A DNA stretch of 41,740 nucleotides, taken from the NCBI GenBank assembly GCA_017624955.1, contig JAGAMA010000021.1, positions 1-41,740 of the forward strand, read 5' to 3'. The notes beneath the pieces were generated by a model. The model was given only the letters and a program-made list of their open reading frames with translations. It made no database searches and was not told where the DNA came from. Numbering within the stretch: position 1 is the stretch's first letter; the number at the start of each line of letters is the position of its first letter. This stretch comes from Alistipes sp. (GTDB lineage: Bacteria > Bacteroidota > Bacteroidia > Bacteroidales > Rikenellaceae). Position numbers and translations under genes: made by a program. Below are positions 1-41,740 of the stretch, one piece after another.

Positions 1-32
1 CAACGAATTTTGCGCTTTTTTACCATAAAAAA

Positions 33-68
33 TAGAGATTAGTAGAAACCGGTTTCTACTAATCTCTA
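33..68 (-). terminator. Perfect 36-bp palindrome, probable terminator after GH95
   Basis: Two 18-base arms (33-50 and 51-68) are exact reverse complements with no spacer. Read on the minus strand, the palindrome is followed directly by a T-rich tract (TTTTTT within 25-33), as in a Rho-independent terminator for the leftward GH95 gene. Its centre, GAAACCGGTTTC, also resembles LacI-family operators, so a regulatory role for a leftward gene outside the window is a second reading. Nothing else is apparent in 69-195. Confidence 0.6.
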
Positions 69-195
69 AAATATCGCTGTAATTTGCAAATAAACAGCCA
101 CTTACATTTTTATCCAAGCGCCGCTTTTGGCATCATTACCCAAAAAGGAGACCTAAATAGACTGTTGGGAGCGCATTCCAGCAGGTTTGTTGTTG

Positions 196-2556
196 TTAGT
201 TCAGCTGCACCTCGTGGGGTGTATTGGCTTTGAGCATTAGCTCTCCGCAGGCTTTGCCTCGCAGGTAGAGCTTCACGGTTTGGTCAATGGGCGATGTAAG
301 GGTCGCCGTGACTCCGCTCGGACTCCAGCTGAGGCGATCGAGGTGAATACCGCCACGGAGCGATGCACCGCACAATTCGCCTTCGCTCCAATCCGACGGG
401 CAGGCGGGCAGCAGCGATACCACACCCTCGTCCGAGTAGGTCAGCATCGAGAGGATGATGGCCGGATAGGCACCGCTCATGTCGGTATTGAAGATCGTAT
501 GCGGATCGTGTGTCGTCATCAGGTTGTTGTTGAAATAGTTGTCACCTGCCATCGTCAGCAACTCGTAAGCCACCTTATCGGCACCCAGGGCACAGGCCGG
601 GAAGGCCAACTGCGAAACGCCAAAGGCCATTTCACCACTCTTGGTGCTGCTTTGACGATAAGCAATGCGGCGATCAATGGCACGAAGAACACCCTCCTTG
701 AGTGCCTCATCGGCCATAATTTCGGGATCGTGGCGGTAGTACAAGCCGATCAGATGCGAGGCGTGACGATGCTCATGGTTATCGGCCAAATCCTGCCAGC
801 ACCACTCGCGCAACTCGCCCTGCTCGTTAAGCTGATAGGCGGGCAACTTGGACAACATCTCCTGCCACAGCGGTAACTTATCGCCATGCAATCCGCGCTT
901 ACTGCACACCTCGATCAGATCACGGAAGAGCGCTTTGGCCACTGCAATATCCATCGTAGCGTTGATGCAGGCCTGCTTGGGGCTGTTGGCAGGGTGGTTC
1001 TCGGGCGAGTACGAGGGGTTGAAGAGCAATTTGCCATCCTTGCCCTCGATCAGGAAATCCTCATAGAAGGCGGCAGCCTCCAACATAAACGGCAGAGCGC
1101 GGTTCAGCAGGAACTGCTCATCGCGCGTGTAGAGATAATAGTCGTAATAAAACATCGAGTACCACGCCGCTCCGGCCGTCCAGAAGGTCATCGGCCAGGT
1201 CGCATCAAACTGATTGTCGTAGCCGTGCAGACAGATGTGCGAGGGGATGTGAATACCCCGACAACGGAACAAGATGCGGGCATTGGTGCGGTAGGCATCC
1301 ATTTGCGACTCCAGCTTGTTGAAGAGCGGAAGCATCAGTTCGGGGGTCGAGGCCGCCAGGTAGTGCGACACGGCAGTCGGCAGGTTGCCGTTCGTGGTGT
1401 AATCTCCTGCCCAGCGCGGGGTCATCGTAGCACTCCAGATACCCTGCAGGTTGGGCGGATTGACACCCGTAGCCGAGAGGATGTTGTAACGCGCCGCATT
1501 GAAAAGACGCTCGATGAGTGCCGGATGGGCACCACCGAGGGCGAGCAACTCCTCCGACGAACGCTCCACATCGGCTCGTTTCGGGCCAAGGCTCAGGCTG
1601 ATGCGCTGCATCAATTCGCCGTGATGGGCACGATGCGGTTCAAGGAGAGCGGTATAGTCATCGGAGAGCGTTGCCAGGTGGGTGGTGATCTTCTCGGCGG
1701 CCGTGTCGTCGATCCGCTTCACGGGCTCCACCTCGCAAAGTAGCAAGAGGCGCTTGGCTCCTCGGATGATTACACGCTCCCCCTGCGTGGAGGTCGTACC
1801 ACCTTCACGCAGGATGCGGATCTCGCCGACATAGCCCTCATAACCTCCCTGCCAGGGGGTCGAGTACCAAACGCGGGCAGCGATGCGATCCGTCGAAACC
1901 TGCTGCTCCATGCGATCGATGTTTAGCTTTTCATTGAGGCTAAATTTACCCAACAGCTTGGGATCGAAGCGTTTGATCAGCTCCAGGTCGAGCTCCAGAT
2001 CAAAGGGCTTGTTACCCGTGATTTCGGTCACGGCCACTCGATCGGTGCGCGAGACGAAGGAGCGACGCTCAAAGCTGCCACGGCGATTTTTCCACGCCAC
2101 GCGCACCTCGCCACTGCGGAAATCGACCGAACGACGATAGTGCGACATGCGGAGCGAATCACTGCGCATGTTGAGCTGAAAGGCGGGGACAAAGAGGTCC
2201 GACTGCTTCTTACGCCCAAAGCCGTCGGCATGCGAAAGGGTCACGAGGAACTCCGAAGCCTCGGCGTACTTCCCTTCGAACATCAAGCGGCGAATATGCG
2301 CCAGGTGGTTGCCCTGCGAGGGCGGCGTAAGCGGTTCATGAATCGGCAGGAAGAGCTCGGTGTGGTTGTATACCTGCACCTCGTTGTAGGGGTTACCGGC
2401 AACCATCAGGCCCATGATACCGTTACCCGAAACGAGGTACTCCTCCCACGAGGAGGCGGGACGGTTACTGTAGAAGCCCAGGTTTTGATCCTGTGCCGAA
2501 ACGGAGGATCCTGCAAATAGGAGCACGGCCAAGATGAAATGTCGTAAGATTCGCAT
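196..2556 (-). CDS. Secreted GH95-family glycoside hydrolase (alpha-L-fucosidase type)
   Basis: A 786-residue exported protein with a signal peptide (about residues 1-21, ending SVSAQ). It matches glycoside hydrolase family 95, which removes alpha-1,2-linked L-fucose or alpha-L-galactose from glycans by inversion. An N-terminal beta-sandwich leads into an (alpha/alpha)6 barrel. Landmarks are NLQGIW near residue 369, an NGN pair near 389 in place of the usual N-I-N, a SPEN motif near 517 holding the expected acid Glu, and NTDMSG near 692 where the family has the base Asp in a DGNFG-like motif. The core signature after NGN is quite divergent (no QMNYW), so the exact substrate is uncertain. It is divergent from a GH43 gene, which suggests a glycan-foraging pair. 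The Met start lies about 20 nt downstream of a -7 box. Confidence 0.85.
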   Translation of the reverse strand: MRILRHFILAVLLFAGSSVSAQDQNLGFYSNRPASSWEEYLVSGNGIMGLMVAGNPYNEVQVYNHTELFLPIHEPLTPPSQGNHLAHIRRLMFEGKYAEASEFLVTLSHADGFGRKKQSDLFVPAFQLNMRSDSLRMSHYRRSVDFRSGEVRVAWKNRRGSFERRSFVSRTDRVAVTEITGNKPFDLELDLELIKRFDPKLLGKFSLNEKLNIDRMEQQVSTDRIAARVWYSTPWQGGYEGYVGEIRILREGGTTSTQGERVIIRGAKRLLLLCEVEPVKRIDDTAAEKITTHLATLSDDYTALLEPHRAHHGELMQRISLSLGPKRADVERSSEELLALGGAHPALIERLFNAARYNILSATGVNPPNLQGIWSATMTPRWAGDYTTNGNLPTAVSHYLAASTPELMLPLFNKLESQMDAYRTNARILFRCRGIHIPSHICLHGYDNQFDATWPMTFWTAGAAWYSMFYYDYYLYTRDEQFLLNRALPFMLEAAAFYEDFLIEGKDGKLLFNPSYSPENHPANSPKQACINATMDIAVAKALFRDLIEVCSKRGLHGDKLPLWQEMLSKLPAYQLNEQGELREWCWQDLADNHEHRHASHLIGLYYRHDPEIMADEALKEGVLRAIDRRIAYRQSSTKSGEMAFGVSQLAFPACALGADKVAYELLTMAGDNYFNNNLMTTHDPHTIFNTDMSGAYPAIILSMLTYSDEGVVSLLPACPSDWSEGELCGASLRGGIHLDRLSWSPSGVTATLTSPIDQTVKLYLRGKACGELMLKANTPHEVQLN

Positions 2557-2581
2557 GGATAGGTGGGTTAGTTTAATAGGG

Positions 2582-2639
2582 CAAAAATAGAAAAATCTGT
2601 CAGAAACAGCAATATTCTACCACAAAAGTTGTATCTTTG
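2582..2639. promoter_or_regulatory. Divergent promoters for GH95 and GH43
   Basis: The minus strand carries TATTTTTG at 2582-2589, facing GH95. The plus strand carries TATCTTTG at 2632-2639, facing GH43. Both fit the Bacteroidetes -7 consensus TAnnTTTG. No convincing -33 TTTG is seen at 18-21 bp for either, so an activator could be involved. The plus-strand box rules out the upstream in-frame ATG at 2637 as the GH43 start. Confidence 0.6.
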
Positions 2640-2666
2640 TTTCCAAACTACTTAACACCAACCCTT

Positions 2667-4169
2667 ATGAAAAACCTTTACACTTTTCTCATGGCCCTGG
2701 TGGCTGTGATGCTGGTGGGCTGCACGGGTGCGCCTTCGACCCCCGTAGCCACCTACACCAACCCGATCCTGGGCGGTGACTACCCCGACCCGACGATTCT
2801 GCGCGAGGGCAACGACTACTACATGACCCACTCGGCCTTCGACTATCAGCCCGGTCTGACGGTCTTCCACTCGACCGACCTGGTGAATTGGGAGCCTATC
2901 AGCTACGCCCTGAAGACCTACCTGGGTTCGATCTGGGCACCCGACATCTGCAAGTACGAGGATAAGTACTACATCTACTTCACGGTGGCACACCCGAAGG
3001 GACGAATGAACTTCGTGACCTGGGCCGAGTCGCCCTATGGTCCGTGGAGCGATCCGATCGACCTGAAGGTGGGCAACATCGACCCCTGCCATGTGGTGGG
3101 CGAGGATGGTTCGCGCTGGCTCTTTATGTCGGCCGGTAAGCGTGTGCGCCTGACCGATGACGGCCTGGCGATTCTGCCCGAGACGATGGAGACGGTTTAT
3201 CCCGGTTGGCAGTACCCCGAGGAGTGGCTTACCGAGGGCATGTGCCTCGAGGGCCCGAAGCTCCGCAAGATTGGCGAGTACTACTACTATCTGAACGCCG
3301 AGGGTGGCACGGCAGGACCTCCGACAAGCCACATGGTGGTTGTCGCCCGCTCGAAGTCGATCCACGGCCCGTGGGAGGATTCGCCCTTCAACCCCCTGGT
3401 ACACACCTACGATGCCGCCGAGCGCTGGTGGTCGAAGGGCCACGGCTCGCTCATCGACACCCCCGATGGCGATTGGTGGGTAGTCTATCACGCCTACGAG
3501 AACGGCTTCACGAACCTCGGCCGTCAGACCCTGATGGAGCCTGTCGTGCTGGGTGAGGATGGTTGGTTCCACCCCGTCGTGGAGGATGTGGCACAGCCGA
3601 TTGAGGCTCCCCTGCCGCTTGGCGAGAAGATCGACCGCAAGGCCCGCATCGGCGAGTTCCGCCTGGGCTACGAGTGGAAGTTCTACAAGTCGTTCAACCC
3701 CGAGCGCGTGAAGGTCGAGGATGGCGTACTGACCCTGCAGGGTAAGGGTACGCGTGCCGCCGATTCGTCGCCCATGATGTTCGTGGCGGGTGAGCACGCC
3801 TACGAGATCGAGGCCGAGATCGAGCTGCACGGCGATGTGACGGCCGGTCTGCTGCTGGTCTACAACAGCGACTTCTTCCAGGGTACGGGCTTCAACAAGG
3901 AGCGCCGCATGCGCTACCGCAAGGGTGGCGAGTCGGGTCGCGGCAAGTCGGCCGAGAAGATGTGGCTGCGCCTGAGAAACGATAACCACATCGTGACGGG
4001 CGAGTACAGCTTCGATGGCGAAACATGGGAGCGCGAGACGTGGGGCATGATGATCAACGGCTACGACCACAATACGCTCTACGAGTTCCAGAGCGTGCTG
4101 CCGGGTGTATTCTGCGCCGGCGAGGGTTACGCCACGTTCAAGAACTTCAAGTACCGCTCGTTGGAGTAG
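2667..4169 (+). CDS. GH43-family lipoprotein glycosidase (xylosidase/arabinofuranosidase type)
   Basis: The protein is 500 residues counted from the ATG at 2667. An in-frame ATG at 2637 overlaps the promoter and is rejected. The N-terminus is a lipoprotein signal with Cys19 in LVGC. A five-bladed propeller follows with the three GH43 acidic residues visible: Asp41 in DYPDP (base), Asp139 in IDPCH (pKa modulator) and Glu195 in LEGPKL (acid). From about residue 320 a beta-sandwich module like the GH43 C-terminal (DUF1349-like) domain follows. GH43 enzymes trim beta-xylosyl or alpha-arabinosyl side chains, and the lipid anchor would hold it on the cell surface or in the periplasm. No SusC/SusD pair is in view, so any polysaccharide utilisation locus would have to extend to the left. 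Confidence 0.88.
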   Translation: MKNLYTFLMALVAVMLVGCTGAPSTPVATYTNPILGGDYPDPTILREGNDYYMTHSAFDYQPGLTVFHSTDLVNWEPISYALKTYLGSIWAPDICKYEDKYYIYFTVAHPKGRMNFVTWAESPYGPWSDPIDLKVGNIDPCHVVGEDGSRWLFMSAGKRVRLTDDGLAILPETMETVYPGWQYPEEWLTEGMCLEGPKLRKIGEYYYYLNAEGGTAGPPTSHMVVVARSKSIHGPWEDSPFNPLVHTYDAAERWWSKGHGSLIDTPDGDWWVVYHAYENGFTNLGRQTLMEPVVLGEDGWFHPVVEDVAQPIEAPLPLGEKIDRKARIGEFRLGYEWKFYKSFNPERVKVEDGVLTLQGKGTRAADSSPMMFVAGEHAYEIEAEIELHGDVTAGLLLVYNSDFFQGTGFNKERRMRYRKGGESGRGKSAEKMWLRLRNDNHIVTGEYSFDGETWERETWGMMINGYDHNTLYEFQSVLPGVFCAGEGYATFKNFKYRSLE

Positions 4170-4190
4170 GATCGAGTTCGCATGAAAGAG

Positions 4191-4219
4191 AAGAGGGTGT
4201 CCATTTCGGACACCCTCTT
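4191..4219 (+). terminator. Rho-independent terminator of GH43 gene
   Basis: Twelve-base arms (4191-4202 and 4208-4219) pair perfectly around a 5-base loop, with a T run inside and after the right arm. It lies 20 bp past the GH43 stop and before the convergent small gene. Confidence 0.85.
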
Positions 4220-4239
4220 TTGCACTACAAGGGAAATCA

Positions 4240-4650
4240 TCACCAATCCTTATCCTCTCCCTCCATCATATCATCGTAGCGCGTATCGTTATAATCGGGT
4301 TCGTAGAAGAGTTCGTCGGGACTGCTGAAACGCACATCATCGGGCACATCACGATAGCTCGACCCCATTGTTGGCGTGATGTCGGGGATCAGCCACTCGG
4401 AGGCCTTTCCCATGTTGCTTTTCGAATATCGGTAGTAACGATTCTCCACGGGGTTATAGTAGCACCTTTCGTCATCGTTCTCATACACCAAATAGCACTC
4501 ATCCACAGCTTGGGGTGCGTGACGCTGTTTCCCCTTTTGTCGGGTGGGGCTACACAAACTCGAAAGCCATTTCAATAGCTCCACAAAGATATAGACAACC
4601 AGCGCAATCCCTGCACCGATGATCACAAGTACAATTTCGAGTAACGCCAT
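4240..4650 (-). CDS. Small single-pass membrane protein of unknown function
   Basis: The start is placed at the Met encoded at 4648-4650 (MALLEIVLV), giving 136 residues. A 25-codon upstream extension lacks a hydrophobic start and is poorly supported. One N-terminal membrane helix (about residues 4-28) is followed by a basic stretch with CSPTRQKGK, then a Tyr- and Asp-rich soluble tail ending in acidic residues. The tail contains YYNPVENRYYRYSK. I recognise no family. It is monocistronic and convergent with the GH43 gene. Base composition is a little lower in GC than its neighbours. Confidence 0.6.
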   Translation of the reverse strand: MALLEIVLVIIGAGIALVVYIFVELLKWLSSLCSPTRQKGKQRHAPQAVDECYLVYENDDERCYYNPVENRYYRYSKSNMGKASEWLIPDITPTMGSSYRDVPDDVRFSSPDELFYEPDYNDTRYDDMMEGEDKDW

Positions 4651-4825
4651 ATCCTTCTTCGATTTTCTACGGAACAAAGAAACGGAGTCGAAGTGACAGC
4701 TTTTGACACAAACCCCTAAAAACATAAAAATTGGCCGAAAAAGGAACTATTCGGGACAACAGACTGCACAAAAGGTCAAAATATGGCGTAGAGGCACTCC
4801 GGAGGGAATTTTCAGTACTAAAATG

Positions 4826-4856
4826 TTTGGATATAACCCCATTTTGACTACCTTTG
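4826..4856 (+). promoter_or_regulatory. Bacteroidetes-type promoter for DUF4988 lipoprotein
   Basis: TTTG at 4826-4829 and TACCTTTG at 4849-4856 are separated by 19 bp, a good match to the -33/-7 arrangement. This predicts a leader of about 80 nt before the ATG at 4941. Confidence 0.65.
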
Positions 4857-4940
4857 GCATCCAAACGGCCAAACGGAGGGGAAAACGCCTTTCGGGAGGC
4901 CTCAATCACACAATCAATCAAACTTAAAACATGTAGGTTA

Positions 4941-6191
4941 ATGAAAAACTTTTTCAAAATCTGGATGGCAGCCCTGCTCCTGGTGGGAGCCGTAGGTTGC
5001 GAGTACGATGACGACGAACTCTGGGACAAGGTCAATGACCTGGAGGAGCAGGTTCAGCAGAACAAGGAGACGATTGCCACGTTGCAGGCGCTGGTCGAGG
5101 CGCTCAACCAGGGTAAGGTAATCATGAACGTAGAGCAGACCGAGGAGGGCTACAAGCTCACCTTCAGCGACGGTTCTACGGTCGTGGTCAATCATGGCAA
5201 GGATGGTCAGGACGGTCAGAACGGTCAGGATTGCGACTCCTTCTTCCAGTCGGTTGTGGTAACGGGCGACTCGGTAATCATTACCCTCTCGGATGGTCGC
5301 ACGATCGAGCTTCCGCTCATGCAGCGTGAGACGGCAATCTATGCCACGGGATCGGATGGCACGCAGGGTGTTTACTGGCGTAACGGCGTAGCCACGGTGC
5401 TCAAGAGCCCTATTTCGGAGACGGCCAAGTGGACGCGCGGCAAGGCGATCACGGTTGTTGATGGCGATGTCTATGTAGCCGGCTACGAGACCCGCACGGT
5501 GATCCTTTGGATCAATGGCGAGCCGACGGCCCTGACCGACAACACGGTGGATGTATCGGTACACGACATGGCCATTGTAGGCAACGATATCTACATCGTA
5601 GGTGCTTACAACTCGGATCCCGTCTACTGGCTCAACGGCGAGATGAAGACCCTCGGTTCGATGGGCGAGATTCGCTCGGTGGAGGTCGATGGTACCGATG
5701 TTTACATGTCGGGTAGCGATAACGGCATGGCCGTCTATTGGAAAAATGGCGAGCGTGTAGCACTCTCGACCGATCCCTGGACCTATGCCGATGCTTACGG
5801 CATCAGCGTAGCCGATGGCAACATTTTTGCCGCCGGTTACTACGACTCGGAGGCTGCCACCTGGCTCAACGGCACGATGACGCAGCTGACCAACGACTGG
5901 AACTACGCCCAGTGCCGTTGCTGCATGATTTCGGGCACGGATTACTACGCCGCAGGTAACGATGGTTACAACCCCGTTTACTGGATCAACGGCACGATGA
6001 CGACCCTCGAAACGTGCAACAGCTTTGGTACGGTAATAGGTATCGAGCAGGTGGGCGACACGATCTACATGAACGGTATCTGCGACAACCAGGCCGTGAT
6101 CTGGGTCAATGGCGAGAAGCAGGTGCTGGCAGAGGCTACCACCGGTCCGAGCGCCTATGGTCTCTATGTAGTCGAGGAGATTGTGGAGTAA
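4941..6191 (+). CDS. DUF4988 lipoprotein with seven propeller-like repeats
   Basis: The start at 4941 gives 416 residues beginning with a lipoprotein signal (LLVGAVGC, Cys20). Residues about 24-50 form a heptad coiled coil (LWDKVNDLEEQVQQNKETI). Next comes the DUF4988 signature (VEQTEEGYKLTFSDGSTV, then NHGKDGQDGQNGQ) up to about residue 120. The C-terminal two thirds hold about seven copies of a ~45-residue unit of the form (I/V)Y-x-x-G-...-VYW-x-NG-x-x-x-x-L, for example VYWRNG, VYWLNG, VYWKNG, ATWLNG and VYWING. That is the layout expected of a seven-bladed beta-propeller. It is probably exposed on the cell surface or in the periplasm; ligand unknown. It has its own promoter and terminator. 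Confidence 0.8.
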   Translation: MKNFFKIWMAALLLVGAVGCEYDDDELWDKVNDLEEQVQQNKETIATLQALVEALNQGKVIMNVEQTEEGYKLTFSDGSTVVVNHGKDGQDGQNGQDCDSFFQSVVVTGDSVIITLSDGRTIELPLMQRETAIYATGSDGTQGVYWRNGVATVLKSPISETAKWTRGKAITVVDGDVYVAGYETRTVILWINGEPTALTDNTVDVSVHDMAIVGNDIYIVGAYNSDPVYWLNGEMKTLGSMGEIRSVEVDGTDVYMSGSDNGMAVYWKNGERVALSTDPWTYADAYGISVADGNIFAAGYYDSEAATWLNGTMTQLTNDWNYAQCRCCMISGTDYYAAGNDGYNPVYWINGTMTTLETCNSFGTVIGIEQVGDTIYMNGICDNQAVIWVNGEKQVLAEATTGPSAYGLYVVEEIVE

Positions 6192-6213
6192 GACCACCCC
6201 TCACAACAAGAAC

Positions 6214-6250
6214 GAGGAGTATCCCAAGCAGGGGTACTCCTCCTTTTTTT
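6214..6250 (+). terminator. Terminator between convergent lipoprotein and cls genes
   Basis: GAGGAGTATCCC (6214-6225) pairs, with one mismatch, with GGGGTACTCCTC (6231-6242), followed by seven T residues (6244-6250). It ends the DUF4988 gene and lies just before the stop of cls on the other strand. Confidence 0.8.
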
Positions 6251-6263
6251 GGTCTCTGGGCCG

Positions 6264-7682
6264 TTACAGCAGGGGCGAGAAGAGGCGCATGACCGACTCG
6301 GCAAATTTGCGCAGGCGGGGGCGGTTGAACCACTCGGCAGGGGTCAGCAGGTGGCAGCGTGTCAAGTCCTCCTCAACGAGCGCCGAAAGCCGTCCGACTA
6401 GCTTCGGATCGTAGGCAAAGGCGTTGATCTCGAAGTTGTGCTCGAAGCTGCGGAAATCCATGTTCGAAGAGCCGAACACGGCCAGCTCGTCATCAATGAG
6501 CACGAGCTTCGAGTGGAGGAATCCGGCCATATAGAAGTAGATCTTCACGCCGGCGCGCATCATGTCGTCGATGTAGGAGTGGATGGCCAGATCGACCGCC
6601 CGCGAATCGGAGCGGAGCGGAAGAATCAGTCGCACATCGACCCCCGCAAGAGCGGCCGTCTGCAGGGCATTGTTGAGCGTCTCGGAGGGGAGGAAGTAGG
6701 GCGTTTCGATCCAGATACGACGACGTGCCCGCATCACGGCCATCGAGACAGCCTGCAGCAACACGCGCCACTTTCCGAAGGGGCCTCCCGAAAGCAGTTG
6801 TACGACATTCTCTTCCGAGGCGATCTCGGTCGAGGCGAAGTAGCGCTTCCCCTCGACATGCTGTCGCGTGGTGGCAAACCAATCGCCCAGGAAGGCGCTC
6901 TGCAACCCGGCAACACCCATACCCTCGATGCGGAAGTGGGTATCACGCCAGGGGCCCAACTCCGAGCCGTAGAGGTAGCGATCGGCAATGTTCATGCCAC
7001 CGAGGTAGCCGATGCGCCCGTCGATAATCACCTCCTTGCGGTGGTTGCGGTAATTGACCTTGCTCGTAAAGCGGGGGAACTGCACATGGAGGAAGGGGTG
7101 CACCTCGCCACCCAGCGCAATCAGCTCGTCGAAGAACCTCTTGCGCACGCTGCGCGACCCTACATCATCGTAGAGCAGGCGCACCTCGACACCCGCGCGC
7201 GCCCTTTCGACGAGGGCATCTCGGAGCATACGCCCTGCACGATCATCCTCGATGATGTAGTATTGGAGGTGGATGTGGTGCTGCGCTGCACGGATATCGC
7301 GCAGGAGCGCCTCCATCTTCTGCATGCCCCCCGTGAAGATCTCGTAGCGCGTTCCATAGAGGGGCACGGCCTGGCCGTTGTAGCTCAACAGGTGGCTGAG
7401 GGGCTGAAAACGCCCCGGCAACATGGGGCGCACCTCCTGCTCTTGCTGTTCGAGGTAGGAGGCCACCTGCTTACGCACACGGCGCGAAATGGTGCGCCGC
7501 TTCGAGAGGTTCTGCCCGAAGAAGAAATAAAAGACAAGCCCGACGACGGGAGCCAACAACAAGACCACCAGCCACGGCAAGCTCTTAAGCGGGTTGCGGT
7601 TTTCGGAGATGATCACCACCACCACACCCACGATCGAAAGGCCATATATGGTGGCCAGAAGATAGGAGAGCCACGCCGGCAT
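6264..7682 (-). CDS. cls: Cardiolipin synthase (phospholipase D superfamily)
   Basis: A 472-residue inner-membrane enzyme that condenses phosphatidylglycerol into cardiolipin. Two N-terminal membrane helices (about residues 5-25 and 35-55, the PLDc_N region) precede two HKD catalytic motifs. These are NHRKEVIID with the following GGMN near residue 212, and LHSKLVLID with GSSNMD near 390. Length and order match bacterial ClsA-type enzymes. It lies 15 bp downstream of the DUF4837 lipoprotein gene on the same strand, so the two are probably cotranscribed from the promoter near 8750. Confidence 0.92.
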   Translation of the reverse strand: MPAWLSYLLATIYGLSIVGVVVVIISENRNPLKSLPWLVVLLLAPVVGLVFYFFFGQNLSKRRTISRRVRKQVASYLEQQEQEVRPMLPGRFQPLSHLLSYNGQAVPLYGTRYEIFTGGMQKMEALLRDIRAAQHHIHLQYYIIEDDRAGRMLRDALVERARAGVEVRLLYDDVGSRSVRKRFFDELIALGGEVHPFLHVQFPRFTSKVNYRNHRKEVIIDGRIGYLGGMNIADRYLYGSELGPWRDTHFRIEGMGVAGLQSAFLGDWFATTRQHVEGKRYFASTEIASEENVVQLLSGGPFGKWRVLLQAVSMAVMRARRRIWIETPYFLPSETLNNALQTAALAGVDVRLILPLRSDSRAVDLAIHSYIDDMMRAGVKIYFYMAGFLHSKLVLIDDELAVFGSSNMDFRSFEHNFEINAFAYDPKLVGRLSALVEEDLTRCHLLTPAEWFNRPRLRKFAESVMRLFSPLL

Positions 7683-7697
7683 AGGGCTAAAGGTTGA

Positions 7698-8714
7698 TTA
7701 TTCGGCCGCTTGGGTCGCGGGGAACTGAATCGTATGCAGCAGGTGCTCCAACCCGTGCATCAGGTTGCGCTTGTGGGGTGGGAGCTTCGGTGCATAGACA
7801 TAGCAGTCGAAGGTAAAGAGGTTGCCCGTGGCGTTATCGAGGGTCGTGTAGCTCACAAACGGGCCACCCATAAAGTCACCCTCCACATCCCAGAATCCGC
7901 GCAGCTCGACCCAGGGGCGACCCTCGAGACGGAAGGTGCGCATCTCGGGTTCAAAGACGGGCGAAGTGATCATGTAGGAGCCATCCGAGGGGCCCGGGAT
8001 GCGCTTCACGAAGCGGTTGCGCGCGGCCACCAAAGCGGCAGCCGTCAGATCCTGCTTGCCCGTATAGGGGTAGCTATAGATGACAAAACCCTGGCTTGCC
8101 TCGGGGTATTCGTAGCGTGCCCAGACAAAGTCGGGCGTATCGGCGGCCAGGATGTAGCCCTTCGGAACATGCATCTCGACCCCGAAATGCTGCTTCACGG
8201 CCTGCTCGATGCCCGGCATGCCGAACTTCTCGGCATAGGCTACGGCGCGGTCACGCTCGGCCATCTTGACCACCTGCACCAGCTTATCGCCATGGGCGGC
8301 CAGGTAATCGATGAGCGCCTGCTGCGAGGGACCCTGCAGCGTGAGCATCAGCTGCGGAGCGGCCGTCACATCGTACTCGACCGCCACCGAGGCCTCCTGC
8401 ACCGTCTCATCGACAAGCACTTTGAGGATGTTGCGGTGCTCGGCCACGATGTTCTTAAAGCCGTCGGGCGTGGTGCGCAAGACATCAAATTCGGGCTCCT
8501 GCTGCGGCAGGTAGGGGATAGGCGCGGCCAGGATCGAGCGGAGCGAATCGCCCAGCTCACCCACCCACACGGGCTGCGTAGCAACCACGACCAACTCGTA
8601 GGGACGACCCTGCGAAGTCTTCTGGTTGGTGCTCAGCGTATGGAAGGCCTTGCACGAAACAAACAACAGCGCAACGGCCGACACCAGGAGGAGGGAACGA
8701 AGATTTTTCAACAT
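7698..8714 (-). CDS. DUF4837 family lipoprotein
   Basis: A 338-residue protein with a lipoprotein signal (LLFVSC, Cys21). The whole length matches the Bacteroidetes DUF4837 family, whose function is not known. The mature part shows a repeated layout of alpha/beta segments, with conserved-looking RNRFVKRIPGPSDGSYM and WVELRGFWDVEGDFMGGPFV. It is first in a two-gene unit with cls, which hints at an envelope role but does not prove one. Its -7 box (minus strand 8746-8753) is 32 nt from the ATG. Confidence 0.8.
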   Translation of the reverse strand: MLKNLRSLLLVSAVALLFVSCKAFHTLSTNQKTSQGRPYELVVVATQPVWVGELGDSLRSILAAPIPYLPQQEPEFDVLRTTPDGFKNIVAEHRNILKVLVDETVQEASVAVEYDVTAAPQLMLTLQGPSQQALIDYLAAHGDKLVQVVKMAERDRAVAYAEKFGMPGIEQAVKQHFGVEMHVPKGYILAADTPDFVWARYEYPEASQGFVIYSYPYTGKQDLTAAALVAARNRFVKRIPGPSDGSYMITSPVFEPEMRTFRLEGRPWVELRGFWDVEGDFMGGPFVSYTTLDNATGNLFTFDCYVYAPKLPPHKRNLMHGLEHLLHTIQFPATQAAE

Positions 8715-8745
8715 AAGCTTAAGAGGTTATACAGACTCGTAGATG

Positions 8746-8773
8746 CAAATATACAAAATAATTCCTATATTTG
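8746..8773. promoter_or_regulatory. Face-to-face -7 boxes; near-leaderless deacetylase gene
   Basis: TATATTTG occurs on the minus strand at 8746-8753 (for the DUF4837 gene) and on the plus strand at 8766-8773 (for the deacetylase). The plus-strand box is only 7 bp from the ATG at 8781, so transcription should start at or within a base or two of the start codon. Confidence 0.65.
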
Positions 8774-8780
8774 TCCCCGT

Positions 8781-9389
8781 ATGCGACTCAAACCGCCCAA
8801 AATACTGCGTCGGCTGCTGCCCGAGCTGATCTGGGAGATCGAGGACGAGGAGGGGATCTTCCTCACCTTCGACGACGGCCCTACGCCCGGCGTAACGGAG
8901 TGGGTGCTTGCCACGCTCGACAAGTACAATGCCAAAGCGACCTTCTTTGTGCTGGGCAAGAATGTCGAGATGTATCCCGACCTCTATCAGAAGATTCTCG
9001 ATGCAGGCCACAAGGTGGGCAACCACACCTATTCGCACCAAAAGGGGTGGAAGATGAGCCTGGAGCGCTACACGGAGGATGTCGATTTTGCCAACGACCT
9101 GGTGCATAGCGAGCTTTTCCGTCCGCCCTATGCGCAGATCAAGCCCTCGCAGGCCCGCTTCCTCGGCCAGCGCTACAAACTGATCATGTGGGATGTCGTC
9201 TCGCGCGACTATAACCGCCACCTCTCGCCCAAGACCTGCCTGAACAATGTGGTGAAGTACCTCACTCCGGGTACGATCATCGTCTTCCACGACAGCGAGA
9301 AGGCCTTCCGCAACATGCGCTACGCCCTGCCGCGCACCTTGGAGGCGATCCGCGAAAAGGGGCTGAAGTGCAAAGCCATTGAGTTATAG
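8781..9389 (+). CDS. Polysaccharide deacetylase (NodB/CE4 domain)
   Basis: A compact 202-residue CE4 domain. Motif 1 is TFDDGP with Asp31 (base) and Asp32 (metal ligand). Motif 2 is HTYSH with His82 and His86 (metal ligands). Motif 3 is RPPY, followed by WDVVSRDY and a late IIVFHDS. The start at 8781 is set by the -7 box just upstream; longer upstream reading runs into the neighbouring divergent gene. No signal peptide is evident. CE4 enzymes remove N- or O-acetyl groups from peptidoglycan, chitin-like or exopolysaccharide chains; the substrate here is not indicated. Confidence 0.9.
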   Translation: MRLKPPKILRRLLPELIWEIEDEEGIFLTFDDGPTPGVTEWVLATLDKYNAKATFFVLGKNVEMYPDLYQKILDAGHKVGNHTYSHQKGWKMSLERYTEDVDFANDLVHSELFRPPYAQIKPSQARFLGQRYKLIMWDVVSRDYNRHLSPKTCLNNVVKYLTPGTIIVFHDSEKAFRNMRYALPRTLEAIREKGLKCKAIEL

Positions 9390-9409
9390 TTATTTTTTTA
9401 GGCAAAAAC

Positions 9410-9440
9410 TTTGTTTTGCCGGAGCGATGTCGTATCTTTG
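9410..9440 (+). promoter_or_regulatory. efp promoter
   Basis: TTTG at 9410-9413 and TATCTTTG at 9433-9440 are 19 bp apart, a near-ideal Bacteroidetes promoter. The leader is about 28 nt. Confidence 0.75.
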
Positions 9441-9475
9441 CACCCGCGAAATTACAAACATAATACAATAACACT

Positions 9476-10048
9476 ATGCAAATTACTGCTGCTGATATTA
9501 AGATCGGCATGTGCATCGAGATGGACGGCAAGACCTTCCTTGTAGTCGATTTCCAGCACTGCAAGCCCGGTAAGGGCCCCGCTTTCGTTCGTTCGAAACT
9601 CAAGAACCTGGAGAATGGTCGCGTTCTGGAGAACACCTTCTCGTCGGTAGGTATCAAGATCGAGCAGGTGCGCGTAGAGCGTCGCCCCTACCAGTTCACC
9701 TACGAGGATGACCTGGGTGCTCACTTCATGCACACGGAGACTTTCGAGGAGATCAACATCGAGAAGTCGCTCATCAACAACTACGACCTGATGGCTGACG
9801 GCCAGGTAGTGGAGGTGATGTTCCACACGGAGAAGGAGTCGGTTCTTTCGGCCGAGCTTCCCCCGATCGTAGATATGGAGGTAACCTACACCGAGCCGGG
9901 TATCAAGGGTGATACGGCTTCGACCAACTCGCTCAAGCCCGCCGTAGTAAACACGGGTGCAACGATCAAGGTTCCCCTCTTCATCAACACGGGCGACAAG
10001 ATCCGCGTAGATACCCGCACGCGCGAGTACTACGAGCGTATCAAGTAA
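9476..10048 (+). CDS. efp: Translation elongation factor P
   Basis: A 190-residue protein covering the three beta-barrel domains of EF-P, which relieves ribosome stalling at proline runs. The loop that would carry the modified lysine reads CKPGKGPAF, with Lys33 at the tip. The C-terminal NTGDKIRVDTRTREYYERI is the standard domain III ending. It is monocistronic, with its own promoter and a strong terminator. Confidence 0.97.
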   Translation: MQITAADIKIGMCIEMDGKTFLVVDFQHCKPGKGPAFVRSKLKNLENGRVLENTFSSVGIKIEQVRVERRPYQFTYEDDLGAHFMHTETFEEINIEKSLINNYDLMADGQVVEVMFHTEKESVLSAELPPIVDMEVTYTEPGIKGDTASTNSLKPAVVNTGATIKVPLFINTGDKIRVDTRTREYYERIK

Positions 10049-10066
10049 GCAGCTACAGCGCTAAAC

Positions 10067-10100
10067 AAAAAATCCATCCGACAACTCGGATGGATTTTTT
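10067..10100 (+). terminator. efp terminator
   Basis: Fifteen-base complementary arms (10067-10081 and 10086-10100) around a CAAC loop, ending in a run of T. Confidence 0.9.
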
Positions 10101-10104
10101 TGTT

Positions 10105-10315
10105 AAGAGGAAAGAGGCAAGAGCGAAGAGGAAAGATTTTAGAGAGAAGGAGATTAAAGAGATTAAGGAAATCAACGAAAAATCGTCATCCTGAGGGAGT
10201 TAATACGACCGAAGGATCTCTACTCGGCCGAACTGACCGCATAGAGATCCTTCGTTTCACTCAGGATGACATCCTTTATCTCTCTCTTTCCTCTTCGCTC
10301 TCTCCTCTTTCCTCT
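10105..10315. repeat. Composite intergenic repeat between convergent efp and tdk
   Basis: From left to right: an AG-rich array (10105-10150) and a GATTAAAG/GATTAAGG stretch (10152-10175). Then a palindrome with outer arms GTCATCCTGAG / CTCAGGATGAC (10185-10195, 10260-10270) and inner 13-bp arms (10210-10222, 10242-10254). Last, a CT-rich array (10271-10315) that is the mirror of the first and ends at the tdk stop. The same plan recurs at 13378-13566. Confidence 0.85.
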
Positions 10316-10882
10316 TTACTTTCTTGTCAGCTCGTTGAAGCAGTGGCGGCAGATCGGCTCGTAGCTGTCGTGCGCACCCAGCATCACCTGCTTCTGGTCG
10401 GCCGTAAGGCGGTGCGAGTGGTGAGCCAGGTTGCCGCAACGGACACAGATGGCGTGCACCTTCGTCACATATTCGGCCGTAGCCATCAGCGCCGGCATCG
10501 GGCCGAAGGGCTTACCCAAGTAGTCCATATCGAGGCCGGCCACAATCACGCGCACACCGCTGTCGGCCAGCTGACGGCAGACATCCACGATGCTCTCATC
10601 GAAGAACTGCGCCTCGTCGATACCGACCACATCGACCTCCGAGGTCATGAGCAGAATATTCTGGGGCGACTCGACAGGGGTGGAGCGGATCGCATTCGCA
10701 TCGTGCGAAACGACCTCCTCCTCCGAGTAGCGAACATCAATTTTCGGCTTAAAGATCTCCACCTTCTGGTGGGCAAACTGCGCACGCTTCATGCGGCGAA
10801 TCAACTCCTCGGTCTTGCCCGAGAACATCGAGCCGCAGACCACCTCAATCCAGCCCTTGCGGCTGGCATTCTCCATAAACAT
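10316..10882 (-). CDS. tdk: Thymidine kinase (type II)
   Basis: A 188-residue cytosolic enzyme that phosphorylates thymidine to dTMP in nucleotide salvage. The P-loop is GSMFSGKT at residues 17-24, the Walker B-like motif is DEAQFF, and the lasso/zinc site has CVRC and CRHC pairs in the C-terminal half. It is 21 bp downstream of murA on the same strand, so probably cotranscribed. The stop codon merges with an AG-rich repeat array. Confidence 0.95.
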
Positions 10883-10903
10883 CTTCTATTTTCTTACTTT
10901 AAA

Positions 10904-12220
10904 TTACTCTTCGATTCGTGTAATCTTCGCACCTAACGCATTGAGTCGCTTGTCGATATCCTTGTAGCCGCGGTCGATCTGGTCGATATTCTGGATCGTC
11001 GAGGTACCCTGGGCCGACATAGCGGCAATCAGGAGGGCCACACCGGCACGAATATCGGGCGAGGACATGCGCGTAGCACGCAGGCGGTGCTGGTGGTCGT
11101 GGCCGATCACCGTGGCACGGTGCGGGTCACAAAGGATGATCTGCGCCCCCATATCGATCAGCTTATCGACAAAGAAGAGGCGGCTCTCGAACATCTTTTG
11201 ATGAATCAGCACGGCACCCTTCGCCTGGGTAGCCACGACCAGGAAGATCGACAGCAGGTCGGGCGTAAGTCCCGGCCAGGGGGCATCGGCGATGGTCATA
11301 ATCGAGCCATCGAGGAAGGTTTCGATGCTGTAGTGATCCTGCTGCGGGATGTAGATATCGTCGCCTCGCTGCTCAAAGCGGATGCCGAGGCGGGCAAATT
11401 GGGCGGGAATAATGCCCAGGTTCTCATACGAGACATTCTTAATCGTCAGCTCCGACTGCGTCATGGCGGCCATGCCGATAAACGAGCCCACCTCGATCAT
11501 ATCGGGCAACATCGTATGCTCCGTGCCCCCCAACGACTCCACGCCGTGGATCGTCAGCAGGTTCGAGCCGATGCCCTCGATCTTGGCACCCATCCGAACA
11601 AGCATCTTGCAGAGCTGCTGCAGGTAGGGCTCACACGCCGCGTTGTAGATCGTCGTCGTGCCCTTGGCCAGCACGGCCGCCATCACGATATTGGCCGTAC
11701 CCGTTACCGAAGCCTCGTCGAGGAGCATGTAGCACCCCTTGAGCTCCTTGGCCTCGACCGCAAAGAAGTCGTCGCCCACCTCGAAGTTGAGCTTCGCGCC
11801 CAGCTTCTGGAAGCCGATAAAGTGGGTGTCGAGACGGCGACGGCCGATCTTGTCGCCTCCGGGCTTGGGGATATAGCCCACGCCATAGCGGGCCAGCAGC
11901 GGACCGATGAGCATCACCGAGCCGCGCAACTTCATGGCACGCTTGCGGTAATCGTCACTCTGCAGGTAGTCGAAGTTGATCTCGCGGGCCGTGAAGGCGT
12001 AGCTCTCCTCCGAGAGCTGCTCCACCTCGACCCCCATCTTACGCAGCAGGTCGATCAGTTGCAGCACATCGAGGATGGCCGGCACATTGTGCACCACGAC
12101 ACGCTCCGAGGTGAGCAACACGGCGCAAAGAATCTGCAGAGCCTCGTTTTTGGCTCCTTGCGGGGTGATCGTTCCGTGGAGGCGGTGGCCGCCTTCGACT
12201 TTGAATACTGCCATAGTCAT
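10904..12220 (-). CDS. murA: UDP-N-acetylglucosamine 1-carboxyvinyltransferase, Cys-to-Asp type
   Basis: A 438-residue protein (436 if the second Met at 12214 is used) catalysing the first committed step of peptidoglycan synthesis: transfer of enolpyruvate from PEP to UDP-GlcNAc. The N-terminal GAKNEAL and C-terminal DIRAGVALLIAAM and DRGYKDIDKRLNALGA are typical. In the active-site loop the usual PGGC reads PGGDKIGRR, so Asp123 stands where the fosfomycin target Cys sits in E. coli. Such Asp enzymes are known to be active and insensitive to fosfomycin. It is first in a unit with tdk. Confidence 0.96.
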   Translation of the reverse strand: MTMAVFKVEGGHRLHGTITPQGAKNEALQILCAVLLTSERVVVHNVPAILDVLQLIDLLRKMGVEVEQLSEESYAFTAREINFDYLQSDDYRKRAMKLRGSVMLIGPLLARYGVGYIPKPGGDKIGRRRLDTHFIGFQKLGAKLNFEVGDDFFAVEAKELKGCYMLLDEASVTGTANIVMAAVLAKGTTTIYNAACEPYLQQLCKMLVRMGAKIEGIGSNLLTIHGVESLGGTEHTMLPDMIEVGSFIGMAAMTQSELTIKNVSYENLGIIPAQFARLGIRFEQRGDDIYIPQQDHYSIETFLDGSIMTIADAPWPGLTPDLLSIFLVVATQAKGAVLIHQKMFESRLFFVDKLIDMGAQIILCDPHRATVIGHDHQHRLRATRMSSPDIRAGVALLIAAMSAQGTSTIQNIDQIDRGYKDIDKRLNALGAKITRIEE

Positions 12221-12335
12221 TTCCGGTTTTGTGGTTTAAGGCCTTAAATCTCCCTTCGTGAGGGGAAGGCTTTGTACAAAGATAGCAAGAAAAGAGGCTT
12301 TTTGCCCCTATTTTGAAATAATTTCATGAAAAATT

Positions 12336-12365
12336 TTTGCGAATTAGTTTTTTGTTGTACTTTTG
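12336..12365 (+). promoter_or_regulatory. rpmH promoter
   Basis: TTTG at 12336-12339 and TACTTTTG at 12358-12365, 18 bp apart. Leader of about 35 nt to the ATG at 12407. Confidence 0.65.
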
Positions 12366-12406
12366 CAATCCGTAAAAAAGTCTAAAACAACAAAAACGAT
12401 ACAGCT

Positions 12407-12571
12407 ATGGCAATGAAGAGAACTTATCAGCCCTCGCGTCGCAAGCGTGTTAACAAGCACGGTTTCCGCGCTCGTATGGCTACGGCTAATGGCCGCAAGG
12501 TACTGGCTGCGCGTCGCGCAAAGGGTCGCAAGAAGCTGACGGTATCGGACGAGTCGACGTTCAAGTACTAA
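12407..12571 (+). CDS. rpmH: Large ribosomal subunit protein bL34
   Basis: A 54-residue, strongly basic protein beginning [20 protein letters not shown] and containing [22 protein letters not shown]. This is the full bL34 signature with a short Bacteroidetes-type C-terminal extension ([10 protein letters not shown]). It is not followed by rnpA and is not next to dnaA as in many bacteria. It stands alone with its own promoter and terminator. Confidence 0.97.
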
Positions 12572-12600
12572 TCCGAACCTTGCTTCGTGCAAAGAAATAG

Positions 12601-12630
12601 GACCGGCAAAGCCGGTCTTTTTCTTTTTTT
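12601..12630 (+). terminator. rpmH terminator
   Basis: GACCGGC / GCCGGTC arms (12601-12607, 12611-12617) around AAA, followed by a long T-rich tract to 12630. Confidence 0.88.
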
Positions 12631-12633
12631 ACG

Positions 12634-12758
12634 CAAGAACGCGCCTGGCATGGTAATTTCTGCGTTACGCTTGCCCTCGAAATCCTCACATACGCCGGTA
12701 TGCTCCGGTTTCTCGGACTTCGCAAGCCTTGAAATTCCTCATGCCAACCCCGTTCTTG
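12634..12758. repeat. Nested inverted-repeat element of about 125 bp
   Basis: Outer arms CAAGAACG / CGTTCTTG (12634-12641, 12751-12758) enclose imperfect arms (12647-12660, 12732-12745) of the form GGCATGgtAATTTC / GAAATTcctCATGCC, and a central CATAC-GCCG-GTATG hairpin (12688-12701). No ORF of note. The structure suggests a mobile or RNA-forming intergenic element. The remainder to 12883 holds GATTAAAG-type repeats and a CT-rich run that ends at the next start codon. Confidence 0.7.
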
Positions 12759-12883
12759 GGTGGGATTTTTTGTTTCGTTCCTTGTCTGCAGCTGAGGGTA
12801 ATGACTTTAAGGATATTAACGAAATTAAGGAGATTAAAGAAAATGTTCCTTAATCTCTTTCCTCTTTGCTCTCTCCTCTTTTT

Positions 12884-13414
12884 ATGATTTCGATTCGCAA
12901 AGCAACCGAGCACGATATTCCGCTGATTCGCGCGCTGGCCGAGGTGGTCTTTCCGGCCACCTACGAAAAGCTGTTGCCACAGGGGCAGGTGCCCTTTATG
13001 ATGGAGTGGATGTACTCCGAGGAGAGCCTTCAGCGCCAAATGGCCGAGGGGCATACCTATTATATCGCCTACGCCGACGGCCAGCCGTGCGGTTATCTCT
13101 CCGTGGAGCGACAAGGCGAGCAGCTTTTCCACCTGCAAAAGATCTATGTGCTGCCCGACTATCAGGGGCAGGGCGTGGGGGAGCAACTCTTTCGGCAGGC
13201 CGTGGCGCATGTGCGGCAGGAGGGCCAGCTCCCCGCCACGATCGAACTCAATGTCAATCGCGAGAATCGCGCCGTGAGTTTCTACCTGAAGATGGGCATG
13301 CACCGCGCCCGCACGGTCGATGTCGCCATCGGCGACGGCTTCTACATGAACGACTACATCATGGAGCTTACCGTAGAGGAAAGAGCAGAGAGGAAAGAGG
13401 AAAGGGATTTTTAG
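12884..13414 (+). CDS. GNAT-family N-acetyltransferase
   Basis: A 176-residue protein from the ATG at 12884 (MISIRKATEHD); an in-frame ATG at 12866 lies in a CT-rich repeat. The GNAT fold is clear: an N-terminal IRKAT strand, then IYVLPDYQGQGVGEQLF as the acetyl-CoA pyrophosphate loop (Q-x-x-G-x-G), then ELNVNRENRAVSFYLKMGM as motif B. The acceptor cannot be told from sequence; small-molecule, ribosomal-protein or polyamine acetylation are possibilities. The last ~12 residues (EERAERKEERDF) are encoded by the AG-rich intergenic repeat and are probably an added tail. Confidence 0.88.
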   Translation: MISIRKATEHDIPLIRALAEVVFPATYEKLLPQGQVPFMMEWMYSEESLQRQMAEGHTYYIAYADGQPCGYLSVERQGEQLFHLQKIYVLPDYQGQGVGEQLFRQAVAHVRQEGQLPATIELNVNRENRAVSFYLKMGMHRARTVDVAIGDGFYMNDYIMELTVEERAERKEERDF

Positions 13415-13566
13415 ATAGAAGATAGAAGAGATAAAGAGAGAGCGTCATGCTGAGCAGTAGGCTCAGCATGACGCTCTTCGTTAATATCGTTAATCTCCTT
13501 AAAATCTTTAATCTCTTTATGATCTCTCCTCTTCGCTCTTTCCTCTTTGCTCTTTCCACTTTCCCG
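13378..13566. repeat. Composite intergenic repeat, second copy
   Basis: An AG-rich array (13378-13440, overlapping the GNAT gene 3' end) is followed by a 15-bp perfect hairpin with AGCGTCATGCTGAGC arms (13441-13455, 13461-13475). Then come AATCTCC/AATCTTT-type repeats (13482-13520) and a CT-rich array (13522-13562) up to the stop of the convergent gene. Same order of parts as at 10105-10315. Confidence 0.85.
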
Positions 13567-15243
13567 TTAATGCTGTTTGCAGGTTGTACAACGGTAGTGA
13601 TAGTGGTCGGTGTGCGTGCCACAAATCGGGCACTCATTCCCTCCCGAATTGTGGTAAGGCGCGAAGCTCGACTGCACCGCATATTGGTACGCCTCGGGGC
13701 GATATCCCTTACCACCACAATCGGGGCAAACACCCGAACTCGATGAGGAGTGGCTGTGCGAGTGGCTGCTCGAACTGCTCGAGCTCTTCATTTCGCGTTG
13801 CACATGCAGGTATCCCTCCGCCTCGCCCGGGGCCCACAATTTGGTGGTTACCTGATAACCCAATCCCTGGCAATTTTGGCAAACACCTCTACCGCCGCAG
13901 ATCGGACAAGGTTGGTTGCTCTTAAAATAGGCATGGTAATATGTTCCCTGGCCATTACACAGATAACATGTGCTTTTGCCGTAGCAATGTACACAAGTGA
14001 CAACTGTGGTTGCATGGCAATAACCATCCTCGTAAAAGACATAGTGTGCCTGACCCATCGGAGCCGGAGCGGTAATCTCATCACTGATAACTCGCCCCGA
14101 ATAATCGGTTTGGCCCCTACGCACCGTACCCGAATAGCTGAAGAGCTGATTCAATTCCGCCATGCGATTGTTCGCACCACCCGTTACCGCAGTAGTGGCC
14201 ATAGCCATATTGCCAGAGGCAACTCCGGCTGCGACCTGAACCACCTTGCCAAGCGCAGAGAGCCACTTGCGCTTGCGAGGCGCAGGTTGTTGCGTTGCAT
14301 GAGTGGTGGTATGACTTGACGAACTCGATGAAGCATAATTTGAAGATGACGATATTGGGGTTGGATCGGGGTTTAAAGCTTTCAATGCTTTTTCTTTCGC
14401 TCTTTGCTCTGCCACAACATTTTGTTGAATGCAAAAATCCTCAGCCTTTACCTCTAAAATATCAAGCGTTAGTAATATTACTTGCTGAATACTATCAGCA
14501 TTATGGGATAGAACGCGCGGTGTCGAAATATAGGTCGGTTCGGCCAATGTTTCCCACTCATTTGGGTTATAACCGGCTTCATGCAATGTTTTGGCCGAAG
14601 GATGTTCGTCCAATCGATGACCTCTGTTTTTTGTTTCTACGCAATTTCTTGCATGCCAAGCCAATGCGAAATTTTTATCTTCATTGACTACTTTAGCATT
14701 TGTATAGGCCATTGCTATGTACATAGCACTATCTCCCCCTAATTCCAAACCACGAAGTGCCCAATAGAACGCTTTTGTCTCATCTTTAAAAAGTCCGGCA
14801 GCCATATGGCCTGCATAATACTTATAAAGGTAATCTATCGCTTTAACATTTCCTTGATCTGCATAACGTTGCAACGATTCAAATGCTTGACGATACCACT
14901 CATTTTGTATTTTGGCTTTCTTTGAATAAAATAGCGATGCTAACGCATGTTGTGCAAATGGATACCCAAACTCAGCAGCAGCCAAATATAATTCTAACGA
15001 CTTGTTGTGATCTTTGGGATAACGATTATATAAAACATCGTTGTGGTAATTGTGTCCACTATAATAAGCATACGCCATCCAACACATAGCTACCACATTA
15101 CCATCTTTGGCCTGCTGCTCAATCTCTGCCGAGGTCCATTCTTTAGCCAACTCCTTCTCATAAAGGGTTTGCGATTGAACCGTGAGGGAAGAGCAAACAA
15201 ACAATGCGATCAGCAGCGCCAATCTTAAAAAGATGTGTTTCAT
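13567..15243 (-). CDS. Exported Sel1-repeat protein with C-terminal zinc-ribbon motifs
   Basis: A 558-residue protein with a signal peptide (about 1-25, ending VQSQ). Residues about 40-210 contain Sel1/TPR-type helical pairs (for example AAAEFGYPFAQHALASLFY and ALRGLELGGDSAMYIAMAY). A low-complexity Ser/Thr/His linker (about 300-330) follows. The last 150 residues carry several C-x-x-C pairs, including CVHCYGKSTCYLCNGQG, CPICGGRGVCQNCQGLG, CPDCGGKG and CPICG, like the DnaJ zinc domain. A second Ser/His-rich run lies between them. The N-terminal part is visibly lower in GC than the C-terminal part. Function unknown; protein-protein scaffolding is the usual role of such repeats. Confidence 0.75.
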   Translation of the reverse strand: MKHIFLRLALLIALFVCSSLTVQSQTLYEKELAKEWTSAEIEQQAKDGNVVAMCWMAYAYYSGHNYHNDVLYNRYPKDHNKSLELYLAAAEFGYPFAQHALASLFYSKKAKIQNEWYRQAFESLQRYADQGNVKAIDYLYKYYAGHMAAGLFKDETKAFYWALRGLELGGDSAMYIAMAYTNAKVVNEDKNFALAWHARNCVETKNRGHRLDEHPSAKTLHEAGYNPNEWETLAEPTYISTPRVLSHNADSIQQVILLTLDILEVKAEDFCIQQNVVAEQRAKEKALKALNPDPTPISSSSNYASSSSSSHTTTHATQQPAPRKRKWLSALGKVVQVAAGVASGNMAMATTAVTGGANNRMAELNQLFSYSGTVRRGQTDYSGRVISDEITAPAPMGQAHYVFYEDGYCHATTVVTCVHCYGKSTCYLCNGQGTYYHAYFKSNQPCPICGGRGVCQNCQGLGYQVTTKLWAPGEAEGYLHVQREMKSSSSSSSHSHSHSSSSSGVCPDCGGKGYRPEAYQYAVQSSFAPYHNSGGNECPICGTHTDHYHYRCTTCKQH

Positions 15244-15290
15244 GGTTTTGGAATAATTGTATGCTAATTGGAAATCAAAGGGCGAAAAGG

Positions 15291-15381
15291 GAGTTAAAGG
15301 CAGTTAAAGGTTACTAAAAGATTTTCAACTTTCAACTCTCAACTTTCAACTTTCAACTCTTTACTCTTCGCTCTCTCCTCT
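15291..15381. repeat. 10-bp and 7-bp tandem arrays between DUF4924 and Sel1 genes
   Basis: Three 10-bp units of TTAAAGG type occupy 15291-15320. Five 7-bp units alternating CAACTTT and CAACTCT occupy 15326-15360. A CT-rich run then ends at the DUF4924 stop. In gene orientation (minus strand) the order is stop, AG-rich run, AGTTGAA-type array, CCTTTA-type 10-bp array, then the next start about 50 bp on. Confidence 0.85.
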
Positions 15382-15936
15382 TTACTCTTTAAAAAGGTCC
15401 ACTTCGCCCTTTTCGACCTTGCGGTGCATGGCCGAGAGTTCGGCGATGACGGGCGAGATAAACTCCAGCGTGTCGCTCACGGCCTTGTTCTCCCCATCGC
15501 CCTTGATGCGGTAGAGCATCGCGGCATAGAGGGCACGGAAGCAGAGCTCCGTATCGCTCATGCCGGGCTTGCCCCACACAGCTTGCAGGCGCGGCAGCTC
15601 GGGCTCGAGCTTGGCCACCGTCTTGCGGTAGTGCTCGCCCAAGGGGAGCTTCATGAGTTGCAGGTGCAGATCGTGCAGGTCACGAATCAGGTGCAGCGTG
15701 TGCTCCAGGTGGCCCTTCTCCTCCTTGCCCTCCTCGCGCAGCAGGTTGGCGATATCCATGTACCAGATCAGCGAGGCCGACTTCTGCTGCTCGTCCAGGT
15801 CCTTACGCGGGGCGATCAGGGTCGAGTAGATCGCCTCGGGGCTGAATTGCAGGGCACGCAGCAGATCCTCCAACTGCCAGAGGTAGAGGATGTATTCGGC
15901 GATGTTCTCTTTTCGTTTCGTTACGGCTATATCCAT
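15382..15936 (-). CDS. DUF4924 family protein
   Basis: A 184-residue, almost all-helical cytosolic protein matching the Bacteroidetes DUF4924 family along its full length. Function is unknown. It is rich in Leu, Glu and Lys with no membrane segment or catalytic motif that I recognise. It lies 20 bp downstream of the PiT phosphate permease gene on the same strand and is probably cotranscribed with it. The ending (DLFKE) runs straight into the AG-rich repeat. Confidence 0.75.
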   Translation of the reverse strand: MDIAVTKRKENIAEYILYLWQLEDLLRALQFSPEAIYSTLIAPRKDLDEQQKSASLIWYMDIANLLREEGKEEKGHLEHTLHLIRDLHDLHLQLMKLPLGEHYRKTVAKLEPELPRLQAVWGKPGMSDTELCFRALYAAMLYRIKGDGENKAVSDTLEFISPVIAELSAMHRKVEKGEVDLFKE

Positions 15937-15956
15937 CTTCGTAGGCGCTTTCGGGG

Positions 15957-18167
15957 TTATTTCGTCTCCTCGCGGTGCTTGAGGAAGTACTCTTGCGACT
16001 TGAGCAGGTTGCGCGACTGGAGCACCATGTTCTTCGTCTCGGAGAGAATCGTCAGGTAGAGCATCGAGGCGCGCGTATTGGTCTTCTGCGCATCGATGCG
16101 CGAAAGCTCGGCAAGCATCGCCTCCGAGATGCGACCAAAGAGGTCGTCACGCATCTCCAGCACCGACTCCAGCTCCGTGAAGTCGCCCGAGCGCAGCATC
16201 GTGTTGATCGAGCGGTTGATCTCCTCCACATCGTCGTTGATGGCCATCAGGTCGCGCGTCTCCTCCTGCGAGAAGCCCTCGTGGCAGTTGTCGATGTGGT
16301 CAAAGGCGGGACGGGCGATGTGCAGCAGGGCCTTCGTCACCTCGTTCAGGTAATCGACCACCTGCACATAGTAGTGCGCCGCGTAAATATCGACATGCTG
16401 CAACTTCTTGAGTGTCGGCATGAGGGTATATTTGCGGTCGCGCGAGTGGTAGAAGAGGTTGTTGGCCTCCTTGACCATCGCCTGCAACTCGCTACGGTTC
16501 TCCTTCATGGTGGCAATCAGCGTGCGGTCGTAGATCTTCGTGGCGCGCAACATCGTGTGCTCCACCTCGTCGCGCAACGAGCGGATGGCATCCTGCTGCT
16601 CCTCGGCCTCGGCAGCCTCCGTAACCTCCTCCGCAGGCTTCTTCTTGAAGTTGCTGTGGTAGAGCATCCAGCCGCAGAGCACCGTGACGATGACAAAGGC
16701 GATCGTGCCGCCATAGATCAGGATCAGACCCACGACAAAGGCGATCAGGAAACCACCCAACGCCGTGACGAACCAACCCATGATCACCGTCATCACACCC
16801 GCGATGCGGTACACGGCACTCTCACGACCCCAGGCGCGGTCGGCCAACGACGAACCCATCGCTACCATGAAGCAGACATAGGTGGTCGAGAGGGGCAGTT
16901 TGAGCGAGGTAGCCATGGCAATCAGCATGGCCGAGGTGGTCAGATTGACCGTGGCACGAATCATATCGAACGGAGCACCGCTGTGCTCGATATCCTCGAA
17001 CTCGAAACGACGCTCGATGCGGGCCTGCAGCGAGGCGGGGATGACGCGGTCGATAACCCCCTTGCTGAGCATCGCCACGCGCACGATCGTGCGCGAGAAG
17101 ACCGACGAGTTGGCCTGTGTCGAACCCTCATCCTGCGAGGCGAGCTTCAGCTCGGTCTCGGAGACATGCATCGCCTTCTTCGAGGTCCAGAGGGTAAGGA
17201 GCATGATACCGCCGGCGATAAGCAAGAAGGTCATGTTTGCCGGAATATTCTCAGCCAACGCCCCCATCAGCATCGAGCTGTCGCCCGTTGCCTGGGCAAT
17301 GCGGTAGGCATCGAAGCTGGCTACGGGGACACCGATGAAGTTCACCAGGTCGTTACCGGCAAAGGCCAACGCCAAGGCGAAGGTACCCGAGAGGATCGTG
17401 ATGCGCAGAATATTGACCTTGAAGAGCTGGATGAACCACAGCAGAAGCGAACAGGCAATCCAGCAGACAAAGAGCGAAAAGAGCAGGTGATCACTGATCC
17501 AAAGGATCGTGGGGTGTCCCGCAAGGAGGTTCTTCAGACCCTTGAAGAGGGCGAAATAGACAATCGCCGTGAGCGAAGCTCCGCACCAGAAGGCACCGAT
17601 GCGGCGCAGCATGGGGGCGTAGCGGAACGAGAAGATCGTGCGCGAGATGTACATCACGATCGTACCGCAGGTAAAGGCGATGACGACCGAAAGCAGGATG
17701 GCCGAGACGATACCCAGGGCGCGCGAGGTGTTGATGAACGAACCGAGCGACGAGATCGAGAGGTCGGGGTTACCCGAAATCTTGAAGATCGAGACCGCAA
17801 TAGCCGAGCCTAAAAGACAGAAAATCAGCGATACGGTGGTCGAGGTCGGCAGGCCTAACGAGTTGTAGAGATCCAGCAGAATGATGTTGGCAAACATCAC
17901 ACCCAGGTAGAGAATCATCACCTCGTGAAAGGTAAAGAGCCCGGGGTTGAACATGCCGCTTCGCGCCACCTCCATCATGCCGCTGGAGGTCAAAACGCCG
18001 ATAATGATACCGACCGAGGCAACCGAGAGGATGGTTTTCATCGAGGCTGCGCGCGAACCAATGGCCGAATTCAGGAAGTTCACTGCGTCGTTGGTCACAC
18101 CCACGAAGAGGCCCGAGACGGCCAAGATACCGAGGATGACGACAATGACAGTATAAATTTCACTCAT
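15957..18167 (-). CDS. PiT-family inorganic phosphate permease with PhoU-like C-terminal domain
   Basis: A 736-residue inner-membrane protein. The N-terminal ~500 residues hold about ten to twelve membrane helices with the duplicated PiT signatures GVTNDAVNFLNSAIGSRAA (near residue 23) and FAGNDLVNFIGVPVASFDA in the second half. PiT carriers import metal-phosphate with protons or sodium at low affinity. Residues about 525-736 form a soluble helical region with spaced acidic residues, like PhoU proteins that regulate phosphate uptake. The fusion doubles the usual PiT length but is known in Bacteroidetes. It has a -7 box (minus strand TATATTTG, 18213-18220). Confidence 0.9.
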   Translation of the reverse strand: MSEIYTVIVVILGILAVSGLFVGVTNDAVNFLNSAIGSRAASMKTILSVASVGIIIGVLTSSGMMEVARSGMFNPGLFTFHEVMILYLGVMFANIILLDLYNSLGLPTSTTVSLIFCLLGSAIAVSIFKISGNPDLSISSLGSFINTSRALGIVSAILLSVVIAFTCGTIVMYISRTIFSFRYAPMLRRIGAFWCGASLTAIVYFALFKGLKNLLAGHPTILWISDHLLFSLFVCWIACSLLLWFIQLFKVNILRITILSGTFALALAFAGNDLVNFIGVPVASFDAYRIAQATGDSSMLMGALAENIPANMTFLLIAGGIMLLTLWTSKKAMHVSETELKLASQDEGSTQANSSVFSRTIVRVAMLSKGVIDRVIPASLQARIERRFEFEDIEHSGAPFDMIRATVNLTTSAMLIAMATSLKLPLSTTYVCFMVAMGSSLADRAWGRESAVYRIAGVMTVIMGWFVTALGGFLIAFVVGLILIYGGTIAFVIVTVLCGWMLYHSNFKKKPAEEVTEAAEAEEQQDAIRSLRDEVEHTMLRATKIYDRTLIATMKENRSELQAMVKEANNLFYHSRDRKYTLMPTLKKLQHVDIYAAHYYVQVVDYLNEVTKALLHIARPAFDHIDNCHEGFSQEETRDLMAINDDVEEINRSINTMLRSGDFTELESVLEMRDDLFGRISEAMLAELSRIDAQKTNTRASMLYLTILSETKNMVLQSRNLLKSQEYFLKHREETK

Positions 18168-18212
18168 TGTATGGGTTAATTTTATTCGTTCCTATATGGA
18201 CACAATAGGATA

Positions 18213-18220
18213 CAAATATA
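18213..18220 (-). promoter_or_regulatory. -7 box for PiT gene
   Basis: TATATTTG on the minus strand, 45 bp before the PiT start; no clear -33 element at the usual spacing. Confidence 0.45.
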
Positions 18221-18290
18221 CAGCAACAGCTCCAAATTCGGAAAAAACGGCACCCGATTTAACATTAATTTAACATAGGAGAAGGAAGGG

Positions 18291-18338
18291 GACTAAAGGA
18301 GGCTAAAGGCGACTAAAGGTAACTAAAGGCAACTAAGG
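18291..18338. repeat. 10-bp tandem array (TAAAGG type), five units, upstream of PiT
   Basis: The units GACTAAAGGA, GGCTAAAGGC, GACTAAAGGT, AACTAAAGGC and AACTAAGG are contiguous with an exact 10-bp period. They are followed by a run of eight G (18337-18344). On the PiT-coding strand the units read CCTTTAG. Confidence 0.9.
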
Positions 18339-18357
18339 GGGGGGTAGCACCACGACC

Positions 18358-18460
18358 GGTTTTTCATTTTAGAGGAGCAGATTTGTGCTTAAGCGAAGTG
18401 AGGCGCGGATGGGACGGCTTAAGAAGCCGCTTTTGTGATTGGGTAGTAAGTACCACGACC
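18358..18460. repeat. Partial copy A of the TIR element
   Basis: The left end (GGTTTTTCATTTTAG then AGGAGCAGATTTG) and its flank (CCACGACCG) match copy B. The internal hairpin differs (CGGCTTAAGAAGCCG, 18414-18428) and no right terminal repeat is present, so it looks truncated by or fused to copy B. Confidence 0.65.
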
Positions 18461-18585
18461 GTTTTTTGATTTTAGAGGAGCAGATTTTGTCATGACGAAG
18501 TTCGGCCTGGATGGGACATACTGAACGTATTTCCCATTCAGGCCGGACAAGGAAGGGCGAAAGGTGCCCTATAAAATCGAAAAAC
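18461..18585. repeat. Copy B of a ~125-bp inverted-repeat element abutting the batB stop
   Basis: Terminal inverted repeats are GTTTTTTGATTTTAG (18461-18475) and ATAAAATCGAAAAAC (18571-18585). Inside lies an imperfect hairpin with arms CGGCCTGgATGGGA and TCCCATtCAGGCCG around ATAC...GTAT, then AAGGGCGAAAGGTGCCC. The right end overlaps the last base of the batB TAG stop codon. No coding capacity. Confidence 0.85.
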
Positions 18586-19616
18586 TATTCGCGGAAGATG
18601 TTCAAGTGCCTCAACAACGGATTACGACGGTCGAGGAGCAAAAACTCGATCAAAAGGAGGACTAAAGCGATAGCGACCAGGAGAGGGTACTGCTCGTTGT
18701 ACTCCTCAAAGCGGACGGTGGAGAGCTCGGTCTTCTCCATGGCCTCGATGCTCTGAACAATCTCCTCCAGGCCGATGGACTGGAGGGAGGAGCGGACATA
18801 GAGGCCGTCGGTGAGCTCGGCAATCTGCTGCAACATCTCCTCGTTGAGCTTCGAGACGACCATCTCGCCCTCGACATCGCGGATAAAGTCACCCCCGATA
18901 CGAATCGGAGCACCCTCGGGGGTACCGATACCGATGGTGTAGATGCGGATGCCCATCTCGGCGGCGCGCTCGGCAATGGCGATGGCATCGTCCTCGTGGT
19001 TCTCACCATCGGTAATGAGGATGATGACACGGCTGTGACGATCGCCCTCCTCGAAGCTCTCGCCCGAGAAGGAGAGGAGCGCCTGCTCGAGTGCCTTGCC
19101 CACGGCCGTACCCTGCACGCTCACCAGCGAGGGGTCGATCTTTGCGGCAAAGGCTTTGGCCATGCGGTAATCGGAGGTGATGGGGAGCTGCACCTTCGGT
19201 TCGCCGGCAAAGACTACCAGGCCGACCCGGTCCTGCTTCATCCCCTCGAAGAGTTTGTTGATGGCGTACTTGGTACGCTCCAGGCGGTTCGGGGCAAAGT
19301 CCTCGGCCAGCATCGAGTTCGAGACATCGACCACGAGCATCATCTCGATACCCTCGGACTTCTCCTCCAGGAGCTTCGAGCCGAACTGCGGGCGGGCAGC
19401 GGCCAGGATGAGGAAGAAGAGGGCTGCGAGGAAGAGTAAGAATTTCAGTACAACGCGGCCGTTCGACACCTCGGGCATCAGCTCCTCGAGGGTCGAGAGG
19501 GAGCCAAAGCGCGCCAGGCGGCGACGGCGGAGGCGCATCGCCACCCAAAAGAGGGCCACCAGCAGGGGCAGGGCACACAAGAGCCACAAAAGCTCGGGAT
19601 GGGCAAAACGGAACAT
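18585..19616 (-). CDS. batB: BatB, VWA-domain membrane protein
   Basis: A 343-residue protein. Two N-terminal membrane helices (about 8-28 and 55-75) precede a von Willebrand A domain with MIDAS motif DVSNSM at Asp97 and ITDGENHEDD, and a C-terminal membrane helix near 310-328 follows. VWA domains bind partners through a metal ion, here facing the periplasm. Bat (Bacteroides aerotolerance) proteins pair with a MoxR ATPase and have been linked to oxygen or envelope stress tolerance. It is last in the operon, starting 4 bp after batA. Confidence 0.88.
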   Translation of the reverse strand: MFRFAHPELLWLLCALPLLVALFWVAMRLRRRRLARFGSLSTLEELMPEVSNGRVVLKFLLFLAALFFLILAAARPQFGSKLLEEKSEGIEMMLVVDVSNSMLAEDFAPNRLERTKYAINKLFEGMKQDRVGLVVFAGEPKVQLPITSDYRMAKAFAAKIDPSLVSVQGTAVGKALEQALLSFSGESFEEGDRHSRVIILITDGENHEDDAIAIAERAAEMGIRIYTIGIGTPEGAPIRIGGDFIRDVEGEMVVSKLNEEMLQQIAELTDGLYVRSSLQSIGLEEIVQSIEAMEKTELSTVRFEEYNEQYPLLVAIALVLLLIEFLLLDRRNPLLRHLNIFRE

Positions 19617-19620
19617 AGCG

Positions 19621-20607
19621 TTACGGGATTCGTTTTAAGAGGAGGGTTGCGAGAAGGAACTCGGCCACCAAGAGGGCCAGTGCTCCCAGCACCCACCGTA
19701 GGAACAGTTCGTGATAGATGATGCGCTCCGAGATCTCGACCTTCGACTTTTCGAGCTCGTTGATCTCGTCGTAGATGGCCTTCAGCTTGGCCTTGTCCGT
19801 GGCGCGGAAGTAGCGACCTCCGGTCTGCGTGGCAATGGCCGTGAGGGTCTTCTCGTCGATCTCGACCTTCTGCTGTATAAAGGTCAGCTCGCCAAACATG
19901 TCGTAGGCCGGATAGGGGGCCATACCCTCGGTGCCGACACCGATCGTATAGACGCGGATGCCCTGCGCCTTGGCGATCTCGGCGGCCGTCATGGGGGCAA
20001 TCTCACCGCGGTTATTCACACCATCGGTCAAGAGGATGATGACCTTCGACTTGGCCTCGCTCTCGCGCAGGCGGTTGATCGCCGTGGCCAGGCCGTTACC
20101 AATGGCCGTGCCATCCTCGATCAGGCCACTGCGAATACGGCTCAAGAGGGTCTGCAACGTACCCTGATCGGTCGTCAGGGGCGACTGCGTGAAGGCCTCA
20201 CCGGCAAAGGCCACCAGACCGATGCGATCCCCATAGCGGTCGGCCACGAAGGCGCCGGCCACCTCCTTGGCGGCGGTCAGGCGGTCGGGCTTGAAGTCAC
20301 GCGCCAGCATCGAACCGCTGACATCGATCGAGAGCATGATGTCGATACCCTCCGTATCGGTGTGCGAGAGGCGCTCCACATCCTGCGGACGGGCCAGGGC
20401 GATGATGAGCATCGCAAAGGCCGACACGCGCAACACAAAGGGGAGGTGACGCAGGTAGTAGCGCCAGGTGCGGGGCGCCTTCAGAAGCCCCCTCACGCTC
20501 GAAAACTGAATCGCAGCCCCACCCTGCATCGTGCGCCAAACGTAGTAACCGACGATCGGTACGAGCAAAAGCAGTAGCCAGAGATAGTATGGAGAATGAA
20601 AATGCAT
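19621..20607 (-). CDS. batA: BatA, VWA-domain membrane protein
   Basis: A 328-residue relative of BatB with the same plan: N-terminal membrane helices (about 7-24 and 56-72), a VWA domain with DVSGSM at Asp95 and LLTDGVNNRGE, and a C-terminal helix near 307-325. BatA and BatB are expected to form a membrane complex served by MoxR. It is separated from batC by 224 bp of repeat DNA, whereas the rest of the operon is tightly packed. A separate promoter in that gap is possible, but I saw no clear -7 box. Confidence 0.88.
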   Translation of the reverse strand: MHFHSPYYLWLLLLLVPIVGYYVWRTMQGGAAIQFSSVRGLLKAPRTWRYYLRHLPFVLRVSAFAMLIIALARPQDVERLSHTDTEGIDIMLSIDVSGSMLARDFKPDRLTAAKEVAGAFVADRYGDRIGLVAFAGEAFTQSPLTTDQGTLQTLLSRIRSGLIEDGTAIGNGLATAINRLRESEAKSKVIILLTDGVNNRGEIAPMTAAEIAKAQGIRVYTIGVGTEGMAPYPAYDMFGELTFIQQKVEIDEKTLTAIATQTGGRYFRATDKAKLKAIYDEINELEKSKVEISERIIYHELFLRWVLGALALLVAEFLLATLLLKRIP

Positions 20608-20650
20608 TTCAAATGTAGAATTTAGAATTCAAAATTATTATAGTGTGGCA

Positions 20651-20699
20651 ACCTCAGCAGGCTCAGTGGGCTTCAGTGGGCTCAGCAGGCCCAACTGCC
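20651..20699. repeat. 10-bp degenerate tandem array upstream of batA
   Basis: The units CCTCAGCAGG, CTCAGTGGGC, TTCAGTGGGC and TCAGCAGGCC recur at a 10-bp period. The sequence differs from the TAAAGG arrays, but spacing and position (just upstream of a start codon, next to a TIR element) are the same. Confidence 0.7.
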
Positions 20700-20705
20700 C
20701 CTCCC

Positions 20706-20832
20706 GTTTTTTGATTTTAGGCGAGCAGATTTTGGGCTTTCGAAGTCGGGCGAATTGGGAGCATACTCAAAGGTATGTGACCAATTTCACACGGCAAGAA
20801 AGTGCAAAATGTGCCGCATAAAATCGAAAAAC
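20706..20832. repeat. Copy C of the ~125-bp inverted-repeat element abutting the batC stop
   Basis: The termini GTTTTTTGATTTTAG (20706-20720) and ATAAAATCGAAAAAC (20818-20832) are identical to copy B, in the same orientation. The central hairpin keeps the shape (GCATAC...GTATGT, CCAATTT) with changed bases. The right end overlaps the last base of the batC TAG stop. Confidence 0.85.
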
Positions 20833-21602
20833 TACCAGTTTTTGGTGCCGCGAACGATTACACCCTGCTTCTCCTTCAGCTTCTCCTGCGTGCGGTCCTC
20901 CTGGGCCTGGATGGCATCGAGCATCTGCTGCTGCTCCTGCTCGGAGATACCCTGCTGGGGCTGTTGGGGTTGCTGGGATTCGGGCTTTTGATCCTGGGGT
21001 TTTTGATCACCCTGCTGAGGATCCTGCTTTTGGTCCTGCTTTTGGTCTTTGTTCTGGTTCTGATCCTGCTTTTGGTCGTTCTGACCTTGCTGCTGATCCT
21101 GATTTTGGTTTTGGTCCTGGTTCTGATCCTGGTTTTGGTCGTTGCCACCACCACCCTGCTGTTGCTGATCCTCCAAGAGCTTCTTCGTGTAGGCGTAGTT
21201 GTACTTGGCCTCCATGTCCGAAGGGTTCATCAGCAGCGAATTTTTATAGCTCTGCAGGGCCTCCTGGAGCTTCTGCTGCTTAAACTGCGCATTGCCCAGG
21301 TTGTAGAAGGCCATCGCCCGCTCCTCGCGCGGACGCAGCGAGTCGGCGGCGGCACGCAGCAGGGTCTGCTCCGAAGCCTCGTAGCGCTCCATCTTATACT
21401 CGGCATTGCCGAGGTTGTAGCGCGCCTCGAAGTTGAGCGTATCGGCCGCAAGGGCGTTGCGATAGCGCTCCGAGCTCTGCTCGTAGTTACCCTTGTTGTA
21501 GTGGCGGTTACCGCGACGCACCTCGCGGCGCTCGGGCAGCTGCTGCGCCACAAGGGGCAGCGCCAGCACCAACAACAGGATCGTTAAAAGGGTCTTTTTC
21601 AT
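20832..21602 (-). CDS. batC: BatC, TPR protein with Gln/Asn/Asp-rich tail
   Basis: A 256-residue exported protein. A signal peptide (about 1-19, ending LVAQ) is followed by three or so tetratricopeptide repeats (residues about 28-145; for example RGNRHYNKGNYEQSSERYRN and AFYNLGNAQFKQQKLQEALQ). Residues about 148-225 are an extreme low-complexity tract of Q, N, D, K and P made of (D/N)Q-rich units. The end is a short helix and IVRGTKNW. In described bat operons batC follows batA-batB; here it precedes them. The gene begins 5 bp after the upstream single-pass protein gene. Confidence 0.85.
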   Translation of the reverse strand: MKKTLLTILLLVLALPLVAQQLPERREVRRGNRHYNKGNYEQSSERYRNALAADTLNFEARYNLGNAEYKMERYEASEQTLLRAAADSLRPREERAMAFYNLGNAQFKQQKLQEALQSYKNSLLMNPSDMEAKYNYAYTKKLLEDQQQQGGGGNDQNQDQNQDQNQNQDQQQGQNDQKQDQNQNKDQKQDQKQDPQQGDQKPQDQKPESQQPQQPQQGISEQEQQQMLDAIQAQEDRTQEKLKEKQGVIVRGTKNW

Positions 21603-21607
21603 CTTCT

Positions 21608-22573
21608 TTACTCGTTTTCCTCCGCCTCGGGATCGACCTCGACGGGTTTCGTCTCCTCGACAAAGTAGTAGACCTTCGTGTAGTCCGACTCGTTCTGCTC
21701 GGCCTCGGGGGTAAACTTGGCAAACTTCACCAAATCGGCATCCATCAAGACCGAGGTAAGGTCCATGCGGGCCTTTTCGGGCAGCTCCACCTCGCGCATC
21801 GAGGCGATGATCTCATCCGAGGTCATCTCCATAGCGCCCACGCCCCAGCGACCGGCGATGTAGGTACGCAGGATATCCGTCAGGGTCGAGTAGTAGAGCT
21901 TATGCTTGTTGTTCTGCCACAGCTTCTGGTGGTGGAGCGCCTCCAGCGCCTTAATGGCCACCACATGGGGCGGTTCGGGCGGTGCCGGTTTGAAGAGATC
22001 CTTCAGGTGACGACCGCGCGCCTCAAGGTAGCGGTGCAGGCCATAGAGAGCCAGCGCCAGGAGCACCACGAACAGCAGCCCCCACAGGAGGTAGCCGCGA
22101 ATCTCGGCCAGCTTAAACTTCAAGGTCAGCTGCGGCTTCAGGTCGTAGATCGACTGCGAAGTGGAGTCGATCTGGAAGGTGCCCACCTTCAGCACCAGCG
22201 AGTCGGGGGCATAGAGCGTATCGACAATATTCTTGTCTGCATAGAGCACCCCGGGCTTACCCATGTTGATCAGTCCCTCCTGGAAGGCGGCCAGGCGGTA
22301 GCGCTGGGCGATCTTCAGGCGACGGCCGTCCCGCTCCAGCGTATCCACGGGCATCACCTCGACCAGCTCGATGAGCCCCTCCTTACCGGGGGTAAACTCC
22401 GGGAAGAGGGTGGTCTGCACCAGGTCGCGCTCCACCTCAATCACGAAGTCGAACTGATCGCCGATGAAGAGGCTGTCGGGTTCGATGCGGGCTCTTACGG
22501 TGGGGCGCTCGCTCTGTGCCACGGCAACGAGGCTCAAAAGAGCCATGAGGGGTATAAAGAGCAATCGTTTCAT
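21608..22573 (-). CDS. Single-pass envelope protein of the moxR-bat operon
   Basis: A 321-residue protein with a signal peptide (about 1-19, ending AVAQ). A periplasmic beta-rich domain of about 140 residues comes next (RARIEPDSLFIGDQFDFVIEVERD looks like a BatD-type immunoglobulin-like strand pattern), then one membrane helix near 160-180 and a cytoplasmic helical part of about 120 residues. It resembles the small BatD/DUF4381-like proteins that sit between DUF58 and VWA genes, but I cannot name it firmly. Its start overlaps the DUF58 stop by 4 bp (ATGA), indicating coupled translation. Codons fit the neighbours. Confidence 0.7.
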   Translation of the reverse strand: MKRLLFIPLMALLSLVAVAQSERPTVRARIEPDSLFIGDQFDFVIEVERDLVQTTLFPEFTPGKEGLIELVEVMPVDTLERDGRRLKIAQRYRLAAFQEGLINMGKPGVLYADKNIVDTLYAPDSLVLKVGTFQIDSTSQSIYDLKPQLTLKFKLAEIRGYLLWGLLFVVLLALALYGLHRYLEARGRHLKDLFKPAPPEPPHVVAIKALEALHHQKLWQNNKHKLYYSTLTDILRTYIAGRWGVGAMEMTSDEIIASMREVELPEKARMDLTSVLMDADLVKFAKFTPEAEQNESDYTKVYYFVEETKPVEVDPEAEENE

Positions 22574-23454
22574 CGCTGCTTAAAGAGTTTGATCAGCTCG
22601 GCCACATAATCTCCGTCGGTGGAGATCTCGGCCGTGTCGATGCGGTTGTGTTTCAAAGTGCGGAGAATCTCTTCGCTCCGTTGTGCCCACGCCTCGGCAT
22701 AGTGCTCACGCACCTTCCGTGAGGAGGTATCGACCCACACCTTGCGGTCGGTCTCGGCATCACGCAGCTCGACAATGCCCACATCGGGCAGCTCCTTTTC
22801 GCGCGGATCGATGATGCGGATGCCCACCAGGTCGTGCTTGCCGCGGGCAATCTTCAGGGCATCGTCCAACGCCTCGGCATCGCGTGACGAGTCGAGGAAG
22901 TCCGAGAGGATGAAGGTCGTGCAACGCTTCTTATTGACATTCGTCAGGAAACGAATCGGCTCCGAGAGGCAGGTACGGCGCGACTCGGGGACAAAGCCGA
23001 TCAGTTCGCGGATGATCATCAGAATATGGCTGCGCCCCTTCTTCGGGGGGATGAACTTTTCGACCCGATCTGAGAAGAGGATGCAACCCACCTTGTCGTT
23101 GTTCTGGGCTGCCGAGAAGGCCAGCACGGCGGCAATCTCGGTCATGATGCTGCGCTTGAGGCGATCCGTCGAGCCGAACTCGCCCGAAGCCGAAACATCC
23201 AACAGGAGCATCATCGTCAGCTCGCGCTCCTCCTCATAGACCTTGATGTGGGGCTTCGACGAGCGGGCCGTCACATTCCAGTCGATGTCGCGCACATCGT
23301 CACCTGCGCGGTACTCCCTCACCTCGGAAAACGACATACCGCGTCCGCGGAAAGCCGTGTGGTACTTTCCGGCGAAGATCTCGTTCGACAGACCACGGGT
23401 CTTGATCTCGATCTTACGGACACGCTTCAGGATATCGTTCTCGTTGTCGCGCAT
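22570..23454 (-). CDS. DUF58 (VWA-like) protein
   Basis: A 294-residue cytosolic protein with the DUF58 signature GRGMSFSEVREYRAGDDVRD followed by IDWN, and a VWA-like core with DVSASGEFG in the MIDAS position. DUF58 proteins are standard partners of MoxR ATPases. The start codon overlaps the moxR stop by one base (TAATG) and its end overlaps the next gene by 4 bp, so translation is coupled along moxR-DUF58-21608 gene. Confidence 0.9.
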   Translation of the reverse strand: MRDNENDILKRVRKIEIKTRGLSNEIFAGKYHTAFRGRGMSFSEVREYRAGDDVRDIDWNVTARSSKPHIKVYEEERELTMMLLLDVSASGEFGSTDRLKRSIMTEIAAVLAFSAAQNNDKVGCILFSDRVEKFIPPKKGRSHILMIIRELIGFVPESRRTCLSEPIRFLTNVNKKRCTTFILSDFLDSSRDAEALDDALKIARGKHDLVGIRIIDPREKELPDVGIVELRDAETDRKVWVDTSSRKVREHYAEAWAQRSEEILRTLKHNRIDTAEISTDGDYVAELIKLFKQR

Positions 23455-24452
23455 TAGGGTACAATGACGTTGTTCAGAATATCGGTGATGATCTCCTCCG
23501 AGGTGATGTTCTCGGCCTCGGCCTCATAGGTCAGGCCGATGCGGTGGCGCAGCACATCGTGGCAGACGGCACGCACATCCTCCGGAATCACATAGCAGCG
23601 ACGACGGATGAAGGCGTAGGCACGGGCGGCCTTCGCCAGCGAGATCGAGGCACGGGGCGAACCACCGTAGGCGATGAGCGACTGCAGGCGATCGAGGTTG
23701 TACTCCTTCGGCTCGCGCGTGGCGAAGATGATATCGACGATATACTTCTCGATCTTCTCATCCATGTAGACATCCTCCACGACCTTGCGGGCCTTGACGA
23801 TATCCTCGGGCGAGATGACCTTCTTGACCTCCGGCATACCGGCACCCGAGAGGTTCATGCGCACGATGTCGCGCTCCTCCTGCTTCTTGGGATAGGAGAT
23901 CTTGGCCTTGAGCATGAAACGGTCCACCTGCGCCTCGGGCAGCGGATAGGTACCCTCCTGCTCCAGGGGGTTCTGCGTAGCCAGAACGAGGAAGGGCTGC
24001 GGCAGGGGGTAGGTCTCGTCGCCGAGCGTCACCTGACGCTCCTGCATCGCCTCCAGGAGTGCCGACTGCACCTTGGCCGGCGAACGGTTGATCTCATCCG
24101 CAAGGACGAAGTTGGCAAATACGGGACCCTTCTTGACGATGAAATCCTCCGACTTCTGCGAGTAGATCAGCGTACCCAACAGGTCGGCAGGCAACAGGTC
24201 GGGGGTAAACTGAATACGCGAGAAGTTGGCATCGACGGCCTTTGCCAAGGTCGTGATGGCGAGCGTCTTGGCCAAACCCGGCACACCCTCCAGGAGGATA
24301 TGACCGTTCGACAAGAGGCCGATCAGGAGCGTATCGATCAGGTGCTGCTGACCTACGATCACCTTGCCCATCTCCTGGCGCAGGGTATCGACAAAGACCG
24401 ACTCACGCTCGATTCGCTCATTAAGTTCCTTAATGTTAATGACTTCAGCCAT
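23454..24452 (-). CDS. MoxR-family AAA+ ATPase
   Basis: A 332-residue AAA+ ATPase. Walker A is GVPGLAKT (residues 56-63), Walker B/sensor FVLADEINR, then ATQNPLEQEGTYPLPEAQVDRF with the arginine finger region. MoxR proteins act as chaperone-like remodellers of VWA-domain partners. It is first in a six-gene leftward operon (moxR, DUF58, single-pass protein, batC, batA, batB). A likely promoter is at 24636-24667 with a structured leader of about 180 nt. Confidence 0.93.
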   Translation of the reverse strand: MAEVINIKELNERIERESVFVDTLRQEMGKVIVGQQHLIDTLLIGLLSNGHILLEGVPGLAKTLAITTLAKAVDANFSRIQFTPDLLPADLLGTLIYSQKSEDFIVKKGPVFANFVLADEINRSPAKVQSALLEAMQERQVTLGDETYPLPQPFLVLATQNPLEQEGTYPLPEAQVDRFMLKAKISYPKKQEERDIVRMNLSGAGMPEVKKVISPEDIVKARKVVEDVYMDEKIEKYIVDIIFATREPKEYNLDRLQSLIAYGGSPRASISLAKAARAYAFIRRRCYVIPEDVRAVCHDVLRHRIGLTYEAEAENITSEEIITDILNNVIVP

Positions 24453-24667
24453 AGTAATTCTGTTTTATGTTATCTTTTGTTTATCGTTATTTCATTGTTC
24501 AAAGTTTCCTCGTCGCCTGCGGCGCCGCTTTAGTTTTCATCCACCCCCTAAATCCCCCTCAAGAGGGGGACTTGAATGCCACCCGTGGGGTGGCTATGGG
24601 ATTTCCGTTTCACTTTGGTGAAACGTATGAATTTGCAAATTTATTGTAAAAATCAGAGAAAATCAAA
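24453..24667 (-). promoter_or_regulatory. Promoter and three-hairpin leader of the moxR-bat operon
   Basis: The minus strand carries TTTG (24664-24667), 20 bp, then TAAATTTG (24636-24643), a good promoter. The predicted leader to 24452 contains three hairpins: GTTTCAC/GTGAAAC (24607-24624), GCCACCC/GGGTGGC (24578-24594) and CCCCCTC/GAGGGGG (24554-24569). The last is part of a CCCCTAAATCCCCCTCAAG-type intergenic repeat common in Bacteroidetes. 24668-24784 holds no gene; it probably contains the promoter for the SIMPL gene, which I cannot define. Confidence 0.55.
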
Positions 24668-24784
24668 AAATTATTCATTCGGGGCGTGCAGGAGCTCCGT
24701 GGGTCGATTTTTCATCTAAAACACACGACATCATACGATTTTGCGTTGTTTTTGCGTTGAGTAAGAAACAAACTGCAAACAGCT

Positions 24785-25477
24785 ATGAAAAAGATGATGT
24801 TGGTTTTGGCAGCCCTCATGGTGGTTGCCGCATCGGCCTCGGCACAGCAGACGGAGGCCTTTCCGAGTTATATCGAGGTGACGGGAGTGGCCGAAAAGGA
24901 GGTTGCCCCCAACGAGATCTACCTCTCGATCACGATCAACGAGCGCGATTCGAAGGGGAAAATTTCGGTCGATGAGCAGCAGCGCGAGATGCTTGCGGCG
25001 CTGAAAAAGTTGGGCGTAAAACCCGACTCGCAGCTCAAGATGGTGGACCTGACGAGCAGCTATTTCAAGCGGGGTAACGCGCTGGCTAAAGCGCAGTATG
25101 AGTTGAAGTTAGGATCGGCCGTCGAGGTGGCCAAAGTGTGGCGCGCGCTGGATGGATTGGGCATCTCGCAGGTGACAGTTACGAAGGTCTCACACACCGA
25201 CCTCGAAAAGTTCAAGGCCGAGACCCGCACCGAGGCGATTCGTGCCGCGCGTGACAACGCCCGCGCCCTGGCCGAGGCGATCGATCAGAAGGCAGGAAAG
25301 TGTTTCTGGATTGCCGACTACTCCTCGCCCGTCAGAACGGTTTATGCGGCAGCAAACCTTAAATCGCGCGCCATGGTCGAGGAGGCTTCGTTTGATGCCG
25401 TGGTCGAAGAGGAGGGGCTGGAGTTCCAGACCATCAACCTTCAGCACCGCGTACAGGCGAAGTTTGTCTTGGAGTAA
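24785..25477 (+). CDS. SIMPL (DUF541) domain periplasmic protein
   Basis: A 230-residue exported protein with a signal peptide (about 1-20, ending ASAQ). A SIMPL domain follows, beginning YIEVTGVAEKEVAPNEIYLSI and ending LQHRVQAKFVLE. SIMPL proteins (such as E. coli YggE) are periplasmic or outer-membrane linked, form ring-like oligomers and are tied to oxidative or envelope stress in some bacteria. It is monocistronic and divergent from moxR-bat, so a shared stress theme is possible but not shown. Confidence 0.88.
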   Translation: MKKMMLVLAALMVVAASASAQQTEAFPSYIEVTGVAEKEVAPNEIYLSITINERDSKGKISVDEQQREMLAALKKLGVKPDSQLKMVDLTSSYFKRGNALAKAQYELKLGSAVEVAKVWRALDGLGISQVTVTKVSHTDLEKFKAETRTEAIRAARDNARALAEAIDQKAGKCFWIADYSSPVRTVYAAANLKSRAMVEEASFDAVVEEEGLEFQTINLQHRVQAKFVLE

Positions 25478-25507
25478 GCGAAAAGGTGCAACCAATCAAC
25501 AAAAAAA

Positions 25508-25541
25508 AGCGTGAAAGACTCAACAATCTTTCACGCTTTTT
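25508..25541. terminator. Bidirectional terminator between SIMPL and rlmD genes
   Basis: Eleven-base arms AGCGTGAAAGA / TCTTTCACGCT (25508-25518, 25527-25537), flanked by A-run on the left and T-run on the right, so it can serve both convergent genes. Confidence 0.85.
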
Positions 25542-25559
25542 GCAGTCGGGTGGAATGAC

Positions 25560-26975
25560 TTATTTCGTTCGTCTAACCAATTTCACCACATTCTCCACAT
25601 GGTGCGTGTGGGGGAACATATCCACGGGCTGGACGGCAACCACCTCATAATCCGTATCGAGGATCGCCAAATCGCGGGCCTGCGTAGCGGGGTTGCAGCT
25701 CACATAGACAATGCGGTCGGGCGCGGCACGGCGAATCACCTCCAGCACCGGCTCATCCACACCGGCACGCGGCGGGTCGAGGATAATCACCTCGGGATGG
25801 CCGTTCTCGGCAACGAACTGATCGCTCAGCACATTTTTCATGTCGCCGGCATAGAAGACCGTGTTATCAATCTCGTTCAAGGCCGAATTGACCTTTGCAT
25901 CCTCGATGGCATCGGCCACATACTCGATACCCACCACCTTCTTGCAACGACGAGCGCAGAAGTTGGCAATCGTACCCGTACCCGTGTAGAGGTCATAGAG
26001 GGTGTCGGTCGGCTTCAGATCGGCAAACTCGCGCGCCACTTTGTAGAGCTCGTAGGCCTGCTTCGAGTTGGTCTGGTAGAAGCTCTTGGGTCCCACCTTG
26101 AAGTGCAGCCCCTCCATCTCCTCCAAGATATGATCCTTGCCGTGGTAGAGGATATGATCCAGGTCGCCCGTCGAGTCGTTCCACTTCGTGTTTACGACAT
26201 AGAAGAGCGACGTAATGGCCGGGAAAGAGGCCACCAGGTGGTCGAGCAACGCGCTGATAGCCTCGCGGTTATCCTCGCCAAAGACCACGATGACCATCAC
26301 CTCGCCCGTCGAGGCGGTGCGGATCGTGATGTTGCGCATCAGGCCCGTATGTTCGCGGGCATTATGGAACGTATAACCTTGCTCGAGGCAGAACTTCTTG
26401 ACCGCCTGACGAATCGGATTCGAGGGGTCGCCCTGCAGGTGGCAGTGATCGATATCGAGCACCTTGTCGAACATGCCCGGGATGTGGAATCCGAGGGCAG
26501 GCGAAGCCTCCAGATCGGCACCCGAGGCCACCTCCTCAAAGGTAAGCCAACGGCGATCGGCAAAGGTAAATTCGAGCTTGTTGCGGTAGTAGCGTGTCTC
26601 GGCCGAGGCCAGACAGGAGCGAATCTCGGGCAGGGCCACCTTGCCGATGCGCGTCAGCTGATCGCGCACCTGCTCGGTCTTGAAGCGCAGCTGCTCCTCG
26701 TAGGGCAGGTTCTGCCACTTACATCCGCCGCAGACCCCGAAATGGGCGCAGAAGGGCTCCGAGCGCAGGGGCGAACGCTTCACATAACGCACCACATACC
26801 CCTCCATGAAGCGGCGGCGCTTCTGGCGAATCTGCACATCCACCACATCCCCCGGAACGGTCATCGGAACAAAGACCACCTGCTCGTTCCAGCGACCCAT
26901 TGCCTTACCCTCGGCTGCGAGGGTCGTAATCTCCAAACCCTCTAAAAGAGGGTAGTTGTTCTTCTTTCGTGCCAT
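25560..26975 (-). CDS. rlmD: 23S rRNA (uracil-C5)-methyltransferase RlmD type
   Basis: The start at 26975 (MARKKNNYPLLEG) gives 471 residues. Longer reading frames upstream overlap the divergent promoter and gene. A TRAM domain (about 1-65) precedes an iron-sulfur cluster site with Cys76, Cys82 and Cys85 (CAHFGVCGGC). The SAM-binding motif DLYTGTGTIANF and the catalytic region DPPRAG and SCNP follow. It methylates uracil in 23S rRNA using SAM. RlmC/RlmCD-like specificity cannot be excluded from sequence alone. The -7 box is so close to the ATG that the mRNA should be nearly leaderless. Confidence 0.9.
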   Translation of the reverse strand: MARKKNNYPLLEGLEITTLAAEGKAMGRWNEQVVFVPMTVPGDVVDVQIRQKRRRFMEGYVVRYVKRSPLRSEPFCAHFGVCGGCKWQNLPYEEQLRFKTEQVRDQLTRIGKVALPEIRSCLASAETRYYRNKLEFTFADRRWLTFEEVASGADLEASPALGFHIPGMFDKVLDIDHCHLQGDPSNPIRQAVKKFCLEQGYTFHNAREHTGLMRNITIRTASTGEVMVIVVFGEDNREAISALLDHLVASFPAITSLFYVVNTKWNDSTGDLDHILYHGKDHILEEMEGLHFKVGPKSFYQTNSKQAYELYKVAREFADLKPTDTLYDLYTGTGTIANFCARRCKKVVGIEYVADAIEDAKVNSALNEIDNTVFYAGDMKNVLSDQFVAENGHPEVIILDPPRAGVDEPVLEVIRRAAPDRIVYVSCNPATQARDLAILDTDYEVVAVQPVDMFPHTHHVENVVKLVRRTK

Positions 26976-26983
26976 AAGTGGTG

Positions 26984-27011
26984 CAAAGATAACTAAATTT
27001 TCATATCTTTG
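26984..27011. promoter_or_regulatory. Face-to-face -7 boxes for rlmD and the MBL hydrolase
   Basis: TATCTTTG occurs on the minus strand at 26984-26991 and on the plus strand at 27004-27011, only 12 bp apart. Each promoter therefore lies in the other's upstream region. The rlmD start codon is 8 bp from its box; the MBL start is 18 bp from its box. Confidence 0.7.
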
Positions 27012-27029
27012 TGCAAAATAAAAGCGAGT

Positions 27030-27698
27030 ATGAAAGTTGCAACCCTTATCTTCAACCCCATCGGGGAGAATACATACGTCCTGTGGGACGAAACGCTGGA
27101 GTGCGCCATCGTCGATTGTGGTGCTTCGACCCCGACCGAACAGGCTACGCTCGATAACTTCATCGCGGAGCATGGGCTGAAGCCCGTCCTGGCGGTCAAT
27201 ACCCACGGCCACTTCGACCATGTGCTGGGTGTGAACCACCTGAAGCGCCGCTACGAGATCCCCTTCGCCTGCTCCGCGAAGGATCAGTACCTCTTGGAGG
27301 GCGCTGCCGCCGCAGGTAACATCTACGGCATTCCCACCGCCGACATGCCCTCGATCGATATCGACCTTGCAACGACCGAGGAGGTAAAGTTCGGCCAAAC
27401 GACCCTCCAAGTGATCCCCACCCCGGGCCATACGCCGGGCGGTGTAACGCTCCTCAACGCCACGGAGAAGGTAGCCTTCACGGGCGATACGCTCTTCCGC
27501 GAGTCGATCGGCCGCACCGACCTCGAGGGGGGCGACTACCCGACCCTGATGCGCTCGATCCTGGGCAAGCTCCTCGCGCTGGGCGATGAGGTGAAGATTT
27601 TCCCCGGCCATGCCGAATCTTCGACCATCGGCCACGAGTCGATGTACAACCCCTTTGTGGTGGAGGCGCTGCAGGATCAGATAAACTATAAGCAGTAA
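27030..27698 (+). CDS. Metallo-beta-lactamase-fold hydrolase (glyoxalase II-like)
   Basis: A 222-residue cytosolic protein with the metal motif THGHFDH (His59, His61, Asp63, His64), later [25 protein letters not shown] and [11 protein letters not shown]. This set of motifs is typical of YcbL/glyoxalase II-like hydrolases that act on thioesters such as S-lactoylglutathione. The true substrate is unknown, as Bacteroidota largely lack glutathione. It starts a rightward group with trmD 5 bp downstream. Confidence 0.9.
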
Positions 27699-27703
27699 GC
27701 AAC

Positions 27704-28381
27704 ATGAGAATCGATATAATTTCATCCGTTCCGGATCTGATGACCTCGCCCCTCAACGAGTCCATTTTGCGCCGTGCGCAGGACAAGGGGCTGGTGGAGA
27801 TCGTGGTGCACAACCTCCACGATTGGGCACACGACAAGCGCAAGACGACCGATGACTACCCCTTCGGAGGCGAGGCGGGTATGGTGATGAAGTGTGAGCC
27901 GGTCTTTGAGCTCATCGAGCACCTGCAGTCGGAGCGACACTACGACGAGATCATCTACACCTCGCCCGACGGCATCCGCTACGACCAGCACGAGGCCAAC
28001 CGCCTCTCGACGCTCGAAAACATCATCATCCTCTGTGGCCACTACAAGGGGATCGACCACCGCATCCGCGAACACCTCATCACGCGCGAAATCTCGATCG
28101 GCGACTATGTGCTGACGGGTGGCGAGCTGGCCGCCTGCATCATTGCCGACTCGGTGGTGCGCCTCGTACCGGGGGCGATTGGCGACGAGTCGTCGGCCCT
28201 GACGGATTGTTTCCAGGATAACCTCCTCGCGCCACCGGTCTATACCCGTCCGGCCGAATTCCGCGGTTGGCGTGTCCCCGATGTGCTGCTCTCGGGCAAC
28301 TTCGGCCAGATCGAGAAGTGGCAGGACGAGATGGCCTACGAGCGCACGAAGCAACTCAGACCCGACCTGTTGGAAGAGTAA
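27704..28381 (+). CDS. trmD: tRNA (guanine-N1)-methyltransferase
   Basis: A 225-residue SPOUT-class enzyme that makes m1G37 in tRNAs to prevent frameshifting. Features are the N-terminal [13 protein letters not shown], the insert [13 protein letters not shown], and the trefoil-knot SAM pocket [10 protein letters not shown] with [14 protein letters not shown]. It lies 5 bp after the MBL gene. It is not linked to rpsP or rimM as in many bacteria. The stop codon (GAGTAA) merges into an AG-rich array. Confidence 0.96.
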
Positions 28382-28480
28382 AGTGAAAAGAGCAAAGAGA
28401 AGAGAAAAAAGATGAAAAATTCCCTTTTCGCCTTTCACACCCTTTACGCCCTTTAACAACCTTTAGCAACATTTATCCCC
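28382..28480. repeat. AG-rich run and 10-bp array between trmD and lpxB
   Basis: AG-rich sequence (28382-28415) starts at the trmD stop. Five units with CCTTT at 10-bp spacing (28431-28477) follow, ending 28 bp before the lpxB start. No hairpin core in this copy. Confidence 0.85.
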
Positions 28481-28504
28481 CCATTAGCACCAAACCAAAA
28501 CACC

Positions 28505-29638
28505 ATGAGATATTATCTGATCGTGGGAGAGCCTTCGGGCGATCTGCACGGCTCAAAACTGATTGAGGGGCTGAAGAAGGCCGACCCGAAGGCGGAATTT
28601 CGCTTTTGGGGCGGTGATCTGATGGCTAAGGCGGGAGGAGAGGCCAACCTGGCGAAGCACTACCGCGAGACCTCGTTTTTCGGCTTTGCGAATGTGCTGA
28701 AGAACCTCGGTACGATTCGTCGTCAATTCGGGGAGTGTCGGGCCGATGTGAAGGCATTCAACCCCGATGTGCTGATTCTGATTGACTACCCGGGCTTCAA
28801 CCTCAAGATGGCCAAGTGGGCCAAGAGGGAGGGGATCAAGGTCTTCTACTACATCGCCCCCAAGGCGTGGGCCTGGAAGGAGCATCGCGTGAAGCAGATC
28901 AAAAAGTATGTCGATAGGCTCTACACCATCTTCCCCTTCGAGACGGCGTGGTTCGGGCAGTTCGGCATCACACCGACCTTCTGCGGCAACCCCCTCTCGG
29001 ACGATATCGAGGCCCGTCGCACGACGCTCCTCACGCGCGAGGAGTTTATCCGCAAAAACAACCTCGACAACCGCCCGATTGTCGCCTTAGTGGCCGGTTC
29101 GCGCGTGAACGAGATTAAGGAGAACCTGCCCGACATGGTCGCCCTCTCGAAGCGCATGCCCGAATACCGATTTATCGTTACGGCCGTGCCATGGCTCGAC
29201 AAGGCGCTGTATGAGCAATACCTGGCCGGCTCGGAGGTCTGCTACCTCTGCGACCAGACACAGCAGACCCTCTCGGTAGCCGAGGCGGCGATCGTCACTT
29301 CGGGTACGGCAACCCTCGAAACGGCACTGATGGGGATTCCCGAGATGGTGCTCTACCACATCCCGAAACTCTATGAGGTGTTGCGCCCCTATGTGCTGAA
29401 GATTCCCTACGTCTCGCTCGTCAATATCAACTTGGGGCGCGAGGCCGTGAAGGAGATCGTCTGCGCCAAGGTCGAGCAGGAGGCTGCCGAACGGGAGTTG
29501 CGTGCCATTCTGCCCGGAGGCGAGAAGCGAGAAAAGATGCTCGAAGACTTTGCGGAGCTGCGCTCGATTATCGGCGGCGCAGGAGCCAGCGACCGCTTCG
29601 CCGAAGCCATGGTAAAGGAGTTGAAAGTTGAGAGTTAA
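28505..29638 (+). CDS. lpxB: Lipid-A-disaccharide synthase
   Basis: A 377-residue GT-B glycosyltransferase (family GT19) that joins UDP-2,3-diacylglucosamine to lipid X to form the lipid A disaccharide, on the inner face of the inner membrane. It begins MRYYLIVGEPSGDLHGS, with YYIAPKAWAWKEHR, LVAGSRVNEI and VTSGTATLETALMGIPEMVLY as clear family marks. The final residues (ELKVES) are encoded by a 7-bp minisatellite that continues past the stop. Confidence 0.96.
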   Translation: MRYYLIVGEPSGDLHGSKLIEGLKKADPKAEFRFWGGDLMAKAGGEANLAKHYRETSFFGFANVLKNLGTIRRQFGECRADVKAFNPDVLILIDYPGFNLKMAKWAKREGIKVFYYIAPKAWAWKEHRVKQIKKYVDRLYTIFPFETAWFGQFGITPTFCGNPLSDDIEARRTTLLTREEFIRKNNLDNRPIVALVAGSRVNEIKENLPDMVALSKRMPEYRFIVTAVPWLDKALYEQYLAGSEVCYLCDQTQQTLSVAEAAIVTSGTATLETALMGIPEMVLYHIPKLYEVLRPYVLKIPYVSLVNINLGREAVKEIVCAKVEQEAAERELRAILPGGEKREKMLEDFAELRSIIGGAGASDRFAEAMVKELKVES

Positions 29639-29880
29639 AAGTTGAAAGTTAAAGAGGAAAGAGCAAAGAGATAACTTTGCGATTAAGGCGAGCGCACACG
29701 CTTGCGTGATGCCGAGCCGGAGCAACCGACGCTGCGGAGCGAGAGCAAAACCAAACTCGTTTGGGTTTTGCCAAGCCGCGAGGAGGAAACGTAAAGCGTA
29801 AAGTCAAGCCACCGAAGGTGGGTTAAAGAGGAAAGTGTTTGCTCCCTTTAATCACCCTTAGCCACCTTTAGAAACCCTTA
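29619..29880. repeat. Composite repeat region between lpxB and FAH gene
   Basis: Five 7-bp units (AGTTGAA, AGTTGAG, AGTTAAA, AGTTGAA, AGTTAAA) at 29619-29653 overlap the end of lpxB. Then come an AG-rich run (29651-29672) and a hairpin-rich core (about 29685-29825; for example CACGC/GCGTG, and GCAAAACCAAAC facing GTTTGGGTTTTGC). A short AG run follows, then a 10-bp CTTTA/CCTTA array (29846-29880), six bases before the next ATG. No gene is present in this ~250 bp. Confidence 0.85.
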
Positions 29881-29886
29881 AGACAC

Positions 29887-30516
29887 ATGAAGATAATCTG
29901 CATCGGAAGAAACTATAACGACCACATCCAGGAGAAAGACCTCGGAGGCGGTGGCAAACGCCCCGACGAGCCGTTGTTCTTTATGAAGCCCGACACGGCG
30001 CTGTTGCGCAACAACGACCCCTTCTACATCCCGTCGTTCTCCAACGAGATTCACTACGAGTGTGAGCTGGTCGTGAAGATCAACCGCGTGGGTCGCTGCA
30101 TCGAGGAGCGCTTTGCCCACCGCTACTACGACGAGGTGGGGCTGGGTATCGACTTCACGGCCCGCGACCTGCAACGTAAGGCGATCGCCGAGGGGCTTCC
30201 GTGGGAGAGCTGCAAATCCTTCGACTACTCGGCCGCCCTCTCGCCCCGCTTCATTCCGCTTGCCGAATTGGGTGGCGATGTGCAAAAGCTCCACTTCGAG
30301 TTGGCGCTCAATGGCGAGAAACGCCAGGTGGGCAACACGGCCGAGATGCTCTGGGGAGTGGATCAGCTCATCGCCCACGTCTCGAAATATGTGATGCTCC
30401 GCATGGGCGACCTGCTCTACACGGGAACGCCCGCCGGTGTAGGCAAGGTCTCGTCGGGAGATAACCTGCGCGCCACGCTTTGCGGCCACGAATTACTCAA
30501 CTTCGATATTCGCTAA
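29887..30516 (+). CDS. Fumarylacetoacetate hydrolase-family protein (FAHD1-like)
   Basis: A 209-residue protein covering the FAH fold: KIICIGRNYNDH at the start, PLFFMKPDTAL, the metal triad region EIHYECELVVKI, then GIDFTARDLQ, TPAGVG near the end. Members hydrolyse or decarboxylate beta-dicarbonyl acids such as acylpyruvates or oxaloacetate with Mg2+. The exact substrate is unknown here. It ends 3 bp before maf, so the two are coexpressed. Confidence 0.9.
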   Translation: MKIICIGRNYNDHIQEKDLGGGGKRPDEPLFFMKPDTALLRNNDPFYIPSFSNEIHYECELVVKINRVGRCIEERFAHRYYDEVGLGIDFTARDLQRKAIAEGLPWESCKSFDYSAALSPRFIPLAELGGDVQKLHFELALNGEKRQVGNTAEMLWGVDQLIAHVSKYVMLRMGDLLYTGTPAGVGKVSSGDNLRATLCGHELLNFDIR

Positions 30517-30519
30517 AAG

Positions 30520-31116
30520 ATGCTCTTACACGAAAAGCTACAACCCTACCGCCTCCTTCTGGCCTCGCAGTCACCCCGCCGCAGGGAGCTGATTGCCGGC
30601 TCGGGGATTCCCTTCACGCTGACCGAGAAATACGCGTGCGAGGAGCACTACCCCGCAACGCTTGCCGCCGAGGAGGTGCCCGCCTACCTCTCGCGCCTCA
30701 AGAGCGAGGCCTACCCCACTCCGTTGGCCGAAAACGATATTCTGCTGACGGCCGACACGGTGGTTATCCTCGACGGGGAGGTGCTCGGTAAGCCGAAGGA
30801 CCGCGAAGATGCCCTCCGTATGGTGGCACGCCTGGCCGGGAATCGCCATACGGTCATAACGGGCGTGACGCTTCGCACCTCGGAGCGCATCGAGACCTTC
30901 TCGGCCGAGAGCGATGTCTGGTTTCGCCCCTTAAGCGAGGAGGAGATCGCCTACTACGTCGATACCTACCGCCCCTTCGACAAGGCGGGGTCGTATGGCA
31001 TCCAGGAGTGGATCGGCTATGTGGGCATCGAGCGCATCGACGGCTCGTTCTACAACGTGATGGGTCTCCCGATCCAGCGCCTATATGTTGAATTGGAGAA
31101 ATTTATAAACGCTTAA
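30520..31116 (+). CDS. maf: Maf-family nucleoside triphosphate pyrophosphatase
   Basis: A 198-residue house-cleaning enzyme (Maf/YhdE/YceF) that hydrolyses non-canonical or excess dNTP/NTP to the monophosphate and PPi. The signature is LLASQSPRRRELI near residue 13, LLTADTVVILDGEVLGKP with the catalytic Asp, and FDKAGSYGIQEWIG. The Maf fold with QEWIGYVGIERIDGS fits the dTTP/UTP-type subgroup. It overlaps nothing but sits 3 bp after the FAH gene and 3 bp before the next gene. Confidence 0.94.
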   Translation: MLLHEKLQPYRLLLASQSPRRRELIAGSGIPFTLTEKYACEEHYPATLAAEEVPAYLSRLKSEAYPTPLAENDILLTADTVVILDGEVLGKPKDREDALRMVARLAGNRHTVITGVTLRTSERIETFSAESDVWFRPLSEEEIAYYVDTYRPFDKAGSYGIQEWIGYVGIERIDGSFYNVMGLPIQRLYVELEKFINA

Positions 31117-31119
31117 AGT

Positions 31120-31851
31120 ATGAAACGATTGGTTCTCCTCCTTGTTCTATGTTTGGTCTTACCTCGCGCAGTTGCGCAAGACCGTCTTAGACCTCACCAA
31201 GGCTTTGTTCGAGGTGCAATGCCAATCAGCCATAGTGCTTGCTTCACGGATGGAGATGAGCCACTTTTATATTTTGAGGAACGTCTTGAATTTGATGGAT
31301 TGCATCAATTATGGCTCCTCTCGATTGATAATAAATACTACTTAATTGCCGGAGATAATATTAATTGGGTTCTTGAAGGGGACGGGGAGACTGCCAAAAT
31401 GAAAATATCCAAAAAACAGGCTAAAGAACTCATTACTTTATTTAAATATGCGCTACTTTCCCGTGGAAATCCCGAAACCGATGAACGAGGGTATGTGCTG
31501 ATTCGCAATGAAGACCGCACCAAAACGTATATTAAACCTTCCTCCGTTATGTCTATGGACACTTCATTCTATGCTTGGGATGGGTTTCAGGGCTACATAC
31601 CACCATACGAACACTACAACGGCTACACCTCGCGACTCCGAGGGATTGCGGCTTATTATTGGGCGATCACAATGAAGGAAAATCCTAAATATACATTTTT
31701 TAGGAAAAATAAATATAGAGTTAAATATAAATATAACCAAGACCTCAAAAAGAGGATTCAACACCTAACCGATGATTACCGCTACCTCCTTCGGGAAGAT
31801 CTAGCGACTGGAAAAGACCGAGCTTTACTAGACTTAATTTTTAGCGAATAA
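31120..31851 (+). CDS. Exported protein of unknown function
   Basis: A 243-residue protein with a signal peptide (about 1-19, ending AVAQ). I recognise no family. The mature part has beta strands (LYFEERLEFDGLHQLWLLSI; YYLIAGDNINWVLEGDGE), a helical middle (KQAKELITLFKYALLSRG) and a basic Tyr/Lys-rich C-terminal third. Base composition is clearly more AT-rich than maf and dpp11 on each side, which suggests recent acquisition or relaxed selection. It is nevertheless packed in the unit (3 bp after maf, 6 bp before dpp11). Confidence 0.7.
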   Translation: MKRLVLLLVLCLVLPRAVAQDRLRPHQGFVRGAMPISHSACFTDGDEPLLYFEERLEFDGLHQLWLLSIDNKYYLIAGDNINWVLEGDGETAKMKISKKQAKELITLFKYALLSRGNPETDERGYVLIRNEDRTKTYIKPSSVMSMDTSFYAWDGFQGYIPPYEHYNGYTSRLRGIAAYYWAITMKENPKYTFFRKNKYRVKYKYNQDLKKRIQHLTDDYRYLLREDLATGKDRALLDLIFSE

Positions 31852-31857
31852 ATAACC

Positions 31858-33900
31858 ATGAAGAAACTTTTACTCTCACTCTTTGCGACCCTTATGTTGT
31901 TGCCCGCCGTGGCCGATGAGGGTATGTGGTTGCCGAGCCTTATTTCGTCGCGCATGAAGGATATGCGTTCGAAGGGCTTCAAGCTCACCACCGAGGATAT
32001 TTACAGCATCAACAAGGCCTCGATGAAGGATGCCGTGGTGCTCTTTGGCGGCTTCTGCACGGGCGAGATCATCTCCGAGGAGGGTCTTGTGCTGACGAAC
32101 CACCACTGCGGCTACGATGCCATCCAGAGCCACTCGGCCGTTGAACACGACTACCTCACGAACGGCTTCTGGGCGCGCAACCGCCAAGAGGAGTTGCCGA
32201 ATGAGGGGCTGTGGGTGCGTATTCTGGTGCGCATGGAGGAGGTGACAGACCGCCTCGCAGCCGGAGCTACGCGCGAGGAGCTGATCGCCGAGGCGGTGAA
32301 GGAGGGCAAGAACTACCGCGCCACCATCGAGCAGATGTACTACGGCAACCAGCAGTTCCTCTTCCTCTACCAGCAGTTCGACGATGTGCGTCTGGTGGGT
32401 GCGCCCCCCTCGTCGATCGGTAAGTTCGGTGGCGACACGGACAACTGGATTTGGCCGCGCCACACGGGCGACTTCTCGCTCTTCCGCATCTATGCCGACA
32501 AGAACAACGAGCCGGCGGCCTACTCCGCAGAGAATGTCCCCTACCGCCCCAAGCGCCACTTCACGGTCTCGACCCGTGGCATCGACGAGGGCGATTTCAC
32601 GATGATTTACGGCTTTCCCGGCAACACGCAGCAGTACATCACTTCAGATGCCGTGAAGTATGTGCAGCACCGCTCCGACCCGATGAAGATCGACCTGCGC
32701 ACGCGCCGCCTGGAGATCATCGGCAAGGCGCAGGAGGCCGACCCGAAGGTGCGCATCCAGTATGCCGCCAAGCACGCCAACATCGCCAATGCCTGGAAGA
32801 AGTGGCAGGGCGAGGTGATGGGTCTGGAGCGCCTGAAGACGATCGAGAAGAAAGAGGCCTATGAGGCTCGTTTCCGCGCCTGGGCAGCCGACAAACCGGA
32901 GTATGCCCACCTGCTCGACTCGCTGGAGGCCGCCTATGCAGCCACGGCCGATTGGTACTACATGAATGAGCTGAAGAACGAGACCATCGGCACCATCGAG
33001 CTGTGGAAGGGAGCTTTCATGCGTCTTTCGGCCTTGCAGTTCGACAACACGCAGATCACCACGACACTAATCGAGACCTTCTATAAAGACTACGATGCCG
33101 AGGTGGACAAACAACTGACCATCGCCGTGCTGAACGGCTTTGAGGAGTATTGCCTCGAGGGGGCTTATCCGGCCAAGCTGAAGGCCTTGATCGAGAAGCA
33201 TGGTGGCGTGGAGAGCTATGTGGAGTATCTCTACGGCGAGAGCCGTGCCACGTCGCTCGAGAAGGGTCTCAACACCAGCGAGGAGGAGTGGAAGAGCGAT
33301 CCGGCACTGGAGCTTTACCTCATCATCAAGCCCGAGATGTGTCGCATCCCGCGCAACCTGAGCAATGTGGCTGCCATCGAGAAGTGGTTCCGCCCCTATC
33401 TGAAGGCGCTTATGGAATTTGATCCGAAGCGAGCCTTCTTCCCCGATGCCAACATGACCCTGCGCGTATCGTATGGTGCGGTGGCAGGCTACGAGTATGC
33501 CGATGGCGAGTACCACATCCCCCACACGACCATCGACGGCATCATCGCCAAGGATAACCCCGCGATCTACGACTACGACATTCCGCAGTCGCTGCGCGAG
33601 GTCTATGCCGCAAAGGATTACGGTCGCTGGGCGGTGGAGATGAATGGCAAACAGACCGTTCCGGTCTGCATCCTGGCCACGAACCACACCACAGGCGGCA
33701 ACTCCGGTTCGCCGATCCTCAACGGCCGTGGCGAGCTGGTGGGTCTGAACTTCGACCGCACCTGGCGCTCGACGATGAGCGACATCGCCTTCGATCCCAC
33801 GATCTGCCGCAACATCGGTGTCGATATCCGCTATGTGTTGTTCGTCATCGACAAGATCGGCGGCGCAGGCTACCTGATCGACGAGATGACGCTGAAATAG
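31858..33900 (+). CDS. dpp11: S46 dipeptidyl-peptidase, DPP11-type (Asp/Glu specific)
   Basis: A 680-residue exported serine peptidase of family S46 with a signal peptide (about 1-19). Visible catalytic parts are the His in TNHHCG (residues 80-85), the Asp of RHTGDFSLFR, and Ser616 in GGNSGSP. S46 enzymes release dipeptides from oligopeptides in the periplasm, feeding amino-acid fermentation. Eighteen residues after the Ser stands Arg634 in FDRTW. In DPP11 of Porphyromonas the matching Arg673 reads acidic P1 residues, whereas DPP7 has Gly there. This supports Asp/Glu preference. Confidence 0.9.
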   Translation: MKKLLLSLFATLMLLPAVADEGMWLPSLISSRMKDMRSKGFKLTTEDIYSINKASMKDAVVLFGGFCTGEIISEEGLVLTNHHCGYDAIQSHSAVEHDYLTNGFWARNRQEELPNEGLWVRILVRMEEVTDRLAAGATREELIAEAVKEGKNYRATIEQMYYGNQQFLFLYQQFDDVRLVGAPPSSIGKFGGDTDNWIWPRHTGDFSLFRIYADKNNEPAAYSAENVPYRPKRHFTVSTRGIDEGDFTMIYGFPGNTQQYITSDAVKYVQHRSDPMKIDLRTRRLEIIGKAQEADPKVRIQYAAKHANIANAWKKWQGEVMGLERLKTIEKKEAYEARFRAWAADKPEYAHLLDSLEAAYAATADWYYMNELKNETIGTIELWKGAFMRLSALQFDNTQITTTLIETFYKDYDAEVDKQLTIAVLNGFEEYCLEGAYPAKLKALIEKHGGVESYVEYLYGESRATSLEKGLNTSEEEWKSDPALELYLIIKPEMCRIPRNLSNVAAIEKWFRPYLKALMEFDPKRAFFPDANMTLRVSYGAVAGYEYADGEYHIPHTTIDGIIAKDNPAIYDYDIPQSLREVYAAKDYGRWAVEMNGKQTVPVCILATNHTTGGNSGSPILNGRGELVGLNFDRTWRSTMSDIAFDPTICRNIGVDIRYVLFVIDKIGGAGYLIDEMTLK

Positions 33901-33920
33901 CGTTGTGCGTTAAAAGTGAA

Positions 33921-33960
33921 AAGCGGGTGTCCGACGATTGTCGTGACACCCGCTTATTTT
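33921..33960 (+). terminator. dpp11 terminator
   Basis: AAGCGGGTGTC / GACACCCGCTT arms (33921-33931, 33945-33955), extended inside by CGAC-GATT-GTCG, followed by ATTTT. Confidence 0.85.
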
Positions 33961-33970
33961 GCATAGGGCT

Positions 33971-33995
33971 GCAGGTTCGATTCCTGTCCCGGGCA
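33971..33995 (+). pseudogene. tRNA 3'-end fragment (T arm plus acceptor strand)
   Basis: GCAGG-TTCGATT-CCTGT is a complete T arm (five-base stem with one G-T pair, seven-base loop), followed by CCCGGGC and a discriminator A. The 5' half of a tRNA (an expected GCCCGGG start, D arm and anticodon arm) is absent: the dpp11 terminator lies directly upstream. The acceptor strand would fit a tRNA-Leu-like molecule, but that is a guess. Fragments like this are usual at the far end of an integrated element. Confidence 0.65.
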
Positions 33996-34009
33996 ACAAA
34001 GTTGTAAGC

Positions 34010-35302
34010 TTATTTATGCAAGGTAAACTCCAACCTTAATCCGCCATTGGGGCGGTTTGAGGCGGTGATTGTGCCGCCGTGGAATTGGACGGCATGTTTT
34101 ACGATCGCAAGGCCCAGCCCCGTGCCACCCTTTTGGCGGGAGCGTCCCTTATCCACGCGGTAGAATCGCTCGAAAAGGTGTGGCAAATGCTTCTGTTCAA
34201 CACCTTTGCCATCATCCTCAAAGCGGATGCGGCACAGCTGCTCGTTATTTTCGAGCAACGAGATATAGATATGCTTGCCCTCCGAGTAGGCGATCGCGTT
34301 TTCGGTCAGGTTGCGGAAGATAGAGCCGATCAACGAGGGGTTGCCATCGACGATCACCTCATCGGGAAAATCGACATGCAGCATCAAACGCTCCTCCTCG
34401 GGCAAGATCTCCAACTCCTTAGCCACCTCATCAATTATATCGTTGATTACAACTCTCTCCTTGCCAATCAAGGCGCTCCCATCCTCCATGCGCGTAATCA
34501 GCGATACGTCGTTCAGCAGGCGGCGCAGACGCTCATTGTGCGTATAACAACGACCGATCAATTCTTGTCGCTTCTCGTCACTTAAGCTAATACCCGAAAG
34601 CAGGGTTTCGAGGCACACCTGGATCGATGCCACGGGGGTTTTCAGCTCGTGGTTGATGTTGTTTGTAAGCTGGCGTTTGAAGCGCATTCGCTCCTGCTCG
34701 GCCTCATAGCGATTGACGCGCTCGATATCCTTGCCGAGTCGGCGAGTGGTAAAGTATGCCACCACACTCATTATAAGTGTGATTGAAATCATCACAATCA
34801 GGAACGACCAATCGGCCTTAAGCAGGTCGCGTAGTGTATTTGAATAGGGAATAGCCGTGCGGACAACAACACGCTTGCCGCGCGTGGCCGAGTAGAAATA
34901 GGCACGGCCATCGCTCGCGGAACGTCGTCCGATATGATACCCCGAACCCTTCAGCAACGCTTCGGCCACCTCGGGGCGATTGCGGTGGTTATCGAGCGAG
35001 TCGAGCGAAATGGTGTTGTCATAAACCACAGCACCCGTACGAGTGATAATCGATATTCGCAACTCTTCAAAAGGCTTGTCATGGGTGGCAATATAATCTT
35101 CGTACGGCTCACCATCTTCAACTGTTGCGAGTAGATGGCGGTTATATTGTTGAAGTTGTGCATTCAGAAAATCCGATTTATACTCCTTCTCACGCAGATA
35201 TTGAAAACCGATAAAGCAGAGTACAAGCGCCCACGAGAAGGCAAGCAACAGCAGAAACAGCCGTTTGTGAAACGATATGTTAGTCTCGGAAGCCATACCC
35301 AA
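34010..35302 (-). CDS. phoR: Sensor histidine kinase, PhoR-like
   Basis: A 430-residue membrane kinase. Helices at about 13-35 and 165-187 flank a ~130-residue periplasmic sensor region. The dimerisation box is NINHELKTPVAS with the phospho-His near residue 216. The ATPase domain has NLTENAIAYS (N box), FEDDGKGVE (G1) and GGTGLGLAIVKHAV (G2). The start at 35302 overlaps the response regulator gene by 23 bp; a second Met at 35296 is also possible. Its place next to pst genes suggests phosphate sensing. Confidence 0.85.
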   Translation of the reverse strand: MGMASETNISFHKRLFLLLLAFSWALVLCFIGFQYLREKEYKSDFLNAQLQQYNRHLLATVEDGEPYEDYIATHDKPFEELRISIITRTGAVVYDNTISLDSLDNHRNRPEVAEALLKGSGYHIGRRSASDGRAYFYSATRGKRVVVRTAIPYSNTLRDLLKADWSFLIVMISITLIMSVVAYFTTRRLGKDIERVNRYEAEQERMRFKRQLTNNINHELKTPVASIQVCLETLLSGISLSDEKRQELIGRCYTHNERLRRLLNDVSLITRMEDGSALIGKERVVINDIIDEVAKELEILPEEERLMLHVDFPDEVIVDGNPSLIGSIFRNLTENAIAYSEGKHIYISLLENNEQLCRIRFEDDGKGVEQKHLPHLFERFYRVDKGRSRQKGGTGLGLAIVKHAVQFHGGTITASNRPNGGLRLEFTLHK

Positions 35303-35981
35303 AGCCTGAGCGGGTTACAATATACGAGCCGTAAGTGCCGATCTTGGAGCGCAGACGGGTGATATTGACATCAATGGTGCGGCTAAGCACAACCACCTCA
35401 TCGCTCCAGACATTGCTCAGAATCTGCTCGCGGGAGCAAATCTTACCTCTATGCAGAATCAAATAGGCCAACAGCTCAAACTCTTTTCGCGCCAACTTCA
35501 CCTCCCTGCCATCTACGGTGCAACGCTTAAATTCCAAATCAAGACATAACCCATCGACCGTTAATCGGTTGGGCTTTTCGGCGAGCGCATTGGTGCTGTT
35601 CTTATGGTTGGCCGTGCGGCGTAGCACACTCTTAACGCGGGCTATGACATTACGGATGGTGTAGGGTTTCGTAATATAGTCGTCGGCACCGAGGTCAAGC
35701 CCCATAATCATATCATCCTCGGTATCGCGCGCCGTACAAAATATGATGGGGATATCGGCCGTGGCGACATCGGCTTTCAGCATCTTGGCCATCTTTATAC
35801 CGCTTATTTCGCCCATCATGATATCGAGCAGAATGAGCGAATACTCCTTTAGGTTGTAGCCGAGTGCCTGCTCGGCACTGAATGCCGTATCGACATCATA
35901 CCCCTCATTTTCGAGGTTTAGTTTAAGGACTTCGCACAGCGTCTCCTCGTCGTCTACGATCAATATACGATTGGTTGTCAT
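35280..35981 (-). CDS. phoB: Response regulator, PhoB/OmpR family
   Basis: A 233-residue regulator. The receiver domain has acidic Asp10/Asp11, phospho-acceptor Asp53 in LLLDIMM, FCTARD and the Lys of TKPY. The C-terminal winged helix includes LARKEFELLAYLI, then SREQILSNVWSDE and VDVNITRLRSKIG. Divergent from the porin-pst operon, it is the likely activator of that operon. It has its own promoter (TTTG 36031-36034; TATTTTTG 36005-36012 on the minus strand). Confidence 0.88.
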   Translation of the reverse strand: MTTNRILIVDDEETLCEVLKLNLENEGYDVDTAFSAEQALGYNLKEYSLILLDIMMGEISGIKMAKMLKADVATADIPIIFCTARDTEDDMIMGLDLGADDYITKPYTIRNVIARVKSVLRRTANHKNSTNALAEKPNRLTVDGLCLDLEFKRCTVDGREVKLARKEFELLAYLILHRGKICSREQILSNVWSDEVVVLSRTIDVNITRLRSKIGTYGSYIVTRSGFGYGFRD

Positions 35982-36004
35982 ATCCCATACAAATGGTTAC
36001 ACAG

Positions 36005-36143
36005 CAAAAATACAGCGTTTTGGCGAATCGCAAAATAAATAAAACAAGATTTAATAAAAATGTAATAATCGCCTCGCCGAAAGCTATTTCACGAAAACCT
36101 AACCATTTTGAAACAATTATGAAATCTATATAGGCGACTTTTG
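36005..36143. promoter_or_regulatory. Divergent phoB / porin-pst promoter region with possible Pho box
   Basis: Leftward: TATTTTTG (36005-36012, minus) with TTTG 18 bp away (36031-36034). Rightward: GACTTTTG (36136-36143), one mismatch from the -7 consensus and lacking a -33 at normal spacing. In its place TGAAA occurs twice exactly 11 bp apart (36109-36113 and 36120-36124), the spacing of PhoB/OmpR direct repeats. This layout fits an activator-dependent promoter. Confidence 0.5.
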
Positions 36144-36166
36144 CAGCGTCAAACTTAAAGGAAAAA

Positions 36167-37153
36167 ATGACAATGAAGACAAAAGTAATCTTGGCAGGCA
36201 TGTTAGCCTGCATCGGCATCACGGCACAGGCGCAGGATGCCGCAACCGAGGAGCCGAGAGGCAAAGCGATTGTACAGGTGTTCGGAAATTTCCACACCGG
36301 TTTTGGAGCAGAGAACGATGACCGAGGCTTCGAGTTGGACCGCAGCTACCTGGGCTACGAGTACAACCTTGGCAAAGGTCTTACGGTAAAGGGTGTGATG
36401 GATATCGGCCAGTCGAAACAGGTCGATGATTACCACCGCATCGCCTATATCAAAAATGCCATGATTTCGTGGAAAACGGGTAACCTGACGCTGAACGGCG
36501 GTCTGATTTCGACCACGCAGTTCAACTTCCAGGAGAAGTTCTGGGGCTACCGCTACATCCTAAAATCGTTCCAGGATCAATATAAATTCGGCAGCAGCGC
36601 CGATTTGGGTCTCTCGGCCGCCTACAAATTTGCCGACTGGCTTTCGGCCGATGTGATCGTGGTCAATGGCGAGGGCTACAAGAAGATTCAGACGAACGAC
36701 GGCCTGAACTACGGTGTGGGCATCACGCTGACCCCTGCTAAAGGTTTTCAGATTCGCCTCTATGGCGGCATCAACGAGTGTGGCGAGGAGGGGAAGGAGA
36801 ACACGACCAACCTGGCCGCCTTCGTAGGCTACAAGCACGAGAAATTTACGCTCGGTGCGGAGTACAACCAGCTCTGGAATGCCTCTTATACGGATGGTGC
36901 CGACCAGAGCGGTTATTCGGTCTATGCTTCGATCAAACTTTCGAAGGTGGCCGATCTCTATGCCCGCTTCGATGAGCTTTGCTCGAAGGATGATTGGAAC
37001 AATGCAAAGGATGAGCAGGCCGCTATCCTCGGTGCGCAGTTCAAGGTGGGTAAATATGTAAAAATTGCCCCGAACTTCCGACTCACGATGCCGAAGGCCT
37101 CGGGCGCAGATAATCGTTACGCCGCCTTCATCAACTGCTATTTCGGATTCTAA
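36167..37153 (+). CDS. OprO/OprP-like outer-membrane porin
   Basis: A 328-residue protein with a signal peptide (about 1-23, ending AQAQ; a second Met at 36173 gives the same signal). Beta strands of a small porin barrel follow, with alternating aromatic residues, for example RGFELDRSYLGYEYNLGKGLTVKGVMDIG and a C-terminal FINCYFGF ending in Phe. It matches the phosphate-selective porin O/P group loosely. Its place at the head of the pst operon supports phosphate passage through the outer membrane. Confidence 0.78.
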   Translation: MTMKTKVILAGMLACIGITAQAQDAATEEPRGKAIVQVFGNFHTGFGAENDDRGFELDRSYLGYEYNLGKGLTVKGVMDIGQSKQVDDYHRIAYIKNAMISWKTGNLTLNGGLISTTQFNFQEKFWGYRYILKSFQDQYKFGSSADLGLSAAYKFADWLSADVIVVNGEGYKKIQTNDGLNYGVGITLTPAKGFQIRLYGGINECGEEGKENTTNLAAFVGYKHEKFTLGAEYNQLWNASYTDGADQSGYSVYASIKLSKVADLYARFDELCSKDDWNNAKDEQAAILGAQFKVGKYVKIAPNFRLTMPKASGADNRYAAFINCYFGF

Positions 37154-37185
37154 ATCAAGTATAAACATTTAATAGTTAGGTTAGT

Positions 37186-38247
37186 ATGAAAAAGATTTTT
37201 GCATCGGTTATGACATGGGCTGTTGCCGTAGCTTTGGTAGCTTGTGGTGGCAACGCCAACCAGGAGGGTCGTGAGGCCCAAGAGCTTTCGGGGGCAGGCG
37301 CCACCTTCCCGCAGCCCTTCTACAACGTGGTTTTTGAGCAGTTCGGACAAGTACATGGTGACCAGGTGGCCTACGGTGGCATCGGCTCGGGCGGTGGTGT
37401 GCGCAATCTGCGCGACAAGATCGTCGATTTTGCCGGTAGTGATGCCTACCTCTCGGACGAGGAGATGGCAGCGATGGACCCCGTGGTGCATATCCCGACC
37501 TGCATGGGTGCTGTGGTGTTGGCCTACAACCTCGAGGGTGTCTCGGGATTGAAACTTACAGGCGAGGTAATTGCCCAGATCTTCGCCGGAGAGATTACGA
37601 TGTGGAACGATGAGCGTTTGGTAGCACTTAATCCGAGTATGGAGCTTCCGGCAGAGTCTATTATCCCGGTATATCGTTCCGATGGATCGGGTACGACCTT
37701 CGTATTTACCGACTACCTGACGAAGGTGAGCCCGATGTGGGCCACGAAGTATGGCATGGGCAAATCGGTCGATTTCCCTGTGGGTCAGGCTGCCAAGGGC
37801 AATCCGGGCGTGGCCGGTGTGATTAAGCAGACCAAGCATACGATTGGCTATGTCGGTTCGGAGTATGCCTTTGCACAGCAAATCCCTTATGCCGCAATCG
37901 AGAACAAGCGAGGCGAGTTTATTTTACCCTCAACAGCCAGCATCTCCGCTGCTGCATCGGGCGAAATGCCGGCCGATACGCGTTGCTCGATTACCAACTC
38001 CGAGGCACCGAGAGCCTATCCCATCTCGACCTTTACCTGGATGATTATCTACAAGGAGCAGCACTACGCCGACCGCAAGAAGGAGCAGGCCATGGCCACC
38101 CTCGACCTGCTGAAGTATATCCTCTCCGACGAGGCGCAGGCCATTAGCTCGGAGGTGCACTATGCACCGCTGCCGACGAAGGCCAAAGAGTTGAGCTTGG
38201 AGAATCTGAAGTCCGTAACCTTTGACGGTGTGGCAATACTGCAATAA
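37186..38247 (+). CDS. pstS: Phosphate-binding protein PstS
   Basis: A 353-residue lipoprotein (LVACGG, Cys20) that binds phosphate in the periplasm. SGAGATFPQPFYNVVF, IGSGGGVRNLRDKIVDFAGSD and YRSDGSGTTFVFTDYL supply the phosphate-contacting loops usual for PstS. It sits 32 bp after the porin gene and 11 bp before pstC. Confidence 0.95.
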   Translation: MKKIFASVMTWAVAVALVACGGNANQEGREAQELSGAGATFPQPFYNVVFEQFGQVHGDQVAYGGIGSGGGVRNLRDKIVDFAGSDAYLSDEEMAAMDPVVHIPTCMGAVVLAYNLEGVSGLKLTGEVIAQIFAGEITMWNDERLVALNPSMELPAESIIPVYRSDGSGTTFVFTDYLTKVSPMWATKYGMGKSVDFPVGQAAKGNPGVAGVIKQTKHTIGYVGSEYAFAQQIPYAAIENKRGEFILPSTASISAAASGEMPADTRCSITNSEAPRAYPISTFTWMIIYKEQHYADRKKEQAMATLDLLKYILSDEAQAISSEVHYAPLPTKAKELSLENLKSVTFDGVAILQ

Positions 38248-38258
38248 GAGCGAGCAAT

Positions 38259-39116
38259 ATGAACGATAGATTATACAAAATCCTATTGTTCGCGGCCGCA
38301 TTGATTATGCCGATAGTGTGCGGGGGTGTCGTGTACGCCCTCGTCACTGACGCATATGAGGCCTTCGAACATTTCGGATTCTTCAAGTTTCTGACCTCCT
38401 CGGAGTGGAGCTACACCGAGGGGTCGGAGCAGTATGGTGCGTTGCCCTTCGTCACGGGTACGCTGATGACTACGCTCCTGGCCCTTATCTTCTGCATCCC
38501 CTTCTCGCTGCCCGTCGCAATGTTCGTGGGCGAGTATTTCAAGGGGACGCGCATGGCTGCCATCTTAAGCACCGTGACCGACCTTTTGGCAGGTATCCCC
38601 TCGATTATCTACGGTCTGTGGGGCTTCTACACGTTGCGCCCGATCATTATGGCGCTCAACATCTCGCCGCAGGGCTCGGGCATATTGACCGCCTCGCTCG
38701 TACTGGCGATTATGATTATCCCTTATGCCGCTTCGCTCAGTGCCGAGTTTATCAAGATGGTGCCCAACGACCTGAAGGAGGGGGCATACAGCCTGGGGGC
38801 CACGCGTGCCGAGGTGATTCGCAAGGTGGTATTTCCCGTGGCCGGCTCGGGTATCTTCTCCTCGTATGTTTTGGCCATTGGCCGCGCCTTGGGCGAGACG
38901 ATGACCGTCACGATGCTTATCGGTAACACGAATAACATCCCCGACTCGATCACCTCGACGGGCAACTCGATGGCCTCCATCATCGCCAACCAGTTCGGCG
39001 AGGCGGATGATCTGCGACTCTCCTCGCTCATTGCCATCGGCCTGATCCTCTTTCTGATTACGGCCTTTATCAATCTGATCGGTAAAATCATGATTAAACG
39101 CGCAAGAATAGCATAA
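38259..39116 (+). CDS. pstC: Phosphate ABC transporter permease PstC
   Basis: A 285-residue inner-membrane permease with six predicted helices. The EAA loop that docks on PstB is EGAYSLGATRAEVIRKVVFP, with GRALGETMTVTMLIGNT after it. Shorter than the E. coli protein, as is usual outside enterobacteria. Start at 38259; pstA follows after 4 bp. Confidence 0.94.
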   Translation: MNDRLYKILLFAAALIMPIVCGGVVYALVTDAYEAFEHFGFFKFLTSSEWSYTEGSEQYGALPFVTGTLMTTLLALIFCIPFSLPVAMFVGEYFKGTRMAAILSTVTDLLAGIPSIIYGLWGFYTLRPIIMALNISPQGSGILTASLVLAIMIIPYAASLSAEFIKMVPNDLKEGAYSLGATRAEVIRKVVFPVAGSGIFSSYVLAIGRALGETMTVTMLIGNTNNIPDSITSTGNSMASIIANQFGEADDLRLSSLIAIGLILFLITAFINLIGKIMIKRARIA

Positions 39117-39120
39117 TACG

Positions 39121-39987
39121 ATGGAAAAGTTGAAAATCAAGAATCGTTTGGCAAAAGATAAAGCGTTGCTGTGGGGTGTATGTCTCTTGGCCGGCCTGAC
39201 GGCTGTTCCGCTGCTGGCTATTTTGGGCGAGGTCTTTCTGCGTGGTTACGACCAGCTTTCGTGGTCGTTCTTTACCGAGCCGACCCCCACGGCCTATAAG
39301 GCGATGAAGGCCCTCGAGGCGGGCGAGCCCATCCCGGGAGGTATTGCCAACGGAATCGTTGGTACGATGTTGATGCTCGGCATGGCAGCCGTTGTGGCCA
39401 TTCCGATCGGCATCCTTTGCGGTGCGTTCTTGGCCGAGAATCCCAAAAACCGATTCGCTCAGACGGTGAGCTACCTAACCGACCTGCTGCAAGGCACGCC
39501 CTCGGTGATTATCGGTATTGTGGTCTATATCTGGGTGGTTGTTCCAATGAAAGGCTACTCGGCCATTGCCGGTAGCGTGGCACTCTTTATTATGATGCTT
39601 CCGCTCATTATCCGCTCGACGGAGGAGACCTTGAAGATTCTGCCCGCATCGCTCAAAGAGGCGGGGCTGGCACTCGGTGGCAATCGCGCCCGCGTGATGC
39701 TGAAGGTGCAGCTTCCGGCCGCCTTCGGAGGTATCTTTACGGGTGTGCTGTTGGCCATTTCGCGCGTAATCGGCGAGACAGCTCCGCTGATGTTTACGGC
39801 ACTCGGCTGCTCGTTTATCCGCTTTGCCATCGACAAGCCGATCTCGGCAGTGCCGCTGCTTATCTGGGAGTTCTTCAACGACCCCAACCTCCAGGAGCTG
39901 ATTTGGGGCGCTTCGCTCTTCTTGTTATTATTTGTTCTTACCTTGAATCTTACCGCTAAATATCTTGCAAAAAGATGGAATCAGTAA
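39121..39987 (+). CDS. pstA: Phosphate ABC transporter permease PstA
   Basis: A 288-residue partner of PstC with six predicted membrane helices. The EAA loop is EAGLALGGNRARVMLKVQLPAA, then SRVIGETAPLMFTAL. Its end overlaps the start of pstB by 13 bp, so the two are translationally linked. Confidence 0.94.
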   Translation: MEKLKIKNRLAKDKALLWGVCLLAGLTAVPLLAILGEVFLRGYDQLSWSFFTEPTPTAYKAMKALEAGEPIPGGIANGIVGTMLMLGMAAVVAIPIGILCGAFLAENPKNRFAQTVSYLTDLLQGTPSVIIGIVVYIWVVVPMKGYSAIAGSVALFIMMLPLIIRSTEETLKILPASLKEAGLALGGNRARVMLKVQLPAAFGGIFTGVLLAISRVIGETAPLMFTALGCSFIRFAIDKPISAVPLLIWEFFNDPNLQELIWGASLFLLLFVLTLNLTAKYLAKRWNQ

Positions 39988-40742
39988 CACCTATACTCGA
40001 ATTTAATAAGACTTGCGTGTCGTACACCAAGCAGACGATGGCCGTGAAATATGTATCGGCAGCCATCGAACGAAATACCATCACCGCCATCATGGGACCT
40101 TCGGGCTGTGGCAAATCGACCCTGCTGCGTGCCGTGAACCTGATGCACAACCTCTATCCCAACATCCGTGTCGATGGCGAGATTCTGCTCAATGGCGAGA
40201 ATATCCTCTCGATGGAGCCTATCGATGTGCGCCGCCGTGTGGGTATGGTCTTTCAGCGCCCTGCGCCCTTCCCGACGATGAGCATCTACGACAATGTGCT
40301 TTCGGGCTATGCGCTCAATGGCATCCGCCTCTCGAAGAGCGAGAAGGACGAGACGGTTGAGCGCTGCCTAAAGAGCGTTGCGCTGTGGGATGAGGTGAAG
40401 GATGTGCTGAATAAGAAGGGTACGTTCCTCTCGGGTGGTCAGCAGCAGCGTTTGTGCATTGCCCGCGCCCTGGCCATGAAGCCCGACATCCTGCTGATGG
40501 ACGAGCCGACCTCGGCACTCGACCCCATTGCCACGGCCCATATCGAGGAGCTGATGCAGGAGCTACAAAAGGAGGTTACCATCCTCATTGTCACCCACAA
40601 TATGGGACAGGCGATGCGCATCTCCTCGAAGTCGATGTTTATGTACCTCGGCGAGCTGGTGGAGTATGGCGACACGGCCACGATGTTCTCCAACCCCTCG
40701 GACGACCGCACCAAAGCCTACCTTACGGGCAAGATGGGTTAA
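39975..40742 (+). CDS. pstB: Phosphate ABC transporter ATPase PstB
   Basis: A 255-residue cytosolic ATPase. Walker A GPSGCGKST, Q loop MVFQRPAPFPTMSIYDNV, ABC signature LSGGQQQRLCIARAL, Walker B ILLMDEPTSALD and the H loop ILIVTHN are all present. The start overlaps pstA by 13 bp. In many genomes phoU follows pstB; here no gene follows for over 600 bp and a hairpin lies straight after the stop. Confidence 0.96.
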   Translation: MESVTPILEFNKTCVSYTKQTMAVKYVSAAIERNTITAIMGPSGCGKSTLLRAVNLMHNLYPNIRVDGEILLNGENILSMEPIDVRRRVGMVFQRPAPFPTMSIYDNVLSGYALNGIRLSKSEKDETVERCLKSVALWDEVKDVLNKKGTFLSGGQQQRLCIARALAMKPDILLMDEPTSALDPIATAHIEELMQELQKEVTILIVTHNMGQAMRISSKSMFMYLGELVEYGDTATMFSNPSDDRTKAYLTGKMG

Positions 40743-40744
40743 TT

Positions 40745-40780
40745 TTGTTGTGGGCAAGTGCAAGGGCTTGCCCCCAACAA
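40745..40780 (+). terminator. Hairpin after pstB, probable terminator
   Basis: TTGTTGTGGGCAAG (40745-40758) pairs with CTTGCCCCCAACAA (40767-40780) with one mismatch. The strength suits termination although the following tract is A- rather than T-rich. Confidence 0.6.
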
Positions 40781-41409
40781 CACAAAACTTCCCACATAAC
40801 TCACGTTGGCTCGAACTGCGGCAGCAGGCGAGTGCAGAGCAAGCATCGTGAGGCGGAGGCGGGCAACGAAGTTGCAAGAATTGGGCTGATGGGCTAAAAG
40901 GAAATTTGTTTGCTTTTAGCCTATCGGCTCAAGGCTTATTATTGCGTAGCAATACGCCTCCGCAACACAAGCGCAGACAACTCTGCCGAGGCGCTACACG
41001 CTGAACGAGTCCCTTTATCCGCACAAAAAAGAGCAGTTCGTAAGACTGCTCTTTTTTGTGCAATATCGTGACAGATTATCGAACCCTGATCGATGACCTG
41101 TGGCGTATAATCGAGTTTGCGGATTGGCTCCATGATGAAGCCTTGGAAATATCCCCCTCACCTGAAAAGGTCTATTCTGTGAATTGCGACCAAGAAGAGG
41201 GGCCCTAACCCCCTCCCATCAAAAAGGTTGCAGCGGTATCCTCCCTCCTACTAATTACGACGGAGTGGTAGGTTAAATAGGCTGCACGCTACCCTTTACA
41301 TCAAATCCGAGCGATTGTCTGAAAAAAAATCCCTACTACGCTTTACTTTTTTACTGCGCTTACCATATTTATTACGGATGGGACACAAAAACACCCGCTT
41401 ATATAGATT
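40781..41409. other. Hairpin-rich non-coding DNA between pstB and the right-edge ORFs
   Basis: No convincing gene. It holds small palindromes: GCAACGAAGTTGC (40863-40875) and GCTAAAAG / CTTTTAGC (40893-40900, 40913-40920). A 17-bp-arm terminator-like hairpin lies at 41021-41061. From about 41310 the DNA becomes strongly AT-rich. A weak dif-like stretch lies at about 41353-41381. Confidence 0.6.
41021..41061. terminator. Strong bidirectional terminator-like hairpin
   Basis: Perfect 17-base arms (41021-41037 and 41045-41061) include AAAAAA on the left and TTTTTT on the right, so it could end transcription on either strand. No complete gene abuts it in this window. Confidence 0.75.
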
Positions 41410-41604
41410 ATGGAAAAGAGAAAAAGAATTTATCGTGAGTTGGACGATGCAACAAAAGAAAAAATCAGCAAATCAAGTCAGGGTAAACCGAAATCAGCGA
41501 GTCATAAATTTCACATCTCGCAAGCGATGACCAAGTATTGGCAAAGCATTCCAAACAAACCACAATCAACCCCAACAGACGAAAAGTCCAAGCAAGATAA
41601 ATAA
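41410..41604 (+). CDS. Small basic protein with NUMOD3-like motif
   Basis: A 64-residue, Lys/Arg/Ser-rich protein (MEKRKRIYRELDDATKEKIS...). The pattern K-I-S-K-S-S-Q-G-K-P-K-S-x-S-H-K-x-x-I-S-Q-A-M-x-K-Y-W resembles the NUMOD3-type DNA-binding motif found with homing endonucleases and in small proteins of Bacteroidetes mobile elements. The last 20 residues are Gln/Thr/Lys-rich and probably disordered. The gene is much more AT-rich than the chromosome to its left. I infer a mobile-element or phage origin; the motif match is from memory and moderate. Confidence 0.55.
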   Translation: MEKRKRIYRELDDATKEKISKSSQGKPKSASHKFHISQAMTKYWQSIPNKPQSTPTDEKSKQDK

Positions 41605-41670
41605 CCACTTATCAAGGTGAAGTTTTTGGTTTTTTAAGGACTATTTAGAAATAATCAAAGAAGAAAAAAG

Positions 41671-41739
41671 ATGAAAAACAGTGTTAAAATTCGACAAAGT
41701 AAAAATCATAAGTTCGTTAAGAAATATCGCTCAAATTAA
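41671..41739 (+). CDS. Possible 22-residue highly basic peptide
   Basis: ATG to TAA encodes MKNSVKIRQSKNHKFVKKYR followed by SN, with about ten basic residues of 22. A purine-rich stretch (AAAGAAGAAAAAAG) lies just before the ATG and could act as a ribosome-binding site. Size and charge resemble the small DNA-condensing proteins placed just before the capsid gene in Microviridae. It ends one base before the window edge, so context on the right is unseen. It could also be a chance ORF. Confidence 0.4.
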   Translation: MKNSVKIRQSKNHKFVKKYRSN

Positions 41740-41740
41740 C

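Follow-up and report, generated by a model that had tools for sequence, protein, structure and literature searches.

What are the short tandem arrays that occupy the gaps between unrelated genes in the genome of an Alistipes species, and are they directed towards the genes that follow them? The window, the whole stretch of DNA analysed here, spans 41,740 nucleotides of this genome (G000). The initial annotation proposed a stop-to-start grammar for same-strand gaps, in which an AG-rich run, an AGTTGAA minisatellite or a TIR element at the stop codon is followed by an array of exact 10-bp period, reading CCTTTA in sense, before the next start. The arrays are named here by class: T10 (10-bp CTAAAGG/CCTTTAG), A7 (AGTTGAA), G7 (AG-rich, 7-bp) and C9 (9/10-bp CAGTGGGCT-type). 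They are probably the arms of insertion elements that form hairpins and are composed of short tandem repeats, in some cases the single arm that survives; the elements are either gene-carrying or cargo-less. The evidence for this reading is the inversion of the arrays, their position between genes, the contrasts between species at shared gene junctions, an association with two gene families and the clustering of repeat units on a protein tree.

Arrays in the window

On the minus strand, a T10 pyrimidine arm (15286..15320, sense CCTTTA) lies upstream of ORF 13567-15243, followed in coordinate order by an A7 purine arm (15323..15358) and, at the stop of the DUF4924 gene, by a G7 array of AAGAGTA/AAGAGGA (15356..15391). 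All three were detected by TRF and by scans, and the composite (15280-15391) folds at z -3.2. The 'Sel1' label once given to the ORF finds no Pfam match at E<=0.001. A second minus-strand T10 arm (18286..18338, sense CCTTTAG; TRF, dimer count and scan) lies in the gap that precedes the phosphate transporter gene and does not fold alone (z +1.2). Between this array and the stop lie a MITE-like TIR element (TTTTTCGATTTTATAG...CTCTAAAATCAAAAA) and a second partial copy (18345..18584, minus strand, by eye); similar TIR elements are present in gaps of C33. Another TIR element of this kind (20706..20831, minus strand, by eye) is located at the stop of the TPR (batC) gene beside a C9 array (20651..20699, minus strand; TRF, sequence and scan), and the two together (20640-20831) fold at z -3.2. 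Similar units elsewhere have period 9.

On the plus strand, a G7 purine arm of AAGAGAA units at the trmD stop (28374..28419) precedes a T10 pyrimidine arm of 10-bp CCTTTAACAA units before lpxB (28431..28477). The next gap begins with AGTTGAA (29619-29654) and AAAGAGC (29651-29670) arrays, a region (29619..29670) that contains the lpxB stop codon (29636-29638), and ends with a T10 pyrimidine arm of 10-bp CCTTTAGCCA units (29845..29880), 6 bp before the ATG at 29887. These arrays were found by TRF and scan; with z of -1.7 and -1.8, the folds of the trmD-lpxB and lpxB-FAH gaps are at best slightly better than those of shuffles. A 9-bp TTAAGGAGA array followed by an inverse G7 array (12807..12881, plus strand; TRF and scan) likewise folds no better than shuffles (12795-12883, z -0.6).

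Two inverted elements, assigned to neither strand, lie between convergent genes. The first (10105..10317) consists of a G7 arm, a 9-bp array, a GTCATCCTGAG hairpin core and an inverse G7 arm, and the second (13375..13564) of a G7 arm, a hairpin core, a 9-bp array and an inverse G7 arm; their folds reach z -9.4 (10100-10317) and -9.1 (13375-13566). No cargo gene was seen in the window, which also has no tRNAs and no Rfam matches at gathering thresholds.

Abundance, placement and orientation

Exact CTAAAGGN3CTAAAGG dimers occur 106 times in the 2.1 Mb of G000, while the reversed pattern is absent. In a 442-kb sample, all 25 fuzzy T10 arrays are intergenic, compared with 0.4 in dinucleotide-shuffled gaps and 1 with the reversed pattern. 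The arrays are thus a genome-level feature common to unrelated genes, as first proposed. The regions of 100 listed dimers, out of the 106, yield 72 T10 arrays. Of these, 29 occupy same-strand gaps, 22 convergent and 9 divergent ones; a further 11 stand at piece ends and 1 falls within a called CDS. Gap types are approximate, since the simple gene caller overlooked the MBL-fold-like gene next to trmD and set some starts wrongly.

This distribution is inconsistent with a start-directed grammar, which is dismissed. In same-strand gaps, CCTTTA is read in sense 17 times and CTAAAGG 12 times (p=0.46). Of these 29 arrays, 16 have a start no more than 150 bp away (17 after correcting the misplaced start of ORF 13567-15243) and 18 have a stop at that distance or less; convergent and divergent gaps are also occupied. 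Neither a start bias nor a strand bias is found in same-strand gaps, which comes close to the absence of bias that the initial annotation had itself set against its grammar. The parts it described are real: the AGTTGAA arrays, the AG-rich 7-bp arrays and four of the five 10-bp arrays are present, while the batC-batA array is not exactly 10-bp, having 11% indels and a 9-base consensus (TRF). The order of stop, AG-rich run, AGTTGAA and CCTTTA array recurs in the G033 gap orthologous to C36:60615 and is no general rule.

What the arrays do respect is their orientation relative to one another. Among 21 neighbouring T10 pairs, 19 place CTAAAGG before CCTTTAG (p=4e-10 versus random orientation; spacing 0-66 bp), with one pair in the opposite order and one in which both are CCTTTAG; three of three neighbouring pairs in G033 are inverted likewise. 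The order of purine array then pyrimidine array is identical on both strands, as expected of a hairpin, so many arrays are hairpin arms. Folding agrees with this: gaps of 60-450 bp with modules have a mean z of -5.56 (n=33) versus -2.58 without (n=80; p=1.6e-7). For 34 of the 72 T10 arrays, the pair scan of G000 detected no partner arm.

Genes bracketed by arrays in relatives

In related genomes, arrays surround genes of two families, whose proteins score as TIGR02436/TIGR04258 and PF05635. The short form comprises TIGR02436/PF05635 genes (23S rRNA intervening-sequence protein) between inverted arrays of mostly 7 or 8 bp. The PF05635 set of the genus contains 32 matches over the cut-off, 27 of which have loci; 26 were scored (L210 being the suffix form described below) and L211 was treated separately. 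Flank inverted-repeat scores exceed the 99th percentile of controls in 21 of 26 loci, and arms are present at 21 of 27 loci and absent at 6. The set includes near-copies (L186 and L189-L191; L187/L188; L193/L194). The controls for this test and for the suffix test are genes of the window genome (GC about 56%), from which relatives may differ in composition, and shuffled flanks were therefore added; these give p<=0.01 at 21 of 26 loci. Across the order, 22 of 28 loci pass against controls and 19 of 28 against shuffles (30 loci less L223 and L234, excluded for internal stops), the period given being that of the 5' arm and weak in some (0.44-0.46). The L208 protein matches TIGR02436 at E=4e-27 as well as the solved structure 2rld. 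A short TIGR02436 form was also sought in G000 and rejected, as its only two PF05635 matches are weak and both match the suffix protein.

The TIGR04258 'suffix' genes are associated with 9/10-bp arrays. Inverted or direct flank repeats exceed the 99th percentile at 23 of 30 loci (a union counted by hand) versus 7 of 350 controls, and 24 of 30 pass against shuffles; scoring covered the 30 of 46 matches with loci. At two further loci (L131/L289 and L211), no arrays were found. Flank periodicity above the 95th percentile is a weaker signal when taken alone, being present upstream in 18, downstream in 9 and on both sides in 6 of the 30 loci (controls 0/350). In G033, CTTAAGG hairpins flank one suffix gene on both sides, and four T10 hairpins lie just upstream of another, on that side only; this second gene fails both flank tests. 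Tandem hairpins adjoin the gene at L286. The two suffix genes of G000 lack arrays (C21) or carry a different purine unit at a contig end (C15), and the G079 unit is confined to the vicinity of its gene.

Unit type clusters on the protein tree. Five unit groups require four changes, the minimum, and none of 200 shuffles is as low; labels were assigned by eye before tree building, and the count covers 17 of the 30 rows, the other 13 having a unique unit, an uncertain one or none. The two CTWAAGG rows are separated on the tree by rows of other units, and within the TCCCTAAAT group 15 of the 36 pairs have a neighbour gene in common.

Probable turnover at fixed gene junctions

Orthologous gaps of close species contain different elements or none. 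The sister genome G024, with an LpxB 97% identical to that of G000, has 1 T10 dimer versus 106, a scarcity that could reflect loss, and lacks elements at several junctions that are occupied in G000. Conversely, the junction between the MBL-fold-like gene and trmD, which measures 5 bp in the window (27699..27703, plus strand, from the stop to the trmD ATG at 27704), is occupied in G024 by a TIGR02436 element of 467 bp whose 7-bp arms are inverted. Among the 20 relatives in which the junction could be measured, G024 (L051) included, 17 have a length of -4 to 18 bp. The full G024 element has a fold z of -1.6, at best slightly better than shuffles, and a target-site duplication is not evident by eye at this one junction. 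T10 dimers number 10 in G008, which has no suffix match, and 8 in G020, which has one suffix gene of another unit. CTTAAGG dimers number 110 in G033, 13 in G000 and at most 1 in each of the other 59 genomes.

These comparisons bear on the strongest alternative, that of ordinary intergenic minisatellites produced by slippage in AT- or AG-rich spacers, with selection barring genes and with the inversion and cargo association secondary. Slippage probably acts on the arrays: of 224 comparisons of adjacent T10 spacers, 36 are exact matches versus 5% expected, unit number differs between G000 and G033 in the orthologous gap C36:37703, and published heptamer arrays, in the excerpted account, vary between strains mostly in 7-nt steps (PMC4679880). 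Several elements also fold weakly. Slippage does not, however, yield inverted partners (19 of 21 pairs), disperse one unit to dozens of loci or make flank repeats specific to two gene families, and the G024/G000 junction, where a two-armed element is present in one species and absent in the other, also points against it. Minisatellites alone are therefore an unlikely explanation.

A further alternative, improbable on present evidence, is that the arrays arose at gene ends as transcription terminators or as hairpins for 3'-end processing. In the 442-kb sample, modules occur in 15/32 convergent and 24/87 same-strand gaps but in only 3/34 divergent ones, by the same approximate gap types, and several elements fold strongly. 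Yet T10 arms by eye carry no U run and do not form the expected GC hairpin followed by one, a separate hairpin and T-run stand beside the element at C36:86216, 117258, 131252 and 135209 and at C33:70739, 9 of 72 T10 arrays lie in divergent gaps, and several G024 junctions do without elements, all of which make the terminator reading weak. The least probable reading holds that the CTAAAGG core provides phased protein-binding sites, nucleoid-type or regulatory, with one contact per helical turn; the 10-bp phase, the conserved core positions 3, 4, 6 and 7 (1.2-1.7 bits, inflated because units were required to match 4 of 7 core positions) and the nearly free first two spacer positions (0.01 and 0.12 bits) agree with this part of the initial annotation, but positions 1, 2 and 5 are weaker (0.4-0.9 bits), periods 7, 8 and 9 show the same architecture, no orientation or distance preference for starts exists and G024 is almost without T10 arrays.

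A proposed element and its relation to known systems

Under the insertion-element reading, an element would lie between genes and have a core framed by two tandem arrays of one type, the second inverted, with a unit of 7, 8, 9 or 10 bp. The full-length short form carries the gene of a four-helix-bundle protein of about 120 residues (TIGR02436/PF05635) between inverted 7/8-bp arrays, and the full-length suffix form a TIGR04258 gene of about 183 codons flanked by 9/10-bp hairpin arrays. We read the window arrays as cargo-less copies of such gene-carrying elements, several of them apparently nested or stacked. Unit number would shift by slippage, while whole elements would turn over at fixed gene junctions, and mobility is suggested by these sequence comparisons. 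Avd, a related protein, acts with a reverse transcriptase in diversity-generating retroelements. By analogy, the cognate hairpin may be bound by the encoded protein or by a partner, for example a reverse transcriptase, that would aid movement of copies, with gene boundaries presumably occupied because insertion is least damaging there.

The architecture resembles both REP/RAYT systems and rRNA intervening sequences (IVS) and falls within the definition of neither. Like REP/BIME-RAYT systems as excerpted (PMC2817692), it combines hairpins scattered through intergenic DNA with a gene that has cognate repeats around it and tandem hairpins next to it (here L286), and it shows clustering of repeat type with protein and large copy-number differences between close species. 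In contrast, the RAYT protein in that account is a HUH tyrosine transposase rather than a four-helix bundle (TIGR02436/TIGR04258), and a REP is a single short palindrome, whereas the arms here are tandem arrays of 7-10-bp units (PMC2817692). REP palindromes are further described, in the portion cited, as having a GTAG/CGTC tag at the foot (PMC3733652). In G000, T10 qualifies as a high-copy intergenic palindromic repeat; an ORF flanked by cognate, dispersed repeats is found in one G033 suffix gene and not in G079, and the flanked proteins score as TIGR02436/TIGR04258 and PF05635 rather than as a HUH tyrosine transposase.

Intervening sequences of 23S rRNA are excised by RNase III. Those with an S23/IVP ORF share with the present elements the family PF05635, complementary ends and heptameric repeats before the ORF (GACAGAT in the IVS) of strain-variable number, as far as the excerpted source describes them (PMC4990558). 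The IVS of that source sit in rRNA helices and contain the ORF, whereas the elements at the junctions examined here lie between protein-coding genes and the window copies lack it (PMC4990558). Full elements in relatives (e.g. L208) do contain an S23/IVP ORF, and their ends are complementary, with the one whole element folded (G024) at z -1.6.

Two other repeat classes are less similar. The TAACTGA heptamers of Beggiatoaceae, cyanobacteria and some Bacteroidetes are also intergenic arrays, sporadic among close relatives; as excerpted, they are direct repeats, mostly near starts in the main species, and inverted arms around cargo are not mentioned there (PMC4679880). The 10-bp arrays, present in both orientations and in all gap types, are not forward direct repeats confined to the region just upstream of starts. 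The BrickBuilt MITE of Porphyromonas gingivalis is intergenic, occurs in Bacteroidales and has inverted ends and a tandem repeat, with the difference, in the text cited, that its 23-bp tandem unit lies inside the element rather than forming arms and that no cargo gene is named (PMC4596501). No previous account of TIGR02436/TIGR04258 elements that lie between genes and bear tandem inverted arms appeared in open-access PMC search listings.

Implications

A broader proposal is offered tentatively. TIGR04258 (9/10-bp arms) and TIGR02436 (7/8-bp arms) proteins, with their cognate hairpins, might constitute a REP/RAYT-like mobile system without its own transposase. Every protein clade would have a single unit that it recognises and carries to gene boundaries. 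The spreading form may be RNA, with a reverse transcriptase supplied in trans, the arrangement seen for Avd in diversity-generating retroelements; rRNA intervening sequences might then be elements of this type that were trapped in rRNA genes. The structure of a PF05635/S23 protein has been solved (2rld), and the literature cited, in the parts drawn upon, reports no function for it; bracketing by repeats gives the family a testable role. That PF05635 genes stand between inverted repeats with tandem arms in many Bacteroidales genomes may connect rRNA intervening sequences with Avd proteins and with unexplained intergenic repeats. If true, this would explain much of the puzzling intergenic sequence of the genus, which could otherwise be mistaken for regulatory motifs.

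Abundance and placement of the arrays

The window belongs to a 2.1-Mb assembly of 42 contigs (G000), and its closest named relatives are Alistipes/Rikenellaceae MAGs, many labeled as coming from ruminant guts. The initial annotation proposed a fixed order in same-strand gaps, consisting of a stop codon, a purine or palindrome module, a 10-bp CCTTTA array, and the next start. The arrays are present by Tandem Repeats Finder and by reading of the sequence, except that the one between batC and batA mixes 9- and 10-base steps. In dimer form (CTAAAGGN3CTAAAGG), the 10-bp array, termed T10, occurs 106 times in the genome compared with 0 for the reversed control. The comparison with shuffled gaps supports a genome-level feature: across the window and a further 400 kb of sampled sequence, with up to two mismatches allowed, 25/25 CTAAAGG-type arrays lie in gaps versus 0.4 when shuffled and 1 for the reversed pattern. 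The same sample places 10/16 AAGAGGA, 6/8 AGTTGAA, 17/18 AATTAAG, 7/10 GGAGATTAA, and 6/6 CAGTGGGCT arrays in gaps. The AGTTGAA, AATTAAG, and CAGTGGGCT counts are weak evidence alone because reversed patterns are as common or nearly so (8 versus 8 and 14 versus 18 real, respectively) or number 2 versus 6. Modules are found in 24/87 same-strand, 15/32 convergent, and 3/34 divergent sample gaps of at least 40 bp. T10 arrays also lie within ∼400 bp of the starts of contigs C2, C3, and C14, and hence the repeats may break the assembly.

Orientation, unit structure, and folding

The governing rule of the arrays is inversion, not direction. Regions around 100 listed dimers out of the 106 yielded 72 placed T10 arrays: 29 in same-strand gaps, 22 in convergent gaps, 9 in divergent gaps, 1 in a called CDS, and 11 at piece ends. 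The proposed CCTTTA orientation toward the next start is not borne out, as same-strand gaps split into 17 CCTTTA and 12 CTAAAGG; nor is a start-directed position: of the 29 same-strand arrays, 16 have a start within 150 bp and 18 have a stop at that range. Among adjoining pairs (no more than 150 bp apart), 19/21 read CTAAAGG then CCTTTAG (p=4e-10 versus random orientation), and such pairs account for 38 of the 72 arrays. Pairs in the other array families of this genome are few: six purine-then-pyrimidine, one purine-purine, and one pyrimidine-then-purine. Across 49 arrays, core positions 3, 4, 6, and 7 carry 1.2–1.7 bits, and positions 1, 2, and 5 carry 0.4–0.9 bits; the spacer has 0.01, 0.12, and 0.40 bits at its three positions. 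Adjacent spacers are identical in 36/224 cases versus 5% expected, an excess that is a trace of slippage.

Gaps of 60–450 bp with modules fold more stably (mean z −5.56, n=33) than those without (−2.58, n=80; p=1.6e-7). Values of z −9.4 and −9.1 were obtained for two inverted elements in the window. Stability exceeds that of shuffles slightly or not at all for the trmD-lpxB (z −1.7) and lpxB-FAH (z −1.8) gaps, 12795-12883 (z −0.6), and a lone T10 arm (z +1.2). Hairpin cores GTCATCCTGAG and CGTCATGCTGAGC lie within inverted arrays of two convergent gaps, at 10186-10272 and 13447-13475.

Turnover between relatives

The number of T10 dimers varies widely among relatives (G033, 135; G087, 48; G008, 10; G020, 8; G024 and G011, 1 each; G088, 0), and no dimer is present in 24 genomes that belong to the order but to other families. 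LpxB of G024 is 97% identical to that of the window; G033, given as 91% complete, has no LpxB match. The trmD-lpxB gap holds an element of AG-rich 7-bp and T10 arrays in the window, a short AT-rich gap in G024 (locus L051), a terminal-inverted-repeat (TIR) element in L052, and 2–23 bp in L057, L060, L061, and L062. From 354 sample gaps, 126 were pairable with G024 and 87 with G033, with elements variously present, absent, or rearranged. At C36:135209, a T10 hairpin in G000 corresponds to a terminator only in G024. At C33:56858, G000 and G033 have a TIR element and differently arranged T10 arrays, and G024 lacks both. At C36:37703, G000 and G033 harbor nested arrays, and G024 retains AATTAAG-type repeats only. 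The elements missing from G024 may have been lost or never acquired. The MITE-like TIR family, with TTTTTNGATTTTA ends, is present in the window at 18345-18584 and 20706-20831; similar ends (up to one mismatch) number 18 in the 442-kb sample, 7 in G024 stretches, and 9 in G033 stretches.

Short-form cargo genes

In two relatives (L068 and L072), the trmD-lpxB gap contains a four-helix-bundle ORF bracketed by inverted 7-bp arrays, and therefore PF05635 was searched across the genus. At 21/26 loci, inverted repeats between the two flanks score above the 99th percentile set by 352 control genes, and 21/26 pass p<=0.01 versus shuffled flanks; a 27th locus, L211, lacks inverted flank repeats. Visual inspection shows mostly 7-bp arrays of varied unit in the arms (GTTAGCC, GAGTAGT, AATTCAA, AATTCAC, AATTAGT, AAAGTGA), and L206 shares its AG-rich unit, AAGAGCA, with the window. 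Across the order, PF05635 is above cut-off in 105/149 genomes, with inverted flanks at 22/28 scored loci (best period 7 or 8 in 20/22), 19/28 passing the shuffle control.

The G024 element, 467 bp between an MBL-fold-like gene and trmD, encodes a TIGR02436 protein (E=4e-27) that also matches PF05635 and is related to solved structure 2rld. The predicted fold pairs its arms, but the element as a whole is no more stable than shuffles (z −1.6, 20 shuffles). This junction is 5 bp in the window and −4 to 18 bp in 17/20 measurable relatives, the three long ones being L051 of G024 itself, L056, and L072. The L056 and L072 gaps (∼1.04 and ∼0.76 kb) probably contain another ORF. In the window, the MBL-fold-like gene (27009-27698, + strand; labeled from its protein) lies beneath a long, probably overextended ORF on the opposite strand (25560-27725).

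Suffix-form cargo genes

Weak PF05635 matches are ∼183-aa proteins, four of which were scanned and score both TIGR04258 ‘four helix bundle suffix domain’ and TIGR02436. Flank repeats at 30 genus suffix loci exceed the control 99th percentile in inverted (19), direct (17), or either (23) orientation, compared with 7/350 control genes for either; against shuffles the counts are 18, 18, and 24 of 30. A period of 9 or 10 fits the upstream flank best at 28/30 loci. In G033, a suffix gene adjoining what we take to be groES is immediately preceded by four tandem T10 hairpins (∼95 bp each by eye), and its downstream side has no such hairpins. CTTAAGG hairpins flank a further G033 suffix gene on either side, with three more in ∼170-bp tandem repeats close by; G033 has 110 CTTAAGG dimers, G000 has 13, G024 and G008 have a single one apiece, and the other 57 genomes have 0. 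In G000, the suffix gene in the matching groES neighborhood stands where contig C15 ends and is accompanied by different purine repeats; C21 carries a second suffix gene, which lacks repeats. The suffix match is absent from G024, which is almost T10-free, and equally from G008, with its 10 T10 dimers.

On a tree of the 30 suffix proteins, five unit types present in at least two rows need 4 changes, the minimum, equaled by 0/200 shuffles. This clustering is partly ancestry at one locus: 15/36 pairs in the largest unit group have a neighbor gene in common. Three other groups share one in 0/5 pairs, and the CTWAAGG pair (1/1) is weak because rows with other units separate its members. The TTCCCAGGTN unit of G079, with 14/14 dimers beside its own suffix gene and 0 in 60 other genomes, is a counter-example to unit dispersal.

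Known systems and proposed mechanism

Known systems offer clues to a mechanism. Diversity-generating retroelements require Avd, which PF05635 resembles, for retrohoming (PMC10053308). In Coxiella, a 23S rRNA IVS combines complementary ends, an S23 ORF, and strain-variable preceding heptamers, and RNase III cleaves it (PMC4990558). REPs flank RAYT genes, which apparently coevolve with them (PMC2817692). As families for these elements, REP/RAYT is rejected since the protein differs and the rRNA IVS since the location differs, but both are usable as models. No prior description of the intergenic TIGR02436/TIGR04258 form came up in searches of the open-access literature.

Inverted tandem arms, gene-boundary placement, and species differences are established, as is the co-occurrence and co-clustering of arrays with two related protein families. 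In the proposed mechanism, the four-helix-bundle protein would recognize the hairpin, and element copies would move. The arrays of the window are interpreted as copies of such elements that lack cargo; on this view, the proposed order of stop, purine module, pyrimidine array, and start is how a gap occupied by a hairpin would look. The lpxB stop codon and final six codons (29619-29638) fall within an AGTTGAA array, so the element provides the end of the gene.
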